DNA of 64,000 nucleotides from contig CASDTX010000046.1 of assembly GCA_949283695.1 (NCBI GenBank), positions 124,001 through 188,000 of the forward strand, read 5' to 3'. Within the stretch, counting starts at the first letter, position 1. The number at the start of each line of letters is the position of its first letter. Below the pieces are notes generated by a model. That model saw only the letters and a list, made by a program, of their open reading frames with translations, did no database searches and was not told where the DNA came from. Below, one piece after another: positions 1 to 64,000 of this stretch. The translations under genes were made by a program, and so were the position numbers. Origin of the DNA: an uncultured Eubacteriales bacterium. Its GTDB lineage: Bacteria > Bacillota > Clostridia > Lachnospirales > Lachnospiraceae.

Positions 1-1
1 T

Positions 2-574
2 GAGATCGTTGCGGCAGAGGCATTCACAGGAGACAGCAAGACGGACTTCTCTGTTCAGCTTCAGAAAGCAAAGGACGCAGGAGCAGAACTGGTATTTCTC
101 CCGATTTATTATCAGGAGGCTTCCCTGATTCTTGCACAGGCAGATAAGATGGGATTTGAAACACAGTGGTTTGGATGCGACGGTATGGACGGACTTCTTG
201 CACTGGAAGGCTTCGATGCGAGCCTTGCAGAGGGACTGATGTTCCTGACTCCTTTCACTGCAGACGCAGAGGATGAGGAGACACAGACATTTGTACAGAA
301 GTTTGAAGAAGAGTTCGGCGATACACCGAACCAGTTCGCAGCAGATGCTTATGACTGTATCTATGTAATCAAAGCAGCGGCTGAGAAGGCAGATGTGACA
401 CCGGATATGAGCGTTTCAGATCTGTGTGACGCACTGAAGGGCGCTATGACAGAGATCAGCGTTGACTGTCTGACAGGAAAGCAGATCACCTGGGGCGATG
501 ACGGCGAGCCGTCGAAAGAGCCGATCGTTGTTGTTGTTGAGCAGGGCGTATATAAGATCCTTCAGGAAGACTAA
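2..574 (+). CDS. ABC transporter substrate-binding protein, branched-chain amino acid type (3' part)
   Basis: The C-terminal part of an extracellular solute-binding protein; the reading frame is open from base 2 and the start lies outside the window. The visible 190 residues match the Peripla_BP_6 (LivJ/LivK) fold of type I periplasmic binding proteins. Examples are the segment FLPIYYQEASLILAQADKMG, the following GCDGMDG, and a late stretch around FAADAYDCIYVIKAA. Proteins of this family deliver branched-chain amino acids, amides or related ligands to an LivHMGF-type importer. Ligand specificity cannot be read from this fragment. A strong hairpin follows the stop and separates it from the convergent topB gene, so it is probably the last gene of its unit unless the rest of the transporter lies upstream. 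Confidence 0.85.
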   Translation, partial: EIVAAEAFTGDSKTDFSVQLQKAKDAGAELVFLPIYYQEASLILAQADKMGFETQWFGCDGMDGLLALEGFDASLAEGLMFLTPFTADAEDEETQTFVQKFEEEFGDTPNQFAADAYDCIYVIKAAAEKADVTPDMSVSDLCDALKGAMTEISVDCLTGKQITWGDDGEPSKEPIVVVVEQGVYKILQED

Positions 575-630
575 AGCCAGATCAGAAGACAGCGATCTGT
601 AAGATAGAGAGAAAGAACGATCAGAAAGAA

Positions 631-690
631 TGAAACAGGAAGCCATCACCGGACAGATGAGGTGATGGCTTCCTGTTTCATTCTATACAA
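631..690. terminator. Bidirectional hairpin between the binding protein and topB
   Basis: A perfect 20-bp inverted repeat (631-650 against 661-680) with a 10-nt loop lies between two convergent genes. Flanking T-runs are weak on both sides (TTCTATAC on plus, TTCTTTC on minus). The length of the stem and the convergent position still argue for a shared terminator. Confidence 0.75.
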
Positions 691-721
691 AAGTCTATCG
701 GACCTGTCAAGTCTGCAGATG

Positions 722-2944
722 TTATTTCTGCGGGAGGTCCAGATTCTTAAGCGCATCTGCAAAAGCGCTGTTAATGGGCGCGGCAGCTTCTTTTGCCTGC
801 CGTTTCAGGTAGTTTGCCACATCTCGCTTATTTGCGCTCTTCCCCTGGCTTTTCTTCCGGTCCTGGAAGGAGGACAGCTTCTCCTTATAGCCGCAGGAGC
901 AGACGAAGCGCTGGGACTCGCCCTTCCCGACAAGTTCCATCTTCTTGTGACATACCGGACATCTGGCGTTAGTCTTGCGGGATAAGGTCTCCCGGTATCC
1001 GCATTCCCGGTCCTGGCATACAAGCATTTTCCCGTGTTTGCCGTTAACTTCCAGCATGAAGCGGCCGCATTGCGGACATTTATGGCGGGTCAGATTGTCA
1101 TGCCGGAACGTGCCTTCTGCTTCCCGGATCTGGCGGATCAAAGACTTCGTGTACTCCTCGATCTCTTGCAGAAATTTCTGGTCTGATTCCTTCCCCTGGG
1201 CAATGGACTTTAATCTCAATTCCCACTGAGCTGTGAGCTCGGGCCGCTTCAGATCCTCGGGAACCAGGGAGAGAAGCTGGCGTCCTTTGGAGGTGATATG
1301 AATCTCGGATCCTTTCTTCTCCATCAGGAAGCTGCTGAAGAGCTTCTCAATAATATCTGCCCGGGTGGCCACAGTGCCCAGTCCGCCGGTTTCACCCAGC
1401 GTGCGGATGATCGAACTGTCGCGGTGCTCCAGATATTTTACCGGGTTCTCCATGGCTGCGATCAGAGTCCCTTCCGTGAAGCGGGAAGGAGGGGCCGTCT
1501 TTCCTTCGGTAATGACAGCGGCCGATACAGGAAGAAGGGAGCCGTTCTTTAACCGGGACAGACCGGCTGTCAGATCCGGGGAAGAGGCGGAAGTGAAATC
1601 AAGAGAATCCTCAGCGGGATCAAAGTCCAGGTTCTCACTGATTTCACGCCATCCGGCCGTCACCATTAATTTGGCGGATGCACGGAAGACTTCTCCGCTG
1701 CACTCGGCTGTGACAGAGGTCTCATCATACTCACATGCGGGAGAGAGAACGGCGAGAAACCGGCGGACAACCAGATCGTAAATCTTCCGCTCATCACTGC
1801 TCATGGCTTCTAACTGAACAAATTGTTCGGTAGGAATAATGGCATGATGGTCAGATACCTTTGCATTATTGATAAAAGAGCGGTCAGGGCGGATTTCCTG
1901 CATGGACAGCCGGGCAGCCGGTCTGCGGTAGGGCCCCACGGCACAGGCTTTGAGCCGCTCACGCAGTGTACCTGCCATATCGGAAGTCAGATAGCGGGAG
2001 TCTGTCCGCGGGTAAGTGAGTACTTTATGGTTTTCATAAAGGTGCTGCATGAGATTGAGCGTCTCTTTGGCGGAGAACCCGTACTTGCGGTTCGCGTCCT
2101 GCTGAAGCGCGGTCAGATCATAGAGTGCCGGAGAGAAGCTCTTCTTTCGCTTCTTCGTCAGTGCGGTGACGCGGAGCGAAGAACCGTTCTTTCGGACACT
2201 GCGGCAAATGGTCTCCAGCCGCTCTCGGCTGAACGTCCGGGAAGAACCATTCTTCTGATCCTGCCAGGTAAATACAATGCCCTGGGCAGAAATGTTCAGT
2301 CCATAATAAGGCTGGGGAACAAAGTTCCGGATCTCTGCTTCTCTGGCGGCGATCATGGCCAGCGTGGGGGTCTGGACACGCCCGCAGGACAGCTGGGCAT
2401 TGTATTTGCAGGTGAGGGCGCGCGTGGCGTTAATGCCCACTGCCCAGTCTGCCTCGGCTCTGGCAGCGGCTGCCCGGTACAGATTGTCATAATCTTTCCC
2501 GGGGCGCAGGTGGGAGAATCCCTCCCGGATCGCTTTGTCTGTTACGGAAGAGATCCAGAGCCGTTTGAGAGGTTTCTTGTTCCCACATTTTTCTAAAATC
2601 CACCGGGCTACCAGCTCGCCTTCCCGGCCTGCATCCGTGGCAATGATGATGTCGGACACATCTTTGCGGAAGATCTGTTCCTTCACCGCGCGGTACTGTC
2701 CGGAGGTCTGTTTTATGACAACGAGCTTCCAGTGTTCCGGCAGCATCGGCAGAGTGTCCATGTTCCAGGATTTATACTGAGAGCCGTATTCTTCCGGGTC
2801 GGCCAGGGTGACAAGATGCCCCAGCGCCCATGTGACAATATAATCTTTCCCCTCCATATAAGAAGCGGTTTTATTTGTACATCCGAGAACACGGGCAATA
2901 TCCCGTGCGACGGAAGGCTTTTCTGCAATGACAAGATGTTTCAT
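722..2944 (-). CDS. topB: DNA topoisomerase III (type IA)
   Basis: Type IA topoisomerase of 740 aa that relaxes negative supercoils and decatenates DNA by single-strand passage. The N-terminus MKHLVIAEKPSVARDIARVLG opens the TOPRIM domain, which continues through ATDAGREGE. The catalytic tyrosine is Tyr311 in LTYPRTDSRYL. Two C-terminal four-cysteine zinc ribbons are visible, one beginning CPQCGRF and one beginning CPVCHKK, followed by a lysine-rich tail. The start ATG has AAGGAG eight bases upstream. A 72-bp dispersed repeat lies 31 bases upstream of the start. TopB enzymes are often carried on integrative elements, but this copy shows no conjugation genes nearby, so it looks like a chromosomal housekeeping gene. 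Confidence 0.95.
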   Translation of the reverse strand: MKHLVIAEKPSVARDIARVLGCTNKTASYMEGKDYIVTWALGHLVTLADPEEYGSQYKSWNMDTLPMLPEHWKLVVIKQTSGQYRAVKEQIFRKDVSDIIIATDAGREGELVARWILEKCGNKKPLKRLWISSVTDKAIREGFSHLRPGKDYDNLYRAAAARAEADWAVGINATRALTCKYNAQLSCGRVQTPTLAMIAAREAEIRNFVPQPYYGLNISAQGIVFTWQDQKNGSSRTFSRERLETICRSVRKNGSSLRVTALTKKRKKSFSPALYDLTALQQDANRKYGFSAKETLNLMQHLYENHKVLTYPRTDSRYLTSDMAGTLRERLKACAVGPYRRPAARLSMQEIRPDRSFINNAKVSDHHAIIPTEQFVQLEAMSSDERKIYDLVVRRFLAVLSPACEYDETSVTAECSGEVFRASAKLMVTAGWREISENLDFDPAEDSLDFTSASSPDLTAGLSRLKNGSLLPVSAAVITEGKTAPPSRFTEGTLIAAMENPVKYLEHRDSSIIRTLGETGGLGTVATRADIIEKLFSSFLMEKKGSEIHITSKGRQLLSLVPEDLKRPELTAQWELRLKSIAQGKESDQKFLQEIEEYTKSLIRQIREAEGTFRHDNLTRHKCPQCGRFMLEVNGKHGKMLVCQDRECGYRETLSRKTNARCPVCHKKMELVGKGESQRFVCSCGYKEKLSSFQDRKKSQGKSANKRDVANYLKRQAKEAAAPINSAFADALKNLDLPQK

Positions 2945-2974
2945 GAGAATCTCCTTTATTTTATTGTGATAATT

Positions 2975-3046
2975 AGTTCATGAGCGAAGAAGCGGCGCAG
3001 CCGCAATTCGCACGTTAGTTCAGCTCTGCGAATGGTGCGGGCTGAA
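2975..3046 (-). repeat. 72-bp dispersed repeat, copy 1
   Basis: This 72-bp segment is repeated in inverse orientation at 63272-63343 with 66 of 72 positions identical by hand alignment. It contains the compact palindrome GCGGCGCAGCCGC and a 7-bp inverted repeat ATTCGCA/TGCGAAT around a variable loop. Read toward topB it has the same orientation relative to its downstream gene as copy 2 has to the symporter. It also contains a short open frame (ATG at 2980, 12 codons) with no ribosome binding site. Confidence 0.85.
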
Positions 3047-3054
3047 CGGCTGCT

Positions 3055-3096
3055 TTTTATGAAAAGGCCGGAGTCTTCTGTAAAAGGCTCCGGCCT
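3055..3096 (-). terminator. Rho-independent terminator of the YitT-family gene
   Basis: A 9-bp GC-rich stem (AGGCCGGAG at 3065-3073 pairing with CTCCGGCCT at 3088-3096) is followed on the minus strand by TTTTCATAAAAAG. It lies 12 bases after the stop codon. Confidence 0.8.
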
Positions 3097-3107
3097 CAGT
3101 TCTATAT

Positions 3108-3947
3108 TTATACACTATGAAATCCTTTTCCGATGATCTCGCTTGTATTGGAGATCAGGATGAATGCCTCCGGATCGTTTTCCCGGATGAAGTTGCGGAG
3201 TCTTACGGCCTGTACCCGGTTGAGTGCTGTGAAGATGATGTATTTATCTTTCCCGGAATAAGCTCCTTTGGCGTGACAGACACTGGCGCTGCGGTTCAGC
3301 GTATGAACAATGAAATCGCAGATTGACTCCGGATGATCGCATACCACATTAAAATATTTGGAGAGGTTGAAGCTCTCAATAAAGGTATCGATCATAAAGG
3401 AGCGGATTGCAAGGCCCAGCAGAGAATAGAGCCCTGTTTCAATATCGAATACGAAGAAACCAACTCCGGTAATCAAAGCGTCGGAAATCAGCAGCGCCCG
3501 TCCGATGTCGAAACTGGAATATTTCTTTAGAATCATGGCAATGATATCTGTACCGCCGCTGGATGAACCGATATTGAACAGGATGGCAGATCCGAGAGCG
3601 GGCAGTGCGATGGCAAAGCACAGTTCAAGCATGGGCTGATCGGTAAAAGGACCGTCCAAGGGGAAGATTCGTTCCAGCGCTGAGAGAGCCACGGAAAGCA
3701 GAATGCTGCAGTAGGCAGTTTTGGCTGCGAATTTCTTTCCCAGGATGAAGAGACCGATCACGAGGAGAATCATGCTCATCACCAGGTTGAAATCTCCGGC
3801 GGAGATCAGGCCGGTTTTCGCTGCCAGCACGGCAAGACCGGTAATGCCGCCGAATGTAAAATTGTTCGTAAATTTGAAAAAATAGGTCCCTACAGCGATG
3901 AGAAGCGTGCTGAAGGTCAGCATAAAGAAATACTTGAATTTGCTCAT
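3108..3947 (-). CDS. YitT family membrane protein (DUF161/DUF2179)
   Basis: A 279-aa integral membrane protein. The N-terminal two thirds hold five to six hydrophobic segments typical of the YitT/DUF161 domain, including the glycine-serine signature GSSSGGTDIIAMILKK. The last 80 residues (from about CDHPESICDFIVHTLNRSAS) form the cytosolic DUF2179 domain. Molecular function is unknown for most of the family. The open frame extends well upstream, but the chosen ATG at 3947 has AGAGGGG in front of it and the upstream part codes for non-membrane, proline/histidine-rich nonsense. A TTGACT-17-TACAAT promoter lies about 90 bases upstream. Divergent from the enolase-like gene. Confidence 0.85.
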   Translation of the reverse strand: MSKFKYFFMLTFSTLLIAVGTYFFKFTNNFTFGGITGLAVLAAKTGLISAGDFNLVMSMILLVIGLFILGKKFAAKTAYCSILLSVALSALERIFPLDGPFTDQPMLELCFAIALPALGSAILFNIGSSSGGTDIIAMILKKYSSFDIGRALLISDALITGVGFFVFDIETGLYSLLGLAIRSFMIDTFIESFNLSKYFNVVCDHPESICDFIVHTLNRSASVCHAKGAYSGKDKYIIFTALNRVQAVRLRNFIRENDPEAFILISNTSEIIGKGFHSV

Positions 3948-4032
3948 TGGTAATCCCCTCTGATTGTAAACGATTTTACTCTCCGGATCCTGCCGAATAG
4001 AAACTCGGAATGAAACAGGAGCGCCTACTGGA

Positions 4033-4061
4033 ATTGTAATCTCTGGAATATGAAAAGTCAA
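4033..4061 (-). promoter_or_regulatory. Probable sigma-A promoter of the YitT-family gene
   Basis: On the minus strand TTGACT (4061-4056), a 17-bp spacer and TACAAT (4038-4033). Transcription would start near 4026, giving an untranslated leader of roughly 80 bases. Confidence 0.65.
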
Positions 4062-4150
4062 CGCATTATAGAAACACCGGCTGGAAATACTGTGAACAGT
4101 GGCGGCAGCCACAATAAGCACGCATTGCGGTTTTACGAATGGCGCTCCTG

Positions 4151-4183
4151 TGAACGGTAACTGAACAGTAACCGAACAGTAAC
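4151..4183 (+). repeat. Three tandem 11-bp repeats upstream of the enolase-like gene
   Basis: TGAACGGTAAC, TGAACAGTAAC and CGAACAGTAAC follow each other without gap, ending 55 bases before the start codon. An 11-bp direct repeat places each copy on nearly the same DNA face, as in operators of OmpR/PhoB-type regulators. A partial copy, TGAACAGTGGC, occurs at 4093. Confidence 0.7.
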
Positions 4184-4238
4184 ATGAGCAGAAACGGAAA
4201 ATGACATAAGCAGAGGCTGAAAGGGAGGAAAATGGAGC

Positions 4239-5525
4239 ATGGGCAAAGAGATGCTGATTCGGGATATCTATGCGAGAGAGATCCTTGATTCCGGGGGAAA
4301 TGCTGCGATAGAAGTGGAGGTACTGGCCGGCAGTGACACGGTGGGAACTGCATCCGTCCCGTCCGGCATATCTGCAGGGCGAGAGAAACAAGGAGCAGAA
4401 CAGCAGGAGAGACCATCTCGCGGGATGAATATGGAACAGGCTGTGGAGATGGTGAATAGCCAGGTTGCGCCTGCGGTGATCGGGCGGAATATTTTGGATC
4501 AGGAGGAGATGGACCGGGAACTGATGCGGGCTGCGGGAAAACGCGGAAGTACGGACGGTATACAATCTTTGGAACGGAAGGCGCTTCTGGGAGTCTCCAT
4601 GGCGGTGGCACGGGCTGCGGCAGAAGCGCTGAAAGTGCCTCTGTACCGGTATTTCGGCGGTGTGCGGGCCAAGATCATGCCGGTTCCTATGATCAGTGTT
4701 CTGGATGGCGGCTGCCATGCAGATAATTATCTGGACATTGCCGGAGTTCTGATTGTGCCGGCACAGACTGCCCCGTTCCATGAGCAGCTTATGATCTGCA
4801 CGGAAGTGTACCGTGAGCTTCAGCAGGTTCTGACAGACAGGGGCTGCCGTACCTGTGTCGGTACGGAGGGCGGGTTTGCCCCTGAGCTCAAAGATATAAA
4901 GGAGGCAGTCCGCCTGATCAGAGATGCAGTGGAGCAGGCGGGATATGGATTTGGACAGGACATAAAGGCTGCGCTGGATGTCCGTGCATCGGCTCTCTAT
5001 GACAGACAGCAGGGCGTATATTCTTTCCCGGGAGAGAGCAGGAGGCAGGGCTGCGAGATCGTGCGTGATACAGACGAGATGATCCGGTATTATGAAGAAC
5101 TGATTTCAGAATTCCCGATCTGCTCCCTGACAGATCCTCTGGACAGGGAAGACTGGAAGGGGTGGAAGGATCTGACTGCCCGGCTGGGCGGCCGGATTCA
5201 GCTTGCAGGCGATGAGTTATTTGCAGGCAGTCCGCAGAAGCTTTCCAGAGGCATCCGAGAAGGGGCTGCCAATGCGGTTGTGCTCAAGGCGGGACAGACA
5301 GGGACTTTGACTGAGATGTTCCGGATGATTCGGGCGGCTCAGGAAGGCGGATACGGTGTCATTCTGTCCCATCGGTATACGGAGACCGAGGATACGATGA
5401 TCGCGGATATTGCCGCGGCATTCGGTGCGGGATGGATGAAGGCGGGCGCGCCGAGCCGGATGGAAGGGACGTCGAAATACAACCGCCTTTTGAGGATTGA
5501 GGAGAAGCTGTCGGAGAAGTATTGA
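4239..5525 (+). CDS. Enolase-like paralogue with substituted active site
   Basis: A 428-aa protein aligning over its whole length with enolase (N-terminal domain REILDS..N, then the TIM barrel, ending RLLRIEEKL). Residues that make a real enolase are partly lost. DSRGNP reads DSGGNA and the mobile loop SGAST reads SGISA. The QEFM general acid/base Glu is Gly169, the metal Glu of the S-E-D-P motif is Thr298 (SLTDPL), and HRSGETED reads HRYTETED. Retained are Glu210 (GTEGGFAP), the Asp of LDVRAS, the Asp of AGDEL, and both lysines (VVLKAGQTG, MKAGAPSR). It is therefore unlikely to catalyse the 2-phosphoglycerate/PEP step and may be a regulator, a scaffold or an enzyme for another substrate. AAGGGAGG precedes the ATG; a hairpin terminator follows. 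The true eno is expected elsewhere. Confidence 0.85.
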   Translation: MGKEMLIRDIYAREILDSGGNAAIEVEVLAGSDTVGTASVPSGISAGREKQGAEQQERPSRGMNMEQAVEMVNSQVAPAVIGRNILDQEEMDRELMRAAGKRGSTDGIQSLERKALLGVSMAVARAAAEALKVPLYRYFGGVRAKIMPVPMISVLDGGCHADNYLDIAGVLIVPAQTAPFHEQLMICTEVYRELQQVLTDRGCRTCVGTEGGFAPELKDIKEAVRLIRDAVEQAGYGFGQDIKAALDVRASALYDRQQGVYSFPGESRRQGCEIVRDTDEMIRYYEELISEFPICSLTDPLDREDWKGWKDLTARLGGRIQLAGDELFAGSPQKLSRGIREGAANAVVLKAGQTGTLTEMFRMIRAAQEGGYGVILSHRYTETEDTMIADIAAAFGAGWMKAGAPSRMEGTSKYNRLLRIEEKLSEKY

Positions 5526-5538
5526 CACAGGATCAGTT

Positions 5539-5590
5539 ATCCCGTAATATTGTATTAAAATAATAATACAATATGCGGGATTTGCTGTTT
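5539..5590 (+). terminator. Terminator of the enolase-like gene
   Basis: A long, AT-rich inverted repeat (5539-5557 with 5564-5581, one bulged base) ends in a GC clamp CCCG/CGGG and is followed by TTTGCTGTTTT. It lies 13 bases after the stop codon. Confidence 0.7.
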
Positions 5591-5638
5591 TGTCCGGGAA
5601 AGACAGGAAGCAGATTCGGCGGACGTAAGGAGTAAGGC

Positions 5639-6157
5639 ATGGAGGAGAGAAAATATACGAAGCTTTCGAAACGCGCGCTGTACTGTATGTATACGGCTGA
5701 TATCATCGTAGGAGCGGTATTTCTGGTGATTCTGGCAGCAGTGAACTGGTTCTGGGTTTTTCCGGAGGACATTATGATTGGAAAATGGATTTCCCTGGCG
5801 CTGGCAGTTCTCCTTCTGATTGAGATGTTTGTCAGCCCCTATTTCCGATATCATCGCTATCGGTACAGCATCGATGATGAGTCGATTGATGTCATTGAGG
5901 GATATCTCTTTGTGAAGCGCAATATTGTTCCCATTGAGCGGCTGCATAAGCTTCAGACGAAGAAAGGGCCCATCGACCAGTTCTTTCAAGTGGCAAAAGT
6001 GATTGTAACCACCGGAGGCGGGGATGTGACGCTTTCTTTCCTGGAAGAAGAGAAGGCAGAGCAGATCGCGGAGAACCTGCAGAGAAGGATTAACGAGATC
6101 GTGGAAGAACAGAGGGAAGAACAAGATCGTGGAAGAGCAGAGGGAAGAACAAGATGA
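5639..6157 (+). CDS. PH domain-containing membrane protein, YdbS type
   Basis: A 172-aa protein with two N-terminal transmembrane segments (about residues 18-36 and 45-65) followed by a bacterial PH (bPH2/DUF304) domain starting near YRYSIDDESIDVIEGYLFVKR. This is the YdbS architecture; YdbS and YdbT pairs in Bacillus are linked to membrane stress, amylolysin and competence traits, but the biochemical role is unknown. AAGGAG lies in front of the ATG. The final ten residues (DRGRAEGRTR) come from a 28-bp tandem duplication read in a shifted frame (6097-6152). The stop overlaps the next gene in ATGA, so translation is probably coupled. Confidence 0.8.
   Translation: MEERKYTKLSKRALYCMYTADIIVGAVFLVILAAVNWFWVFPEDIMIGKWISLALAVLLLIEMFVSPYFRYHRYRYSIDDESIDVIEGYLFVKRNIVPIERLHKLQTKKGPIDQFFQVAKVIVTTGGGDVTLSFLEEEKAEQIAENLQRRINEIVEEQREEQDRGRAEGRTR
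6097..6152 (+). repeat. 28-bp tandem duplication at the ydbS-ydbT junction
   Basis: Two adjacent 28-bp units (6097-6124, 6125-6152) differ at one base. Because 28 is not a multiple of three, the second unit is read in another frame, replaces the original end of the upstream protein and creates the ATGA stop/start overlap with the downstream gene. Confidence 0.85.
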
Positions 6158-7686
6158 GAAATAAAGAACGAATGAAAGAAACGAAAAAGCGGTTTCGCAA
6201 TCATATCTCGATTATCGTTGAGCAGACGGGAGGAGTTCTGGTTGCCCTGGCTGCCATTTTGATCCCTCAGATTCTGGAGAATTTGGATGAAGTGAAGGAA
6301 AGGGGAATGGCCTTTCTGGATGGAAAAGCTGCTCTGGTCAATCTTGGGGCGGTTCTGCTGTTCGGGGTGATCGTAATGTTTCAGGTGTTTGCCTGGGCGA
6401 AGACTTACATATCGATTGAGGACCAGGCTGTGGTTATTGAGAAGAATACGTTGAACCGGAAGAAAAATACCATTGGAATCCGCAATATCTCCAATATCAA
6501 TCTCGAACAGAATCTGTTTGAGATGCTGCTTGGAACCTGCAAGGTAAAGCTGGATACGAACAGCCGGTCCACGGCAGACAGTACGGATGTGAACATCGTG
6601 CTGAAGAAGAGAGAGGCACAGGAGTTTCAGCAGGAACTGACCCGGAGAATGCAGGCGGCCATGGGGATGGCGGAGATACCGCACGCCGAAGGCGGCGCAA
6701 GCTCTCCCATAGATACAAGTGAGATAGAAGATTATGACGTGAGAGCGGATCTTGCGGATATCCTCCGGCATGGCTTCTTCTCTGTCAATCTTCTGTCCGT
6801 GGCTGTGCTGATACTGGGTGTGGCGGGCGCTGTGGATACCCTTGCGGAACTTCTGGGCGGTCCGGATATGCTGAAGTCTCTTGCCGGTGCTGCGGCCGGG
6901 GTGATCGTGGCTGTATCGATCATTGTATCTGCTCTCTGGGACACGATAAAAGACTTTGTGAAATATTATCATTTCCGGGCAAAGCGCCGGGGAGACAGGA
7001 TTTACATCAAATACGGGTTTCTGAAAAAGGTGGAATACACGGTCCCGGTGGATAAGATCCAGGCGCTGAAGATCCGGCAGTCCCTGCTTGCCCGGCTGGG
7101 GCGTCAGTACATGGCAGAAATCGTGAATGTGGGAATGGGCGACGATCAGGACGAACAGAACTCCTTCCTGGTTCTGTATCTGCCGGAAAAGAAGCTGCAG
7201 GAGCAGCTTGCGATCCTGCTCCCTGAATTCCTCCCTGCTCTCGAACTTCAGACCGAACGTCTGCCGCGGGCGGTATGGGGTGCCTGGACCGTGCCGGCAG
7301 GGATTTCTGTTCTCTGTGTGCTGGCGGCTGCTGCAGCAGGTGCAGAATATGCAGGAGAGCGCCGGCTTCTGGTCTGGGCAGGCGCAGCCGGCCTGATCCT
7401 GGCCCTCCTGCTGGGAATGCTCCTGAAGTACCGGACAGACGGGTGTGCGGCGGGAAGAGAGTTCCTGAAGCTCTGCAGAGGATACTTCGGGAGGAATTAT
7501 CTGGCAGTGCGCTACCGGAATATTCAATATGCGGAGTTTCACCAGAGCTTTGCAGCCAGACTCTGGGGGATCAGGAAGGGCAGCATTCATCTTCTGGCAT
7601 CGTCAGCCAACACAACACATGCAGTTCCGTATTTCCGGGGGAACACAGACGAGACGATCCGGGAACGAATGATTTCCCGGGTATAG
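6154..7686 (+). CDS. PH domain-containing membrane protein, YdbT type
   Basis: A 510-aa membrane protein with repeated bPH2/DUF304 domains, the partner of the preceding gene. Hydrophobic segments alternate with PH-like modules: two near the N-terminus, two around residues 205-265, and a pair near residues 375-430. PH-like modules begin at ISIEDQAVVIEKNTLNRKKN, at RIYIKYGFLKKVEYTVPVDKIQALK, and at YLAVRYRNIQYAEFHQS. YdbT homologues have this triple arrangement. Start overlaps the stop of the preceding gene by four bases, with GAGGGAAG upstream supplied by the tandem duplication. Function beyond a membrane role is not known; no enzyme motif is visible. Confidence 0.8.
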   Translation: MRNKERMKETKKRFRNHISIIVEQTGGVLVALAAILIPQILENLDEVKERGMAFLDGKAALVNLGAVLLFGVIVMFQVFAWAKTYISIEDQAVVIEKNTLNRKKNTIGIRNISNINLEQNLFEMLLGTCKVKLDTNSRSTADSTDVNIVLKKREAQEFQQELTRRMQAAMGMAEIPHAEGGASSPIDTSEIEDYDVRADLADILRHGFFSVNLLSVAVLILGVAGAVDTLAELLGGPDMLKSLAGAAAGVIVAVSIIVSALWDTIKDFVKYYHFRAKRRGDRIYIKYGFLKKVEYTVPVDKIQALKIRQSLLARLGRQYMAEIVNVGMGDDQDEQNSFLVLYLPEKKLQEQLAILLPEFLPALELQTERLPRAVWGAWTVPAGISVLCVLAAAAAGAEYAGERRLLVWAGAAGLILALLLGMLLKYRTDGCAAGREFLKLCRGYFGRNYLAVRYRNIQYAEFHQSFAARLWGIRKGSIHLLASSANTTHAVPYFRGNTDETIRERMISRV

Positions 7687-7747
7687 CAAAAGCGGCAGCT
7701 CCCGGCGGATCCCCTGCAGTGCTGTCTGACAAATCCCGCATGAAACC

Positions 7748-7776
7748 TTGCCCTGGACCCGCGGACATGTTAGAAT
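7748..7776 (+). promoter_or_regulatory. Probable promoter of argS
   Basis: TTGCCC (7748-7753), 17-bp spacer, TAGAAT (7771-7776), about 33 bases before the proposed TTG start. The unit read from it would be argS-alaX-like-CPBP protease. Confidence 0.6.
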
Positions 7777-7808
7777 AACATGGATATGGACAAAGGAGTG
7801 TGGAAAAA

Positions 7809-9575
7809 TTGAAGACTTTACTGGAACTGATCACCATCGAGATGGAGGAGGCATTCTTGAAAGCCGGCTACAGTAAGGAGCTGGCGAAAGTGACGCTCTC
7901 CAACCGACCGGACCTGTGCGAGTATCAGTGCAACGGGGCTCTGGCCGGGGCGAAGACATATAAGAAAGCACCGTTTATGATCGCGGAGGACGTAGCGGCT
8001 CATTTAAAGGAAAGTGTGTATTTTGAGTCCGTAGATGTCGTGAAGCCGGGATTTATTAATCTGAAACTGTCCCCGGATAAGGCGGCAGCCTATCTGAATG
8101 AGATGGCGGGCGAGGAGAAGCTGGGCGTGGAGGAAGCGAAGGAGCCGAAGACAATTATCATTGACTACGGCGGACCAAACGTGGCGAAGCCGCTGCATGT
8201 GGGACATCTGCGCTCCGCGATTATCGGCGAGAGCGTGAAGCGCATTGCACGCTACAAAGGGAACCGTGTGATAGGGGATATTCATCTGGGAGACTGGGGA
8301 TACCAGATGGGCCTGATCATTACAGAACTTCAGAAACGGCAGCCGGATCTTCCGTATTTCGATGAGGCTTATGAGGGAGAGTACCCGGAGGAAGCGCCGT
8401 TCACCATTGGGGAGCTGGAAGAGATCTACCCCACTGCCAGCGCTTATGCGAAAGAGAACGAAGAATACCGGGAAAAAGCATTGCATGCGACCTATCTGCT
8501 GCAGAATGGTTACCGGGGATACCGGGCGATTTGGAATCACATCATGAATGTGTCTGTGGCAGACCTTAAGAAGAACTATGAGAAGCTGAACGTGGAGTTT
8601 GATCTGTGGAAAGGGGAGGCAGATGCCCAGAAGTACATCCCGGATATGGTTCAGATGCTGAAAGACCGGGGATTTGCCCGCTATGATGCGGGTGCCCTTG
8701 TGGTGGATGTGCAGGAGGAAACGGACAATAAAGAAGTGCCGCCCTGCATGATTCTGAAATCCGACGGCGCGGCGCTGTATGATACTACAGATCTTGCCAC
8801 TCTTGTGGAGCGGGAGGAGGATTACCGTCCGGATGAGGTGATCTATGTCGTGGATAAGCGCCAGGAGATGCATTTCACACAGGTATTCCGGTGCGCGAAG
8901 AAGACAGGAATCGTGCGCCCGGAGACGGAATTGAAGTTCCTGGGCTTCGGGACAATGAACGGCAAGGACGGAAAGCCGTTTAAGACCCGTGAAGGCGGCG
9001 TGATGCGCCTGGAGAACCTGATCCGGGAGATCAATGAAGAGATGTACAAGAAGATCATGGACAACCGGACCGTGGAAGAAGGGGAAGCGGAGCGCACGGC
9101 TCAGACAGTAGGCCTGGCGGCTATTAAATACGGGGATCTTTCCAACCAGGCTTCCAAGGATTATATCTTCGACGTGGACCGTTTTACCTCCTTTGAGGGA
9201 AATACAGGACCCTATATCCTTTATACGATTGTCAGGATTAAGTCCATCCTCAATAAATATCAGGAGAGCGGGGGAAGTTTGGAAGGGCTTCAGATTCGTC
9301 CGGCAGAAAATGAATATGAGAAGGCACTGATGCTCCGGGTCCTGAAATTCAACGACGTATTCGAGACGGTCTGCGAGGAAGCAGCGCCTCACAAGATCTG
9401 CGCGTATCTTTATGAGGCGGCGAATGAGTTCAATAAGTTCTATCATGAGACGAAGATCCTGTCTGAGGAGGATGAAGAGAAGAAAGCGGGATACATCGCG
9501 CTTCTGCTGCTGACCAGACGGGTGCTGGAGACCTGCATTGACCTGCTTGGGTTTGAGGCTCCGGAGAGGATGTAA
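7809..9575 (+). CDS. argS: Arginine-tRNA ligase
   Basis: Class I aminoacyl-tRNA synthetase that charges tRNA-Arg. The N-terminal Add1 tRNA-recognition domain covers about the first 100 residues. The HIGH signature is HVGH in GPNVAKPLHVGHLRS, and the KMSK loop is replaced by a degenerate segment near GKPFKTREGGVM, which is normal for ArgS. The C-terminal anticodon-binding DALR domain ends the protein. Start choice: AAAGGAG at 7792-7798 is only one base from the GTG at 7800 but ten bases from the TTG at 7809, giving MKTLLELI, so TTG (588 aa) is preferred. A TTGCCC-17-TAGAAT promoter lies upstream, and the AlaX-like editing gene follows after two bases. Confidence 0.93.
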   Translation: MKTLLELITIEMEEAFLKAGYSKELAKVTLSNRPDLCEYQCNGALAGAKTYKKAPFMIAEDVAAHLKESVYFESVDVVKPGFINLKLSPDKAAAYLNEMAGEEKLGVEEAKEPKTIIIDYGGPNVAKPLHVGHLRSAIIGESVKRIARYKGNRVIGDIHLGDWGYQMGLIITELQKRQPDLPYFDEAYEGEYPEEAPFTIGELEEIYPTASAYAKENEEYREKALHATYLLQNGYRGYRAIWNHIMNVSVADLKKNYEKLNVEFDLWKGEADAQKYIPDMVQMLKDRGFARYDAGALVVDVQEETDNKEVPPCMILKSDGAALYDTTDLATLVEREEDYRPDEVIYVVDKRQEMHFTQVFRCAKKTGIVRPETELKFLGFGTMNGKDGKPFKTREGGVMRLENLIREINEEMYKKIMDNRTVEEGEAERTAQTVGLAAIKYGDLSNQASKDYIFDVDRFTSFEGNTGPYILYTIVRIKSILNKYQESGGSLEGLQIRPAENEYEKALMLRVLKFNDVFETVCEEAAPHKICAYLYEAANEFNKFYHETKILSEEDEEKKAGYIALLLLTRRVLETCIDLLGFEAPERM

Positions 9576-9577
9576 CG

Positions 9578-10774
9578 GTGATGACAGAGAAACTTTTTTA
9601 TCAAGACAGTCATCAGAAGGAATTCCAGGCGGCAGTTACTGCCTGCCGCCCCGCGGAGGGGAAGGACGGACTGTATGAGGTGGAACTGGACCGGACAGCA
9701 TTCTTCCCGGAGGGAGGCGGCCAGTACGCGGATACAGGGCGCCTTGGCGGCGTCCGGGTGCTGGATGTGCAGGAGAAGGAAGAACGGATCCTGCATATGA
9801 CAGACGGTGCCCTTCTGCCTGGAACCACGGTGCAGGGATCGATTGACTGGGACGAACGGTTCATGAAGATGCAGCAGCATACAGGAGAGCACATTGTATC
9901 CGGACTGGTCCATGCGGCATTCGGGTACCATAACGTCGGATTTCACCTGGGAAGCGAAGACTGCACCATGGATTTCAATGGTGAGATCACCGCAGAGAAG
10001 CTGACGGAGATTGAGATGGAAGCCAACCGGGCGGTGTGGAAGAATCTGCCTGTGAAGACGCTCTATCCCTCGAAGGAAGAACTGGATGGAATGGAGTACC
10101 GGAGCAAGATTGAGATCCAGGGGCAGGTTCGGATCATTGAGATCCCGGGATATGACTGCTGCGCCTGCTGTGCGCCCCACGTGGAGCGAACCGGTGAGAT
10201 CGGGCTGATTAAGCTGACCAATGTACAGCGCTATAAAGGTGGTGTCCGCGTGACGATGCTCTGCGGCGTGCGTGCACTTCGGGATTATGCGGTCAAGCAG
10301 AGTCAGGCAAAGGAAGTCTCGGCACTGCTCTGTGCGAAGGAAAACGAAACCGCGGAGGCAGTGCGCCGGCTGAAAGAGGAGAACAACGCGCTGAAATACG
10401 CACTGGGGGAGAAGGAGAAGCAGCTGATCCGGCAGAAAGCCCGGCTGATCCCTGCGGGACCTGATCCGGTATGCGTGTTCGCCCGGGATCTGGAAGGGGA
10501 GTCCATGCGCCTGTTCATGAACCTTGTCCTGGAGGAAGGGCACAGACTGTGCGCGGTATTCCATGAGAATGAGGCGGGAAACGCTGGAGACGCGAAGACG
10601 TACCGGTATGTGATCGGAAGCAGGAGTCTCGATGTACGCACTCTGACCAGGGAGTTCAACGGAGAATTCAGCGGCCGGGGCGGCGGGAAGCCGGAGATGA
10701 CGCAGGGAACCGCTGTCGGCAAAGAAGAAGAGATCAGAACATGGATTCTTAAGAAAGCGGGTGAATGTTCATGA
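9578..10774 (+). CDS. Alanyl-tRNA editing protein, AlaX-L type with DHHA1 domain
   Basis: A 398-aa free-standing homologue of the AlaRS editing half, which hydrolyses mischarged Ser- or Gly-tRNA(Ala). The order is an N-terminal OB-like segment with the FPEGGGQYADTG signature, then the zinc-binding editing core with HTGEH and CCACCAPH, a coiled segment around residues 245-285, and a C-terminal DHHA1 domain ending FSGRGGGKPEMTQG. GTG at 9578 or ATG at 9581 could start; both follow GGAGAGG at acceptable distance. It sits two bases behind argS and overlaps the next gene, so the three are probably co-transcribed as a translation-quality unit plus a protease. Confidence 0.88.
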   Translation: MMTEKLFYQDSHQKEFQAAVTACRPAEGKDGLYEVELDRTAFFPEGGGQYADTGRLGGVRVLDVQEKEERILHMTDGALLPGTTVQGSIDWDERFMKMQQHTGEHIVSGLVHAAFGYHNVGFHLGSEDCTMDFNGEITAEKLTEIEMEANRAVWKNLPVKTLYPSKEELDGMEYRSKIEIQGQVRIIEIPGYDCCACCAPHVERTGEIGLIKLTNVQRYKGGVRVTMLCGVRALRDYAVKQSQAKEVSALLCAKENETAEAVRRLKEENNALKYALGEKEKQLIRQKARLIPAGPDPVCVFARDLEGESMRLFMNLVLEEGHRLCAVFHENEAGNAGDAKTYRYVIGSRSLDVRTLTREFNGEFSGRGGGKPEMTQGTAVGKEEEIRTWILKKAGECS

Positions 10775-11697
10775 ACCGAATTCAGAGAAGAAGTCCGTTC
10801 TGGAGCCTGGCGGGACCGTTTCTGGGATATCTTGCGATCCAGTGGACCGTGCAGTTTGCCATCCAGTTTGTGGTCGAACTTCCTTATGTGATGCGCGGCT
10901 ACGCGAAGATGTTCCGGGAAAATCAGACTCCCTCCATGGAAGAGATTCTGAATACCTGCCTGACGGCAATGGAACCGGCGATTGAACTTCTCCTTCAGTA
11001 CCAGGTTGAGATCACCGGGGCGGCTGCTCTGGCGACCCTGATCTTGACAGGCATCCTGTTCCTGTCTGACCGGAAACTGGAGAAAAGATACGGTGTTGTT
11101 CTGCGGGAGAAGCTGCCGCTGTCGAAATACTGGACGATCCTGGTTTTCGGGGCCGCGGGCTGTGTGGCAGCTACGTCGCTGATGACGATGGCCCAGATCG
11201 CGCTGTATGACGCTCAGTATCAGGAAACTGCGGAAGTCCTGTATTCAGCCGGAATACCGATGCAGATTCTGGTGCTGGGGATTGTGGTGCCGCTGGCAGA
11301 GGAGCTGATGTTCCGCGGGATCTTATTTAAACGATACCGGGAGCGCCAGAGATTCTGGTATGCGGCGGTGTGGTCCTCTGTATTCTTTGCGCTCATGCAT
11401 ACGAATACAACCCAGTCGATCTATGCGTTTCTCCTGGGGCTGATGCTGGCATACGTGTATGAGAAGTTTGGCTCTTTCAAAGCGCCGCTTCTTTTGCATA
11501 TGGTGATGAATCTATTTTCTGTGCTGCTGACCGAGCTGGGCGTCTTCCAGTGGCTGATTCTGAATCCCATGCGTATGGCAGCGGCAGCCATTGCGGGCGC
11601 ATTTCTCTGTTCTGCGGCGGTTGTTATGATGCAGAGGCTTGGAGGTCCGGTGCAGGAACCGATCCGCACGGACCAGAGAGGGCCCATGGATCTGTAA
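10771..11697 (+). CDS. CPBP family intramembrane glutamic endopeptidase
   Basis: A 308-aa multi-pass membrane protein of the CAAX/CPBP (Abi) family. Three conserved motifs are present: EELMFRGILFKR (EExxxR), FALMHTN (FxxxH) and HMVMN (HxxxN), which form the active site in Rce1-like proteases. About eight hydrophobic segments are visible. Bacterial members process or protect against peptides and in some cases act in bacteriocin immunity; no substrate is suggested by the neighbours. The ATG at 10771 overlaps the upstream stop (ATGA) and fits GGGTGA as binding site better than the ATG six bases earlier. Confidence 0.87.
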   Translation: MNRIQRRSPFWSLAGPFLGYLAIQWTVQFAIQFVVELPYVMRGYAKMFRENQTPSMEEILNTCLTAMEPAIELLLQYQVEITGAAALATLILTGILFLSDRKLEKRYGVVLREKLPLSKYWTILVFGAAGCVAATSLMTMAQIALYDAQYQETAEVLYSAGIPMQILVLGIVVPLAEELMFRGILFKRYRERQRFWYAAVWSSVFFALMHTNTTQSIYAFLLGLMLAYVYEKFGSFKAPLLLHMVMNLFSVLLTELGVFQWLILNPMRMAAAAIAGAFLCSAAVVMMQRLGGPVQEPIRTDQRGPMDL

Positions 11698-11790
11698 CAG
11701 GAACTGCGGATCGCCGCTGAGCACCAAATGATGTGCCGGCAGGTCAGAAAATTAAGTATGTACGAATAAAAATACAATCTGAAATTGTGT

Positions 11791-11822
11791 ATGGCGGAAG
11801 GGTGAACTTCTGCCATATTTTT
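11791..11822 (+). terminator. Terminator of the argS-alaX-CPBP unit
   Basis: A 10-bp stem (11791-11800 with 11807-11816, one G-T pair) with a six-base loop, followed by ATTTTTATG. Confidence 0.75.
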
Positions 11823-11984
11823 ATGCCTGAAAGTCTCAAAAATCGCGGAAAAACAAGGAAAAACAGATACAAGAATGACGGATAAAACGGAAAACGGAAG
11901 AAACACAAAAACCATAAATTAACAGATAATAAGATAAAAAATAATAAATTATCATATTATCTGACAATTTAAAAAGATTTCCTG

Positions 11985-12013
11985 TTTACAAAGTAGGAAA
12001 AGAGGTGTATAGT
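11985..12013 (+). promoter_or_regulatory. Promoter of gltBD
   Basis: TTTACA (11985-11990), 17-bp spacer, TATAGT (12008-12013), about 35 bases before the gltB start codon. The GAGGAGAG binding site follows directly. Confidence 0.75.
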
Positions 12014-12047
12014 TTTCACATAATTTGCTGATGAGAGGAGAGCAGCC

Positions 12048-15000
12048 ATGAAAAGATCAAATGAAAATTCACACGGACTTTACCGTGAGAGTTTTGAACA
12101 TGATAACTGTGGGATCGGAGCGATCGTAAATATCAAGGGCAGGAAGAGCCACAGCACCGTGGCGGGAGCACTTGAGATCGTGGAACACCTGGAGCACAGA
12201 GCAGGGAAAGACGCAGAAGGAAAGACCGGAGACGGCGTGGGCATCCTGCTGCAGGTTTCTCACAGGTTTTTTGAGAAAGTCTGTAAGCCTCTGGGAATAC
12301 AGATCGGCGGAGAGAGAGATTACGGTGTGGGAATGTTCTTTCTGCCGCAGGATGAACTGAAACGAAACCAGGCTAAGAACATCTTCGAAGTGATCGTTAA
12401 GAAGGAAGGACTGAACTTCCTGGGATGGAGAGAAGTGCCGATTCATCCGGAGACACTGGGCAAGGCTGCGCTGGACTGTATGCCCTGCATTATGCAGGCG
12501 TTCATCGAGCGGCCGAAGAAGATCGAGAAGGGACTGCCCTTCGACCGCAGACTCTATGTGGTGCGCCGGGTGTTCGAGCAGAGCAGCGACGACACTTATG
12601 TGGTCTCGCTTTCCAGCCGTACGATCGTATATAAAGGAATGTTCCTTGTGGGACAGCTGAGACAGTTCTTCGGTGATCTGCAGGATGAGGATTATGAGTC
12701 CGCGATTGCCATGGTGCATTCCAGATTCAGCACGAATACAGCTCCCAGCTGGCAGAGAGCCCATCCGAACCGTTTCATCGTGCACAATGGTGAGATCAAC
12801 ACGATCCGCGGAAATGCGGACAAGATGCGGGCCCGCGAGGAGACGATGGAGGCAGGCTGCCTGAAAGGAGAGCTGCATAAGGTCCTTCCGGCGATCAACA
12901 CATCCGGATCAGACTCTGCCATGCTGGACAATGCTCTGGAATTCATGGTTATGAGCGGTATGGAGCTTCCGCTGGCAGTGATGATTGCCATCCCGGAGCC
13001 GTGGGTGAACAACAGGAGCATGTCTCAGAATAAGAAAGATTTCTATCAATATTATGCGACGATGATGGAGCCGTGGGACGGCCCGGCGTCAATCCTGTTT
13101 TCAGACGGAGATGTGATGGGAGCCGTGCTGGACAGAAACGGACTCCGTCCGTCCAGATACTATATTACAGATGATGATAACCTGATCCTTTCCTCAGAAG
13201 TAGGTGTGCTGGATATTGATCCGGCGAAGATCCTCGTGAAAGAACGTCTTCATCCTGGGAAGATGCTGCTGGTGGATACGGCTGCGGGACGGGTGATCGA
13301 CGACGAGGAACTGAAAGAAAAATATGCAAACGAGGAACCGTATGGAGAGTGGCTGGACAGCAACCTGATCCATCTTCAGGATCTGCCGATCCCGAATAAG
13401 GATATCCCGAAATACACGAAGGATGAATGTACGCGGCTTCAGAAAGCGTTTGGCTACGCATATGAGGATGTGCGGACCTCGATTCTGACCATGGCTAAGA
13501 ACGGGGGAGAGGGCATCGCTGCGATGGGAATTGACACTCCGCTGTCTGTCCTCTCCAAGAAGCGGCAGCCTCTGTTCGGATATTTTAAACAGCTGTTCGC
13601 GCAGGTGACCAATCCGCCCATTGACGCGATCCGTGAGGAGATCGTGACTTCCACTACAATATATATAGGAAGAGACGGAAACCTTCTGGAGAAAAAAGAA
13701 GAAAACTGTAAGATGCTGCGGGTCAACAATCCCATTCTCACCAATACAGATCTTCTGAAGATTAAGAATATGAACGTAGAAGGGTTCAAAGTAGCGGAGA
13801 TTCCGATTACTTATTATAAGAACACGAGTCTTGAAAAGGCCATTGAATACCTGTTCGTTGAGGTGGACCGTGTGATTCGCGAGGGCGCCAACATCCTGAT
13901 CCTGACAGACCGGGAAGTGGATGAGTATCATGTGGCGATTCCGTCCCTTCTGGCCGTATCCGGACTGCAGCAGCATCTGGTGCGGACAAAGAAGAGAACT
14001 TCGGTGGCGATGATCCTGGAAAGCGGCGAGCCCAGAGAGGTGCATCATTTTGCCACGCTTCTCGGATATGGTGCATGTGCCATCAATCCTTACCTGGCGC
14101 ATGAGTCCATCCGGCAGCTGATTGAGTCCAGACTGCTGCACAAGGACTATTATGCAGCGGTGGATGATTACAACAGCGCGGTGATCCACGGAATTATTAA
14201 GATTGCCTCCAAGATGGGAATCTCTACGATCCAGTCTTATCAGGGTGCGAAGATCTTTGAGGCTGTGGGCCTGAAAAAGGAGTTTATCAACCATTATTTT
14301 ACAGACACAGTGAGCCGCGTCGGCGGAATCGGCATCGAGGAGATTGCAGAAGATTATACTGCGTTCCATACTCAGGCGTTTGATCCCCTGGGGCTGGACG
14401 GCGATATGACGCTGGACAGCGTGGGACGGCATAAATATAAGAGCGGGGGCGAGGAACATCTGTATAATCCTCAGACCATCCACATGCTTCAGCAGTCCAC
14501 GAGACGGGGCGACTATGAGATGTTCAAGGAATACACCAAGATGGTGGACGAAGAGGGCGAGAAGATCAACCTGAGAGGACAGCTGGATTTCAACTATCCG
14601 AAGAAGGGAATCTCCATCGATGAGGTAGAGCCGGCGGAGTCCATTGTGAAACGGTTTAAGACCGGAGCTATGTCTTACGGATCGATTTCCAAAGAGGCTC
14701 ACGAGACGCTGGCGATCGCTATGAACCGTCTCCATGGAAAATCCAACTCCGGAGAAGGCGGCGAGGAGATCGAGCGTCTGGATACGGACCGCTGTTCCGC
14801 AATTAAACAGGTGGCGTCCGGAAGGTTTGGCGTGACATCCAGATATCTGGTAAGTGCCCAGGAGATTCAGATCAAGATGGCTCAGGGCGCGAAGCCCGGC
14901 GAGGGCGGACATCTGCCCGGCGGGAAGGTCTACCCCTGGATCGCGAAGACCAGACACTCCACGCCCGGGGTGAGCCTGATTTCGCCGCCGCCGCACCACG

Positions 15001-16580
15001 ATATCTATTCCATCGAGGATCTGGCTCAGCTGATCTACGACTGTAAGAATGCCAACAAGAACGCGAGAATCTCTGTGAAGCTGGTCTCTGAGGCAGGCGT
15101 GGGAACGGTTGCTGCCGGAGTGGCCAAGGCGGGCGCAGGCGTGATCCTGATCTCCGGTTATGACGGAGGCACCGGCGCAGCACCCAGAAGCTCCATCCAG
15201 AACGCGGGCCTTCCCTGGGAGCTTGGACTCTCAGAGACTCATCAGACGCTGATCGAGAACGGGCTGCGCGAGCGGGTGCGCATCGAGACCGACGGCAAGC
15301 TGATGAGCGGACGTGACGTAGCCATCGCAGCGCTTCTCGGGGCGGAGGAATTCGGGTTCGCCACAGCGCCGCTTGTGACAATGGGCTGCGTGATGATGCG
15401 GGTGTGCAACCTGGATACCTGTCCGGTGGGTGTGGCTACGCAGAATCCGGAACTGAGGAAGCGGTTCGCGGGCAAGCCGGAGTATGTGATGAACTTCATG
15501 CTGTTCATCGCACAGGAGTTAAGAGAATATATGGCCAGGCTGGGCGTGCGCACGGTGGACGAACTGGTAGGACGGACAGATCTTCTGAAAGTGAAAGAGA
15601 ATCCTACGTCCAAACGGGCGGCGTCTCTGGATCTGAGCGGCGTGCTTTATAACCCGTATGCAAAGCAGAAGAAGGGCATGATCTTTGATCCGAAGAAGGT
15701 CTATGACTTCGAGCTGGGCAAGACGCTGGATGAGAGAGTATTGGTGAAACAGCTCCTTCCCGCGCTGGAGAAAGGACAGAAGAGAGGGCTGGAAGTCGAT
15801 GTGACGAACACGGACCGTACCTTCGGAACGATCTTCGGCTCTGAGATCACAAGAAGATATCCGGAAGGACTGGAAGAGGACAGCTTTGTGATCAAGTGCA
15901 GGGGAGCAGGCGGACAGAGCTTCGGCGCCTTCATTCCAAAGGGACTGACCCTGGAGCTGACAGGAGACAGCAATGACTATTTCGGCAAAGGACTGTCCGG
16001 CGGCAAACTGGTGGTCTATCCGCCCAGCGGGACGAGATTCGCCTCGGATGAGAATATTATCATCGGAAATGTGGCTTTCTACGGGGCAACCAGCGGAAAG
16101 GCCTACATCAGCGGTGTGGCGGGCGAGCGCTTCTGTGTGCGCAACTCCGGTGTACATGCGGTTGTGGAAGGCGTAGGCGATCATGGGTGTGAGTATATGA
16201 CCGGCGGCTGCGTAGTCGTTCTGGGCCAGGTAGGCAAGAATTTCGCGGCGGGAATGAGCGGCGGTACGGCGTACGTCTTAGATATGGACAGCACGCTGTA
16301 CACGAGAGTGAATAAAGCGATGGTCAAGATCCGCCGTGTGACAGATAAATATGATGTACAGGAATTAAAAGGCATGATTCAAGAGCATGTGTCCTATACC
16401 AACTCCCAGGTAGGCAAGCGGATCCTGGACAATTTCGAAGAATACCTGCCGAAGTTTAAGAAGATTATCCCTGAGGACTATGAGAAAATGATGTCAGCCA
16501 TCATTCAGATGGAAGAGAAGGGTCTGAGCCGGGAGAAGGCGAAGATTGAAGCATTTAATATGGTAAAGCACGGAAAATAA
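12048..16580 (+). CDS. gltB: Glutamate synthase, large (alpha) subunit
   Basis: A 1510-aa full-length GltB that transfers the amide of glutamine to 2-oxoglutarate. A 20-residue propeptide precedes the catalytic Cys21 in HDNCGIGA, as expected for class II amidotransferases after cleavage. The order is amidotransferase (21 to about 420), central domain, FMN/synthase barrel (with GEGGEE and KPGEGGHLPGGKV), and the C-terminal GXGXG beta-helix. The [3Fe-4S] cluster ligands are Cys1114, Cys1120 and Cys1125 in CVMMRVCNLDTC. Works with the beta subunit encoded 14 bases downstream. Its own promoter lies immediately upstream, so nitrogen control at this point is likely. Confidence 0.97.
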   Translation: MKRSNENSHGLYRESFEHDNCGIGAIVNIKGRKSHSTVAGALEIVEHLEHRAGKDAEGKTGDGVGILLQVSHRFFEKVCKPLGIQIGGERDYGVGMFFLPQDELKRNQAKNIFEVIVKKEGLNFLGWREVPIHPETLGKAALDCMPCIMQAFIERPKKIEKGLPFDRRLYVVRRVFEQSSDDTYVVSLSSRTIVYKGMFLVGQLRQFFGDLQDEDYESAIAMVHSRFSTNTAPSWQRAHPNRFIVHNGEINTIRGNADKMRAREETMEAGCLKGELHKVLPAINTSGSDSAMLDNALEFMVMSGMELPLAVMIAIPEPWVNNRSMSQNKKDFYQYYATMMEPWDGPASILFSDGDVMGAVLDRNGLRPSRYYITDDDNLILSSEVGVLDIDPAKILVKERLHPGKMLLVDTAAGRVIDDEELKEKYANEEPYGEWLDSNLIHLQDLPIPNKDIPKYTKDECTRLQKAFGYAYEDVRTSILTMAKNGGEGIAAMGIDTPLSVLSKKRQPLFGYFKQLFAQVTNPPIDAIREEIVTSTTIYIGRDGNLLEKKEENCKMLRVNNPILTNTDLLKIKNMNVEGFKVAEIPITYYKNTSLEKAIEYLFVEVDRVIREGANILILTDREVDEYHVAIPSLLAVSGLQQHLVRTKKRTSVAMILESGEPREVHHFATLLGYGACAINPYLAHESIRQLIESRLLHKDYYAAVDDYNSAVIHGIIKIASKMGISTIQSYQGAKIFEAVGLKKEFINHYFTDTVSRVGGIGIEEIAEDYTAFHTQAFDPLGLDGDMTLDSVGRHKYKSGGEEHLYNPQTIHMLQQSTRRGDYEMFKEYTKMVDEEGEKINLRGQLDFNYPKKGISIDEVEPAESIVKRFKTGAMSYGSISKEAHETLAIAMNRLHGKSNSGEGGEEIERLDTDRCSAIKQVASGRFGVTSRYLVSAQEIQIKMAQGAKPGEGGHLPGGKVYPWIAKTRHSTPGVSLISPPPHHDIYSIEDLAQLIYDCKNANKNARISVKLVSEAGVGTVAAGVAKAGAGVILISGYDGGTGAAPRSSIQNAGLPWELGLSETHQTLIENGLRERVRIETDGKLMSGRDVAIAALLGAEEFGFATAPLVTMGCVMMRVCNLDTCPVGVATQNPELRKRFAGKPEYVMNFMLFIAQELREYMARLGVRTVDELVGRTDLLKVKENPTSKRAASLDLSGVLYNPYAKQKKGMIFDPKKVYDFELGKTLDERVLVKQLLPALEKGQKRGLEVDVTNTDRTFGTIFGSEITRRYPEGLEEDSFVIKCRGAGGQSFGAFIPKGLTLELTGDSNDYFGKGLSGGKLVVYPPSGTRFASDENIIIGNVAFYGATSGKAYISGVAGERFCVRNSGVHAVVEGVGDHGCEYMTGGCVVVLGQVGKNFAAGMSGGTAYVLDMDSTLYTRVNKAMVKIRRVTDKYDVQELKGMIQEHVSYTNSQVGKRILDNFEEYLPKFKKIIPEDYEKMMSAIIQMEEKGLSREKAKIEAFNMVKHGK

Positions 16581-16594
16581 GGAGGCGTTGAGAA

Positions 16595-18211
16595 GTGGGA
16601 AAACCGACAGGATTTATGGATTATGCAAGAAAAGACAAGACAGCGGAAGCACCGCTTGAGAGGATCCGGCATTTTCAGGAGTTCCACACACCGCTTCCGA
16701 AGGAAGAGCAGGAACTTCAGGGGGCGCGCTGCATGGCGTGCGGCGTCCCCTTCTGCCAGTCCGGGCTGAACCTGATGGGTATGGCCAGCGGATGTCCCCT
16801 CCACAATCTGGTGCCGGAGTGGAATGACCTGATCTATAACGGCAACTGGGAAGAGGCGTATTACCGCCTGGTAAAGACGAATAATTTCCCGGAGTTCACC
16901 TCCCGGGTCTGCCCGGCACTCTGCGAGAATGCCTGTACCTGTGGTCTGAATGAAGACCCGGTGGCGACCAAGAGCAATGAGTACGCGATCATTGAGAATG
17001 CCTATGCAAAAGGCTATGCGAAAGCGCGTCCTCCCAAGGTCCGCACGGGGAAGAAGGTGGCTGTGATCGGCAGCGGCCCTTCCGGACTTGCGGCCGCGGA
17101 TCTTCTGAATCGGAGGGGCCACTCTGTGACGGTGTTTGAGCGGGAGGATAAAGCCGGGGGACTGCTCCGGTACGGGATCCCCAATATGAAGCTGGAGAAG
17201 CAGTATATCGACCGCAAGCTTCGGATTATGGAAGAAGAAGGGATTGAGTTCCGGCTGAACTGCAATGTGGGAAAGGAGATCAAACCCGCTCAGCTTCTGA
17301 AAGAGTTTGACCGCATTGTTCTGTGCTGCGGGGCCTCCAATCCGCGGGATATTCAAGTGCCCGGGAGAGATGCCGAGGGGATTTATTTCGCCGTTGATTT
17401 CCTGAAATCTACGACAAAAGCACTGTGGAAGGACGGGGGGATCTACGCATCTGGAACGGGAGAGTCTGACGGGAACGCGCAGACAGCGGGAACGGTCCTG
17501 CAGGGGAAGGATGCGCAGGCCGGAAAAGGCGTACTTCCGGCTGGAAATGCTGCGGCACTTCTGAAGAAGGGAAGCTATATTTCCGCGGCAGGGAAACATG
17601 TTCTGGTGATCGGAGGCGGCGATACCGGAAATGACTGTGTGGGAACCTCTATCCGTCATGGCGCGAAATCTGTGCTCCAGCTGGAGATGATGCCAAAGGC
17701 GCCGGACGAGCGGACGGCAGTGAATCCCTGGCCGGAGTGGCCCAGAGTGTGCAAGACGGATTACGGACAGGAAGAAGCAGCGGCAGTATTCGGTCAGGAT
17801 CCGAGAGTGTATACCACTACCGTGAAAGAATTTGTCAAAGATAAGAAAGGCAGAGTCTGCAAGGCGGTTCTCGTCAAGCTGGAAAGTAAAAAGGACGAGA
17901 AGACCGGACGGATGATGATGACAGAGATCCCGGGCAGCGAGTATACGGTGAATGCAGATCTCGTGCTGATTGCGGCCGGATTCCTGGGGAGCGAGGAGTA
18001 TGTGACCAAGGCCTTCGGTGTGGAGGTAGACGGCCGGAGCAATGTGCGGACGGAAGCAGGACGGCATGCTTCCAGCGCAGAACGGGTGTTTACTGCGGGC
18101 GATATGCACAGAGGGCAGTCTCTGGTCGTATGGGCCATCCGGGAAGGCCGGGAAGCGGCGAAAGAAGTGGACGAAAGTCTGATGGGGTATACAAATCTTA
18201 GTGTACAGTAG
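16595..18211 (+). CDS. gltD: Glutamate synthase, small (beta) subunit, with an unusual insertion
   Basis: The NAD(P)H-oxidising flavoprotein subunit that passes electrons to GltB. N-terminal cysteines of the Fer4-like domain (CMACGVPFCQSG, GCPLHN, CPALCENACTCG) are complete. The FAD dinucleotide fold is VAVIGSGPSGLAAADLL and the NADPH fold is VLVIGGGDTGNDC. At 538 aa it is longer than usual; the excess is a glycine/alanine-rich insertion of about 40 residues (roughly 286-325) between the FLKSTTKALW helix and the second nucleotide-binding fold. GTG start, with GGAGG nine bases upstream. A hairpin terminator follows. Confidence 0.95.
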   Translation: MGKPTGFMDYARKDKTAEAPLERIRHFQEFHTPLPKEEQELQGARCMACGVPFCQSGLNLMGMASGCPLHNLVPEWNDLIYNGNWEEAYYRLVKTNNFPEFTSRVCPALCENACTCGLNEDPVATKSNEYAIIENAYAKGYAKARPPKVRTGKKVAVIGSGPSGLAAADLLNRRGHSVTVFEREDKAGGLLRYGIPNMKLEKQYIDRKLRIMEEEGIEFRLNCNVGKEIKPAQLLKEFDRIVLCCGASNPRDIQVPGRDAEGIYFAVDFLKSTTKALWKDGGIYASGTGESDGNAQTAGTVLQGKDAQAGKGVLPAGNAAALLKKGSYISAAGKHVLVIGGGDTGNDCVGTSIRHGAKSVLQLEMMPKAPDERTAVNPWPEWPRVCKTDYGQEEAAAVFGQDPRVYTTTVKEFVKDKKGRVCKAVLVKLESKKDEKTGRMMMTEIPGSEYTVNADLVLIAAGFLGSEEYVTKAFGVEVDGRSNVRTEAGRHASSAERVFTAGDMHRGQSLVVWAIREGREAAKEVDESLMGYTNLSVQ

Positions 18212-18249
18212 CAACAAATTGAATCAATTTGTCGAATTATGGAATTTTT

Positions 18250-18279
18250 GGGCGCATTTTTGAGGAAATGTGCCCTTTT
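18250..18279 (+). terminator. Terminator of gltBD
   Basis: Stem GGGCGCATTT (18250-18259) with AAATGTGCCC (18266-18275), one G-T pair, six-base loop, followed by TTTT. Confidence 0.8.
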
Positions 18280-18356
18280 GCATGGAGAAAGTGCCGCAAG
18301 GTGCATACTAGTGACAAGCAAAAATGGGTATATGTTACGAAAATATTAAAAAAGTA

Positions 18357-18385
18357 TTGAAATTACAGCCTGGATTTATTATAAT
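18357..18385 (+). promoter_or_regulatory. Promoter of the secreted NlpC/P60 gene
   Basis: TTGAAA (18357-18362), 17-bp spacer, consensus TATAAT (18380-18385). The start codon is about 140 bases further, leaving a long untranslated leader. Confidence 0.8.
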
Positions 18386-18524
18386 CTATTACAGAGTGAG
18401 AACAAAAGAGAAATTAGTCCGCAGATCGTGTATTTTTACGGAAAACACAGTTGAAATATCAAGGTTGGTGTTGTATCATGCATATGTGTGGGCTTATAGA
18501 TAAAGAATAAGGAAAGGTGAAGAG

Positions 18525-19634
18525 ATGAAACTGAAAAGAGTACATAGTGCGCTGATAGCAACAGTCCTTACCTGCTCAATGCTGGTAACGCCGGTATTCG
18601 CAGAACCGACACAGGATGAACTGGAAGATCAGAAGGCGGATGCCGAGAGTGAACTGAGCAGTCTTCAGTCAGAACTGAACGCTCTGATCTCCAAGGCGAA
18701 TGAGCTGGAAGTCAAGCTGATTAATACGGGGGAGCAGATCAGCCAGGCAGAGGATGATCTGGCGGCTGCTGAGGAGAAGAAGGAACAGCAGTATGCGGCC
18801 ATGAAACTTCGTATTAAATATATGTACGAGTCCGGAAGCGGGACTGCCACGATGGAAAAGGTGATGACATCCGGCGATATCTCTGACATGCTGACACAGG
18901 CTGAGTATACTCAGAAGGTTCACGAGTATGACCGTGACCAGCTTGATGAGTATATAGCTACGATCACAGAGATTGAGGATCTCCAGGATACACTGAAGAC
19001 GGAGATGGCGAATCTTCAGGATCTGGAGGAAGAGTACAAGGTTCAGCAGAATGAGCTGACGGATACCATTTCTTCCAAGCAGGATGAGATCAGCAATCTG
19101 GATGAGATGATCCAGGAGGCGGCCCGGAAGGCAGAGGAAGAACGCAAGGCAGCTGAGGAGAGAGCGGCACAGGAAGCGGCTGCACAGCAGCAGGCACAGC
19201 AGAATCAGAGTACGAACACCGGCAACACCGGATATACAGGATCAACCGGCGGTACAGGAAGCAGCGGCGGCACGAGCAGCTCAGGATCCACATCCAGCGC
19301 GCCGGCTTACAACGAAGTGACAGGCAACGCGATCGTTGACCGCGCGTACAGCAAGATCGGATGCTGGTATGAGTGGGGCGCATGCGGCCCGGATACATTC
19401 GACTGCTCCGGACTTGTAAGCTATGCTCTGACAGGAAGTTACGTACGTCTGGGAACAACTTATACCTTTATGGGATGGACTCAGGTAAGCAATCCCCAGC
19501 CGGGAGATATTTGTACAAGCGCAACGCACTGTGGAATTTACATAGGCAACGGCCAGATGATCCATGCGCCGCAGACAGGCGAGCAGGTGAAGGTCGGCCC
19601 CGTACAGAGCGGTATGATCTACGTTCGTTATTAA
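18525..19634 (+). CDS. Secreted NlpC/P60 peptidoglycan hydrolase with coiled-coil N-domain
   Basis: A 369-aa exported protein. A signal peptide of about 26 residues ends in PVFA. Residues 27 to about 220 are a long coiled coil rich in Glu, Gln and Lys, like the N-domain of PcsB/CwlO-type hydrolases that are controlled by FtsEX. A low-complexity Gln/Gly/Ser/Thr linker follows (about 220-268), then the NlpC/P60 catalytic domain with Cys294 (FDCSGL), His335 (THCGIYIG) and His347 (MIHAP). Such enzymes cut the gamma-D-Glu-diamino acid bond in peptide stems. It is transcribed alone from a consensus promoter and ends in a hairpin. Confidence 0.9.
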   Translation: MKLKRVHSALIATVLTCSMLVTPVFAEPTQDELEDQKADAESELSSLQSELNALISKANELEVKLINTGEQISQAEDDLAAAEEKKEQQYAAMKLRIKYMYESGSGTATMEKVMTSGDISDMLTQAEYTQKVHEYDRDQLDEYIATITEIEDLQDTLKTEMANLQDLEEEYKVQQNELTDTISSKQDEISNLDEMIQEAARKAEEERKAAEERAAQEAAAQQQAQQNQSTNTGNTGYTGSTGGTGSSGGTSSSGSTSSAPAYNEVTGNAIVDRAYSKIGCWYEWGACGPDTFDCSGLVSYALTGSYVRLGTTYTFMGWTQVSNPQPGDICTSATHCGIYIGNGQMIHAPQTGEQVKVGPVQSGMIYVRY

Positions 19635-19682
19635 GGATCAGAAACAGATAAGAAGGACTGCCTTACAGAAGGCGGTTGAGAG

Positions 19683-19722
19683 AAGGGCATTGTGATTCGG
19701 GAGAATCATGATGCCCTTTCAT
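19683..19722 (+). terminator. Hairpin after the NlpC/P60 gene
   Basis: A 16-bp stem with two G-T pairs (19683-19698 with 19703-19718) and a four-base loop. The following T-run is short, so termination is likely but not certain. Confidence 0.6.
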
Positions 19723-19787
19723 AAAGGGAACAGTTCGGCTATTTCTGACGGGAGAACTGTGATTTAGATAAAGTGGGGGCGTGAACC

Positions 19788-21155
19788 TTGAAAAGAAGTA
19801 AATATGAGATAGACATGTGCCATGGGTCTATCATGGATAAATTGATCTCTTTTTCCCTGCCGCTGATGCTGTCCAGTGTTCTGCAGCTGATGTTTAACGC
19901 AGTGGATATCATTGTTGTCGGACATTTCAATGGAAGCCGGGCGCTTGCGGCGGTGGGATCGACAACTGCGCTGATTAATATTTTTACGAATCTGTTTATC
20001 GGAATCTCGCTGGGCGCAAATGTTCTGGCGGCGCGGTACCAGGCATCCGGGCGGGGCAGAGAAATGTCAGAGGCGGTCCACACGGCGATTGCGCTGGCCT
20101 TGATCAGCGGAATTATCATGGCGTTTGTCGGAATAGGAGCTTCCAGAACGGCGCTGGAGGTGATGGATACGCCTGCAGATGTGATTGATCTGTCCGTGCA
20201 GTATATGAAGATTTACTTTGCGGGAATGCCGTTCTTCATGCTCTATAACTATGGAGCGGCAGTGCTGCGGGCGGTGGGAGATACGAAACGCCCGCTGGTC
20301 TTTCTGATTGTTGCCGGACTGACGAATGTAGCGCTGGATCTTCTGCTGGTGATTGTGATTCCCCTGGGCGTGGCAGGCGTGGCTGTGGGCACGGTTGCGT
20401 CGCAGTTGGTTTCCAGCATTTTGGTGATCCGCTGTCTCTACAAGTCTGAGGGAAGTTATCAGCTGCGGTTTTCAAAGCTGAGGATTAAGTGGATGTATTT
20501 GAAGCCGATTTTTGCAGTGGGGATCCCTGCCGGGATCCAGAGTACGGTGATCAATTTCTCCAATGCACTGCTGCAGTCGTCCGTCAACTCTTTCGGCGCT
20601 ACCGCGATGGCGGGATATACAGCGGCCAATAATATCCTCGGCTTTTTATACGTGTCGGTGAATGCAGTTACGCAGGCGTGCATGAGTTTTACCAGTCAGA
20701 ATTATAGTGTGGGGAAACAGAAACGAATGGACCGGGTACTTGTCGAATGTATGATTCTTTCGGCAGGCGTGTCGCTTGTCATCGGAGGCGGGGCTTATGT
20801 ATTCGGGTCACAGATTCTGAAGATCTACACGGCAGATCCGGAAGTGATTCAGTGCGGGTTGGAGATTCTTTCGATCACCACAGTACCCTATTTCCTGTGC
20901 GGCATTATGGATCTCTTTCCGGGGGCCCTGCGCGGAATGGGGCATTCCGCGGTTCCCATGATCCTGTCTGTGATCGGAACCGTCGGCACCAGGATTGTGT
21001 GGATCTACGGATTCTTCCCTCACCACCGGTCTCTGCATTTCCTGTTCATCTCCTATCCGGGATCCTGGATTGCAACCATTCTCATGCAGGCAGTGTGCTT
21101 CTGGTTCGTGCGGAAACAGTGCGTTAGACAGCTGAAGCTGTCGCGGAGCGAGTAA
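19788..21155 (+). CDS. MATE family efflux transporter
   Basis: A 455-aa multidrug and toxin extrusion family protein with about twelve hydrophobic segments in two halves. Typical sequence is seen at the start (GSIMDKLISFSLPLMLSSVLQLMFNAVDIIVVGHF) and the second-half repeat (FGATAMAGYTAANNILGFLYVSVNAVTQACMSFTSQN). Members export cationic compounds using Na+ or H+ gradients. The start is TTG at 19788 with GGGGG a few bases upstream; there is no good ATG nearby. It is convergent with aroB and shares its terminator. Substrate is unknown. Confidence 0.9.
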   Translation: MKRSKYEIDMCHGSIMDKLISFSLPLMLSSVLQLMFNAVDIIVVGHFNGSRALAAVGSTTALINIFTNLFIGISLGANVLAARYQASGRGREMSEAVHTAIALALISGIIMAFVGIGASRTALEVMDTPADVIDLSVQYMKIYFAGMPFFMLYNYGAAVLRAVGDTKRPLVFLIVAGLTNVALDLLLVIVIPLGVAGVAVGTVASQLVSSILVIRCLYKSEGSYQLRFSKLRIKWMYLKPIFAVGIPAGIQSTVINFSNALLQSSVNSFGATAMAGYTAANNILGFLYVSVNAVTQACMSFTSQNYSVGKQKRMDRVLVECMILSAGVSLVIGGGAYVFGSQILKIYTADPEVIQCGLEILSITTVPYFLCGIMDLFPGALRGMGHSAVPMILSVIGTVGTRIVWIYGFFPHHRSLHFLFISYPGSWIATILMQAVCFWFVRKQCVRQLKLSRSE

Positions 21156-21186
21156 TAAAGGCAAGTGATAAAGGTGAGTAATAAAG

Positions 21187-21216
21187 AAAGGAACGGCATT
21201 ACACCGTTCCTTTTTC
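21187..21216. terminator. Shared terminator of the MATE gene and aroB
   Basis: Stem AAAGGAACGG/CCGTTCCTTT (21187-21196 with 21204-21213), seven-base loop, then a T-run on the plus strand. The loop contains the aroB stop codon, so the hairpin overlaps the end of that gene. Confidence 0.8.
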
Positions 21217-22254
21217 GTTGAAAAATGTGATCTCTGTGGGGTATACATAACTTTCCCCGATTTCCTTCAGCAGAACAAGATTCAGATGGCCGTTGAGGTT
21301 CTTTTTATCCAAAGACATGGCCTGGGTCAGTGCGGAAATATCAAGTCCGCAGGAGGAAGGAAGCTGGTAGATGTCGAGCGCTTTCTTGATCTTCTCTGCA
21401 CATCCGGGAGCAGTCAGTCCCTTTTCCTCTGCGGTCTTGGTGATCTGGTACATTCCGATCGCCACCGCTTCACCGTGACTTTCGCGTTCATAGTGATAAT
21501 ACTGTTCAATGGTATGGGCCAGGGTATGGCCGAAGTTCAGGAGCATACGCTCGCCGGTATCGAACTGGTCAGCTTCGACGACAGCACGCTTGATATCCAC
21601 ACAGCGGGCAATGATTTCAACCAGCGCAGGCTTTAACTCTTCAAAAGACGCGCAGGCACAGAGCCTGCTGAAGAGCTTCGAATCCTTAATACATCCGTAT
21701 TTAATGACTTCCCCCATGCCGTCGCTGATGAAATGGGCAGGGAGCGTATCCAGGACAGACGGATCGATCAAGACAAGCCTGGGATGATAGAAAGCACCTG
21801 CCAGGTTCTTCCCTTCCGGCAGATCCACAGCCACCTTGCCGCCTACAGAGGAATCCACCTGTGCCAAAAGGGTGGTGGGGATTTGAACCAGCTTCACACC
21901 GCGCAGATAAGTGGCTGCGGCAAAACCGGCCAGGTCGCCGATGACCCCGCCGCCGAGCGCAATCACAAGATCACTGCGGGTCAGCTTCGCCTTAAGCATG
22001 GCAGAATAAATACCAGGAAGAGAGTGGAAACTCTTCGTCGGTTCCCCGTGAGGAAGGACAAGAGAATGACATTCATATGAACAGAGCGCTTCCGTGAGCG
22101 TGTTGCCGTACAGGGGGTACACATTGTCATCAGAAATAATCATAATTTTACGTCCGGAAAAAACCTGCGAGATATACTGGCCGGCAGATTTCAGAATACC
22201 ATGCTCGATGTAGATGGGATATGAATTTTTACCTAAGTTAACAGTTAATTTCAT
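21199..22254 (-). CDS. aroB: 3-dehydroquinate synthase
   Basis: Second enzyme of the shikimate pathway, converting DAHP to 3-dehydroquinate with NAD and a divalent metal. The 351-aa protein has the NAD-binding GGGVIGDLAGFAAATYLRG segment, the VDSSVGGKVAVDLPEGKN motif, and the metal-binding histidines in NFGHTLAHTIE and ESHGEAVAIGM. It lies directly behind aroF on the same strand, so the first two steps of aromatic biosynthesis are encoded together. A 40-bp perfect palindrome in the gap to aroF could terminate or attenuate transcription into aroB. AAAGGAG precedes the ATG. Confidence 0.96.
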   Translation of the reverse strand: MKLTVNLGKNSYPIYIEHGILKSAGQYISQVFSGRKIMIISDDNVYPLYGNTLTEALCSYECHSLVLPHGEPTKSFHSLPGIYSAMLKAKLTRSDLVIALGGGVIGDLAGFAAATYLRGVKLVQIPTTLLAQVDSSVGGKVAVDLPEGKNLAGAFYHPRLVLIDPSVLDTLPAHFISDGMGEVIKYGCIKDSKLFSRLCACASFEELKPALVEIIARCVDIKRAVVEADQFDTGERMLLNFGHTLAHTIEQYYHYERESHGEAVAIGMYQITKTAEEKGLTAPGCAEKIKKALDIYQLPSSCGLDISALTQAMSLDKKNLNGHLNLVLLKEIGESYVYPTEITFFNEKGTV

Positions 22255-22286
22255 GTTGGTGGCTCCTTTGTTTGAAAATTTGTCTC

Positions 22287-22326
22287 AAAGGGGTCAGGCA
22301 CTTTTGCAAAAGTGCCTGACCCCTTT
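22287..22326. repeat. 40-bp perfect palindrome between aroF and aroB
   Basis: Two 19-base arms (22287-22305 and 22308-22326) flank a central GC, so the whole 40 bp is self-complementary. The arm contains GGGGTCAGGCAC. It begins 9 bases after the aroF stop and ends 32 bases before aroB. On the minus strand it is followed only by CTTTGAG, so it is a strong hairpin but a poor classical terminator. It may be a processing or attenuation site, or a member of a dispersed palindromic repeat family. Confidence 0.85.
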
Positions 22327-22335
22327 TCGCAGAAT

Positions 22336-23349
22336 TTACAGAATCTTTCCTACAACTTCTGCTATTTGTTTTACCTGTTTGAGTAATGCATCGTATTTTT
22401 CTGGTTTTAAGGATTGTGCGCCGTCGCACAGTGCGCATTCTGGATTGTTGTGAACTTCGATCATGAGTCCGTCGGCTCCGGCAGCGACAGCAGCTTTCGC
22501 CATAGGCTCTACGAGCCACCATTTTCCTCCTGCGTGACTGGGATCTACGATGACTGGAAGGTGGGTCTTCTTTCTGAGCACGGGGATGCTCTGGAGGTCC
22601 AGTGTGTTTCTTGTATAGGTCTCGAAGGTGCGGATGCCCCGCTCGCAGAGGATGACATTTTCGTTGCCGGATGCCATGATGTATTCTGCGGACATGATCC
22701 ATTCTTCGTATGTTGCGTTTAAGCCTCTTTTCAGCAGGATCGGGCGGTCCAGCTGTCCGAGCTGTTTTAAGAGATCGAAATTCTGCATGTTGCGGGCACC
22801 GATCTGGATGAGATCGACTTTCTCATTGAAGATATCCAGGTGCTGAGGGGACATCAGTTCTGTGACAATGGGAAGACCTATGGCTTCTTTCACTTCGCAG
22901 AGGATCTTAAGTCCTTCCAGGCCAAGTCCCTGGAAAGAGTATGGGCTGGTTCTTGGCTTGAACGCGCCGCCGCGGAGGAGATTTGCCCCGGAGGCTTTCG
23001 CCGCTTTGGCGACTTCCAGGACCTGCTCGTAGGATTCTACGGAACACGGTCCGGCGATCAATCCCATATAACCGCCGCCGATTTTGACGCCGGAGACATC
23101 GATGACCGAGTCTTCCGGATGGAACGCGCGGTTCGCAAGCTTATAAGGCTCCTGGACATGCATGACCTTGTCTACGCTGCTGTCTACTTCGAAAAGCCTG
23201 GGATCAATGAGTGTGGTGTCACCGATACAGCCGATGATGGTCATCTCTGTGCCACGTACGACATGGGTGTCGAGCCCTCTGTTTTTCACCAGGTTTTCAA
23301 CACGGCTGATATTTTGTTCGGTAGTATTTGGTTTTAATACGATGATCAT
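22336..23349 (-). CDS. aroF: 3-deoxy-7-phosphoheptulonate synthase (DAHP synthase, class I beta)
   Basis: First enzyme of aromatic amino acid synthesis, joining PEP and erythrose 4-phosphate. The 337-aa protein has an N-terminal ferredoxin-like regulatory domain (about 1-70, MIIVLKPNTTEQNISRVENL) as in the Thermotoga enzyme, where it mediates Tyr/Phe feedback, followed by the KDO8P-type barrel with AGPCSVES, RGGAFKPRTSPYSFQGLG and PVIVDPSHAGGKW. A consensus TTGACA-17-TATGAT promoter lies about 160 bases upstream, and the leader holds hairpins and a short aromatic-rich open frame, suggesting control by leader RNA. Confidence 0.95.
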   Translation of the reverse strand: MIIVLKPNTTEQNISRVENLVKNRGLDTHVVRGTEMTIIGCIGDTTLIDPRLFEVDSSVDKVMHVQEPYKLANRAFHPEDSVIDVSGVKIGGGYMGLIAGPCSVESYEQVLEVAKAAKASGANLLRGGAFKPRTSPYSFQGLGLEGLKILCEVKEAIGLPIVTELMSPQHLDIFNEKVDLIQIGARNMQNFDLLKQLGQLDRPILLKRGLNATYEEWIMSAEYIMASGNENVILCERGIRTFETYTRNTLDLQSIPVLRKKTHLPVIVDPSHAGGKWWLVEPMAKAAVAAGADGLMIEVHNNPECALCDGAQSLKPEKYDALLKQVKQIAEVVGKIL

Positions 23350-23415
23350 TTTTCCTTCTCCTTCGGTCTGGTCAGCACCGGTGAAACAGCAGCAGCTGCT
23401 GCGGATATACTGGCG

Positions 23416-23508
23416 CTATATTTGCAATAGATGATATAATTCTTGATATGGAAATATCAACAGGAACTTCACACTGTAAAATTTTAGCTGTTTAAAGTGT
23501 GAAAACAT
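23416..23508 (-). other. Possible leader peptide of aroF, aromatic-rich
   Basis: A 30-codon open frame with ATG within a few bases of the predicted transcription start. Eight of its 30 residues are aromatic (Phe at 2, 5, 10, 15, 19; Tyr at 11, 21, 25). There is no ribosome binding site, so it would have to be translated as a leaderless message. The local AT-richness also favours Phe and Tyr codons by chance. Confidence 0.25.
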
Positions 23509-23512
23509 AAGT

Positions 23513-23541
23513 ATCATAAATCATCAGCCGCAGAATGTCAA
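23513..23541 (-). promoter_or_regulatory. Promoter of aroF-aroB
   Basis: On the minus strand TTGACA (23541-23536), 17-bp spacer, TATGAT (23518-23513). Transcription would start near 23506. Confidence 0.8.
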
Positions 23542-23594
23542 CAGTTTTCCAGGCTGTTTTCTGGCTGGTTTCGGAGTTCGTCACGGTTTCCTCA

Positions 23595-23624
23595 TTGACA
23601 GCGGTGTGAGCCTGGTGGTATTTT
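23595..23624 (+). promoter_or_regulatory. Promoter of lrgAB
   Basis: TTGACA (23595-23600), 18-bp spacer, TATTTT (23619-23624), about 50 bases before the lrgA start. Confidence 0.65.
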
Positions 23625-23674
23625 AAGAAAACAATAACAACAGTATGAGGCTATCAAAGGAGAAGAAGTGAAGT

Positions 23675-24037
23675 ATGAAAATTATCCGACAGATCGGAAT
23701 TGTGTTTGCTGTGTGCTGGCTCAGCCAGGTTGTAGAGCATGTACTGCCGTTTGCCTTCCCGGCCAGTGTGATCGGCATGGTGCTGCTCCTGCTCTGCCTT
23801 ATCACGGGGATACTCAAGATCGAACATATTCAGGAGAAGGCAGATTTCCTTATGGAAAATATGGCTTTTTTCTTTGTGCCGGCAGGGGTGAGCATTATGA
23901 ACTATTTTGATATTTTAAAGAGCGCGGCGGTCCAGATCATCATCATCTGTGTTGTCTCTACGGTGATTACATTCGCTGTGACAGCATGGACTGTGAAGCT
24001 GACGATGCGTCTGCTGGAAAGGAGAAACAAGAGATGA
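23675..24037 (+). CDS. lrgA: CidA/LrgA family protein
   Basis: A 120-aa membrane protein with four hydrophobic segments and the LrgA signature FPASVIGMVLLLLCL followed by ENMAFFFVPAGVSIM. LrgA and LrgB together form a membrane complex first described as holin/antiholin-like and shown in Bacillus (PftAB) to move pyruvate. The gene has its own promoter and AAGGAG-type binding site, and its stop overlaps the lrgB start (ATGA). Confidence 0.88.
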   Translation: MKIIRQIGIVFAVCWLSQVVEHVLPFAFPASVIGMVLLLLCLITGILKIEHIQEKADFLMENMAFFFVPAGVSIMNYFDILKSAAVQIIIICVVSTVITFAVTAWTVKLTMRLLERRNKR

Positions 24038-24723
24038 ATGAACTCAAAGAACTGTGCGCCTCGCCCTATTTCGGGATCGCTCTGAGTGTGGCTGCATTCG
24101 GCCTGGGAGTCAGGCTGAACCGGAAGCTGAAAACGCCGGTGTGCAATCCGCTGATTGTTGCGATTGTGCTGATCGTGGCAGTGCTTCTGATCTTTCGGAT
24201 TCCTTACGAATCCTACAACGCAGGCGGAGAGATCATCAACATGTTCCTGGCTCCGGCGACGGCGTGCCTGGCAGTGGCGGTCTACACGAAGATGCAGGTG
24301 CTGAAGAAGTACTGGCTTCCGGTCCTGGCGGGATGTACGGCAGGATCGGCGGCGTCCGTCGGCAGCATTTATGTCATGTGCCGCCTGTTCGGGCTGGATG
24401 AGACAGTGCGCGTATCCCTGCTTCCGAAATCGGTAACCACGCCCATCGCGGTGAGTATTTCAGAGCCGGCCGGGGGCGTGGTGCCGGTGACTGTGGTGGC
24501 GGTAATTCTTACGGGGATTCTGGGAAGCATCATTGCGCCGCTGCTGATCCGGGTGTTCCATGTATCAGATCCGGTGGCGGCAGGGCTGGCCATCGGCGCG
24601 TCGAGCCATGCGGTAGGCACCTCCAAGGCGATCGAGATCGGCGAGGTTGAGGGAGCGATGAGCGGTCTGGCCATTGGGATCTGCGGCATCATTACGGTGC
24701 TGATTTCCATGGTGATCCTGTGA
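24034..24723 (+). CDS. lrgB: LrgB family protein
   Basis: A 229-aa multi-pass membrane protein, partner of LrgA. Conserved family segments are GGEIINMFLAPATACLAVAVY, LLPKSVTTPIAVSISEPAGG and GASSHAVGTSKAIEIGEVEGA, all intact. The ATG at 24034 overlaps the lrgA stop and follows GGAG at nine bases; the open frame continues upstream inside lrgA but that part has no start signal. The stop codon is the first three bases of an 18-bp palindrome. Confidence 0.9.
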   Translation: MNELKELCASPYFGIALSVAAFGLGVRLNRKLKTPVCNPLIVAIVLIVAVLLIFRIPYESYNAGGEIINMFLAPATACLAVAVYTKMQVLKKYWLPVLAGCTAGSAASVGSIYVMCRLFGLDETVRVSLLPKSVTTPIAVSISEPAGGVVPVTVVAVILTGILGSIIAPLLIRVFHVSDPVAAGLAIGASSHAVGTSKAIEIGEVEGAMSGLAIGICGIITVLISMVIL

Positions 24724-24831
24724 ACGGACGTCCGTTCAGCGTAATGCAGCCGCGGAAAGCCCGACGTCCGTTCAGTGCAGCGCAGGCGGGAAAATGGACG
24801 TCCGTTCAGCGTAATGCAGCTGCGGAAAACC
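24721..24831 (+). repeat. Three direct repeats with a palindromic core after lrgB
   Basis: The core GACGTCCGTTCAG occurs at 24727, 24763 and 24797. The first and third copies extend over about 36 bases nearly unchanged (24726-24761 and 24796-24831); the middle one is shorter by a small deletion. At the first copy the core is part of a perfect 18-bp palindrome, TGAACGGACGTCCGTTCA, which includes the lrgB stop. It lies between lrgB and the ClC gene. Confidence 0.8.
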
Positions 24832-24879
24832 AGAGAAATGAAAAAGAAGGAAAATGAGAGATAAAGAAGGAAACGAGAG

Positions 24880-26460
24880 ATGAAGAAAGACACTTCCTAT
24901 ACAATTAAACGGGTCCAGCGCCTTCCGGTGATTCTGATCGGAGAAGGCCTGCTGGTGGGGACGGTCTCCGGTCTGACGGTCATGTTTTACCGGATCGCCC
25001 TGACCTATGCCGCCCAGTGGCTGAACAAGATTCTGGAATTCATTCAGGGACAGCCTCTTAGAATCGCGGGCTGGTTCCTTCTCCTGCTACTGTTCGCCCT
25101 GACTGTGGGCCGTCTGGTGAAGTGGGAACCTCTGATCTCAGGGAGCGGGATCCCTCAGGTGGAGGGAGAGATTCTGGGTAAACTGTCTCAGAACTGGAAG
25201 AAAGTACTCCCGGCCAAATTCTTTGGCGGCTTCCTCTGCCTGCTGGGCGGACTGTCGCTGGGGCGGGAAGGCCCGTCTATCCAGCTGGGCGCCATGAGCG
25301 GACAGGGAGTATCCAGAATCCTGGACCGGGGGAAGACGGAGGAACGATATCTCATGACCTGCGGGGCCAGCGCCGGACTGGCGGCAGCGTTCCACGCCCC
25401 ATTGGCGGGGATGATGTTTGCGTTTGAGGAGATTCATAAAGGATTCTCCGTCAGTCTGATGGTGGCGGTGATGACTTCTTCTGTGACTGCGGATTATATC
25501 TGTTCGCATATTATGGGGCTGGACCCGGTGTTTCAGTTCCGGCTGGAACATGTCCTGCCTCAGAATTATTACTGGATGCTGCTGCTTCTGGGCGGACTTC
25601 TGGGCGTGATGGGCGCTCTCTATAATAAAGCCATGCTCAAAGCACAGGATCTATATAAGAAGCCGAAATGCTTAAATGAGACGGGAAGGCTTGCGATCGC
25701 ATTCCTGGCAGCAGGCGTGATCGGGCTGGTCATGCCGTCTGTCCTGGGGAGCGGCGGTGATCTGATCACAGACCTGACCGGCGGTGAGATGGCGCTGGGG
25801 CTGGTGATCCTTACCTTTCTTGTGAAGTTTGTTTTCTCCGGGATCAGCTTCGGCTCCGGAGCCCCGGGCGGGATTTTCTTCCCGCTGCTGGTGCTGGGAG
25901 CGCTTCTGGGCGGGATTTTTGCCATGAGCGGAACAGAGCTGTTCGGTCTGGAAGCGGTGTATCGGAATAACTTCATCCTGCTGTCCATGGCCGGCTTCTT
26001 CTCCGCCATCGTGCGCGCTCCCATCACAGGGATCATCCTTCTGTTTGAAATGTCCGGATCCGTCAGCCAGATGCTGTCCCTGTCCATCGTCTCTGTGGCG
26101 GCCTATATAACGGCCACGCTCCTGAAGTCAGAGCCCATCTACGAAAGCCTTTTGAAACGGATCCTGGCAGGTGCCGGCGGGGACGCCGGTGAGGGCGGCA
26201 ATCAGATCTCTTCAGGCGGTCAGAAAGTGTTAAGCGAGTTTGTGATCATGAGCGGCTCGGTCCTGGAGGGCCATACCGTGATGGAGATCACATGGCCGAA
26301 GAACTGCCTTCTGGTAGGGCTTGAACGGGATGGGAAAGAGAGGATCCCCCGGGGAAAGACGACGCTGATGGCAGGAGATAAGCTGACCGTGATGACAGAT
26401 GAGCGGGATGCGGGATATATACATGACAAAATGGAAAACTTATGTTATACTTCATTTTAG
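24880..26460 (+). CDS. ClC family chloride/proton antiporter with TrkA-C domain
   Basis: A 526-aa membrane protein. The ClC selectivity motifs are GSGIP (about 88-92), GREGP (128-132) and GSGAPGGIFFPLL. The gating glutamate is Glu130, which marks H+/Cl- exchangers rather than passive channels. A C-terminal RCK_C/TrkA-C domain (about 445-523, with GHTVMEITWPKNCLLVGLERDG) suggests regulation by a bound ligand. Such antiporters help acid resistance and anion balance. The gene follows lrgB after the repeat region; a possible pyrH promoter is embedded in its last codons. Confidence 0.92.
   Translation: MKKDTSYTIKRVQRLPVILIGEGLLVGTVSGLTVMFYRIALTYAAQWLNKILEFIQGQPLRIAGWFLLLLLFALTVGRLVKWEPLISGSGIPQVEGEILGKLSQNWKKVLPAKFFGGFLCLLGGLSLGREGPSIQLGAMSGQGVSRILDRGKTEERYLMTCGASAGLAAAFHAPLAGMMFAFEEIHKGFSVSLMVAVMTSSVTADYICSHIMGLDPVFQFRLEHVLPQNYYWMLLLLGGLLGVMGALYNKAMLKAQDLYKKPKCLNETGRLAIAFLAAGVIGLVMPSVLGSGGDLITDLTGGEMALGLVILTFLVKFVFSGISFGSGAPGGIFFPLLVLGALLGGIFAMSGTELFGLEAVYRNNFILLSMAGFFSAIVRAPITGIILLFEMSGSVSQMLSLSIVSVAAYITATLLKSEPIYESLLKRILAGAGGDAGEGGNQISSGGQKVLSEFVIMSGSVLEGHTVMEITWPKNCLLVGLERDGKERIPRGKTTLMAGDKLTVMTDERDAGYIHDKMENLCYTSF
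26423..26451 (+). promoter_or_regulatory. Possible promoter of the pyrH operon inside the end of the ClC gene
   Basis: ATGACA (26423-26428), 17-bp spacer, TATACT (26446-26451). It would start transcripts about 70 bases before pyrH, whose normal upstream neighbours (rpsB-tsf) are absent here. Confidence 0.5.
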
Positions 26461-26529
26461 GTCAGCGCAGGCAGAGGGAGACGAGGATTCCGCGGTTCCT
26501 GCGCCAGGAAATCAAAGGAGCAGATACTT

Positions 26530-27225
26530 ATGAAGAGAGTGTTACTGAAGCTGAGCGGAGAAGCGCTCGCGGGAGATAAGAAGACCGGATTTGACGAGGC
26601 TACCTGCATCGGTGTGGCAGAACAGGTGAAGAAGCTTGTGGACGGCGGCATCCAGGTTGCGGTCGTAACCGGAGGCGGCAACTTCTGGAGAGGAAGGACC
26701 AGCGAGACAATTGACCGGACGAAGGCAGATCAGATCGGAATGCTTGCGACAGTGATGAACTGCATCTATGTATCGGAAATCTTCCGTCATGTGGGAATGA
26801 AGACGGAAGTGTTCACACCGTTCGTGTGCGGGGCGTTTACTTCTCTGTTTTCCAAAGACGCGGCGACAGAGGCGCTGAATGCAGGCAAGGTGATTTTCTT
26901 CGCGGGCGGCACGGGACATCCGTATTTCTCCACGGACACCGGGGCGGTCTTAAGAGCCATTGAGATTGAGGCTGACGCCATGCTTCTGGCCAAGGCCATT
27001 GACGGAATCTATGACAGCGATCCCAAGGTGAATCCGGCTGCGGTGAAGTATGATGAGATCTCCATCCAGGAAGTGATTGATCGGAAGCTGGCAGCAGTCG
27101 ATCTGACAGCATCCATTCTGTGCCTGGAGAATAAGATGCCTATGCTTGTGTTCGGGCTGAATGAGGAGAACAGCATCGTGGAGACAATGAGCGGCAATTT
27201 CAGAGGGACAAAGGTGACCGTATAA
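26530..27225 (+). CDS. pyrH: UMP kinase
   Basis: A 231-aa hexameric kinase of the amino acid kinase fold that phosphorylates UMP to UDP. Family signatures are LKLSGEAL at the N-terminus, VVTGGGNFWRGR, and FAGGTGHPYFSTDT in the ATP/UMP site. AAGGAG precedes the ATG. It opens the conserved run pyrH-frr-uppS-cdsA-dxr-rseP. Confidence 0.96.
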   Translation: MKRVLLKLSGEALAGDKKTGFDEATCIGVAEQVKKLVDGGIQVAVVTGGGNFWRGRTSETIDRTKADQIGMLATVMNCIYVSEIFRHVGMKTEVFTPFVCGAFTSLFSKDAATEALNAGKVIFFAGGTGHPYFSTDTGAVLRAIEIEADAMLLAKAIDGIYDSDPKVNPAAVKYDEISIQEVIDRKLAAVDLTASILCLENKMPMLVFGLNEENSIVETMSGNFRGTKVTV

Positions 27226-27278
27226 CAGCAGAATGAATAGCAGCAGAATGAAAGAATCAATTCAGGAGGAATTACAGC

Positions 27279-27830
27279 ATGAATGAAAGAGTGACAGCGT
27301 ATGACGCAAAGATGACAAAGACGATCAATAATCTTGACAGCGAACTGGCGACAATCCGTGCCGGACGCGCCAACCCGCACGTACTGGACAAGCTGACCGT
27401 GGATTATTATGGAGCCCCCACACCGATCCAGCAGGTGGCGAATGTTTCCGTTCCCGAGGCCCGCATGATTCAGATCCAGCCCTGGGAGAAGAGCCTGTTA
27501 AAGAAGATTGAGAAGGCCATCCTTACTTCTGATATCGGCATCAATCCCACCAATGACGGAAGCTCGATTCGTCTGGTGTTCCCGGAACTGACGGAGGAGC
27601 GCAGAAAAGAGCTGGCAAAAGACGTGAAGAAAAAGGGTGAGGGTGCAAAGGTTGCTGTCCGCAATATCCGCAGAGACGGGAACGTGGCGTTCAAGAAGCT
27701 GAAAGGAACGGAAGTTTCCGAGGACGAGATCAAAGATCTGGAAGACGAGCTTCAGAAGATTACGGACAAATACATTGTGAAGATCGACAAGATGGTCGAG
27801 GCGAAATCCAAAGAGATCATGACTGTATAA
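27279..27830 (+). CDS. frr: Ribosome recycling factor
   Basis: A 183-aa, tRNA-shaped protein that with EF-G splits the post-termination ribosome. Characteristic sequences are TINNLDSELATIRAGRANPHVLDKL and INPTNDGSSIRLVFPELTEERRKEL. CAGGAGG precedes the ATG. A weak hairpin with TTTT separates it from uppS. Confidence 0.97.
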   Translation: MNERVTAYDAKMTKTINNLDSELATIRAGRANPHVLDKLTVDYYGAPTPIQQVANVSVPEARMIQIQPWEKSLLKKIEKAILTSDIGINPTNDGSSIRLVFPELTEERRKELAKDVKKKGEGAKVAVRNIRRDGNVAFKKLKGTEVSEDEIKDLEDELQKITDKYIVKIDKMVEAKSKEIMTV

Positions 27831-27853
27831 GCAGATCAGACGGGATAGATCAG

Positions 27854-27883
27854 AGGGGGCTTTCAGGTGCAAGGCTCCCTTTT
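27854..27883 (+). terminator. Weak terminator-like hairpin between frr and uppS
   Basis: A 7-bp stem AGGGGGC/GCTCCCT with one G-T pair and a 13-base loop, followed by TTTT. It may reduce, not stop, transcription into uppS. Confidence 0.45.
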
Positions 27884-27908
27884 GCATGATACCAGGGGGT
27901 AGGATAAG

Positions 27909-28616
27909 ATGAATGTACCACAACATATTGCGATCATATTAGACGGCAACGGCCGCTGGGCGAAGGCTAAGGGGATGCCGAGAAATTATGGTCATGCCCA
28001 GGGCAGTAAGAACGTGGAGCGGATCTGCGAAGAAGCCTGGCGGATGGGGATCAAATATCTGACGGTCTATGCCTTCTCCACAGAGAACTGGAGCCGTCCC
28101 GACAGCGAGGTGGCGGCACTGATGTCGCTGCTGCGCAATTATATGAAAACCTGTCTGAAAACAGCGGCCAAGAACGATATGAAGATCCGTGTAATCGGAG
28201 ATATCAGGCCGCTGGATGAGGATATTAAGAGCAGAATCCGGGAACTGGAAGCTGCTACCGTAAATAACGGCGGCCTGAACTTTACGATCGCGCTGAATTA
28301 CGGAAGCCGGGACGAGATCACCCGGGCGGCGCGGAAGATGGCTGCGGACTGCGTGAGCGGGAAACTGAAAGCGGAGGAGATTGACGAATCTGTGTTCGGA
28401 TCCTATCTGGACACCCACGATATTCCGGATCCTGATCTTCTGATCCGCACCAGCGGAGAGCAGCGGCTGTCCAACTATCTGCTCTGGCAGCTTGCTTATT
28501 CAGAGTTTTATTTTACAGATGTGCCGTGGCCGGATTTCACGAAAGAGGAACTGGTGAAGGCAATCGAAGAGTTTCATCACCGGCACCGAAGATTCGGCGG
28601 TGTAGAGGAGGCGTAG
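27909..28616 (+). CDS. uppS: Isoprenyl transferase (undecaprenyl diphosphate synthase)
   Basis: A 235-aa cis-prenyltransferase making the C55 lipid carrier for peptidoglycan. Signatures: HIAIILDGNGRWA with the catalytic Asp, GHAQGSKNVERI, YAFSTENWSRP, and the C-terminal DLLIRTSGEQRLSNYLLWQ. The stop is two bases before cdsA, so the two are translationally linked. Confidence 0.96.
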   Translation: MNVPQHIAIILDGNGRWAKAKGMPRNYGHAQGSKNVERICEEAWRMGIKYLTVYAFSTENWSRPDSEVAALMSLLRNYMKTCLKTAAKNDMKIRVIGDIRPLDEDIKSRIRELEAATVNNGGLNFTIALNYGSRDEITRAARKMAADCVSGKLKAEEIDESVFGSYLDTHDIPDPDLLIRTSGEQRLSNYLLWQLAYSEFYFTDVPWPDFTKEELVKAIEEFHHRHRRFGGVEEA

Positions 28617-28618
28617 AG

Positions 28619-29431
28619 ATGTTTAAAACGCGGCTGTTAAGTGGAATACTGCTTGTAATCATCGCTTTGATCACATTGATCACCGGAGGAACGCTCCTGT
28701 TCGGAGTGCTGCTTGTGATCAGTCTGATCGGAATGACGGAGCTTTATAAAGTGTTTGGAATCGAGAAGGAACCGCCGGGCATCATCGGGTATCTGTTCGC
28801 GGTGCTCTATTATGGACTGCTCTATTTTGAAGCTCAGCTGCCCGGGGAGAAGCTGACCTGGTTTATGCTTCTGTTCATGGGATATCTGATCTGCCAGATG
28901 GCAGTGCTTGTGTTTGCCTATCCGAGATACAATACCCAGCAGATCTTCGCGGCATTTTTCGGGATGTTCTATGTGGCGGTGATGCTGTCTTATATCTATC
29001 AGACCCGGATCCTTGCGGGCGGGGTGTTCACGGTCTGGCTGGTATTCATCTGTGCATGGGGATGCGACACCTGCGCATACTGTGTGGGAATGCTCATCGG
29101 GAAGCATAAGATGGCACCGGTCTTAAGTCCCAAGAAGTCTGTGGAAGGCGGCATCGGCGGCATCGTGGGAGCAGCGCTGATCGGAGTGCTCTATGCACTG
29201 GCCATCAACCATTGGGGGGAAGCAGGCGCCAGCCTGGTGGAATATGCCATTATCGGGGCAGCAGGCGGGGCGATCTCCCAGGTGGGGGATCTGGCGGCGT
29301 CGGCCATTAAGCGCTGCCACAACATCAAGGATTATGGCAGACTGATTCCGGGACATGGAGGAATTCTTGACCGGTTTGACAGTGTCATTTTCACAGCTCC
29401 TATCATATATTATCTTGCAGTTCTTCTGTAG
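28619..29431 (+). CDS. cdsA: Phosphatidate cytidylyltransferase
   Basis: A 270-aa membrane enzyme that makes CDP-diacylglycerol for phospholipid synthesis. It has about eight hydrophobic segments and the C-terminal CDS signature SAIKRCHNIKDYGRLIPGHGGILDRFDS. The ATG at 28619 is preceded by GGAGG inside the end of uppS; the frame is open further upstream but only as overlap with that gene. Confidence 0.95.
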   Translation: MFKTRLLSGILLVIIALITLITGGTLLFGVLLVISLIGMTELYKVFGIEKEPPGIIGYLFAVLYYGLLYFEAQLPGEKLTWFMLLFMGYLICQMAVLVFAYPRYNTQQIFAAFFGMFYVAVMLSYIYQTRILAGGVFTVWLVFICAWGCDTCAYCVGMLIGKHKMAPVLSPKKSVEGGIGGIVGAALIGVLYALAINHWGEAGASLVEYAIIGAAGGAISQVGDLAASAIKRCHNIKDYGRLIPGHGGILDRFDSVIFTAPIIYYLAVLL

Positions 29432-29509
29432 TCTGCGCACCCGGCATCCGCCGGATAAGCAGAGCACGCTGCAGAGAGAATGCGTGGAAGAAATGAGGTT
29501 GAAATACAG

Positions 29510-30652
29510 ATGAAGAAGATCGCTGTTTTAGGATCTACAGGTTCTATCGGAACCCAGACGCTGGAGATCGTGCGCACAAACGGAGACATCGAAGTGACGG
29601 CTCTCGCTGCGGGAAACAATATCTCCCTCCTGGAAGAACAGATCCGTGAATTCCGTCCCAAACTGGCGGCGGTATGGACCGAGGAGCGGGCGGCGGAGCT
29701 GAAGAGCCGGGTCGCAGATCTGGATGTAAAGATTGTATCAGGCATGGACGGACTCCTGGCCGTGGCAGCAGAGCCAGAGGCCCGGATTCTGGTGACTGCC
29801 ATTGTGGGCATGATCGGGATCCTGCCCACGATCGAGGGCATAAAAGCGGGCAAAGATATCGCGCTGGCGAACAAGGAGACACTGGTGACTGCCGGGCATA
29901 TTATTATGCCGCTGGCAGAGCGATACCGGGTATCTATCCTGCCCGTGGACAGTGAACACAGCGCGATTTTCCAGTCCCTTCAGGGCGGGCAGCAGAAGGC
30001 GCTCCACAAGATCCTTCTGACGGCTTCCGGCGGTCCCTTCCGAGGAAGGAAGCGGGAAGAGCTCCAGAATATCCGTCCCGAGGACGCGCTGAAGCACCCC
30101 AACTGGACTATGGGAAGGAAGATCACGATTGATTCGTCCACGATGGTAAATAAAGGGCTCGAAGTCATTGAGGCAAAATGGCTCTTCGGAGTCACTGTAG
30201 ATCAGATCCAGGTGGTTGTGCAGCCCCAGAGTATCATTCACTCCATGGTAGAGTACGAGGACGGGGCAGTGATCGCCCAGCTCGGTACGCCGGATATGAA
30301 ACTGCCGATCCAGTATGCGCTGTATTATCCCGAGAGAAGATACCTGCCCGGCGAACGGCTGGACTTCGGCGCGCTGACGCAGATTACATTCGAGAAGCCG
30401 GATATGGAGACCTTCTGCGGGCTGAAGATGGCTTACGAGGCGGGAAGGCAGGGAGGAACACTTCCCACCGTATTCAATGCGGCAAACGAACTGGCAGTGT
30501 CCCTGTTCCTTGACCGGAAGATCGGATATCTTCAGATCTCGGAGATCATCGGGGCCTGTATGGAAGCTCACAGGAATATTCCGGATCCGGATGTGGAAAC
30601 AATACTAAAGACAGAGCAGGAAACATATGAATTTATTAAAAACAGGTGGTAA
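29510..30652 (+). CDS. dxr: 1-deoxy-D-xylulose-5-phosphate reductoisomerase
   Basis: Second enzyme of the MEP isoprenoid pathway. The 380-aa protein starts MKKIAVLGSTGSIGTQ (NADPH fold), has ANKETLVTAGHI and the metal/substrate site PVDSEHSAIFQ, then ITIDSSTMVNKGLEVIEAKWLF. The ATG at 29510 follows GAGGTTG at a normal distance and begins exactly where family members do; an ATG 30 bases earlier would add an unconserved MRGRNEVEIQ. Its product feeds the prenyl chain used by uppS in the same operon. Confidence 0.95.
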   Translation: MKKIAVLGSTGSIGTQTLEIVRTNGDIEVTALAAGNNISLLEEQIREFRPKLAAVWTEERAAELKSRVADLDVKIVSGMDGLLAVAAEPEARILVTAIVGMIGILPTIEGIKAGKDIALANKETLVTAGHIIMPLAERYRVSILPVDSEHSAIFQSLQGGQQKALHKILLTASGGPFRGRKREELQNIRPEDALKHPNWTMGRKITIDSSTMVNKGLEVIEAKWLFGVTVDQIQVVVQPQSIIHSMVEYEDGAVIAQLGTPDMKLPIQYALYYPERRYLPGERLDFGALTQITFEKPDMETFCGLKMAYEAGRQGGTLPTVFNAANELAVSLFLDRKIGYLQISEIIGACMEAHRNIPDPDVETILKTEQETYEFIKNRW

Positions 30653-30655
30653 TAC

Positions 30656-31687
30656 ATGGGCATAATCATAGCGATTCTATTATTCAGCTTTATCATTATA
30701 TTTCATGAGCTCGGACATTTCCTGCTGGCGAAGCTGAACGGCATCCGGGTGGATGAGTTCTCACTGGGACTGGGACCGACTCTGTTCGGGAAGCAGTTCG
30801 GCCAGACGTTCTTCTGTGTCAAACTGCTCCCGTTCGGCGGCGCCTGCATGATGGGGGAGGATGACGCGGATGATCTGTCCCCGGGCAGCTTCAACAGCAA
30901 GCCGGTATGGGCCAGGATGTCAGTGATTTTCGGAGGCCCTGCGTTTAACCTGATTCTGGCCTGGTTTTTCTGTGTGATCCTGATCGGCGCGAACGGCTAT
31001 CAGTCCGCGCAGATTACGGATGTTGACGCAGGATATGCGGCTGCTGAGCAGGGCATGCAGGCAGGAGATGTGATCAAAGAGATCAATGGGCGCAATGTGT
31101 ATATGTGGGATGACCTGCGGCTTTATACCATGACACATGCGGATGAGACTTCCTATGAAGTCGTGTATGAACGTGACGGTGAAACGTATACGGCGGAGCT
31201 GGATCTAAGACAGCTTGACGGCGATGTGTCTCCGAGACTTGGTGTGGTGGGCGCGGACTTTCAGAAGCCGGGAGTTCTGGAGTCCATGCAGTACGGATTC
31301 TATAAGGTGAAGTACTGGATCCATTATACGGTGGACAGCCTGCGGATGCTGGCTACCGGACGGGCGGGCGTGAAGGATCTGTCCGGACCTGTGGGAATCG
31401 TGAATGTGGTCAACGATGTGTATGAATCTGCGGCTCCTGCGGGGGCATGGGTGATCTTCCTGAGTATGCTGAATTTCGGAACGCTTCTGACCGCGAATTT
31501 AGGCGTGCTGAATCTTCTGCCCATCCCCGCGCTGGACGGCGGAAGGCTGCTCTTCCTGATCGTTGAGGCAGTGCGCAGAAAGCGCATCCCCCCGGAGAAA
31601 GAGGGGATGGTGCATTTCGCAGGGTTTGCGCTCTTGATGGTGCTGATGATCGTCGTGATGTTCAATGATATTATGAAATTGTTCTAA
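30656..31687 (+). CDS. rseP: RIP metalloprotease, RseP/RasP type
   Basis: A 343-aa site-2 protease of the membrane. The zinc motif HELGH is in the first segment (IIFHELGHFLLAKL), a single PDZ domain covers about residues 110-200, and the third zinc ligand is in the C-terminal NLLPIPALDGGRLLF. Such proteases cut anti-sigma factors, FtsL or signal peptide remnants within the membrane. It begins four bases after the dxr stop. The genes usually following in clostridia (ispG, polC) are not here. Confidence 0.94.
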   Translation: MGIIIAILLFSFIIIFHELGHFLLAKLNGIRVDEFSLGLGPTLFGKQFGQTFFCVKLLPFGGACMMGEDDADDLSPGSFNSKPVWARMSVIFGGPAFNLILAWFFCVILIGANGYQSAQITDVDAGYAAAEQGMQAGDVIKEINGRNVYMWDDLRLYTMTHADETSYEVVYERDGETYTAELDLRQLDGDVSPRLGVVGADFQKPGVLESMQYGFYKVKYWIHYTVDSLRMLATGRAGVKDLSGPVGIVNVVNDVYESAAPAGAWVIFLSMLNFGTLLTANLGVLNLLPIPALDGGRLLFLIVEAVRRKRIPPEKEGMVHFAGFALLMVLMIVVMFNDIMKLF

Positions 31688-31710
31688 AGCGGCGCCCGGG
31701 CATATATAAT
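31679..31710 (+). promoter_or_regulatory. Possible promoter before the peptidoglycan-binding protein
   Basis: TTGTTC (31679-31684) with TATATA at 18 bp or TATAAT at 20 bp (31703-31710). The spacing is only fair. If real, it places the ATG at 31709 inside the -10 region and supports the later start at 31745. Confidence 0.35.
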
Positions 31711-31744
31711 GAAAAAGATCATGAATATATGCAGGAGAAGGCAG

Positions 31745-33007
31745 ATGGCACATATAAGAGCAATGCAGGAAGAAACAGAGAAGGGAAAGCTTCAGATCAA
31801 TGTAGTCTCCATGGCGGACGCGCGGCCGATCTCAGAGGCCCGGATATCGATCTCCTACACGGGAGTGCCGGAGAGTACGCTGGAGCGCGTGGAGACAGAC
31901 TCCTCCGGCCAGTCGGAAGTGCTGGAACTGAATGCACCTCCTGAGGAGTGGAGCCTGGATCCTACCAATGAGAGGCAGCCCTATTCAGAGTACACGCTGG
32001 ATATCAGTGCGCCCGGGTTTGAACCGGTGAGCATTGCCGGCACAGAGATCCTGGCAAATGTGAAAGCCATCCAGAACGTAAGGATGCGTCCCAGCGGAGT
32101 GGGCAGGGAAGAGGAAGAGGTATTCGTCATCCCTGCCCACACTCTATATGCAGAATACCCGCCGAAGATCGCGGAGGATGAGATCAAGCCGGTGAACGAG
32201 TCGGGGGAGATCGTCTTAAGCCGCGTCGTGGTGCCGGAATATATCGTCGTCCACGACGGCTCGCCCAGAGATACAACCGCCACGAATTATTATGTGAAAT
32301 ATAAGGACTATATTAAGAACGTGGCGTCCAGTGAGATCTATGCCACCTGGCCGGCTGATACCATCCGGGCCAACGTGCTGGCGATTATGTCCTTTACCCT
32401 GAACCGGGTCTACACGGAATGGTACAGGAACCGGGGGTATGATTTTACCATTACATCTTCCACAGCCTTTGATCACAAATGGATTCCCGAGCGCAACGTT
32501 TATGACACGATTTCCGTGATTGTGGATGAACTGTTCTCCAACTACCTGTCCAGGCCTAACGTACGCCAGCCGATCCTGACGCAGTACTGTGACGGACGGC
32601 GGGTGAGCTGTCCGAATTGGATGACCCAGTGGGGATCCAAGGAGCTGGGAGACAAAGGGTATTCGCCCATTGAAATTCTCCGGTATTTCTACGGGGACGA
32701 TATGTATATCAATGTGGCCCAGGAGATCTCGGGTATACCGTCTTCCTGGCCGGGGTATACTCTGGAAGAGGGATCCAGCGGAGAGAAGGTAAGGCAGATG
32801 CAGGAACAGCTGAACCGCATTGCAGATGCATATCCTGCTCTTCCGAAGATCACCGCGGACGGGATCTACGGTCCGGCTACAGCAGAGGCCGTGCGGGAGT
32901 TCCAGTCCGTGTTCGGGCTTCCGGTGACCGGGAAGGTGGATTATTCTACCTGGTATAAAATATCTGAGATCTATGTAGGTGTGTCCAGGATAGCGGAACT
33001 TACGTAA
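31745..33007 (+). CDS. Peptidoglycan-binding domain protein
   Basis: A 420-aa protein with no clear signal peptide. N-terminal residues about 15-120 resemble a carboxypeptidase-regulatory or transthyretin-like beta domain (LQINVVSMADARPISEARIS). The middle region (NVLAIMSFTLNRVYTEWYRNRGYDFTITS..FDHKW) resembles SpoIID/sporulation-linked proteins of Lachnospiraceae. The C-terminal 70 residues are a PG_binding_1 domain (GSSGEKVRQMQEQLNRIA to GKVDYSTWYK). A role in cell wall or spore cortex remodelling is inferred. AGGAGA precedes the ATG at 31745; the ATG 36 bases upstream has no binding site. Confidence 0.75.
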   Translation: MAHIRAMQEETEKGKLQINVVSMADARPISEARISISYTGVPESTLERVETDSSGQSEVLELNAPPEEWSLDPTNERQPYSEYTLDISAPGFEPVSIAGTEILANVKAIQNVRMRPSGVGREEEEVFVIPAHTLYAEYPPKIAEDEIKPVNESGEIVLSRVVVPEYIVVHDGSPRDTTATNYYVKYKDYIKNVASSEIYATWPADTIRANVLAIMSFTLNRVYTEWYRNRGYDFTITSSTAFDHKWIPERNVYDTISVIVDELFSNYLSRPNVRQPILTQYCDGRRVSCPNWMTQWGSKELGDKGYSPIEILRYFYGDDMYINVAQEISGIPSSWPGYTLEEGSSGEKVRQMQEQLNRIADAYPALPKITADGIYGPATAEAVREFQSVFGLPVTGKVDYSTWYKISEIYVGVSRIAELT

Positions 33008-33055
33008 GTGTGTCTGATGATGCCCGGACCGGTGGAGAGATTGCAGAGGAGAAGT

Positions 33056-34327
33056 ATGGCAGACAGAAGAAGGAGAAGAGGAAGAAAGAGACGGCGCGCC
33101 CGCGCGGCAGGATGTCTGTGCGCGCTGGCGGCTGCGGCGGGGATCAGCGCTGTGGGCGCATATGCGGTTCCATGGGCCGCGTGGGAGTTCGGCGGGACTC
33201 TGCGCAGGACCGTGGACCGGGCTGTGGAAGAGACGGCGAATCTTGTCCCTCGGCAGGAGACAGAGTTCCCGGAGCTTCAGATCACCGTGGAAGAGGTCGA
33301 AGGAGACTTCTACTATCAGCAGCTTGGCAGCGGGGAACAGACCGTGTACCGGGAGCTGCTCCAGGGAGTCAACGGAATGGAGCAGCGCATTCTGATCCAT
33401 GCAGGCAGCGGGGATGATCCGGCCAGGGTATACGAGTATCTTCTGTATGACCGGCCAGAACTGTTCTGGTGTGACGGAAGTTCGCGGATGACCGTCTACG
33501 AGGATTATACGGAGTTCTGTCCGGGATATACATGTACAGAGGAAGAGAAGATCCTTCGGCAGGGACAGATAGAGGAGGCTGTATCCGCCTGTGTGGGCGG
33601 GATCAGCCCGGATGCGTCTGAGTATGACCGGATCCGGTATGTGTATGAGTACATTGTAAATACAGTCGATTACGATGAAAATGCTCCGGACAATCAGAAT
33701 ATTTACAGCGCGCTTGTCGGAAAACGTTCCGTCTGCGCGGGATACTCCAGAGCCGCACAATATCTGCTCGGGAAGCTGGGGGCAGAGTGTATTTATGTGG
33801 TGGGGACCATAGAAGGACAGGGAGCCCATGCCTGGAATATCGTAAGCTGCGGCGGGAGGTATTACCAGATGGATGTGACCTTTGCGGATCCGGTGTTCTA
33901 CTCCTCAGAGAGCGGGGAAAAGCTTCCCCAGAATGTGATTAATTATGATTATCTCTGCTGCACGGACGGGGAGATTATGACGGATCATGTGCAGAGCAGC
34001 GAGGTATCCTACCCGGTCTGTGATTCTGAAGACTTGAATTATTATCAAATGAATGGGATGTATTATGACGCCTTTGACGCGCAGATCCTGCTTCAGGCTA
34101 TGAATGAGAGTATATACGCCGGAGAAGAGATGTTTGTGTGCAAATTCGCGGACCCTTCTGTATACAGTACCGCCCGGGAGGCCATGATCAATGATCTGTT
34201 CCCCAGGGCCGCCCAGAATCTTGCGGGCGCTTATGGCCTGGAGCGCGTACAGTATACGTACACAGAGGATGCGGATCACTGTAAGATGATGGTATTCTGG
34301 AACTATGAGGGAATACAAAGCGAATAA
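33056..34327 (+). CDS. Membrane-anchored transglutaminase-like protein
   Basis: A 423-aa protein with a very basic N-terminus (RRRRRGRKRRRAR), one hydrophobic segment, and an extracellular part. The transglutaminase-like triad is visible: Cys in KRSVCAGYSRAAQYLL, His in GAHAWNIV and Asp in YYQMDVTFAD. Such domains in anaerobes act as cysteine proteases or peptide cross-linkers near the wall. AGAGGAGA before the ATG at 33056 marks the start; the frame is open back to the stop of the preceding gene. It probably forms a unit with the peptidoglycan-binding gene. Confidence 0.82.
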   Translation: MADRRRRRGRKRRRARAAGCLCALAAAAGISAVGAYAVPWAAWEFGGTLRRTVDRAVEETANLVPRQETEFPELQITVEEVEGDFYYQQLGSGEQTVYRELLQGVNGMEQRILIHAGSGDDPARVYEYLLYDRPELFWCDGSSRMTVYEDYTEFCPGYTCTEEEKILRQGQIEEAVSACVGGISPDASEYDRIRYVYEYIVNTVDYDENAPDNQNIYSALVGKRSVCAGYSRAAQYLLGKLGAECIYVVGTIEGQGAHAWNIVSCGGRYYQMDVTFADPVFYSSESGEKLPQNVINYDYLCCTDGEIMTDHVQSSEVSYPVCDSEDLNYYQMNGMYYDAFDAQILLQAMNESIYAGEEMFVCKFADPSVYSTAREAMINDLFPRAAQNLAGAYGLERVQYTYTEDADHCKMMVFWNYEGIQSE

Positions 34328-34359
34328 AAGGGAAAACGAAAAAGAGAAAAAAGGAAAAA

Positions 34360-34403
34360 CACAGCTGCCGCGCCGGATCTGAGAAACCGGTGCGGCAGCT
34401 GTG
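34360..34403. terminator. Shared terminator between the transglutaminase gene and the AraC regulator
   Basis: A 17-bp GC-rich stem (34360-34376 with 34387-34403, one G-T pair) and a ten-base loop. The minus-strand side runs into a T-rich tract, and the plus-strand side into CCTTTCTT. Confidence 0.85.
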
Positions 34404-34417
34404 CCTTTCTTCTGGCG

Positions 34418-35659
34418 TCAGCGCGTGGAATGAACCACAGTCTTCTGATACTGTTTCGGTGAGAGCCCGTATGTACGTTTGAAAATGCGGATGAAATAAT
34501 TGATATCATTATATCCGCAGGCTGAAGCAATCGCGCTGACCGGAATGACCGATGAATTGATCAGTGTGATGGCCTTGCGCATCCTCACCTGATGAATATA
34601 ATCCGTGATCGTTGTGTCTGTCTCCTTCTTGAAGAGATTGGACAGATAAGTTTTCGCGATGTTGAACTTCTCTGCGAAGAAGTTCAGGTTCAGGTCTTCT
34701 GAGTAATGAAAATCAATATACGAGACAATCTCCTTTATGACAGGCGAATACCCCTTCATGGAATGATTCTGTACCAGCAGGCAGTACTTGTGCACCATCT
34801 CCTGGGTGAGCGTATCAATATCACTTAGTGAGTTGATCTCGTTAATCAAGATTGCAAACCGGGTGGAGAGCTCGTCAATATACAGCGGCGGCACCCCGCC
34901 TGCCTCCACGGCTTTCCTGCACAGGGTATTCTGAATCACTGCCAGATGCTGCTTGTTACGGATCGGACTCTTAGCCCTGGGCCGGATCTGATAAGTATAG
35001 AACTTCTGCGTGGCCGCATAGGCCCGGGCATAATCTCCCGATGCGATAGCGGTGATCATCTCATTCTCTGCCCGGTAGCGCTCATCAATGCTTGCGCTGG
35101 CAATCTGAGGATTGTCCTGGACTTCTTTGAGGATCTGGTCGCTTCCCAGGAAGAGGACGGAGTCCTCGGGCATGTATTCCAGGTGATATTCCCGCCGGAA
35201 AAGTCCGGCCGCGAGATGCAGAATCACATTTTCAAAAGAGAGCTGCGGCTCGATCACCGGGATCGAGTCATAAAATACACACATTTCATTGAACAGGTTG
35301 GAGGGAAGGCTGTTTCTCTCCATAATCGCATAGATCTCATCCCTGCTTCTGCGCGCGTCAGAGAACGGTCCGATGGAAAGACAGGCACTGTCCCCGGCGG
35401 AACGATACTCTTCTGGTATATAAAGGAACAGATGTGAGAAAAGAAATTCATCTGTCTTCCGCAGGAGCGAATCCGGCTTCAGCATTTTATTCAAAATGAT
35501 TTCCGATTCCTTGTAAGAATAGTTTTCATACAGGCGCATCCGCAGTCCGTGATCGATCTGCTGCAGGTTGGATCCGTCTTCCTTCAGAAGCTGTGTGTTT
35601 ACATTCCACCCCCCCAGGGCTTTTAAAAACAAATCCAGATAGTTTGTTTCCATATGCAA
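34418..35659 (-). CDS. AraC family transcriptional regulator
   Basis: A 413-aa protein with a C-terminal AraC-type double helix-turn-helix (about 310-408: FNIAKTYLSNLFKKETDTTITDYIHQVR, then ASACGYNDINYFIRIFKRTYGLSPKQY). The N-terminal 300 residues lack a recognisable sugar-binding cupin and are all-helical, like the sensor-less regulators common in Lachnospiraceae. It is divergent from the HAD-GH3-GPH-GH2 operon with 157 bases between, so it probably controls that operon. Confidence 0.88.
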   Translation of the reverse strand: MHMETNYLDLFLKALGGWNVNTQLLKEDGSNLQQIDHGLRMRLYENYSYKESEIILNKMLKPDSLLRKTDEFLFSHLFLYIPEEYRSAGDSACLSIGPFSDARRSRDEIYAIMERNSLPSNLFNEMCVFYDSIPVIEPQLSFENVILHLAAGLFRREYHLEYMPEDSVLFLGSDQILKEVQDNPQIASASIDERYRAENEMITAIASGDYARAYAATQKFYTYQIRPRAKSPIRNKQHLAVIQNTLCRKAVEAGGVPPLYIDELSTRFAILINEINSLSDIDTLTQEMVHKYCLLVQNHSMKGYSPVIKEIVSYIDFHYSEDLNLNFFAEKFNIAKTYLSNLFKKETDTTITDYIHQVRMRKAITLINSSVIPVSAIASACGYNDINYFIRIFKRTYGLSPKQYQKTVVHSTR

Positions 35660-35751
35660 CCTCCGTGTAACATAAAATTTGAGAAATAGAATAATTTAAC
35701 ACTAAAACGAATTATAACATAAAATCATATGATTTTTAAAGGTTTTTATTA

Positions 35752-35780
35752 TTGTTGATAAAAATCAAAGATGCTATATT
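35752..35780 (+). promoter_or_regulatory. Promoter of the GH3-GPH-GH2 operon
   Basis: TTGTTG (35752-35757), 17-bp spacer, TATATT (35775-35780). A 7-bp inverted repeat GATTTTT/AAAAATC (35731-35737 and 35760-35766) overlaps the -35 region and could be the AraC site. Confidence 0.55.
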
Positions 35781-35816
35781 AGAGAATAGGTAAAATTGCT
35801 GAAAGGAAGTGGTGAA

Positions 35817-36656
35817 ATGAGCAGTCCTTTTGTGGGATATGCAAAGAAAAAAGACTTTTTGGTGTGCATTGATTCGGATGGATGCGCGATCGATTCCATG
35901 GATATCAAGCACATCCGGTGCTTTGGCCCCTGCATGGTGGCTGAGTGGGGCCTGGACAAGAACAGGGATGAGATACTGAAGCGCTGGGATGAGATCAATC
36001 TCTACACCATGACAAGGGGCATCAACCGTTTCAAAGGCCTTGCGGCTATCCTGAAGGAAGTGAATGAGCAGTATGAGAAGATCGAAGATCTGGATACGCT
36101 GCTTACCTGGGTAGATGAGACGGATGAGCTTTCCAACGCGGCTGTCAAAGCTGCCGCGGAGGAGAAACACAGCATCTGCCTTGAGAAGGCACTGCGCTGG
36201 TCAGAGGCAGTGAACGAGTCCATACGGGCACTCCCCGAAGAGGAAGTTCGGCCTTTTGACGGCGTGAAAGAGAAGATCGCTATGCTGCACGAGTTCTGCG
36301 ATGTGGCCATCGTGTCCTCTGCGAACTATGAGGCAGTGAAGGAAGAGTGGACCAGATACGGCCTGATCGACCATGTGGACATCGTACTGGCCCAGAACGC
36401 CGGATCGAAGAAAAGCTGCATTGAGAAACTGCTCACGTACGGGTATGACAAGGAGCACGTCATGATGACGGGGGACGCGCCGGGGGATATGGACGCGGCG
36501 CAGAAAAACGGTGTGTTCTACTACCCGATCCTGGTAAAGCATGAGACGCAGAGCTGGGCAGAGATCACAGAAGCGGCAGAGCATCTGAAAGCCGGAACTT
36601 ACGGCGGTGAATATCAGGACATGCTGATCAAGAAGTTCACCGACAACCTGTCATAA
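35817..36656 (+). CDS. HAD family hydrolase
   Basis: A 279-aa haloacid dehalogenase-type phosphatase. Motif I is VCIDSDGCAIDS with nucleophile Asp19 and Asp21; motif II is IVSSAN; motif III/IV is at KKSCIEKLL and MMTGDAPGDMDAA. The helical cap between motifs I and II is large (about residues 30-165). Substrate is unknown; as first gene of a glycoside operon it may remove phosphate from a sugar phosphate. The ATG at 35817 has GGAAGTGG upstream. Confidence 0.82.
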   Translation: MSSPFVGYAKKKDFLVCIDSDGCAIDSMDIKHIRCFGPCMVAEWGLDKNRDEILKRWDEINLYTMTRGINRFKGLAAILKEVNEQYEKIEDLDTLLTWVDETDELSNAAVKAAAEEKHSICLEKALRWSEAVNESIRALPEEEVRPFDGVKEKIAMLHEFCDVAIVSSANYEAVKEEWTRYGLIDHVDIVLAQNAGSKKSCIEKLLTYGYDKEHVMMTGDAPGDMDAAQKNGVFYYPILVKHETQSWAEITEAAEHLKAGTYGGEYQDMLIKKFTDNLS

Positions 36657-36675
36657 AAGAAAGGAGAGATGACAG

Positions 36676-38385
36676 ATGGTTAATCTGAGAGAGAAACCGT
36701 ATTACTTAAACGACGAGCAGATTCAGTGGGTAGAAGATACCATTGCAGGGATGACGATCGAGGAGAAGATCGGACAGCTCTTCGTCAACATGGTGGGGAA
36801 CGCGGAAGAGAGAAAGCCGGAGAATATCAAGAAAGTGCTTGATACCTATCATCCGGGTGCGATCCGCTACCACAATGCACCGAAGGAAGAACTCTGGGCA
36901 ATGGCTGACTGCCTGCAGAAGACCACGAAGATTCCGCTCCTGATCGCTTCAAACTGCGAGCAGGGAGGAAACGGCGGCGTGGGCGGCGGAACGCCGATCG
37001 CAAACGGCGCTGCCATGGCTGCCATTGATTCTGAGGATGCGGTTTATGAGATGGCGACAATCTCCGCACGCGAGGCTGCGGCAGTGGGCTGCAACTGGAA
37101 CTTTGCTCCCATTGTTGACCTGCTTTACAACTGGAGGAACACGATTGTTCAGCTCCGTGCGTTCAACGACAATCCGGACGATGTCATCCGCTATTCCAAA
37201 GCCTTCTTTAAAGGCATGAAGACACAGAATATGGCGACCTGCATGAAGCACTTCCCGGGCGACGGCACGGAAGAGAACGACCAGCATCTGATCATGGGTA
37301 TCAATGAGTATGACTGCGACAAGTGGGACGCTACATATGGAAAAGTTTATAAAGAGCTGATCGACGAAGGGGTTATGACGATCATGGCCGGACACATCGC
37401 GCTTCCGGCATATTCAAAGAAACTCCGCCCCGGCATCAAGGACGAGGAGATCAGACCGGCGACACTGGCTCCGGAGCTGATCACAGATCTGCTGAAGGGA
37501 CAGCTTGGATTCAACGGCCTTGTGGTTACAGACGCGTCTCATATGATCGGTATGTTCGGCGCAACCATCCCGAGAAGCCAGCAGGTTCCGGGCGCTATCG
37601 CGGCAGGCTGCGATATGTACCTGTTCTTCAACGACAGAGAAGAAGACTTCGGCTACATGATGGAAGGATATAAGAACGGAACGATCACAGAGGAGCGCTT
37701 AAGCGACGCGCTGCACAGGATCCTGGGTGTGAAAGCGGCGCTGAACCTCTATAAGCTTCAGGCAGAAGGCGCACTGGTACCGCCGAAGGAGAACCTGGCT
37801 GTAGTAGGATGCGAGGAGCATCATAAGGCGTCCAGAGAGTTCGCTGACAAGTATGTAACCCTTGTGAAAGACCGTCTGAACTACCTGCCGATGACACCGG
37901 AGAAATACAAGAAGATCAAGATGGTCTACATCGGATCTGAGGCAATGGTTGTAGCCGGAACGAAGATCAAATCCAACGATGAAGTCATTATCAATGACAT
38001 CGTGGCTCAGCTTCAGGAGGCAGGATTTGAGGTTGACACAGAAGTGACGGCGAAGAAGGGCAAGATGGAAGATTTCAAGAAGAAATACGACTGCGTGCTC
38101 CTGGTTCTGAACGTGCAGGGCTTCGCTCAGTTCAACACCATGCGTGTGAAATGGGATGAGCCGGTGAACCAGCCATGGTATATGTCAGAGCTTCCGACCT
38201 TCGTAGTATCTCTGAGCTATACCAACAACCTCATCGATGTTCCGATGGCAAGATGTTATATCAATTCTTACATGGATCACCACGAAGCGTTCGCTGCAAC
38301 CCTGGAGAAGATGATGGGCAAGAGCAGCTTCAAGGGCAGATATAATGAGAATGTATTCTGCGGAAGATGGGAAACCAGATTCTAA
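36676..38385 (+). CDS. Glycoside hydrolase family 3 protein (NagZ-like arrangement)
   Basis: A 569-aa cytosolic GH3 enzyme. The N-terminal barrel carries CMKHFPGDGTEENDQHL, the counterpart of KHFPGHGxTxxDSH in beta-N-acetylhexosaminidases, and the nucleophile Asp is in LVVTDASHMIGMF. A C-terminal alpha/beta domain follows. The motif places it nearer to beta-N-acetylglucosaminidase/beta-glucosidase-phosphorylase types than to the longer GH3 at 60188. No signal peptide, so its substrate must be imported, probably by the GPH symporter next to it. Confidence 0.85.
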   Translation: MVNLREKPYYLNDEQIQWVEDTIAGMTIEEKIGQLFVNMVGNAEERKPENIKKVLDTYHPGAIRYHNAPKEELWAMADCLQKTTKIPLLIASNCEQGGNGGVGGGTPIANGAAMAAIDSEDAVYEMATISAREAAAVGCNWNFAPIVDLLYNWRNTIVQLRAFNDNPDDVIRYSKAFFKGMKTQNMATCMKHFPGDGTEENDQHLIMGINEYDCDKWDATYGKVYKELIDEGVMTIMAGHIALPAYSKKLRPGIKDEEIRPATLAPELITDLLKGQLGFNGLVVTDASHMIGMFGATIPRSQQVPGAIAAGCDMYLFFNDREEDFGYMMEGYKNGTITEERLSDALHRILGVKAALNLYKLQAEGALVPPKENLAVVGCEEHHKASREFADKYVTLVKDRLNYLPMTPEKYKKIKMVYIGSEAMVVAGTKIKSNDEVIINDIVAQLQEAGFEVDTEVTAKKGKMEDFKKKYDCVLLVLNVQGFAQFNTMRVKWDEPVNQPWYMSELPTFVVSLSYTNNLIDVPMARCYINSYMDHHEAFAATLEKMMGKSSFKGRYNENVFCGRWETRF

Positions 38386-38415
38386 AGAAAAAACCGAAAA
38401 GGAGGAGACACAAGA

Positions 38416-39807
38416 ATGAGTGGCAATAAGAAAAATGTAAGACCTTTTGGCTGGGCCGACAGAATCGGCTATGCATTCGGTGATTTCGGTAACGACTTTA
38501 CCTTCATGCTGTCATCTGGTTTCATGATGAAATTCTATACAGATATTATGGGAATTCCGGCTGCGGTTGTAGGTGTCCTGATGATGGCTGCACGTTTCGT
38601 AGACGCAGTCACAGACGTTACCATGGGACAGATCGTAGACCGTTCCAAACCGACGAAGGATGGAAAGTTCCGTCCCTGGATCAAGCGTATGTGCGGGCCG
38701 GTGGCGATCGCCAGCTTCCTGATCTATCAGGGCGGACTGGCGGATATGGCTTACGGCTTTAAGCTGGTTTATATGATTATTACATATCTCCTGTGGGGAT
38801 CCATCTTCTATACCTCCATCAATATCCCGTATGGATCGATGGCATCTGCGATCTCCGATGATCCGGACGACCGTGCGTCTCTGTCCACATGGAGAAATAT
38901 TGGTGCAACAATGGCCAGCCTTTCCATCAACGCTGGTATCCCGCTGGTTGCGTATGTGGTAGTAGACGGCAATCAGGTTCTGGATTCCACACGTATGCTG
39001 ATCGTTGCAGCAGCCTGCTCCATCGGAGCAATCATCTGCTACATCCTTTGCTTCAACCTGGTACGTGAGCGTGTAGAGGTTCCGCAGAACACAACGAAAC
39101 TGAACGTAGGACACCTGCTGAAGAGCCTTGTTACAAACCGGTCCCTGATCGGTATCATCGTAGCTGCAATCCTGCTGCTCCTTGCACAGCTGGGAATGAA
39201 CGGTGTGGCAGCTTATGTATACCCGAACTTCTATGGAAACGTAAGGGCGCAGTCCCTTGCAAGTGTACTGGGAAGCGTTGCAACCCTTGTGATCTGCGCA
39301 CCGCTGGCAGGAAGACTTTCCTCCAAGTTTGGTAAGAAAGAAGTCTCCGCAGTGGCAGCAGTCGGCGGAGCGGCTTCCTTCCTGATCTGTCTGATTATGC
39401 AGCCGTCCAACGCTTATGTGTATGCACTGTTCGCAACCCTCGGACTGATCGGTATCGGATTCTTCAACATGGTGATCTGGGCGATGATTACGGACGTAAT
39501 TGACGACGCTGAGATCAAGAATGGTGTCCGTGAGGATGGTACGATTTACTCCGTTTATTCTTTCGCACGTAAGGTTGGTCAGGCACTGTCTTCCGGTCTG
39601 GTAGGTGCTCTGGTAACGATGGTTGGATACACAGAGGCGACCGCGTTCGATCCGGATGTAACGCTGGGAATCTTCCGGATCTCCTGTATCGTTCCGCTGA
39701 TCGGATTCGTTCTGGTAGCATTGGCTCTGATCTTCTTATATCCGCTGAGCAAGAAGAGAGTGGATGAGAACGTTGCGACGCTGAGAAAGAGGAAAGAAGG
39801 AAAATAA
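38416..39807 (+). CDS. GPH family glycoside/cation symporter
   Basis: A 463-aa major facilitator of the glycoside-pentoside-hexuronide family (MelB/XynP/UidB type) with about twelve hydrophobic segments. Typical features are IGYAFGDFGNDFTFMLSSG at the start, RFVDAVTDVTMGQIVDRS, and the loop TKDGKFRPWIKR. It imports a glycoside with Na+ or H+. It lies between GH3 and GH2 genes, which fits intracellular hydrolysis of the imported sugar. Confidence 0.92.
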   Translation: MSGNKKNVRPFGWADRIGYAFGDFGNDFTFMLSSGFMMKFYTDIMGIPAAVVGVLMMAARFVDAVTDVTMGQIVDRSKPTKDGKFRPWIKRMCGPVAIASFLIYQGGLADMAYGFKLVYMIITYLLWGSIFYTSINIPYGSMASAISDDPDDRASLSTWRNIGATMASLSINAGIPLVAYVVVDGNQVLDSTRMLIVAAACSIGAIICYILCFNLVRERVEVPQNTTKLNVGHLLKSLVTNRSLIGIIVAAILLLLAQLGMNGVAAYVYPNFYGNVRAQSLASVLGSVATLVICAPLAGRLSSKFGKKEVSAVAAVGGAASFLICLIMQPSNAYVYALFATLGLIGIGFFNMVIWAMITDVIDDAEIKNGVREDGTIYSVYSFARKVGQALSSGLVGALVTMVGYTEATAFDPDVTLGIFRISCIVPLIGFVLVALALIFLYPLSKKRVDENVATLRKRKEGK

Positions 39808-39810
39808 TAT

Positions 39811-42078
39811 ATGCGCAATGTCATTAATCTGAATCAAAACTGGAAATTTATCCAGAAGGATGCCGGACTTCCGGCATCCTTCCCGGAGGACTGGCAGAAC
39901 GTGGATCTCCCCCATTCCTGGAATGCGGTGGACGGCCAGGACGGAAACGGGAAATACGACCGCGGTACCTACTGGTACGCGAAGACATTCGAGACACCGA
40001 AGCAGCCGCTGAAGGGCGGAAGAGTCTTCGTAGAAGTCCTGGCAGCGGGACAGCAGGCAACGGTCTATGTAAACGGCAAAGAAGCGGTCTATCATGAGGG
40101 CGGGTACTCCATCTTCCGCGCAGATGTTACGGATCTGTGCAATGCGCAGGGAGAGAATCTCCTCGTGATCGCCTGCAGCAATGAATATAAGGACAGTGTT
40201 TATCCGCAGTCAGCGGACTTCACGTTCTACGGCGGACTGTACCGCGGCGTGAACCTGATCAGTGTTCCGGATACGCATTTCGATCTGGAGTACTACGGAG
40301 GCCCGGGCATCAAAGTGACGCCCAGGCCCTGTGAAGGAGGCGCGGAGTTCGAGATTGAGACTTATGTGAAGAACGGGGATGAGAATTTCACAGTTCTTTA
40401 CAGTATCGCAGATGCAGACGGCAAAGAAGTCGGCTATGCGTGCCGGCCGGCAGACGACACGGCTGTGAAGATCTTCGTTCCGGACGCAGAGCTGTGGAGC
40501 ATTGATCATCCGTACCTGTATACAGTGAAAGCACTCCTTCAGAGACGCAATGAGGCTTATGACGAAGTCAGCGCCTGCGTCGGCGTGCGTACCTTCTCCT
40601 GTGATCCGCAGGAAGGATTCTTCTTAAACGGAGTTCTGACTCCGCTGCGCGGCGTAAGCCGTCATCAGGACCGCCTCTATAAAGGCAATGCCCTGACAAG
40701 AGAAGAGCACTACGAAGATGCACAGCTCATCAAGGAGCTGGGAGCGAATACGATCCGGCTGGCTCATTATCAGCATTCTCAGGATTTCTATGATGCCTGC
40801 GATGAGCTCGGATTTATCGTGTGGGCAGAAATCCCGTTTATCAGCGTGTTTAACGCGGATCTGGACGCACATCAGAACTGCATCAGCCAGATGAAAGAGC
40901 TGGTGATCCAGAACTATAACCGTCCGTCCATCTGCTTCTGGGGCATCTCCAATGAGATCCTGATCGGCGGTATCTCAGAGAAGCTGGTTGAGAACCACGT
41001 GGAACTGAATGCGCTGGTGAAAGAACTGGATCCGACCCGTCTGACCACGATCGCGCATGTAAGCATGACGCCGGTGGAAGGACCGATGCATAAAATTACA
41101 GATGTGGAAAGCTACAACCATTATTTCGGATGGTACGGCGGAAGAACCGAGGACAACGGTCCCTGGATGGACAACTTCCACAAGGTACATCCGGACATCT
41201 GCCTGGGTCTGTCCGAGTACGGATGTGAGGGTATCATCACCTATCACGGCCCGAATCCGGCATGCAAGGACTACAGTGAGGAATATCAGGCACTGTACCA
41301 CGAGCATATGGCGAAAATGCTGGATGAGCGTCCGTGGATCTGGTCAAGCCATGTATGGAATATGTTTGACTTCGGCTGCGCGGCTCGTAATGAAGGCGGA
41401 GTTGCCGGAAGGAACAACAAGGGTCTGATGACCATTGACCGCAAGACGAAGAAAGATGCTTACTACATCTATAAAGCATACTGGAACAGTGAGCCGATGG
41501 TTCACCTCTGCGGCAAACGCTACGCACAGCGTGCAGGGGAGACTACCGAGGTTCGCGTGTACTCCAACCAGCCGGCTGTTGCACTGTATGTAAACGGCGA
41601 GAAAGTGGAAGAGCAGAGTGCGGACAAGGTATTCGTATTCACAGTTGCTCTGGCAGAAGGACAGAATATTATCGTTGCGGATGCGGGCTGCGTGAAAGAT
41701 ACCATGACGCTGGAGAAGGTTGAGAAAGAGCCTGAGATCTATGTTCTTCCGGAAGTAAATGAGCGTGCACAGGGCGTTGCCAACTGGTTCAAACTGGCGG
41801 GCGACCTTGACCTGAAGGCTCCGATGGAGTTCCCGGAAGGAATGTACAGCATCCATGATACCATGGAAGAGCTGGCGAAGTCTCCGGAAGCTCTGGAGAT
41901 CGCGGCAAAGGCTGTGAAGCTTACGATGAACATGACCGTACGTCCGGGTGAAGGCATGTGGGATATGATGAAAGCCATGACACTGGACAGTTACGGAGAG
42001 ATGGCAGGATCTCTTGTTCCGGAAGGATTCATGGAGAGCCTGAATGCACAGCTGATTAAAATAAAGAAAGTTGACTGA
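39811..42078 (+). CDS. Glycoside hydrolase family 2 protein (beta-galactosidase type)
   Basis: A 755-aa GH2 enzyme: sugar-binding jelly roll, immunoglobulin-like domain, TIM barrel and an added C-terminal part. The acid/base is Glu382 (WGISNE) and the nucleophile Glu469 (GLSEYG). The segment NNKGLMTIDRKTKKDAYYIY is shared with bacterial LacZ-like enzymes; the N-x-K pattern in it also occurs in beta-glucuronidases, so galactoside versus glucuronide specificity is open. The last 130 residues do not resemble a standard GH2 domain. Cytosolic; terminator follows. Confidence 0.88.
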   Translation: MRNVINLNQNWKFIQKDAGLPASFPEDWQNVDLPHSWNAVDGQDGNGKYDRGTYWYAKTFETPKQPLKGGRVFVEVLAAGQQATVYVNGKEAVYHEGGYSIFRADVTDLCNAQGENLLVIACSNEYKDSVYPQSADFTFYGGLYRGVNLISVPDTHFDLEYYGGPGIKVTPRPCEGGAEFEIETYVKNGDENFTVLYSIADADGKEVGYACRPADDTAVKIFVPDAELWSIDHPYLYTVKALLQRRNEAYDEVSACVGVRTFSCDPQEGFFLNGVLTPLRGVSRHQDRLYKGNALTREEHYEDAQLIKELGANTIRLAHYQHSQDFYDACDELGFIVWAEIPFISVFNADLDAHQNCISQMKELVIQNYNRPSICFWGISNEILIGGISEKLVENHVELNALVKELDPTRLTTIAHVSMTPVEGPMHKITDVESYNHYFGWYGGRTEDNGPWMDNFHKVHPDICLGLSEYGCEGIITYHGPNPACKDYSEEYQALYHEHMAKMLDERPWIWSSHVWNMFDFGCAARNEGGVAGRNNKGLMTIDRKTKKDAYYIYKAYWNSEPMVHLCGKRYAQRAGETTEVRVYSNQPAVALYVNGEKVEEQSADKVFVFTVALAEGQNIIVADAGCVKDTMTLEKVEKEPEIYVLPEVNERAQGVANWFKLAGDLDLKAPMEFPEGMYSIHDTMEELAKSPEALEIAAKAVKLTMNMTVRPGEGMWDMMKAMTLDSYGEMAGSLVPEGFMESLNAQLIKIKKVD

Positions 42079-42093
42079 TCCGAAAGGACAGCG

Positions 42094-42123
42094 CCGGGCT
42101 GAGAATATCAGCCCGGTTTTTTT
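42094..42123 (+). terminator. Terminator of the GH3-GPH-GH2 operon
   Basis: A 9-bp stem CCGGGCTGA/TCAGCCCGG with a five-base loop and seven consecutive T residues. Confidence 0.95.
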
Positions 42124-42197
42124 GAGGCTGCTGCCGATACGTTACTTATGAACTGTAATATTATAAATCTTAATGAATATTTATAAAAAACTTGTTG

Positions 42198-42226
42198 TTG
42201 AAATCTACTTGCAGTTGTAGTATAAT
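42198..42226 (+). promoter_or_regulatory. Promoter of carAB
   Basis: TTGAAA (42198-42203), 17-bp spacer, TATAAT (42221-42226). CTAC/GTAG inverted arms flank TTGCAGTT inside the spacer and could be an operator. Confidence 0.8.
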
Positions 42227-42246
42227 CTTTACAATTTGAGAACGAG

Positions 42247-42278
42247 GGCGCTCTGGATCAAAAGACTCCAAGAGTGCC
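42247..42278 (+). promoter_or_regulatory. Leader hairpin of carA
   Basis: An 11-bp stem with one bulge (GGCGCTC-TGGA with TCCA-GAGTGCC) sits in the 80-base leader and is followed by TTTGC. It could attenuate carAB transcription in response to pyrimidine or arginine state; the PyrR recognition sequence is not evident. Confidence 0.45.
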
Positions 42279-42310
42279 TTTGCTATGTAAAGAAGGGAAA
42301 GGGTGAACAA

Positions 42311-43381
42311 ATGAAGGCGTTTCTAATATTGGAAGACGGTACAGTATTTACAGGGACAAGTATTGGCTCTGCACGGGACTGTGTCAGCGAGATCGTATTC
42401 AACACTTCGATGACAGGCTATCTTGAGGTGCTGACAGACCCATCTTACGCAGGACAGGCTGTCGTCATGACATACCCTCTGATCGGGAATTACGGCATTA
42501 CTCCGGATATGGAATCCGGGAAAGCATGGCCGGATGGATATATTGTGAGAGAGTTGTCCAGGATGCCCAGCAATTTCCGCTGCGAAGGCACGATCCAGGA
42601 CTTCCTGAAGGAGCAGGATATTCCCGGAATCGCGGGAATCGATACGCGTGCTCTCACGAAGATCCTGAGAGAAAAGGGTACCATGAACGGCATGATCACT
42701 ACGAATGAGGATTATGATCTGGATGAGATTCTTCCGAAGCTGAAAGCCTATACAGTCGGCGACGTCGTCTCGAAAGTGACCTGCCAGGAGAAATATGTCC
42801 TGGAAGGATCGGGAAAGAAAGTCGCGCTGCTGGATCTGGGTGCGAAGAAGAACATCGCCCGTTCTCTGAATCAGAGAGGATGTGAAGTGACGGTTTATCC
42901 GGCCCACACGAGCGCGGAGGAGATCATTGCATCAAATCCGGACGGCATCATGCTCTCCAACGGCCCTGGGGACCCGGCGGACTGCACATCCATTATTGAA
43001 GAAATCAGAAAGCTGTACAATACAGAAATTCCGATATTCGCCATCTGCCTGGGACATCAGCTGATGGCCCTTGCCACAGGCGCCACAACCCACAAATTGA
43101 AATACGGCCACAGAGGCGGCAACCATCCGGTGAAAGACCTGAGTACGGGCAGAGTTTATATCTCTTCCCAGAACCACGGATATGTGGTGGATGATGAGAG
43201 CATTGACCCTGAAGTGGCTGCTCCGGCATTCGTCAACGTAAATGACGGGACCAACGAGGGACTGTCCTATAAGGGCAAGAATATTTTCACGGTTCAGTTC
43301 CACCCGGAGGCGTGCCCCGGGCCGCAGGATTCCGGGTACCTGTTTGACAGATTCATTGAGATGATGGGAGGAGCGAAATAA
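42311..43381 (+). CDS. carA: Carbamoyl-phosphate synthase, small subunit
   Basis: A 356-aa glutaminase subunit that supplies ammonia for carbamoyl phosphate, precursor of pyrimidines and arginine. The C-terminal class I amidotransferase has the nucleophile Cys in IFAICLGHQLMALA and the His/Glu pair in VQFHPEACPGP. The ATG at 42311 gives the family start MKAFLILEDGTVFTG; the open frame reaches back 75 bases without a start signal. The stop shares one base with the carB start (TAATG). Confidence 0.97.
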   Translation: MKAFLILEDGTVFTGTSIGSARDCVSEIVFNTSMTGYLEVLTDPSYAGQAVVMTYPLIGNYGITPDMESGKAWPDGYIVRELSRMPSNFRCEGTIQDFLKEQDIPGIAGIDTRALTKILREKGTMNGMITTNEDYDLDEILPKLKAYTVGDVVSKVTCQEKYVLEGSGKKVALLDLGAKKNIARSLNQRGCEVTVYPAHTSAEEIIASNPDGIMLSNGPGDPADCTSIIEEIRKLYNTEIPIFAICLGHQLMALATGATTHKLKYGHRGGNHPVKDLSTGRVYISSQNHGYVVDDESIDPEVAAPAFVNVNDGTNEGLSYKGKNIFTVQFHPEACPGPQDSGYLFDRFIEMMGGAK

Positions 43382-46300
43382 TGCCAAGAGATTTAAGTAT
43401 TAAGAAAGTGCTGGTTATCGGTTCCGGTCCGATCGTTATCGGGCAGGCCGCGGAGTTTGACTATGCAGGAACACAGGCATGCCGTTCTCTGAAGGAGGAG
43501 GGCCTTGAAGTTGTATTATTGAACTCCAATCCGGCGACGATCATGACAGATAAAGACATCGCGGACCGGGTCTATATCGAGCCTCTGACTGTCGAAGTAG
43601 TGGAACAGCTGATTCTCAAAGAGAAGCCGGACAGTGTCCTTCCCACACTGGGCGGACAGGCAGGACTGAACCTTGCCATGGAGCTGGAAGAAGCGGGATT
43701 CTTGCGGGAGCATCATGTGCGGCTGATCGGAACCACGTCAGAAACGATCAAGAAGGCAGAAGACCGTCTGGAGTTCAAGGCGACGATGGAGAAGATCGGT
43801 GAGCCGGTAGCAGCTTCCCTTGTCGTAGAGAACGTGGAGGACGGACTTGCATTTGCGAATAAGATCGGCTACCCGGTCGTCCTGCGCCCTGCCTATACAC
43901 TGGGCGGCAGCGGCGGCGGCATCGCCAATAACTCTCAGCAGCTGGTGGAGATTCTGGAGAACGGCCTCAGACTCTCCCGTGTAGGCCAGGTGCTGGTAGA
44001 GCGGTGCATTGCGGGATGGAAAGAGATCGAGTATGAGGTGATGCGTGACAGCAAAGGCAACTGCATCACCGTATGTAATATGGAAAATATTGACCCTGTG
44101 GGTGTGCACACCGGCGACAGCATTGTTGTGGCTCCCTCTCAGACGCTGGGCGATAAAGAGTATCAGATGCTCCGTACGTCAGCGCTGAATATCATCAGCG
44201 AGCTGAACATTACAGGCGGATGCAACGTGCAGTATGCGCTGAATCCGGATTCCTTCGAGTACTGTGTAATCGAAGTAAATCCCCGTGTCAGCCGTTCTTC
44301 CGCACTGGCGTCCAAGGCGACCGGCTACCCGATCGCGAAGGTGGCCGCGAAGATCGCGCTGGGCTATACGCTGGATGAGATCAAGAATGCAATCACGAAG
44401 AAAACCTATGCCAGCTTCGAGCCCATGCTGGACTATGTTGTTGTCAAGCTGCCCCGGCTTCCCTTTGATAAGTTCATCAGCGCGAAGCGGACGCTGACTA
44501 CACAGATGAAGGCAACGGGAGAAGTGATGAGCATCTGCGATAACTTCGAGGGAGCACTGATGAAAGCCATCCGCTCTCTGGAGCAGCATGTGGACTGCCT
44601 GCTGTCTTATGATTTCAGCGGTCTTTCGAAGGAAGACCTGACAGAAGAACTGGCGATCGTGGATGATATGCGCATCTGGAGGATCGCAGAGGCGATTCGG
44701 AAAGGCATTGACTACGATACCATTTATAAAATCACGAAGATTGATCCCTGGTTCATCGACAAACTGGCGATCATCGTGGAGATGGAGAATGCCCTGAAGA
44801 CCCAGGAACTGACCCCTGAACTGCTGAAAGAAGCGAAGCGCATCGAGTTCCCGGACAACGTGATCGCGCGCCTGACCGGAAAGAGCGAGCGTGAGATCCA
44901 TGACATGCGCCATGCGAACGGCATTGTGGCCGCATACAAGATCGTGGATACCTGTGCCGCAGAGTTCGCGGCAGAGACTCCGTACTACTATTCCGTATAC
45001 GGAAGCGAGAATGAAGTAGAACAGACGACCGGCAAGAAAAAAGTCCTTGTCCTTGGCTCCGGTCCGATCCGGATCGGTCAGGGAATCGAGTTCGACTTCT
45101 GTTCCGTACACTGTACGTGGGCCTTCGCAAAAGAGGGATATGAGACGATCATCGTCAACAACAATCCGGAGACAGTCAGTACAGACTTCGACATCGCGGA
45201 TAAGCTGTATTTCGAGCCGCTGACGCCGGAAGACGTGGAGAGTATTGTAGATATTGAGAAGCCGGACGGCGCGGTGGTTCAGTTCGGCGGACAGACCGCC
45301 ATCAAGCTGACAGAGGCGCTGATGAAGATGGGCGTGCCGATCCTGGGAACATCTGCTGAGAATGTAGATAAGGCAGAGGACCGAGAGCTCTTCGACGAGA
45401 TTCTGGAAGAATGCCAGATCCCGCGTCCGACAGGAGGAACCGTATTTACCGCGGAGGAGGCGAAGGAAGTCGCCAACCGCTTAGGGTACCCCGTGCTGGT
45501 TCGTCCGTCCTACGTACTGGGCGGCCAGGGCATGCAGATCGCCATCAACGACAGCGACATCGATCAGTTCATCGGCATCATCAACCGGATCGCCCAGGAT
45601 CACCCGATCCTTGTAGATAAGTACCTGCAGGGCAAGGAGATCGAAGTGGACGCTGTATGCGACGGAACAGATATTCTGATACCGGGTATCATGGAGCATA
45701 TCGAACGTGCCGGAATCCATTCCGGCGACAGTATCTCTGTCTACCCGGCCCAGAGCCTGACAGAGGGCGCGAAGGCGAAGATCGCAGAGTACACAAGACG
45801 GCTCGCCAAATCCCTTCATGTGATCGGTATGATCAACATCCAGTTCATCGTGTGCGGCGATGAGGATGTGTACGTGATCGAGGTCAATCCGCGGTCCAGC
45901 CGTACTGTGCCGTATATCAGCAAGGTGACAGGAATTCCGATCGTGCCGCTGGCGACACAGGTTATCATCGGAAATAAGATCAAAGAACTGGGCTATACAC
46001 CGGGACTGCAGCCGGAGGCAGATTATGTGGCGGTTAAGATGCCGGTATTCTCCTTCGAGAAGATCCGCGGCGCGGATATCAGTCTGGGACCTGAGATGAA
46101 GTCCACGGGCGAGTGCCTGGGGATCGCAAAGACCTTTGACGAGGCCCTTTATAAAGCATTCCTCGGCGCAGGCATCAAGCTGCCGAAGTTCAAGAACATG
46201 ATCATGACGGTGCGCGACGAGGAGCATCCGGCCGCAGTGGAGATCGGACGCAGATTCGCGAATATCGGCTACCATATCTTCGCCACAAGCGGAACTGCGC

Positions 46301-46581
46301 GGGCACTGAATGAGGCAGGCGTGAAAGCAACTCCGGTCCGCAAGATCGAGCAGGAGTCTCCGAACCTTCTTGACTTGATCTTAGGACACAAGATCGACCT
46401 CGTTATCGATATTCCGGCACAGGGAGCAGATCATTCGAAAGATGGATTCGTGATCCGCAGAAATGCGATCGAGACAGGCGTCAATGTGCTGACCGCCATC
46501 GATACGGCAGAAGCTCTGATCACCAGCCTTGAAAATACAGATATAAAGAAACTGACACTGATCGATATCGCGACGGTATAG
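43381..46581 (+). CDS. carB: Carbamoyl-phosphate synthase, large subunit
   Basis: A 1066-aa protein with two homologous ATP-grasp halves: the first begins KKVLVIGSGPIVIGQAAEFDYAG and makes carboxyphosphate, the second begins KKVLVLGSGPIRIGQGIEFDF and phosphorylates carbamate. The C-terminal MGS-like allosteric domain (about 935-1066, FATSGTARALNEAG) binds effectors. Translation is coupled to carA by the TAATG overlap. A strong terminator follows. Confidence 0.98.
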   Translation: MPRDLSIKKVLVIGSGPIVIGQAAEFDYAGTQACRSLKEEGLEVVLLNSNPATIMTDKDIADRVYIEPLTVEVVEQLILKEKPDSVLPTLGGQAGLNLAMELEEAGFLREHHVRLIGTTSETIKKAEDRLEFKATMEKIGEPVAASLVVENVEDGLAFANKIGYPVVLRPAYTLGGSGGGIANNSQQLVEILENGLRLSRVGQVLVERCIAGWKEIEYEVMRDSKGNCITVCNMENIDPVGVHTGDSIVVAPSQTLGDKEYQMLRTSALNIISELNITGGCNVQYALNPDSFEYCVIEVNPRVSRSSALASKATGYPIAKVAAKIALGYTLDEIKNAITKKTYASFEPMLDYVVVKLPRLPFDKFISAKRTLTTQMKATGEVMSICDNFEGALMKAIRSLEQHVDCLLSYDFSGLSKEDLTEELAIVDDMRIWRIAEAIRKGIDYDTIYKITKIDPWFIDKLAIIVEMENALKTQELTPELLKEAKRIEFPDNVIARLTGKSEREIHDMRHANGIVAAYKIVDTCAAEFAAETPYYYSVYGSENEVEQTTGKKKVLVLGSGPIRIGQGIEFDFCSVHCTWAFAKEGYETIIVNNNPETVSTDFDIADKLYFEPLTPEDVESIVDIEKPDGAVVQFGGQTAIKLTEALMKMGVPILGTSAENVDKAEDRELFDEILEECQIPRPTGGTVFTAEEAKEVANRLGYPVLVRPSYVLGGQGMQIAINDSDIDQFIGIINRIAQDHPILVDKYLQGKEIEVDAVCDGTDILIPGIMEHIERAGIHSGDSISVYPAQSLTEGAKAKIAEYTRRLAKSLHVIGMINIQFIVCGDEDVYVIEVNPRSSRTVPYISKVTGIPIVPLATQVIIGNKIKELGYTPGLQPEADYVAVKMPVFSFEKIRGADISLGPEMKSTGECLGIAKTFDEALYKAFLGAGIKLPKFKNMIMTVRDEEHPAAVEIGRRFANIGYHIFATSGTARALNEAGVKATPVRKIEQESPNLLDLILGHKIDLVIDIPAQGADHSKDGFVIRRNAIETGVNVLTAIDTAEALITSLENTDIKKLTLIDIATV

Positions 46582-46593
46582 AAGAAATCATCC

Positions 46594-46637
46594 GCCGGGA
46601 ACGATGTATAGAAGGATACATCGTTCCCGGCTTTTTC
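46594..46637 (+). terminator. Terminator of carAB
   Basis: A 16-bp perfect stem (46594-46609 with 46616-46631), six-base loop, then TTTTTC. Confidence 0.95.
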
Positions 46638-46869
46638 TGGTGTCAGTGCATAAAGGCAGCCCAGGAGTCAGAATCTCTGTCAGATAGAAGTATAGGACGT
46701 TGACGGTTTCTATGGAGATTGGTCATTTTCTGGAATGGTATGAGGAAACCCATCCTGAATGGAAGGGTGAATGGAAGGGAACGGATCCAGACTATGACAA
46801 TTCTGCCGATTCCCCGCCGGAAACTGGCAGTTTCAGCTCTGCTTCTTCCACTATTTTGCAGCAGCCCCA

Positions 46870-46900
46870 TTGACATTTTCTTACAATTGGGTAATAATGT
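46870..46900 (+). promoter_or_regulatory. Promoter of the GntR gene
   Basis: TTGACA (46870-46875) with TAATAA at 16 bp (46892-46897) or TAATGT at 19 bp. The operator begins ten bases downstream, where bound repressor would block initiation. Confidence 0.55.
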
Positions 46901-46909
46901 AGAAAAGCT

Positions 46910-46942
46910 GTAATACAGCATACAAGCTGTATGCTGTATTAC
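46910..46942. promoter_or_regulatory. GntR operator, 33-bp palindrome
   Basis: Two perfect 15-bp arms (46910-46924 and 46928-46942) around AGC; the right arm reads TGTATGCTGTATTAC. It lies between the promoter and the gntR start. The same words TGTATGCT and AGCATACA recur at the promoter of the downstream transporter gene. Confidence 0.85.
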
Positions 46943-46962
46943 AAAACAGAAGGAGTAAGAAA

Positions 46963-47646
46963 ATGAGCATTAAACCAATTGAGAAAGTAGCGGTAGGCGA
47001 GCAGGTATACGATCAGCTGAAGAAGCTTTTGCTGGAAGGGGAGTGGGCGCCCGGAAGTAAGATTCCGTCGGAAAATGAGCTGGCGGACATGTTTCATGTC
47101 AGCAGAGTGACTGTGCGCCAGGCACTGCAGAAATTAAATGCCCTGGGACTTCTGGAGACTCGTCTGGGAGAGGGCTCGTTTGTGAAGACACTGGATGCCG
47201 GCGAGAATATGAACGCGCTGATCCCCACGGTTTATCTTGGGGAACAGTCGATTATGCAGGTGATCGAATTCCGTCAGATTATCGAGACAGAGTGCGCGAG
47301 ACTGGCGGCCCGGAGAGCGTCAGACGAAGATGTGAAAGAGCTGGAGAGACTTTGGGACAATATGAAGAAATGGGAGACCGAGAAGAATATCAAAGAATTC
47401 AGCAAGGCAGATCTGGACTTTCATTTCGAGGTTGCCAAGATTACCGGGAATGGACTGATTATTAAGACGAACAGTATCCTGCGGGATGTGCTGGAATGTT
47501 CGATGGACAAAGTGATCGAGAAGATGGGGTATGAGAGCGGTCTGTATTATCACGGAGAAATATTGAAAGCAATCGCAGATCACGACGAAGAAAAAGCGGC
47601 ACAGATGATGAAGGAACATATCGGACGGAACAAGGACTTTTTCTGA
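46963..47646 (+). CDS. GntR family transcriptional regulator, FadR/FCD subfamily
   Basis: A 227-aa repressor. The N-terminal winged helix (about 10-75) has the GntR signature GSKIPSENELADMFHVSRVTVRQAL and LGLLETRLGEGSFVK. The C-terminal FCD domain (about 90-215) is helical with the ligand/metal residues expected in DLDFHFEVAKITGN and in YYHGEILKAIADHD. FCD regulators usually bind sugar acids or carboxylates, which fits the dehydratase and GarR-like genes it precedes. It likely represses itself and the long operon downstream. Confidence 0.93.
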   Translation: MSIKPIEKVAVGEQVYDQLKKLLLEGEWAPGSKIPSENELADMFHVSRVTVRQALQKLNALGLLETRLGEGSFVKTLDAGENMNALIPTVYLGEQSIMQVIEFRQIIETECARLAARRASDEDVKELERLWDNMKKWETEKNIKEFSKADLDFHFEVAKITGNGLIIKTNSILRDVLECSMDKVIEKMGYESGLYYHGEILKAIADHDEEKAAQMMKEHIGRNKDFF

Positions 47647-47713
47647 TGGTGTCAATAAACGGGTCCCGAATTTGGTAAAATTACATAAAAATCTGCTTTT
47701 AGAATACATGATG

Positions 47714-47742
47714 TTGACAAAAACAGCAGTGTATGCTATTTT
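47714..47742 (+). promoter_or_regulatory. Promoter of the sugar ABC and catabolic operon
   Basis: TTGACA (47714-47719), 17-bp spacer, TATTTT (47737-47742). The start codon of the binding protein is 62 bases downstream. Confidence 0.8.
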
Positions 47743-47776
47743 ATACTCATACCTGTAATACAAGCGACAGCATACA
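47730..47776 (+). promoter_or_regulatory. Second GntR operator overlapping the -10 box
   Basis: TGTATGCT (47730-47737) and AGCATACA (47769-47776) are exact copies of the ends of the gntR palindrome, here 31 bases apart; TGTATGCTATTTTA matches 12 of 14 bases of the operator half, and TAATACA at 47756 is a further partial half-site. The first half-site covers the -10 box. Confidence 0.7.
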
Positions 47777-47803
47777 ACACATAACATGCAGAAGGAGGAA
47801 CGT

Positions 47804-49108
47804 ATGAAGAAGAGAAACAGATTTTTAGGACTCATGTTGACAGGAGCGATGGTCGCCGGATGCCTTGCGGGATGTTCGGGCGGCGACAAGGATCAGACAA
47901 CAGACGAAAACAGGGGAACGATTGAAAACCCGGAAGAGATCACTGCAGAGCTGACCCTGTGGGATGCGAGCTGGAACGAAAACATCACTCCGGGGCTGAT
48001 CGAGAAATTCAATGAGCAGTACCCGGGAATCAAAGTGAATGTAGAATATTTCCCGAGCGACGGCATGTCAGACAAATATCTGACAGCTCTGACCAACGGC
48101 GGAAGCAGCGGCCCGGATCTGGTGAGCGTGAACAATGAATGGATTTCCACGTTTGTGGCCGGCGGCGGTTTGATGAACATGGACGACTACATTGAAGCCA
48201 ACGACTATGATATGTCCGATTTCTATGACGGAGCCCTGGATGGGATAACGATCAACGGTTCTGTCTACGCACTCCCCTACAGAGCGGAGACCCACGGATT
48301 GTTCTATAACGCGGATATGTTCCAGGAAGCAGGCTATGATGCTGTGCCGGAGACTTGGGAAGAGTTCCTTGGCGCTGCAGTGAAGATCACAGAGGACAGC
48401 GGCGGAGAAGTAAAGGGAATCGCAGTTCCCGGAGGCGAATGGGGCAACACGACGTATCAGCTGATCAACATGATTTTATGCGCTGACGGGGACATCCTGA
48501 ATGAGGACAACACAGAGTGTGTTCTGGATTCGGAAGAGGCAATCAAGGCGGCAGAGTATTTTGTGGATTTAAGTGTGGAGCATCAGGTAGTTCCAGACAG
48601 CATTTTGGAGAATGACAACGCAGCGGGACGTACCTTATTCGCAGAAGAGAAGGTGGCTTCGTTCATGACAGGAGCCTACGATATCGCCACAATTCAGGAT
48701 CTGAACCCGGACTTAAATATGGGTACAGCCATGGTTCCGGTGTTTGACGGTGCAGACAGACATATCATTTTCGCAGGATGGAGCACCGCGGTTTCCGCAC
48801 ACACGGAAGAACCGGACGCCGCATGGCTGCTGGCGGAGTTCCTTGCGCAGCCGGAGAACTCGGTGGAGTATTCTACGACATTCTCGGCGAGAAAATCTAT
48901 GGCTGACGATGAGAAATACACAGGAGATCCGCTGCTTTCAAGCCTGGCAGAATCTCTTCAGTATGGGGAGCCGCTGCCGGTTATCCCGGAGATCACACAG
49001 ATCCGGCAGACATTATACGAATACATCCAGCTTGCACTTTCCGGTGAGATGACTGCTGAGGAAGCGATGACACAGACTACAGAAGAAGTAAATGATCTGC
49101 TGCAGTAG
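47804..49108 (+). CDS. Sugar ABC transporter substrate-binding lipoprotein
   Basis: A 434-aa extracellular solute-binding protein of the carbohydrate (family 1, MalE/UgpB) type. A lipoprotein signal peptide ends in the lipobox LAGC, followed by a Gly/Ser/Asp-rich tether. Typical binding-protein sequences are LTLWDASWNENITPGLIEKFNEQYPGI and PYRAETHGLFYNADMFQEAG. It is the first gene of the operon, with AGAAGGAGG before the ATG at 47804. Ligand unknown; from the operon it is a glycoside or sugar acid derivative. Confidence 0.92.
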   Translation: MKKRNRFLGLMLTGAMVAGCLAGCSGGDKDQTTDENRGTIENPEEITAELTLWDASWNENITPGLIEKFNEQYPGIKVNVEYFPSDGMSDKYLTALTNGGSSGPDLVSVNNEWISTFVAGGGLMNMDDYIEANDYDMSDFYDGALDGITINGSVYALPYRAETHGLFYNADMFQEAGYDAVPETWEEFLGAAVKITEDSGGEVKGIAVPGGEWGNTTYQLINMILCADGDILNEDNTECVLDSEEAIKAAEYFVDLSVEHQVVPDSILENDNAAGRTLFAEEKVASFMTGAYDIATIQDLNPDLNMGTAMVPVFDGADRHIIFAGWSTAVSAHTEEPDAAWLLAEFLAQPENSVEYSTTFSARKSMADDEKYTGDPLLSSLAESLQYGEPLPVIPEITQIRQTLYEYIQLALSGEMTAEEAMTQTTEEVNDLLQ

Positions 49109-49131
49109 CCCTTTATAAACAGGTATGACTG

Positions 49132-49178
49132 AGGGAGTGTCAGGGGTGAGAGGGATCTCGCTGCGGGGCACTCCCCCT
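49132..49178 (+). terminator. Hairpin between the binding-protein and permease genes
   Basis: AGGGAGTG (49132-49139) pairs with CACTCCCCCT (49169-49178) with a bulge, enclosing a GC-rich loop. There is no T-run. Such hairpins often stabilise the mRNA of the binding protein so that it is made in excess over the permeases. Confidence 0.4.
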
Positions 49179-49227
49179 GTTCGTTAGGAAAGAGTGTTTT
49201 GGATCAGAATCGATGGAGAAGGTAAGG

Positions 49228-50121
49228 ATGAAAGGAAGACGAAAACAACATACATTCAAAAACAGCGGAGCAATATTTATCCTGCCGGCATTTCTTGTGG
49301 TAGCCTTGGTGATGTTTTTCCCATTGCTGTATAATATTGCCTTAAGTTTTTTCGAGAAAACAATATACAACGCGGACTGGAAGTTCGTAGGAATCGAACA
49401 GTATATCGATCTTCTTACGTCCGGCAAATTCCTGAACGCGCTGAAAAATACGGTGGTATGGACATTCTTCAGTGTGGTGTTCCAGTTTGTGATCGGATTT
49501 CTTGTTGCACTCGTGCTGGCCCAGGAACGGGTGAAGCTGAGAGGAATCTGGAGATGCCTGATTATGCTTCCCTGGGTACTTCCTTCCATCATTGGAAGTA
49601 TGGTATGGAGGTGGATGTACCACTCAGATTTTGGAATTCTGAATGATATTCTGATGAAACTGGGGATCATCAATGAAGCGATTCCCTGGCTGGGAAGCAA
49701 GGAGTTCGCTTTGATATCAGCGATCATTGTGAATGTCTGGAAGATGTTCCCGCTGGTACTGCTGTACATAGAGGCAGCTCTGCAGTCTGTCCCCAAGAGT
49801 CTTCAGGACGCGGCAGTGGTGGACGGCGCCAATGCATTCCACTGTTTCCGGGTGGTGACATGGCCCCACATCGCTCCTACCTGCAAGACGGTGGTACTTC
49901 TGCTTTCTATCTGGACACTGAATGCATTTACCTTTATCTATGTCCTGACAGGAGGAGGACCGGGGACGTCATCCCAGGTACTGTCTCTGTTTATCTACCG
50001 GGAAGCATTCCAGAACTTCAATTATGGAAGCGCGGCGGCTGCAAGCACGATCCTGTTTATCATCGTCGCAGTGTTCAGCAGCATTTATATCAAACTGTCA
50101 ACAGGAGGTGAGGACCAGTGA
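49228..50121 (+). CDS. Sugar ABC transporter permease, MalF/UgpA type
   Basis: A 297-aa membrane protein with six transmembrane segments and the EAA loop DAAVVDGANAFHCFRVVTWPHIAP that contacts the ATPase. The ATG at 49228 (MKGRRKQHTFKNSG) has GGAGAAGG at a proper distance; the ATG 15 bases earlier does not. Its stop overlaps the GTG of the next permease. No ATPase gene lies in the cluster, so a shared MsiK/UgpC-type ATPase elsewhere is presumed. Confidence 0.93.
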   Translation: MKGRRKQHTFKNSGAIFILPAFLVVALVMFFPLLYNIALSFFEKTIYNADWKFVGIEQYIDLLTSGKFLNALKNTVVWTFFSVVFQFVIGFLVALVLAQERVKLRGIWRCLIMLPWVLPSIIGSMVWRWMYHSDFGILNDILMKLGIINEAIPWLGSKEFALISAIIVNVWKMFPLVLLYIEAALQSVPKSLQDAAVVDGANAFHCFRVVTWPHIAPTCKTVVLLLSIWTLNAFTFIYVLTGGGPGTSSQVLSLFIYREAFQNFNYGSAAAASTILFIIVAVFSSIYIKLSTGGEDQ

Positions 50122-50960
50122 TCAAGAACAGGCATACAGAGAAAATCAAAGTGGCGGCAACCCATCTGTTTCTGCTGGCTGTCGTAATCATTGCCATATT
50201 CCCGATCCTGTGGATGTTTGACTCTTCTCTGAAAGGGGAGTCTGAGATCTACTCCTCTTCGCCCACATTTTGGATCGAGAGCCCCACGTTCGAGAATTAT
50301 ATCCGGGTCATCTTTGACAGCGGGATCCCAAGAGCCTTTCTGAACAGTCTGATCATATCGGTTACAGCGACTTCCATCACAGTGGTTCTTGGCTGCCTCG
50401 CAGGCTATGGATTCTCGCGATACCGGTTCCGGGCAAGGAAAGCCTTATATGTGGGGCTGCTGTACGGCCAGATGATGCCCGCGGTGGTATTGATTATTCC
50501 GATCTATCTTGTATTTACGAAGATCGGGCTGATGGATTCCTATTTTTCCCTGATTCTGCCGGATGTGGCGATCACGGTTCCGCTGGCGACACTGATGCTG
50601 AAGAGCTTCTTCGACGGCGTATCCGTGGAGCTGGAGGATGCGGCCAGGATCGACGGGGCCAGCAAGCTGGGGATCCTGTGCAGAATCATCGTGCCCATCG
50701 CCAAGCCGGGACTGGTTTCCGTGGCGATCTACACATTCCTGACCACATGGGAAGAGTTCCTGTTTGCACTGAACCTGACGAATTCAGCGTCGATCCGGAC
50801 ACTGCCGATCGCGATCAATATGTTCAAGGGTGAGTTCGTCATTGACTGGGGCGCGATTATGGCGTCAGGCGCGGTGATTTCCCTGCCGGTAATCCTGCTG
50901 TTTGTACTGTGCAATAAGGTATTTGTGAAGGGATTATCAGAAGGCGGAGTGAAAGGATAG
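50118..50960 (+). CDS. Sugar ABC transporter permease, MalG/UgpE type
   Basis: A 280-aa partner permease with six membrane segments and the EAA loop ELEDAARIDGASKLGILCRIIVP region. It starts with GTG four bases before the end of the preceding gene, behind AGGAGGTGAGG, which indicates coupled translation. Together with the preceding permease it forms the channel for the lipoprotein-delivered ligand. Confidence 0.93.
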   Translation: MIKNRHTEKIKVAATHLFLLAVVIIAIFPILWMFDSSLKGESEIYSSSPTFWIESPTFENYIRVIFDSGIPRAFLNSLIISVTATSITVVLGCLAGYGFSRYRFRARKALYVGLLYGQMMPAVVLIIPIYLVFTKIGLMDSYFSLILPDVAITVPLATLMLKSFFDGVSVELEDAARIDGASKLGILCRIIVPIAKPGLVSVAIYTFLTTWEEFLFALNLTNSASIRTLPIAINMFKGEFVIDWGAIMASGAVISLPVILLFVLCNKVFVKGLSEGGVKG

Positions 50961-50993
50961 AAAGAAAATATAAGATCAAGGAGGATGAAGAAG

Positions 50994-51422
50994 ATGATAG
51001 TGAAAGGACTGGCACACACAGCGTTAAATGTTTCAGACATGGAGAAATCGATCCGGTTTTACTGTGATGTTCTGGGATTTGAGAAGGCGTTCGAGATGGA
51101 GAACCCGGAGACAAAGGAACCATGGATTGTATACCTCTATGCAGGCGGAGGACAGTTCATCGAGCTCTTCTACGGAGGGGTGAATTATACGGAGTACAGC
51201 AATGATAATATCGGATTTTCCCACCTGTGCTTTGAAGTCTCGGATATCCAGGCGATCGCGGATCAGATCACGGGGGCAGGCTGTGAGCTGGACCGCCCGG
51301 TCAAGTTCGGGATCGACAGCAACTGGCAGTGCTGGGTAAGAGATCCGGACCGCAACCGGATCGAACTGATGCAGGTCGGGGAAGAGTCCCCCCAGGCCAG
51401 ATTCCTCAAAGAGAGAAAGTAG
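50994..51422 (+). CDS. VOC family protein 1 (complete metal site)
   Basis: A 142-aa vicinal oxygen chelate fold protein of the glyoxalase/methylmalonyl-CoA epimerase type. Four candidate metal ligands can be aligned: His8 (AHTALNV), Glu in FIELFYGG, His in FSHLCFEV and Glu in NRIELMQV. Members isomerise or cleave substrates through an enediolate. AGGAGG is directly against the ATG at 50985 but nine bases from the ATG at 50994, which is therefore chosen. First of three VOC genes in the operon. Confidence 0.85.
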   Translation: MIVKGLAHTALNVSDMEKSIRFYCDVLGFEKAFEMENPETKEPWIVYLYAGGGQFIELFYGGVNYTEYSNDNIGFSHLCFEVSDIQAIADQITGAGCELDRPVKFGIDSNWQCWVRDPDRNRIELMQVGEESPQARFLKERK

Positions 51423-51430
51423 GTGCGGGT

Positions 51431-51907
51431 ATGTGCGAGAATAAGCTGTCCAGCAGCTTCGTGGTGAAGATCGGAATCGTGGTCAACGATATTGAGCAGA
51501 CCGCGGAGCGCTATAACCGGCTGTTCGCTCTGGGGAAAGAAGCGGCCGTGCGGTACCCGGATCCGAACAAGAAGCCGGCAGAAGGAGCCTATAAGAGATA
51601 CCACGGCGAGGAAGTTCATCCCAAGCTGAAATCCTGTATCGTGGATCTCAGCCCGGTCTACCTGGAGATCCTGGAACCGGCGGACGAAGAGAAAAGCCCG
51701 TGGAGAACCTACCTGGAAACATACGGACCGGGTGTGTGCTTCCTCTCTTTTTACATCGACGGATTCGAGCAGCATATTGATCTGATGGAGAAGGGCGGAT
51801 ATCCGATGAGCTTTGTCGAAGAGAAGATGTTCGAAAGATATGCCTACTTTGACACCCAGGAACAACTTGGCGTGACCATAGAATTAAAGGAACGAAAGAG
51901 CAGATAA
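51431..51907 (+). CDS. VOC family protein 2 (metal ligands lost)
   Basis: A 158-aa VOC-fold protein starting MCENKLSSSFVVKIGIVV, eight bases after VOC 1. Compared with its two siblings, the first histidine is Lys13 (VVKIGIVV) and the second histidine is replaced in CFLSFYIDG, while the glutamates in YLEILEPA and VTIELKE remain. It is thus unlikely to bind metal in the usual way and may be a structural partner of VOC 1 or 3 or a binding protein. The open frame extends upstream within VOC 1 without a start signal. Confidence 0.8.
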   Translation: MCENKLSSSFVVKIGIVVNDIEQTAERYNRLFALGKEAAVRYPDPNKKPAEGAYKRYHGEEVHPKLKSCIVDLSPVYLEILEPADEEKSPWRTYLETYGPGVCFLSFYIDGFEQHIDLMEKGGYPMSFVEEKMFERYAYFDTQEQLGVTIELKERKSR

Positions 51908-51931
51908 AGGGAAGAGAGAGGAAGGATTCAT

Positions 51932-52633
51932 TTGAATATCATCATCACAGGCGCCGGCGGGGGACTGGGGTGCTATCTCGCATCAGCGGCGCTGAACAGA
52001 GGGCATAAAGTGTATGCGGCAGTCCACTCATCCAAAAGGATTTCCCCTATGATGGTTGAACTGAAGAAGGCGTACGGGGACAGACTGTCTGTGCTGGAAA
52101 TGGATGTCTCGAAAGCTGACAGCATACGGAAAGCGGCACACCGGATGGAGCAGAAGGGCGTCGTGCTCGACGGGATTATCAACAATGCAGCGATTATGAC
52201 CGAGCGGGAGAAAACCATCGAAGATCTGAACATCGACGAAGTGCTGCGGTCCTTTGAAGTCAATACGGTCGGGCCGATGCGCGTGGTCCAGGAACTGCTG
52301 CCCCTGCTGTATCAGGGGGAGCGGCAGTCCATCATTAACATTTCTTCCGAGGCGGGGACCATCATCAATGCATTCCCCACCAACTATGCCTACAGTATGT
52401 CGAAGGCCGCGTTAAATATGTTCTCAGAACGTCTGCGGGAGTTCCTCCGGGAGAAGGAGATTCAGGTGTATGCGGTGCACCCGGGATGGATGCGCACGAA
52501 CATGGGTGGGACGGACGCACCGGCTGACCCGGCAGACATCGCTGCCGGCATACTGGATATTATGGAGCGGAAGAAGATCATCTATTCCAAGATCGCGTTC
52601 ATTGATGCGACCGGGCGGCCTATGCCCTTATAG
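51932..52633 (+). CDS. Short-chain dehydrogenase/reductase 1
   Basis: A 233-aa SDR. The dinucleotide motif is TGAGGGLG near the N-terminus, with NNAA in the middle and the catalytic YxxxK as YSMSK. A TTG codon at 51932 is the start, with GAGAGGAAGG upstream. It oxidises or reduces an alcohol on a still unknown substrate. Placed between VOC 2 and VOC 3, so it probably handles the same intermediate. Confidence 0.87.
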   Translation: MNIIITGAGGGLGCYLASAALNRGHKVYAAVHSSKRISPMMVELKKAYGDRLSVLEMDVSKADSIRKAAHRMEQKGVVLDGIINNAAIMTEREKTIEDLNIDEVLRSFEVNTVGPMRVVQELLPLLYQGERQSIINISSEAGTIINAFPTNYAYSMSKAALNMFSERLREFLREKEIQVYAVHPGWMRTNMGGTDAPADPADIAAGILDIMERKKIIYSKIAFIDATGRPMPL

Positions 52634-52643
52634 GAGGAAAGAT

Positions 52644-53096
52644 ATGGAAACAGAGAAATGGCAGCAGGATCAGATCGTGCATCTTGCGCTTGTTGTAAAG
52701 GACATTGAGAAAACACTTGCTGATTACTGCAGGATCTTCCGGATGGAGATGCCGCAGATCAAACAGACCTGTCCGGAGGAAATCGCAGAGACCGAATACC
52801 GGGGCAGACCGACTCCGGCCCGCGCGAAACAGGCGTTCCTTTCTTTCGGCAGTATGCGCATTGAGCTGATGGAGCCGGATGCACATGACAGTACATGGAA
52901 GGAGTATCTGGAGCAGCACGGGAACTGCGTTCACCATATCGCATTGTACGTGCCGGATATGGACCGGGCGCTGGAAGAGCTGGAAGGCGAGGAGATCTCC
53001 CTTGTCCAGAGGGGGAAATACCGGGGCGGGAAGTATGCCTATGTGGCCAGTGAGGAGAAACTGGCGGTCATGCTGGAACTTCTGCAGGACGACTGA
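52644..53096 (+). CDS. VOC family protein 3 (complete metal site)
   Basis: A 150-aa VOC-fold protein with the His/Glu/His/Glu set visible: His13 (VHLALVVKDIE), Glu in MRIELMEPD, His in CVHHIALYV, and Glu in VMLELLQ. It resembles VOC 1 and VOC 2 in length and position of motifs but is not a recent duplicate by sequence. AGGAGGA lies before the ATG at 52644. It is followed 18 bases later by the Gfo/Idh/MocA gene. Confidence 0.85.
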   Translation: METEKWQQDQIVHLALVVKDIEKTLADYCRIFRMEMPQIKQTCPEEIAETEYRGRPTPARAKQAFLSFGSMRIELMEPDAHDSTWKEYLEQHGNCVHHIALYVPDMDRALEELEGEEISLVQRGKYRGGKYAYVASEEKLAVMLELLQDD

Positions 53097-53114
53097 TGAG
53101 GAAAGGAGACAGGG

Positions 53115-54284
53115 ATGGAGAAGACACGAATCGGCATCATCGGCTGCGGGGTGATTTCCGAGGTTTATCTGAACAATATCCGGCGATTTTACGGCAGGAT
53201 CCGGGTGGTGTCCTGCGCGGACCGCATCCGGGAGAAAGCGGAAGCGCTGGCTGCCAGCTATGACATCGGCAAGGTGTGCACCGTGGAAGAGCTTCTTGCG
53301 GATCCGCAGATTGACATTGTGCTCAATCTGACGATTCCGCAGGCGCATTACGAGATCAATCAGAAGGCAGTCACAGCCGGGAAGCACGTATACTGTGAGA
53401 AGCCGCTGGCCCTTACCGTCAGGGAGGCAGAGGAACTGCGGCGCCTGGCGAAAGAGAAGGGAGTGCGGATCGGCTGCGCGCCGGATACCTTCCTGGGCGC
53501 GGGCCTGCAGACCTGCAGGCGGCTGATCGATGAGGGATGGATCGGGAAACCGGTGGGCGCGACCGCCAATATGATGAACCACGGCACAGAGACCTGGCAC
53601 CGCTCTCCGGACTTCTATTATCAGCCGGGAGGCGGGCCGCTGTTCGACATGGGGCCGTATTATATCACTGCACTGGTCTCTCTTCTGGGACCGGTGGAGA
53701 AGGCGGGATGCTTCTCCACAAAGGGATTTGAGCAGCGGAGAATATACAGTATGCCAAGGAGGGGGGAATCGATCCGCGTAGAAGTGCCGACACATTACGC
53801 GGGGATCCTTCGCTTCCGGAGCGGGGCAGTGGCGAACATCAATCTGAGCTTTGACGCCTGGCTGTCCAACCTTCCGAAGCTGGAGATCTACGGCACAGAA
53901 GGCACGATCGTCGTTCCGGATCCGAACCGCTTCGACGGCGAGGTGAAGCTCATCCGAAGGGAGGCACTTCTGGATGCGGTGGAAGCGGCGCCGGGCGATG
54001 AAGCCGCAGGACTGCTGAGCAGGCCGGAGATGTGGGAGAAGTACAGAGTGATGCCCTCCCTGTACCGGCAGCCGGACGGGAATATGCGGGGGATCGGGCT
54101 TCTGGACATGATCTGTGCAATCGAGAATCAGCGGCCTGCCCGGGCGGGAGCGGAACTGGCCGGACATGTCCTGGAAGTGATGGAGTGTCTGAGCCGGGAG
54201 GATGCGGTCTCGGCGGTTGCATCTTCGTGCGAGAGACCCGCGCCCATGCCTGCAGGGCTGGAGATCGGCGAACTGGATGAATGA
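53115..54284 (+). CDS. Gfo/Idh/MocA family oxidoreductase
   Basis: A 389-aa NAD(P)-dependent sugar dehydrogenase. N-terminal Rossmann motif GIIGCGVISEVY; the family signature CEKPLAL at about 97-103; the C-terminal alpha/beta domain with GGGPLFDMGPYYITALVSLLG. In several gut bacteria members of this family oxidise C3 of a glucoside so that the bond to the aglycone can be eliminated; here that is only an inference. A run of 18-bp tandem repeats begins at its stop codon. Confidence 0.9.
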   Translation: MEKTRIGIIGCGVISEVYLNNIRRFYGRIRVVSCADRIREKAEALAASYDIGKVCTVEELLADPQIDIVLNLTIPQAHYEINQKAVTAGKHVYCEKPLALTVREAEELRRLAKEKGVRIGCAPDTFLGAGLQTCRRLIDEGWIGKPVGATANMMNHGTETWHRSPDFYYQPGGGPLFDMGPYYITALVSLLGPVEKAGCFSTKGFEQRRIYSMPRRGESIRVEVPTHYAGILRFRSGAVANINLSFDAWLSNLPKLEIYGTEGTIVVPDPNRFDGEVKLIRREALLDAVEAAPGDEAAGLLSRPEMWEKYRVMPSLYRQPDGNMRGIGLLDMICAIENQRPARAGAELAGHVLEVMECLSREDAVSAVASSCERPAPMPAGLEIGELDE

Positions 54285-54355
54285 AAGAAATACGAGCAAT
54301 AGAAGAAATACGAGCAATAGAAGAAATACGAAAAATAAAATCAATACGAGAAACG
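54284..54355 (+). repeat. 18-bp tandem repeats between the oxidoreductase and dehydratase genes
   Basis: Four consecutive 18-base units (54284, 54302, 54320, 54338) with the form GAAGAAATACGAGCAATA; the last two are progressively degenerate. They occupy most of the 108-base gap and begin at the stop codon. A translated reading gives repeats of NTSNRR, but no gene is supported. Confidence 0.85.
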
Positions 54356-54392
54356 GGTTAAATAATAATGAAGAAAGGATAGGGTCTGTAAA

Positions 54393-55775
54393 GTGGAAGT
54401 ATCAGGAGCAGCAGAGAAACAGGTAAATACAGGTTCCGCCCCGTCCCGGCTCAGGATTACAGATCTGAAGATCTGCAAGGTACATATTCCGCCCTGGGGA
54501 AGCCATCTCATCCGGATTGAGACCAATCAGGGACTGACCGGATATGGGGAGCTGCGGGACGGAGCCAGCGCGACGTATGTGAAGATGCTCAAAAGCAGGA
54601 TCCTGGGGGAAAACCCCTGTGACATTGAGCGGCTGCTGAAGAAGATCCGGCAGTTCGGCGGGATGGCCCGCCAGGCGGCAGGAGTCTCCGCCGTGGAAAT
54701 CGCTCTGTGGGATCTGTGCGGGAAGGCTTACCAGATCCCGGTCTATCAGCTGCTGGGCGGGAAGCAGAGAGCGCAGATCCGGCTGTACGCAGACGCGCAC
54801 ATTGAGAGCGGCAGGTTTACCGGTGAGGTGCGTGAGCCCGAGGAAGTGGGCAGAACCCTGCTGGAATCTATGAGTCAGGACTTCTCCGTGCTGAAGCTTC
54901 TGAGTGTGGAGCTTCTGATGTATCAGGAGGGGAATGTCTCGGGGGCCACGGACTGGCTGAGAAACTACAGAAAGATACAAGACGGACTCAAAGAAGCCGG
55001 AACGAAGGACCTGAAGACGCGGACACAGCTGAATGCGGCTCTGTATAATTATAATAATCTGGCACATCCGTTTACGAATCTGCATGTTACGGAACAGGGA
55101 CTGGACTGTCTGGAATCTTACATCGAAAGGATCCGGGCAGTCACAGGATATGAGGTGCCTCTGGCAATTGATCATTTCGGGCATTTCCCCATGATTGACA
55201 TGATAAAAATCGGACGGAGACTGGAGAAGTTTAACCTGGCCTGGGCCGAGGATATGCTGCCCTGGTACCTGACAGAGCAGTACGCGCATCTGGCCCGGCG
55301 TACGGAGATCCCGCTGGCAGTGGGAGAGGATATTTATCTGGCGGAGAACTTCGAACCGCTGCTTCAGACCGGCGCGCTGTCACTGGTCCACCCGGATCTG
55401 CTGACCGTGGGCGGGATCCTGGAGGTGAAAAAGCTGAGCGCGCTGGCAGAGAAATACGGTGCATCCATGGCGATCCATATGTGCGAGAGCCCGGTTGCGG
55501 CACTGGCAGCGGCACATGCCGCGGCGGTGAGCGATGTGTTCTTTGCCCTGGAGTACGATGCGCTGGATATGCCCTGGTGGGAGGATCTGATTGACAGTCC
55601 CTATTCGCCTATTGGAGCGGGCGGACAGATCACCCTTCTGGATGAGCCGGGGCTGGGCATACGCGGGCTGAACGAGGAGGTGCTGAGGGAACATGCAGAG
55701 GTCACAGACGGAGAGATCTGGATGTCCACAGACGAGTGGAACCAGGAATCCTCACTGGACCGGATCTGGAGCTGA
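54393..55775 (+). CDS. Enolase-superfamily dehydratase (mandelate racemase/muconate lactonizing type)
   Basis: A 460-aa MR/MLE protein, probably a sugar-acid dehydratase. The three metal ligands are Asp260 (AIDHFGHF), Glu286 (WAEDMLPW) and Glu312 (VGEDIY); a histidine in AIHMCESP is the likely base. The usual K-x-K motif on the second strand reads VLKLLSVE, with only the first lysine. The N-terminal capping domain has GYGELRDGASATYV. GTG start with a poor binding site (AAGGAT). An insertion around residues 185-225 is longer than in common family members. Substrate not assignable from sequence. Confidence 0.87.
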   Translation: MEVSGAAEKQVNTGSAPSRLRITDLKICKVHIPPWGSHLIRIETNQGLTGYGELRDGASATYVKMLKSRILGENPCDIERLLKKIRQFGGMARQAAGVSAVEIALWDLCGKAYQIPVYQLLGGKQRAQIRLYADAHIESGRFTGEVREPEEVGRTLLESMSQDFSVLKLLSVELLMYQEGNVSGATDWLRNYRKIQDGLKEAGTKDLKTRTQLNAALYNYNNLAHPFTNLHVTEQGLDCLESYIERIRAVTGYEVPLAIDHFGHFPMIDMIKIGRRLEKFNLAWAEDMLPWYLTEQYAHLARRTEIPLAVGEDIYLAENFEPLLQTGALSLVHPDLLTVGGILEVKKLSALAEKYGASMAIHMCESPVAALAAAHAAAVSDVFFALEYDALDMPWWEDLIDSPYSPIGAGGQITLLDEPGLGIRGLNEEVLREHAEVTDGEIWMSTDEWNQESSLDRIWS

Positions 55776-55834
55776 GGAATCGCAGAACGGCAACGAATAA
55801 GAGATCATGGAAGGACAAAAGGAGCGGAGGACAT

Positions 55835-56659
55835 ATGGAATATAGCAAGGACTTGATCAGACAGCTGGAAGAGAAGGCGAGAACGCTGAGAAAGGATGTT
55901 GTGATCAGCATGGGAGTAGGCGTCGCCGGACACATCGGGGGATCGAATTCGTCCGCGGACATTGTGGCGGCACTGTATTTTTATAAGATGCATTATGACA
56001 GCCAGAATCCCCAGATGGAGGACCGGGACCGGTTCCTGCTGAGCAAAGGTCACGTGGCCATTCTTCAGTACGCGGCACTGGCAGAGGCGGGATATTTCCC
56101 GGTGGAAGATCTGAAAAAAACAAAGGAGATCGGATCCTATCTGCAGGGCCACCCGGATGTGCGCAAGACGCCGGGGATCGAGGCCGGGACCGGATCGCTG
56201 GGACAGGGATTGTCGATCGGGCTGGGGATGGCTCTCGGCATGAGAAGCAATGGGATCCGGCGGAAGGTATATGTACTGGTCGGAGACGGTGAGACCCAGG
56301 AGGGACAGGTCTGGGAGGCAGCTATGGCGGCCGGCATGTATAAGGCGGACAACCTGGTGGCCATTGTGGACCAGAACGGCCTGCAGGCCAACGGAAAGGT
56401 GGAGAACCGCATGAATACAGCCCCGCTCACCCTGAAGTGGAAGAGTTTCGGCTGGAACGTGATCGAGATCGACGGTCATAATATGGAAGAGATTCTCACT
56501 GCGCTTGACCAGGCAGACGGAATCAAAGGGATGCCCACGGTCATCATTGCACACACTGTCAAGGGCAAAGGCGTAAGCTTCGCGGAGAATGTTGTAGGTT
56601 ACCACAACGGAGCGCTGACACAAGAGACGTATCAGCAGGCATTACAGGAATTGTCATAA
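55835..56659 (+). CDS. Transketolase, N-terminal subunit
   Basis: A 274-aa protein that is the thiamine-pyrophosphate-binding half of a split transketolase. Signatures: GHIGGSNSSADIVAALYF, SKGHVAILQYA, GTGSLGQGLSIGLGMALG and the TPP motif GDGETQEGQVWEAA...DQNGLQ. With the next gene it would move two-carbon units between sugar phosphates, or use hydroxypyruvate as donor. GGAGG precedes the ATG at 55835. Split transketolases are common in clostridia, so the separation is natural. Confidence 0.93.
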   Translation: MEYSKDLIRQLEEKARTLRKDVVISMGVGVAGHIGGSNSSADIVAALYFYKMHYDSQNPQMEDRDRFLLSKGHVAILQYAALAEAGYFPVEDLKKTKEIGSYLQGHPDVRKTPGIEAGTGSLGQGLSIGLGMALGMRSNGIRRKVYVLVGDGETQEGQVWEAAMAAGMYKADNLVAIVDQNGLQANGKVENRMNTAPLTLKWKSFGWNVIEIDGHNMEEILTALDQADGIKGMPTVIIAHTVKGKGVSFAENVVGYHNGALTQETYQQALQELS

Positions 56660-56672
56660 GGAGGAGGCAGCA

Positions 56673-57599
56673 ATGGGATATACGAATCAGAGAATCGCCT
56701 ACGGGCGCACACTGGTAGAGCTTGGAAGGACGAATCCGGATATTGTGGTGCTGGACGCGGACCTGGGCGGCTCAACCATGGGGAAAATGTTCGAGCAGGA
56801 GTACCCGGACAGGCATTTTGAGATGGGGATCGCGGAGGCAAATATGACCTCCGTCGCGGCAGGGCTTGCCCAGGCGGGGAAGATCCCGTTCACGAATTCG
56901 TTTGCCGTTTTCGCGGGCGGGCGCGCCTATGACCAGATCAGACAGACGATCGCCATCGGCAGACTCAATGTAAAGATCTGCGGGTCTTCTGCGGGGCTGT
57001 CTGATTTCGGAGACGGGGCCACGCATCAGTCGGTGGAAGATCTCGCGCTCATGCGGGCCATCCCCAATATGACGGTCCTCTGCCCGGCTGACGCCAATGA
57101 GACGGTGGGCGCTGTGAAGGCCATGGTGGAAATGGACGGACCCTGTTACATCAGACTGAACCGGAATGACTATGAAAATGTGACAGAGGAAGGCCAGGAA
57201 TTCCGCATTGGGGAACCCAAAGTCCTGAGAGAGGGAGAGGAGATCGTTCTCTTTGCCACCGGATATATGGTGGGACTCTCTCTTGCGGCGGCAGAAGAAC
57301 TGGCGGGGAAAATCTCTGTAAAAGTGGTGAATGTCAGCACCATCAAGCCGCTGAATGAGAACCGAATCGCAGAGCTGGCCAGGGGATGTAAAGCGGCTGT
57401 AACAGCGGAGGAGCACAGCATCATCGGAGGCCTTGGAAGCGCGGTGTCAGAAGCCCTGCGCAAGGAGAGGATCGCCGTGGAATTCGTAGGGATTAACGAT
57501 ACGTTCGGGTGCAGCGCCCACAATTATCAGGATGTATTGAACGCGCACGGCCTGACCACGGAGCATATCGTAAAGGCAGTCGAGAAGATGAACAGATAG
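56673..57599 (+). CDS. Transketolase, C-terminal subunit
   Basis: A 308-aa protein with the pyrimidine-binding domain (DADLGGSTMGKMFEQEYPDR..EMGIAEANM with the catalytic Glu) and the C-terminal swivel domain. It begins 13 bases after the N-terminal subunit behind AAGGAGGAGG. Both halves are needed for activity. Its presence in the operon implies that the pathway passes through a ketose or hydroxypyruvate. Confidence 0.93.
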   Translation: MGYTNQRIAYGRTLVELGRTNPDIVVLDADLGGSTMGKMFEQEYPDRHFEMGIAEANMTSVAAGLAQAGKIPFTNSFAVFAGGRAYDQIRQTIAIGRLNVKICGSSAGLSDFGDGATHQSVEDLALMRAIPNMTVLCPADANETVGAVKAMVEMDGPCYIRLNRNDYENVTEEGQEFRIGEPKVLREGEEIVLFATGYMVGLSLAAAEELAGKISVKVVNVSTIKPLNENRIAELARGCKAAVTAEEHSIIGGLGSAVSEALRKERIAVEFVGINDTFGCSAHNYQDVLNAHGLTTEHIVKAVEKMNR

Positions 57600-57618
57600 A
57601 AGCAGGAGGTACGGGAAA

Positions 57619-58518
57619 ATGAAAATCGGTTTTATCGGTCTTGGAATCATGGGCAGGCCCATGGTGCTCAACCTGATGAAGGCAGGGTATGAGGTGGCAG
57701 TATACGACATTGTGAAAGAGAATGTAGAACAGATGGCAGCGAGAGGGGCGGAGGCGAAGTGCTCCGCAAAAGAAGCCTCCCAGGACTGTGAAGTGATCAT
57801 TACCATGCTGCCGAACTCCCCCCACGTGAAAGCTGCGGTGCTTGGAGAAGACGGAGTTCTGGAAGGAGCCAGGCCGGGACGTATCCTGATTGATATGAGC
57901 TCCATCGCTCCGGCTGCGTCCAGGGAGATCTGGGAAGCCTGCGCGAAGAAGCAGGTTCAGATGATTGACGCGCCGGTGTCAGGGGGAGAGCCGAAGGCTA
58001 TTGACGGAACCATGTCCATTATGGCAGGAGGGGACAAGGCAGTATTTGACAAGGTATATGACATCCTCATGTCCATGGGCGGCAGTGCGGTTTACTGCGG
58101 GGAGATCGGAGCGGGCAATACGACGAAGCTGGCCAACCAGGTCATTGTGGCGCTGAACATTGCCGCTGTATCCGAGGCGTTCATGCTGAGCAAGAAGGCA
58201 GGCGTGGATCCGCAGAAGGTATTTGAGGCTATCCGGGGCGGTCTGGCAGGGTCCACGGTGATGAACGCGAAAGTTCCCATGATTCTGGCAGGAAACGATA
58301 AGCCGGGCTTCAAGATCGATCTCCATATCAAAGACCTGGCTAACGCTCTGGAGACCGGGCATGAGACTGGAGCACCGCTGCCTATGACGGCGGGGGTGAT
58401 GGAGATCCTGCAGAATCTCCGCGCAGACGGCTATGGACAGAGCGACCACAGCGCGATCTGCAAATACTATGAGAAACTGGCCGGCACAACGATCGGAACG
58501 GAAGAGGAGGGGATGTAG
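57619..58518 (+). CDS. garR: 2-hydroxy-3-oxopropionate (tartronate semialdehyde) reductase
   Basis: A 299-aa beta-hydroxyacid dehydrogenase. N-terminal NAD(P) motif GFIGLGIMGRPM; substrate loop DAPVSGGEPKAIDGT; catalytic Lys170 in GAGNTTKLANQ. Extended segments (ITMLPNSPHVK, LIDMSSIAP, IRGGLAGSTVM, IDLHIKDLANAL) are close to Escherichia coli GarR, so reduction of tartronate semialdehyde to D-glycerate is the best guess. The aldolase that usually supplies the semialdehyde (GarL) is absent, so another source, such as a hydroxypyruvate isomerase, is needed. Confidence 0.85.
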   Translation: MKIGFIGLGIMGRPMVLNLMKAGYEVAVYDIVKENVEQMAARGAEAKCSAKEASQDCEVIITMLPNSPHVKAAVLGEDGVLEGARPGRILIDMSSIAPAASREIWEACAKKQVQMIDAPVSGGEPKAIDGTMSIMAGGDKAVFDKVYDILMSMGGSAVYCGEIGAGNTTKLANQVIVALNIAAVSEAFMLSKKAGVDPQKVFEAIRGGLAGSTVMNAKVPMILAGNDKPGFKIDLHIKDLANALETGHETGAPLPMTAGVMEILQNLRADGYGQSDHSAICKYYEKLAGTTIGTEEEGM

Positions 58519-58519
58519 A

Positions 58520-59326
58520 ATGGAACTGTCGCCGCTGGAAAAACGCTTTTCCCTGCAGGGGAAGACGGTGGTCTTCACCGGGGCAGCGGGAGGCATCGGA
58601 AGTGCGATCGCAGAAGGGCTGGCTGAGGCAGGCGCTTCGGTGGCGCTCTGCGATATCAGTACCGGGCAGCTGGAACAAGTGAGAGACCGGATCATCGGTG
58701 CAGGCGGAACCGCGTCCTGCCACCGCCTGGACGTGACGGACAAGGAGATGATTTCGGAGTGTATGCGCCAGATCCACGGGCAGTACGGGTCCCTGGACGT
58801 GCTGGTCAACTGCGCGGGAATCAATAAGAGAGAAGGATTTGCGGATGTGGCAGAGGAAACCTATGACAAGATCATGGATGTAAACTTAAAGGGTGTGTTT
58901 CTTGTGTCACAGGCAGCCGCGCCTTATATGAAGGAGCAGAGAAGCGGCAGCATTATCAATATCGGCTCTCATAATACGGGCAGTATTCTGGGAGGCTGCG
59001 CGGTGTACGGGGCAACGAAGTGCGGCGTTCTGTCACTGACGCGTTCGATGGCCGTGGAATGGGCGAAATATAATATCCGTGCCAACTGTGTCAGCCCGGG
59101 ACATATCCAGACCCCGCTGACCACGGTTACCTGGGAGCATCCCCAGCGGTCGAAATACCTGCTGGACCGGATCGCGCTGAACCGTCCGGGGTACCCGGAA
59201 GATATTGTAGGGGTCTGCATTCTTCTGGCGTCGGACGCGTCCGCCTATATTACGGGAACAGAGATCCGGGTGGACGGGGGATGTATCGCGGGCGGACAGC
59301 CCTGGCCCTATGACACTGCATTTTAG
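58520..59326 (+). CDS. Short-chain dehydrogenase/reductase 2
   Basis: A 268-aa classical SDR similar to gluconate 5-dehydrogenase and 2-deoxygluconate dehydrogenase (KduD) enzymes. Cofactor motif TGAAGGIG, NCAG, catalytic Ser region NIGSHNTGS, YGATK, and C-terminal TGTEIRVDGG. The ATG at 58520 begins one base after the garR stop with GGAGG upstream. Likely acts on a keto-sugar acid in this pathway. Confidence 0.9.
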   Translation: MELSPLEKRFSLQGKTVVFTGAAGGIGSAIAEGLAEAGASVALCDISTGQLEQVRDRIIGAGGTASCHRLDVTDKEMISECMRQIHGQYGSLDVLVNCAGINKREGFADVAEETYDKIMDVNLKGVFLVSQAAAPYMKEQRSGSIINIGSHNTGSILGGCAVYGATKCGVLSLTRSMAVEWAKYNIRANCVSPGHIQTPLTTVTWEHPQRSKYLLDRIALNRPGYPEDIVGVCILLASDASAYITGTEIRVDGGCIAGGQPWPYDTAF

Positions 59327-59337
59327 AAGGAGCGCAT

Positions 59338-60174
59338 ATGAGACTGGGTATATCGACGGATTTGAATTGTAAGAGCCCGCAGGAGTGGGCGGAGAGCATC
59401 CGCAGCCTTGGGTGCGGCGCTGTTGTATTTCCGGTGGATTACACCGCGGATGAGAAGACTGTATGGGCGTATGCCGACGCGGCAGAAGCCTGGGGGCTGG
59501 TGATCGCGGAGACTGGCTGCTGGTGCAATCCCATCTCCCCTGATCCTAAGGAACGGGAACAGGCTCTGGAACGGTGCCGGGAGCAGCTGCGGCTGGCGGA
59601 CGCGGTAGGAGCCAGGTGCTGCGTCAACGTGGCCGGGGCCGCGGGAGCGAAATGGTCCGGAGCATACAAAGGGAATTTCAGCGAAGAGACATGGGATCTG
59701 ACGGTGCGGACGATCCAGGACATCATTGACGCAGTGCGTCCGCAGCACACCTGTTTCACCATTGAGCCCATGCCCTATATGGTTCCCTTGGATCCGGATC
59801 AGTATGTGCGGCTCATGGAGGAGGTGGACAGAGACCGGTTCGCAGTGCATATGGATTTCTGCAACTGGCTGAATACGCCAGAGAAGTATTATTTCCACGA
59901 GGCCTTTCTGGAAGAATGCTTTGCAAAGCTGGGGCTGTACATCAAGAGCTGCCACCTGAAGGATGTGCAGCTGACCCATGAGCTGACCTGTCATCTGAAG
60001 GAAGTGCCCTGCGGACAGGGCGAGATCAATCTGGAGAACTACATCCGGCTGGCTGAACAGTATGATCCGGAGATGCCGATGATCACGGAACATCTGAAGT
60101 CTGATCAGGCCTATCTGGACAGTGTCCGCTATCTGAAACAGCGGCTGCAGCCGGCGGGAATCAGGTTCTTTTAA
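59338..60174 (+). CDS. Sugar phosphate isomerase/epimerase (xylose isomerase-like barrel)
   Basis: A 278-aa TIM-barrel protein of the AP-endonuclease-2/xylose isomerase-like superfamily. The four metal residues typical of D-tagatose 3-epimerase and hydroxypyruvate isomerase are apparent: Glu in FTIEPMPY, Asp in VHMDFCNW, His in KSCHLKD, Glu in MITEHLKS. It could be a hydroxypyruvate isomerase feeding the GarR-like enzyme, a ketose epimerase, or a 3-keto-glycoside lyase. AAGGAG precedes the ATG. Confidence 0.85.
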   Translation: MRLGISTDLNCKSPQEWAESIRSLGCGAVVFPVDYTADEKTVWAYADAAEAWGLVIAETGCWCNPISPDPKEREQALERCREQLRLADAVGARCCVNVAGAAGAKWSGAYKGNFSEETWDLTVRTIQDIIDAVRPQHTCFTIEPMPYMVPLDPDQYVRLMEEVDRDRFAVHMDFCNWLNTPEKYYFHEAFLEECFAKLGLYIKSCHLKDVQLTHELTCHLKEVPCGQGEINLENYIRLAEQYDPEMPMITEHLKSDQAYLDSVRYLKQRLQPAGIRFF

Positions 60175-60187
60175 ATGAGGAGAGAAG

Positions 60188-62293
60188 ATGGAGTTTGAGA
60201 AGAAGGCAAGAGAACTGGCAGAGCGCATGTCAGTCGAAGAAAAAGCGTGGATGCTGCGGTTTGATTCACCGCCCATCGAGCGGCTGGGGATCCCCAGGTA
60301 CCACTGGTGGAACGAAGGTCTTCACGGGGTTGCCAGAGCCGGGACGGCGACCATGTTTCCCCAGGCCATTGCCATGGCCGCCATGTTCGATGAAGCAGAG
60401 ATGAAGAAGATCGGGGACGTGATCTCCACGGAAGCAAGAGGAAAATACAATGCCTGCTGTGCGGAAAACGACCGGGATATCTATAAGGGACTGACCCTGT
60501 GGTCGCCCAATATCAATATCTTCCGGGATCCCAGGTGGGGCCGGGGCCACGAGACTTATGGGGAGGATCCCTATCTCACGGCCAGACTGGCAGTGAACTT
60601 CATCCGGGGGATCCAGGGCGATGGGCCCTATCTGAAGGCAGCGGCCTGCGCGAAGCATTTCTGCTGCTACAGCGGCCCTGAGGAGCTGCGCCATGAGTTT
60701 GACGCGGAAGTGTCGCCCAAGGACCTGTGGGAAACCTATCTTCCTGCCTTCGAGGCCTGCGTGAAAGAAGCCGGCGTGGAAGGCGTAATGGGAGCCTATA
60801 ACCGGGTCAACGGCGAGCCTTGCTGCGGGAGCAAGACACTGATCCAGAAGATCCTGCGGGAGAAATGGGGATTTGACGGGTACTTTACCTCGGACTGCTG
60901 GGCGCTGAAGGACTTCCATGAGAATCATGGGGTCACGTCCACCGCGGAAGAGTCAGCGGCCCTGGCGCTGAAGGCAGGATGCGACATCAACTGCGGGAAC
61001 ATCTATCTGCGGATCCTTCAAGCCTGTCAGGACGGACTGGTCACCGAAGAAGAGATCACAGAAGCCGCGGTTCGCGTGCTCCGCACCCGGCTGCGCCTGG
61101 GGATGCTGGACGAAGACTGCGAATACCAATCCATTTCCTACGAAGAAGTGGCCAGCCCGGAACACCGAAGAGAAGCGGTTCTGGCGGCGGAGAAGTCTGT
61201 GGTCCTGCTGAAGAACGACGGCATACTGCCGCTGTCGCCGGATCTGGAGAAGCTGGCAGTGATCGGCCCCAACGCAGACAGCCGCTGGCCTCTGATCGCC
61301 AACTATCACGGCACTGCGCCCGGGTATATTACAGTCCTGGACGGCATCCGGCGGACAGCCGGAGAGGAGATGCGGATTTATTACTCAGAGGGCTGCCACA
61401 CGGTAAAGGACCGGGTGGAAAAGCTTGCCCTGCCTGACGACCGGATCTCGGAGGCTGTCACGGCGGCCCGGATCGCAGGGACAGCGGTGGTGTGCGTGGG
61501 CCTGGACGAGCGCTATGAGGGAGAGCAGCAGGATATCGGAAACCGGTTTGACGAGAAGGGCAGCACAGCAGATAAAAGCGATATCAAACTGCCGGCGGTC
61601 CAGATCCGGCTGCTGGAACGGCTTATAGAGACAGGGGCAGATCTCATTGTGGTCAATATGACGGGAAGTGCGGTGGACTTAGGCTGGCTCCATGAAACAG
61701 AAACTGTAAGGGCCATTGTGCAGGGCTGGTATCCCGGCGCGGAAGGCGGGCTGGCCATTGCCCGCGTCCTGTTCGGCAGGGTGAATCCTTCCGGACGGCT
61801 GCCGATTACGTTTTACCGGGATGTAGAAGATCTGCCGGCCTTCACAGATTATTCGATGCAGAACCGGACTTACCGCTATCTGCGGTCCGAGCCCGTATAT
61901 CCCTTCGGCTATGGGCTGAGCTATACAGAGTACACGTACTCGGATCTGCAGGCAGCCGGTGCGGATGGGGCGTGGAGAGTCAGCGTCTCTGTGACCAATA
62001 CGGGCCTGCGTCCCGGCGAAGAAGTGGTTCAGGTATATCTGAAGGATCTGGAATCACCTCATGCAGTGCCCAACTGGAGTCTGTGCGGATTCCGGAGGGT
62101 CAGCCTGCAGCCCCGGGAGACGAAACGGGTAGAGATCGTTCTGGACGAGAGGGCCTTTGAGATCGTAGATGATGAGGGAAACCGGCGGATCGATTCGCGG
62201 ACGTTCCTGATCTATGCAGGAGGAAGTCAGCCGGATGAAAGGAGCAGTGTGCTCACCGGGAAGACCCCGCTGTGCAAGAAGATCGTTCGATAA
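60188..62293 (+). CDS. Glycoside hydrolase family 3, beta-glucosidase/beta-xylosidase type
   Basis: A 701-aa cytosolic GH3 with all three parts: N-terminal barrel (nucleophile Asp in FDGYFTSDCWALKDF), C-terminal alpha/beta sandwich, and a fibronectin III-like domain (about 590-680, RPGEEVVQVYLKD). Segments such as YHWWNEGLHGVA and VMGAYNRVNGEPCCGS place it with beta-xylosidases and beta-glucosidases. It has no signal peptide, so it cleaves the imported glycoside inside the cell. It ends the operon and is followed by a bidirectional terminator. Confidence 0.93.
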   Translation: MEFEKKARELAERMSVEEKAWMLRFDSPPIERLGIPRYHWWNEGLHGVARAGTATMFPQAIAMAAMFDEAEMKKIGDVISTEARGKYNACCAENDRDIYKGLTLWSPNINIFRDPRWGRGHETYGEDPYLTARLAVNFIRGIQGDGPYLKAAACAKHFCCYSGPEELRHEFDAEVSPKDLWETYLPAFEACVKEAGVEGVMGAYNRVNGEPCCGSKTLIQKILREKWGFDGYFTSDCWALKDFHENHGVTSTAEESAALALKAGCDINCGNIYLRILQACQDGLVTEEEITEAAVRVLRTRLRLGMLDEDCEYQSISYEEVASPEHRREAVLAAEKSVVLLKNDGILPLSPDLEKLAVIGPNADSRWPLIANYHGTAPGYITVLDGIRRTAGEEMRIYYSEGCHTVKDRVEKLALPDDRISEAVTAARIAGTAVVCVGLDERYEGEQQDIGNRFDEKGSTADKSDIKLPAVQIRLLERLIETGADLIVVNMTGSAVDLGWLHETETVRAIVQGWYPGAEGGLAIARVLFGRVNPSGRLPITFYRDVEDLPAFTDYSMQNRTYRYLRSEPVYPFGYGLSYTEYTYSDLQAAGADGAWRVSVSVTNTGLRPGEEVVQVYLKDLESPHAVPNWSLCGFRRVSLQPRETKRVEIVLDERAFEIVDDEGNRRIDSRTFLIYAGGSQPDERSSVLTGKTPLCKKIVR

Positions 62294-62301
62294 AGATAAA
62301 T

Positions 62302-62347
62302 AGGCAGGTTCCCTGAATGGAGTCCATCCGGGGAACCTGCCTGATTT
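62302..62347. terminator. Shared terminator of the catabolic operon and proB
   Basis: A 12-bp stem AGGCAGGTTCCC/GGGAACCTGCCT (62302-62313 with 62331-62342) encloses a smaller ATGG/CCAT hairpin and is followed by GATTTTAT. It is convergent with proB. Confidence 0.85.
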
Positions 62348-62353
62348 TATAAC

Positions 62354-63151
62354 TTAGCGCTTTCCGGTAAACAGAGTTCCGGCTTTCCCGCCCTTTACGA
62401 TATCATACAGAACTTCCGGGCGTTTCCCGTTGGTCACGATGGTATCGATCCCCTGGGAGGTGGCCAGAGCGGCAGCCTGCAGCTTGGTCCGCATACCGCC
62501 GGTGCCGCGGCGGGAACCGGCTCCGCCCGCCAGTGAGTACACGCTGTCATCGATACAGTCGATCTGTTCGATCAGCTTGGCGTTCGGATAGAGCCTCGGA
62601 TCGCTGTCATAGAAGCCGTCGATATCGGAGAAGATGACCAGGCGCTTCGCCCGGCAGAGGACTGCAACCACAGAAGAGAGCATATCATTGTCTCCGAAGA
62701 GCCGGTCGTCCGATTCGATTTCCGTGTAGCTGACGGAGTCATTTTCATTAACGATCGGGATAACCCCCATCTCCAGCAGGGCATTAAAGGTATTGGTCAG
62801 ATTTTCTTTCTTCTCCTCCTGCTCGATATCTTCCGCGTTCAGCAGGATCTGGGCAACTGTTTTGTCATAATCTCCGAAGAACTTGTCATAGAGATACATC
62901 AGGCTGCACTGTCCCACAGCGGCAGCTGCCTGCTTCATACGCATACTGTCCGGCCTGGACTGCATGTTCAGTTTATTCCTTCCTACGGCGATGGCGCCGG
63001 AGGATACAAGGATCACTTCGTACCCCATATTCTGAATATCTGCCAGTGTGCAGACCAGACGGTCTGTGGCGCGCAGATCACTCTTTCCCGTGTCGTTGGT
63101 AAGGGTAGAGGTGCCTACTTTGACTACGATTCTGTTATTATAAAGTCCCAT
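62354..63151 (-). CDS. proB: Glutamate 5-kinase, short form
   Basis: First enzyme of proline synthesis, phosphorylating glutamate. The 265-aa protein has only the amino acid kinase domain (VVKVGTSTL, VSSGAIAVG, NENDSVSY, DIDGFYDSDPR, GTGGMRTKLQAA) and lacks the C-terminal PUA domain found in the E. coli enzyme, as in many clostridia. GAGGAGA precedes the ATG. proA is not adjacent on the visible side. A TTGACA-17-GATACT promoter lies about 45 bases upstream. Confidence 0.95.
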   Translation of the reverse strand: MGLYNNRIVVKVGTSTLTNDTGKSDLRATDRLVCTLADIQNMGYEVILVSSGAIAVGRNKLNMQSRPDSMRMKQAAAAVGQCSLMYLYDKFFGDYDKTVAQILLNAEDIEQEEKKENLTNTFNALLEMGVIPIVNENDSVSYTEIESDDRLFGDNDMLSSVVAVLCRAKRLVIFSDIDGFYDSDPRLYPNAKLIEQIDCIDDSVYSLAGGAGSRRGTGGMRTKLQAAALATSQGIDTIVTNGKRPEVLYDIVKGGKAGTLFTGKR

Positions 63152-63192
63152 GATTCTCTCCTCATATTTCTTTCGATGATAACTGCCTCATC

Positions 63193-63221
63193 AGTATCCA
63201 CCCTGGAGCGGGAAATGTCAA
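63193..63221 (-). promoter_or_regulatory. Promoter of proB
   Basis: On the minus strand TTGACA (63221-63216), 17-bp spacer, GATACT (63198-63193). Confidence 0.65.
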
Positions 63222-63271
63222 GTATTTTCAGCCCCAATCAGGCGGCTTCCCCGGGATGGAAGCAGCTGTAA

Positions 63272-63343
63272 TTCAGCCCGCGCCATTCGCAAAGCCGCAC
63301 TGACGTGCGAATTGCGGCTGCGCCGCTTCTTTGCTCATGAACT
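63272..63343 (+). repeat. 72-bp dispersed repeat, copy 2
   Basis: Reverse complement of the segment at 2975-3046, with 66 of 72 bases identical. The GCGGCGCAGCCGC palindrome is unchanged and the ATTCGCA/TGCGAAT arms are kept, while most differences lie in the loop. It ends 20 bases before the -35 box of the symporter promoter. Its complementary strand also holds an open frame of 21 codons, with no binding site. Confidence 0.85.
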
Positions 63344-63362
63344 GATACCAGCAGCTCCCATA

Positions 63363-63391
63363 TTGTCAGACGGGTACGGCCTGTTTATAAT
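63363..63391 (+). promoter_or_regulatory. Promoter of the dicarboxylate/amino acid symporter gene
   Basis: TTGTCA (63363-63368), 17-bp spacer, TATAAT (63386-63391), about 90 bases before the start codon. Confidence 0.75.
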
Positions 63392-63483
63392 AATCCCGTA
63401 TTATCAGAAGTTCCGCGGCAGGAGGGAAATCCGGGATCCTGAGGAAACGGAAGTCCGGCCGCGGATCAGGAAGAGAGGTTCTT

Positions 63484-64000
63484 ATGAAACGAATATTCAG
63501 CAGTCTCCCGTTCAAGCTGCTGCTTGGAGTAGCTGCCGGAATGGCAGCGGGCCGGATCGCCGGTGCGGAATCGGTGAACGCCTTCGGCAGCAGCTTCATG
63601 AATGTGGCGGTAACGGTCAGATTTATCTTATCAGAACTGATCAATTTCTGCGTTCCGCTGATCATCATCGGCTTTATTGCCCCTGCGGTTGCGAAGCTGG
63701 GACGAAACGCATCCCGGATGCTGGGGGCAGCGCTCCTCTGCGCATACGGGTCATCTGTTCTGGCAGCTCTTCTGTCCATGGCAGCAGGATATGGCATCAT
63801 CCCGGGGCTGTCAGAAGTGTCAGATCCGGGCAGCTTAAGAGAATTGCCGGAGCTTGTATTCCGGCTTGAGATTCCGGCGGTTATGAGTGTGATGAGCGCC
63901 CTGGCGCTCTCTGTCCTCCTGGGGCTTTCGGCGGCCTGGACGAAGGCAGAAATGACGGTCCGGCTTCTGGAAGAATTCCGGAATATGGTGTTAAAAATAG
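63484..64000 (+). CDS. Dicarboxylate/amino acid:cation symporter (5' part)
   Basis: The first 172 residues of a DAACS family (GltP/SstT-like) symporter; the frame is open to the window end. Hydrophobic segments are seen at about residues 10-30, 45-75 (SELINFCVPLIIIGFIAPAV, the conserved segment after TM2), 85-105 and 135-155. Family members import glutamate, aspartate, serine or C4-dicarboxylates with Na+ or H+. GAGAGG precedes the ATG. Confidence 0.88.
   Translation, partial: MKRIFSSLPFKLLLGVAAGMAAGRIAGAESVNAFGSSFMNVAVTVRFILSELINFCVPLIIIGFIAPAVAKLGRNASRMLGAALLCAYGSSVLAALLSMAAGYGIIPGLSEVSDPGSLRELPELVFRLEIPAVMSVMSALALSVLLGLSAAWTKAEMTVRLLEEFRNMVLKI

Follow-up and report, generated by a model that had tools for sequence, protein, structure and literature searches.

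Gene content of the locus and its predicted control sites

Within the window, the 64-kb stretch of DNA that was analyzed, positions 46963-62293 hold an operon of 16 genes, all on the + strand, comprising one GntR/FCD gene and 15 co-directional genes. With the starts that we chose, the intergenic gaps are 157, 119, -4, 24, 8, 24, 10, 18, 108, 59, 13, 19, 1, 11, and 13 bases. The first-pass annotation had described one regulator and 15 co-directional genes with mostly short gaps, and this layout stands, with 11 of the 15 gaps below 30 bases; its family assignments also hold for all the named genes in domain and family model searches. These include an importer that lacks an ATPase, as no ABC ATPase gene is present among the operon's 16 genes.

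The GntR/FCD-type regulator (46963..47646, +) has relatives beside the same type of transketolase in other loci (63% in L128, 54% in L129, 54% in L130, 52% in L132, and 46% in L136). The importer consists of an ABC sugar-binding protein (47804..49108, +; matched by SBP models below their cut-offs, 39% identity to L015) and two permeases (49228..50121, + and 50118..50960, +; 52% and 50% identity to L015). The genes that follow encode VOC1 (50985..51422, +; PF00903), VOC2 (51431..51907, +; PF13669), SDR1 (51932..52633, +; TTG start, PF00106), VOC3 (52644..53096, +; PF13669), a Gfo/Idh/MocA oxidoreductase (53115..54284, +), and an MR/MLE protein of the enolase superfamily, a putative sugar-acid dehydratase (54393..55775, +). 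Next come the N-terminal half (TKN; 55835..56659, +; NF004559, 308.5 bits) and the C-terminal half (TKC; 56673..57599, +) of a transketolase, GarR (57619..58518, +), SDR2 as a putative aldonate dehydrogenase (58520..59326, +; 78% in L128, 68% in L126), a TIM-barrel isomerase/epimerase-like protein of the AP_endonuc_2 type (59338..60174, +; PF01261), and a GH3 glycosidase (60188..62293, +), whose best model is xylosidase Xyl3A, below its cut-off (754.8 vs. 1250 bits).

At the upstream edge, a terminator-like hairpin 3' of a carB-like gene (46594..46631, +) has a 16-pair stem followed by a T run; because the region has about as many terminator-like sites as expected by chance, the call depends on the strength of the single stem. 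The promoter-like site of gntR (46870..46898, +; TTGACA-17-AATAAT) agrees with 11 of 12 consensus positions and is weak alone, the region holding 14 such sites against a mean of 10.9, which is near chance. Between this site and gntR lies a predicted operator, the palindrome TGTAATACAGCATACA-AGC-TGTATGCTGTATTACA with perfect 16-nt arms (46909..46943, +), and a second promoter-like site with the half-sites TGTATGCT, TGTAATACA (47754), and AGCATACA precedes the importer genes (47714..47776, +). The predicted operator is common to these two places, 5' of gntR and 5' of the importer genes, and the pattern TGTAWTACA occurs only three times in the window, at 46909, 46935, and 47754. This pattern, derived from the operon's own DNA, was then counted in the loci of 29 relatives from the same class (10 genomes of the family and 19 places across the class), where it is found 21 times. 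Base composition predicts 6.3 sites, and 50 first-order Markov resamplings gave 3.8 on average and 8 at most; 8 of the 21 sites are not close to a module-gene start. An inverted repeat 3' of GH3 (62302..62342, +; 20-nt arms, 90% complementary) is a possible terminator, which is not among the terminator-like sites found by the terminator scan.

A clade of split transketolases with an altered phosphate site

Both transketolase halves match transketolase family models, and their nearest solved proteins are the split transketolases 6yaj and 6yak, the latter being nearest to TKN. In TKC, the histidine of the phosphate site is replaced by serine at residue 106 (RSFHR to RSFSR), and of the phosphate ligands Arg-Ser-His-Arg this His alone is changed. 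By alignment, we take this residue to be equivalent to H461S of the engineered E. coli transketolase TKTA_M. All 10 close family relatives and all 19 places across the class have the same replacement (the first Arg of the motif is uncovered in L171), and a GSS-G-SDFGDG segment accompanies it across the clade. Among 24 weaker homologs, whose loci served as controls, 19 have the His, four deviate otherwise, and one is uncovered; the His is also present in 6yaj and in human transketolases. In our tree, a branch with an SH-aLRT of 98 separates the 29 full-length rows with Ser, namely the operon's own and those of 28 of the 29 relatives, from the rest. As judged from sequence, it is a firm finding that the transketolase belongs to a clade in which Ser replaces the phosphate-site His.

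This clade shows a distinct gene neighborhood. GarR directly adjoins the transketolase in 24 of the 29 relative loci (9/10 in the family and 15/19 in the class, the exceptions being L132 and the class places L175, L178, L184, and L185), compared with 0 of the 24 loci of weaker homologs. The operon's GarR is assigned as a tartronate semialdehyde reductase by NCBIfam models (NF008592 and TIGR01505; 474.6 bits against a curated cut-off of 397, and 409.1 against 340.75), and falls below the cut-offs for sulfolactaldehyde reductase (217.3/348) and threonate dehydrogenase (200/350). An aldonate-type dehydrogenase, SDR2-like or Zn-dependent, is near the transketolase in 7 of 10 family loci, not being seen in L132, L134, and L136. 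The same holds for 15 of the 19 class views, with an identity of at least 49% in nine. A GntR regulator is often nearby. Transporters in the 19 class views include the gluconate type GntP in two and TRAP genes in five; L129 has GntP with the Zn dehydrogenase, and L130 has TRAP with SDR2. Glycerate kinase is found in 10 of the 11 genomes with an RSFSR transketolase, the G214 copy being in pieces with a stop, and lies inside the transketolase cluster in L129 and L219. No relative of GarR or SDR2 lies near a Rhizobium transketolase (L158) whose phosphate site is changed differently, to Q-P-I-R.

Conservation of the operon's modules

The first-pass annotation had joined a VOC/SDR part and a transketolase/GarR part in one system, and the two are indeed syntenic in one genome, G015, which keeps nine genes in a single run (GH3-VOC1-VOC2-SDR1-Gfo-TKN-TKC-GarR-SDR2; 80-81% identity for VOC1, 56% for VOC2, 64-66% for SDR1, 58% for Gfo, and 56% for GH3). 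This run indicates that the gene set is more than a chance assembly. The G015 version is without VOC3, MR/MLE, and the TIM barrel. A second locus, L015, keeps importer-MR/MLE-VOC3-GH1-Gfo, with a 36% relative of VOC3 beside MR/MLE and a Gfo protein at 36%. The operon looks like a mosaic.

At the positions that we take to be the metal ligands of VOC proteins, alignments read by eye give a complete His-Glu-His-Glu site in VOC1 and VOC3, while VOC2 has Lys and Phe in place of both His ligands, and its G015 relative has lost the same two. The structure nearest to the predicted fold of VOC2 is 3gm5, a putative methylmalonyl-CoA epimerase, which is also the nearest solved relative of VOC3; relatives of VOC1 outside G015 lie in unrelated gene contexts. 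For SDR2, the second-nearest solved sequence is gluconate 5-dehydrogenase (1vl8), and only a generic glucose 1-dehydrogenase model is passed among the 25 models listed, the dehydrogenase models being non-specific.

A proposed route for sugar acids

The clade and its pairing with GarR point to an undescribed breakdown of sugar acids, and our searches of a library of open-licence papers turned up no natural pathway of this kind. In our judgment, the chances are even that the operon takes up a small glycoside, or a conjugate of a sugar acid, and channels the sugar acid into a transketolase route lacking sugar kinases. The importer would take up the conjugate and GH3 would trim it, after which SDR2 may oxidize C4 of a pentonate (or C5 of a hexonate) to yield a keto acid. 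The transketolase would then use an aldose phosphate as acceptor for the terminal two-carbon ketol, giving a ketose phosphate and tartronate semialdehyde, which GarR would reduce to glycerate, and a glycerate kinase encoded elsewhere in the genome would pass this to glycolysis. More weakly, Gfo, SDR1, and VOC1/VOC2 might turn the glycone or aglycone into an acid by oxidation and metal-assisted enolization, and MR/MLE with VOC3 might be a second, accessory module dehydrating another sugar acid. We infer the substrate, the carbon number, and the VOC roles, the carbon number being drawn from the GarR family and the two glycerate-kinase neighbors. The first-pass annotation had routed the sugar through a dehydratase, transketolase, and glycerate; the wider comparison of loci favors the part from transketolase to glycerate and does not support an obligatory passage through MR/MLE.

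Just short of an even chance, we suggest a natural transketolase route for sugar acids across the class (probably Clostridia), in which an aldonate dehydrogenase, the RSFSR transketolase, GarR, and glycerate kinase would turn a keto-aldonate into pentose phosphate and glycerate with no sugar kinase. It would mirror, for carboxylates, the sulfo-transketolase (sulfo-TK) pathway. In this operon, the route would be joined with a VOC1/VOC2-SDR1-Gfo module that makes a glycoside-borne acid ready for it; the VOC2 of this module has lost its metal site. Sulfo-TK (SqwGH, SqwF, and SqwI, for sulfoquinovose) likewise combines a split transketolase that has a changed phosphate site and takes an acidic ketose as substrate, a reductase that acts on the acidic aldehyde so released, and an importer and regulator in the cluster (PMC11659671). 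The two differ in the transketolase motif (RAFDR there and RSFSR here), in the GarR-type reductase, in GH3 taking the place of the sulfoquinovosidase, and apparently in a dehydrogenase taking that of the sulfosugar isomerase; isomerases for sulfoquinovose and sulfoerythrose belong to the sulfo-TK cluster. The engineered TKTA_M (R358I/H461S/R520Q), which is reported to have 55.3% more activity on 5-ketogluconate, shares the His-to-Ser change at the same phosphate-site position and a keto-aldonate donor (PMC12016104). However, the operon's enzyme is natural and split, and keeps both Arg residues that are changed in the engineered one. The Carboxydothermus split transketolase (6yaj/6yak) has the same two-chain layout but keeps the phosphate-site His. 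AptAB, the apulose-4-phosphate transketolase of apiose use, is also split and belongs to a rare-sugar pathway; it requires a sugar kinase, whereas there is none in this operon. Known GarR enzymes, whose curated cut-offs the operon's GarR passes, receive their substrate from an aldolase or carboligase, whereas here it would come from the transketolase if our reading is right.

Alternative explanations

An unlikely alternative, though the most probable of the rivals, is a hexonate copy of sulfo-TK, where a 5-keto-hexonate loses two carbons to give a C4 semialdehyde acid, the TIM barrel shifts the carbonyl, a second transketolase turn yields glyoxylate, and GarR makes glycolate. In sulfo-TK itself, the split transketolase acts in two steps that are separated by an isomerase and followed by a reductase (PMC11659671), and an engineered transketolase that converts 5-ketogluconate to tartaric semialdehyde has been published (PMC12016104). 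TIM-barrel genes also recur near these transketolases, related to one another in L129, L130, L135, L219, and L223 and of another kind in L132 and L210. However, the operon's TIM barrel is not close to the TIM proteins of other transketolase operons, its best match to those of L129/L130/L132 having an E of 0.01 or worse, and a search by sequence found no solved relative. GarR passes the cut-off for tartronate semialdehyde, and the glycerate kinase inside two clusters would be needless for a glycolate product.

Redox-assisted glycoside cleavage, which the first-pass annotation had invoked, is less probable still. Here, Gfo would oxidize the glycoside at C3, a VOC protein or the TIM barrel would eliminate the aglycone, and the sugar would be reduced back, with the transketolase part merely handling the released sugar acid or pentose. 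One operon does hold Gfo, a TIM barrel, and GH3, and the solved proteins nearest to Gfo include 1,5-anhydrofructose reductase (first) and DgpA (eighth). Against this, Gfo scores far under the cut-offs of the glycoside and disaccharide 3-dehydrogenase models (33.7/750 and 36.4/650 bits), no TIM barrel stands beside the Gfo relative in the one genome G015, and a GH3 enzyme is already able to cleave glycosides.

A linear order built on the earlier proposal, in which MR/MLE would make a 2-keto-3-deoxy acid, SDR2 oxidize it, the transketolase cleave the diketo acid, and GarR reduce the C4 fragment, is improbable. K168, D260, E286, E312, D335, and H362 are invariant in all eight aligned MR/MLE sequences, the operon's included; we take these to be the Lys, three acidic metal ligands, and a His-Asp pair. 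The best of 11 named dehydratase models is galactonate dehydratase, below its cut-off (162/311 bits). MR/MLE relatives occur with SDR genes in 30 of 80 named loci and in five of the six family loci L016-L021, where the MR/MLE proteins are 46-50% identical and the SDR genes SDR2-like. RraA-like genes adjoin them, by Pfam in L016 and, taking NCBIfam matches as RraA-like, presumably in L017-L020; L017 and L021 have a lactonase-like gene, below its cut-off. Dehydration followed by oxidation is thus a recurring gene pairing, in which transketolase could replace RraA. Yet L016-L021 are without transketolase, VOC, and Gfo relatives of the operon's set, and none of the 80 MR/MLE loci has a close relative of the operon's transketolase (the halves in L062 are distant, at 39% and 32%). 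Transketolase, GarR, and SDR2 occur without MR/MLE in G015, in L128 and L130, and in almost every class view: apart from G015, the nine family loci have only a 29% fragment (L136), and the 19 class views a single 27% relative (L213). GarR also suits tartronate semialdehyde and not a C4 diketo acid. An obligatory passage through MR/MLE is therefore not supported, and no conserved role for it emerges in the transketolase route.

It is hardly credible that this is a standard pentose-phosphate enzyme without a substrate of its own, which came into a mosaic sugar operon by chance. The two Arg and one Ser kept in its phosphate site leave room for phosphorylated substrates of TKN/TKC, but the clade-wide His-to-Ser change with its accompanying segment, the adjoining GarR that the control loci lack, and a second split transketolase, bearing the His, in the same genome (L143) all speak against it.

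Implications

The RSFSR motif together with the gene pair can serve as a rule for annotating this clade of split transketolases. If the route of keto-aldonates to pentose phosphate and glycerate is true, it would clarify the function of genes that models label no more precisely than "transketolase" or "2-hydroxy-3-oxopropionate reductase", and would offer natural enzymes for producing tartronate or tartaric semialdehydes. It would also constitute a new branch of sugar-acid catabolism in anaerobes, one that conserves carbon by passing two carbons straight into pentose phosphates.

Operon and regulation

The 16-gene operon at 46963-62293 on the forward strand, a GntR/FCD gene followed by 15 co-directional genes, is confirmed in the sequence of the window (G000:C46:124001-188000; assembly 79% complete), and the gene names of the first-pass annotation match Pfam and curated models. 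Its neighbors, both named by eye, are a carB-like gene upstream with a strong hairpin at its end and a glutamate 5-kinase-like gene downstream in the opposite direction. The accompanying interpretation, that an imported glycoside or sugar-acid conjugate is oxidized and cleaved and its sugar routed through a dehydratase, transketolase and glycerate, is supported in part, for the coupling of the transketolase with tartronate semialdehyde reductase (GarR) and not for the dehydratase as a constant member of the route.

The stretch from a promoter-like site to gntR contains a perfect palindrome (46909-46943), and parts of it (TGTATGCT, TGTAATACA and AGCATACA) are found again before the importer genes. 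TGTAWTACA has three copies in the 64-kb window, all at the palindrome or importer upstream sites. In relatives, we find 21 such sites over 29 loci (in 16 of the 29), where base composition predicts 6.3 and 50 first-order Markov resamplings gave a mean of 3.8 and a maximum of 8; 13 of the 21 are close to a module-gene start, and eight are not. The family locus L128 has the window's layout, with a copy ahead of gntR and another ahead of the gene for the binding protein. L126, a locus in genome G015, has no copy and carries a response-regulator gene in place of gntR.

A changed phosphate site in the transketolase

When aligned with 6yaj and human transketolase, the C-terminal half of the window's split transketolase (TKC) retains three phosphate-site residues, Arg7, Ser34 and Arg164, and has Ser106 at the position of His in both references. 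This His-to-Ser change (the RSFSR type) is found in all 10 close relatives from the family, in which the segment GSS[AS]G-SDFGDGATHQ is invariant, and in all 19 other places of the class sample (a class that is probably Clostridia; 17 genomes; the first Arg is uncovered in L171), where 18 of 371 genomes match at E 1e-95, G000 included. His is retained in 19 of 24 weaker homologues (33-51% identity) used as controls, the position being otherwise Asp in L203, Gly in L204 and L207, Ser in L208 and uncovered in L202. L208 was counted as a control despite R-S-S-R at the four columns, as its surrounding segment differs and its identity is 36%; the control L205 sits at a contig end, with one flank short.

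In a 64-row tree, the 29 full-length rows with Ser (the window, 10 from the family and 18 from the class) form one side of a branch with SH-aLRT 98; the tree retains the motif columns, and the clade is therefore not independent of the motif. Human transketolase and other long rows are loosely attached. Omitted beforehand were L142 (the window itself), L144 (DXS-like), the partial L171 and L202, and a duplicate copy of L143. The latter (G000:C58), the second split transketolase of the window's own genome, retains the usual His and neighbors a distant GntR relative (24%). The C-halves of a Spirochaetaceae MAG (L062, 19530-21313) and of L203 carry Asp in place of the His (R-C-D-R and R-A-D-R) and group together; their motifs are near the RAFDR of the sulfo-transketolase (sulfo-TK) of sulfoquinovose catabolism. 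At 9858-10634 of L134 (G013), the N-terminal half (TKN) is broken by one stop codon, and TKC and GarR are open.

Genes linked to the transketolase

GarR (59-77% identical) directly adjoins the transketolase in nine of the 10 family relatives (all but L132) and, in the class sample, at 15 of 19 places (all but L175, L178, L184 and L185), and is within ~1.5 kb in none of the 24 weaker-homologue loci. A dehydrogenase is nearby in seven of the 10 family loci, resembling SDR2, the putative aldonate dehydrogenase, in L126, L128, L130, L131, L133 and L135 and Zn-dependent in L129 and L135; neither kind was found in L132, L134 and L136. The class neighborhoods, seen in views of 6-18 kb, contain a GntR relative in 14 of 19 and an SDR2-like or Zn-dependent dehydrogenase in 15 of 19 (nine at no less than 49% identity, others at 29-37%), with GntP transporters in two and TRAP genes in five. 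Genome G571 has three RSFSR-type loci (L213, L215 and L217) with differing neighbor sets, and GarR adjoins only one.

The family locus L129 unites GntR, a TIM barrel, a Zn dehydrogenase, GntP, GarR, TKC, TKN and glycerate kinase; its dehydrogenase comes nearest to the models for IolM, threonine and L-idonate 5-dehydrogenase, without reaching the cut-off of any. In L219 there are two TIM barrels as well as a glycerate kinase relative (39%); L128 has a GH29-like gene (by eye; NCBIfam at 1e-25 gave no match) alongside SDR2 at 78%, and L133 a GH43 gene. Of the 11 genomes that carry this transketolase, 10 have a glycerate kinase (PF02595), which in G214 is in two pieces and contains a stop; it was not found in G277 (82% complete) and was found in G149 too. 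With five of the 14 control genomes also positive, its bare presence says little.

Among plasmid records (50 matched, of which nine were viewed among the 20 matches listed), those of Azospirillum and Skermanella (L155, L159 and L160) show SDR, TKN, TKC and TRAP genes in a single run with a GarR-like gene (32-33%). In those of Klebsiella and Pantoea (L154 and L161), TKN and TKC are accompanied by a GarR-like gene (28-29%) and by an MFS transporter. These five C-halves, with T/P/S-Y-L-R at the phosphate columns, form another clade of the 64-row tree with Rhizobium L158 (Q-P-I-R), separate from the RSFSR rows. There is no GarR or SDR2 relative near L158, and no GarR near the His-type transketolase in three records (Fusobacterium, Enterococcus and Collinsella). 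The T/P/S-Y-L-R transketolases are a second, separate clade of similar gene layout, and given this separation in a quick tree, the combination of a changed phosphate site and a GarR-like gene appears to have more than one origin.

Proposed pathway and substrates

In the route that we propose, the dehydrogenase would place a keto group beside the terminal CH2OH of an aldonate, and the transketolase would then remove that two-carbon ketol, the unit that transketolase takes from xylulose phosphate. Stereochemical reasoning, which we do not put forward as a claim, would make D-arabinonate or L-xylonate the source of a canonical donor. A pentonate would leave tartronate semialdehyde for GarR, which scores above the curated cut-offs for tartronate semialdehyde reductase, and glycerate kinase would complete the route. 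TIM barrels such as that of the family locus L130, which scores best against psicose 3-epimerase (93.5 of 300 bits), could set the ketone's neighboring carbon; the window's own TIM barrel has a mean pLDDT of 51.5 in a single-sequence predicted structure. A hexonate would leave tartaric semialdehyde, and PMC12016104 reports this reaction for an engineered E. coli transketolase with changes that include the His-to-Ser seen here.

The sulfo-TK pathway, as set out in PMC11659671, follows the same idea with a sulfonate substrate instead. Because the operon's transketolase lacks the sulfo-TK motif, the operon is not filed there and is filed under transketolase-based acid-sugar catabolism, as a separate variant. 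C-glycosides, agar (anhydrogalactose), apiose and ascorbate glycosides were set aside, rather than rejected, as candidate substrates. The first-pass annotation knew of no described pathway with this gene set, and we found no natural pathway of this kind in the titles and abstract starts of the open-licence papers that our searches listed.

The VOC proteins probably act on the glycoside or aglycone, upstream of the transketolase part. In all four places viewed (the window, L015, L126 and L141), such VOC genes share a run with GH1 or GH3; importer genes belong to the run in the window, L015 and L141 and are some kilobases away in L126. L141 (G015:C118) at 2704-12365 holds, in one run, GH1, two SDR1-like genes, a sugar ABC importer, two VOC3-like genes and a pyruvate-formate-lyase-like gene. 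By eye, the metal sites of VOC1 and VOC3 are complete, and both His are missing from VOC2 in the window and likewise in G015; this conserved pairing of active and metal-less VOC may point to a hetero-oligomer or a non-metal role. The predicted structure of VOC2 (pLDDT 82.2) was placed only among methylmalonyl-CoA-epimerase-like folds. With VOC1 as anchor, the five relatives (46-54%) outside G000 and G015 gave no functional clue; their neighbors are GGDEF, EAL, acyltransferase, HAD, beta-lactamase-fold, HD and phospholipase-D genes.

Mosaic make-up and origin

We mapped the best 80 loci from a contig search for the MR/MLE gene, the putative sugar-acid dehydratase, against the operon's 16 proteins. 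Only one of them, L062, has split transketolase genes (39% and 32% identical), and MR/MLE, judged by these 80 loci, therefore gives no access to the same pathway in other genomes and was ruled out as an anchor. Six family relatives of MR/MLE (L016-L021, 46-50% identity) have no transketolase in their loci; SDR2-like genes occur in five, lactonase-like genes in L017 and L021, and an RraA-like gene, by Pfam, in L016, with genes that we take to be RraA-like in four more.

The operon contains two sets that are seen separately in relatives, plus the TIM barrel. L015 (G149) has, in one run, the importer, MR/MLE (63%), a VOC3 relative (36%), GH1 and the Gfo/Idh/MocA oxidoreductase (Gfo, 36%), and L126 has, also in one run, GH3 (56%), VOC1 (81%), VOC2 (56%), SDR1 (64%), Gfo (58%), TKN (76%), TKC (75%), GarR (71%) and SDR2 (68%). 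This nine-gene set is present twice on G015:C35, inverted, ~47 kb apart and with identical scores, through duplication or an assembly effect; the second copy (L127) was left out of counts.

At the thresholds used, and with G000 included in each count, the sample of 397 family genomes has MR/MLE in eight, SDR1 in 10 (at 66% identity in G015 alone), VOC1 in seven (E 1e-30) and TKN in 11. The window-type TKC was found in none of the 16 congeneric genomes searched (75-100% complete), where the best match is 51% identical; the operon was therefore probably acquired.
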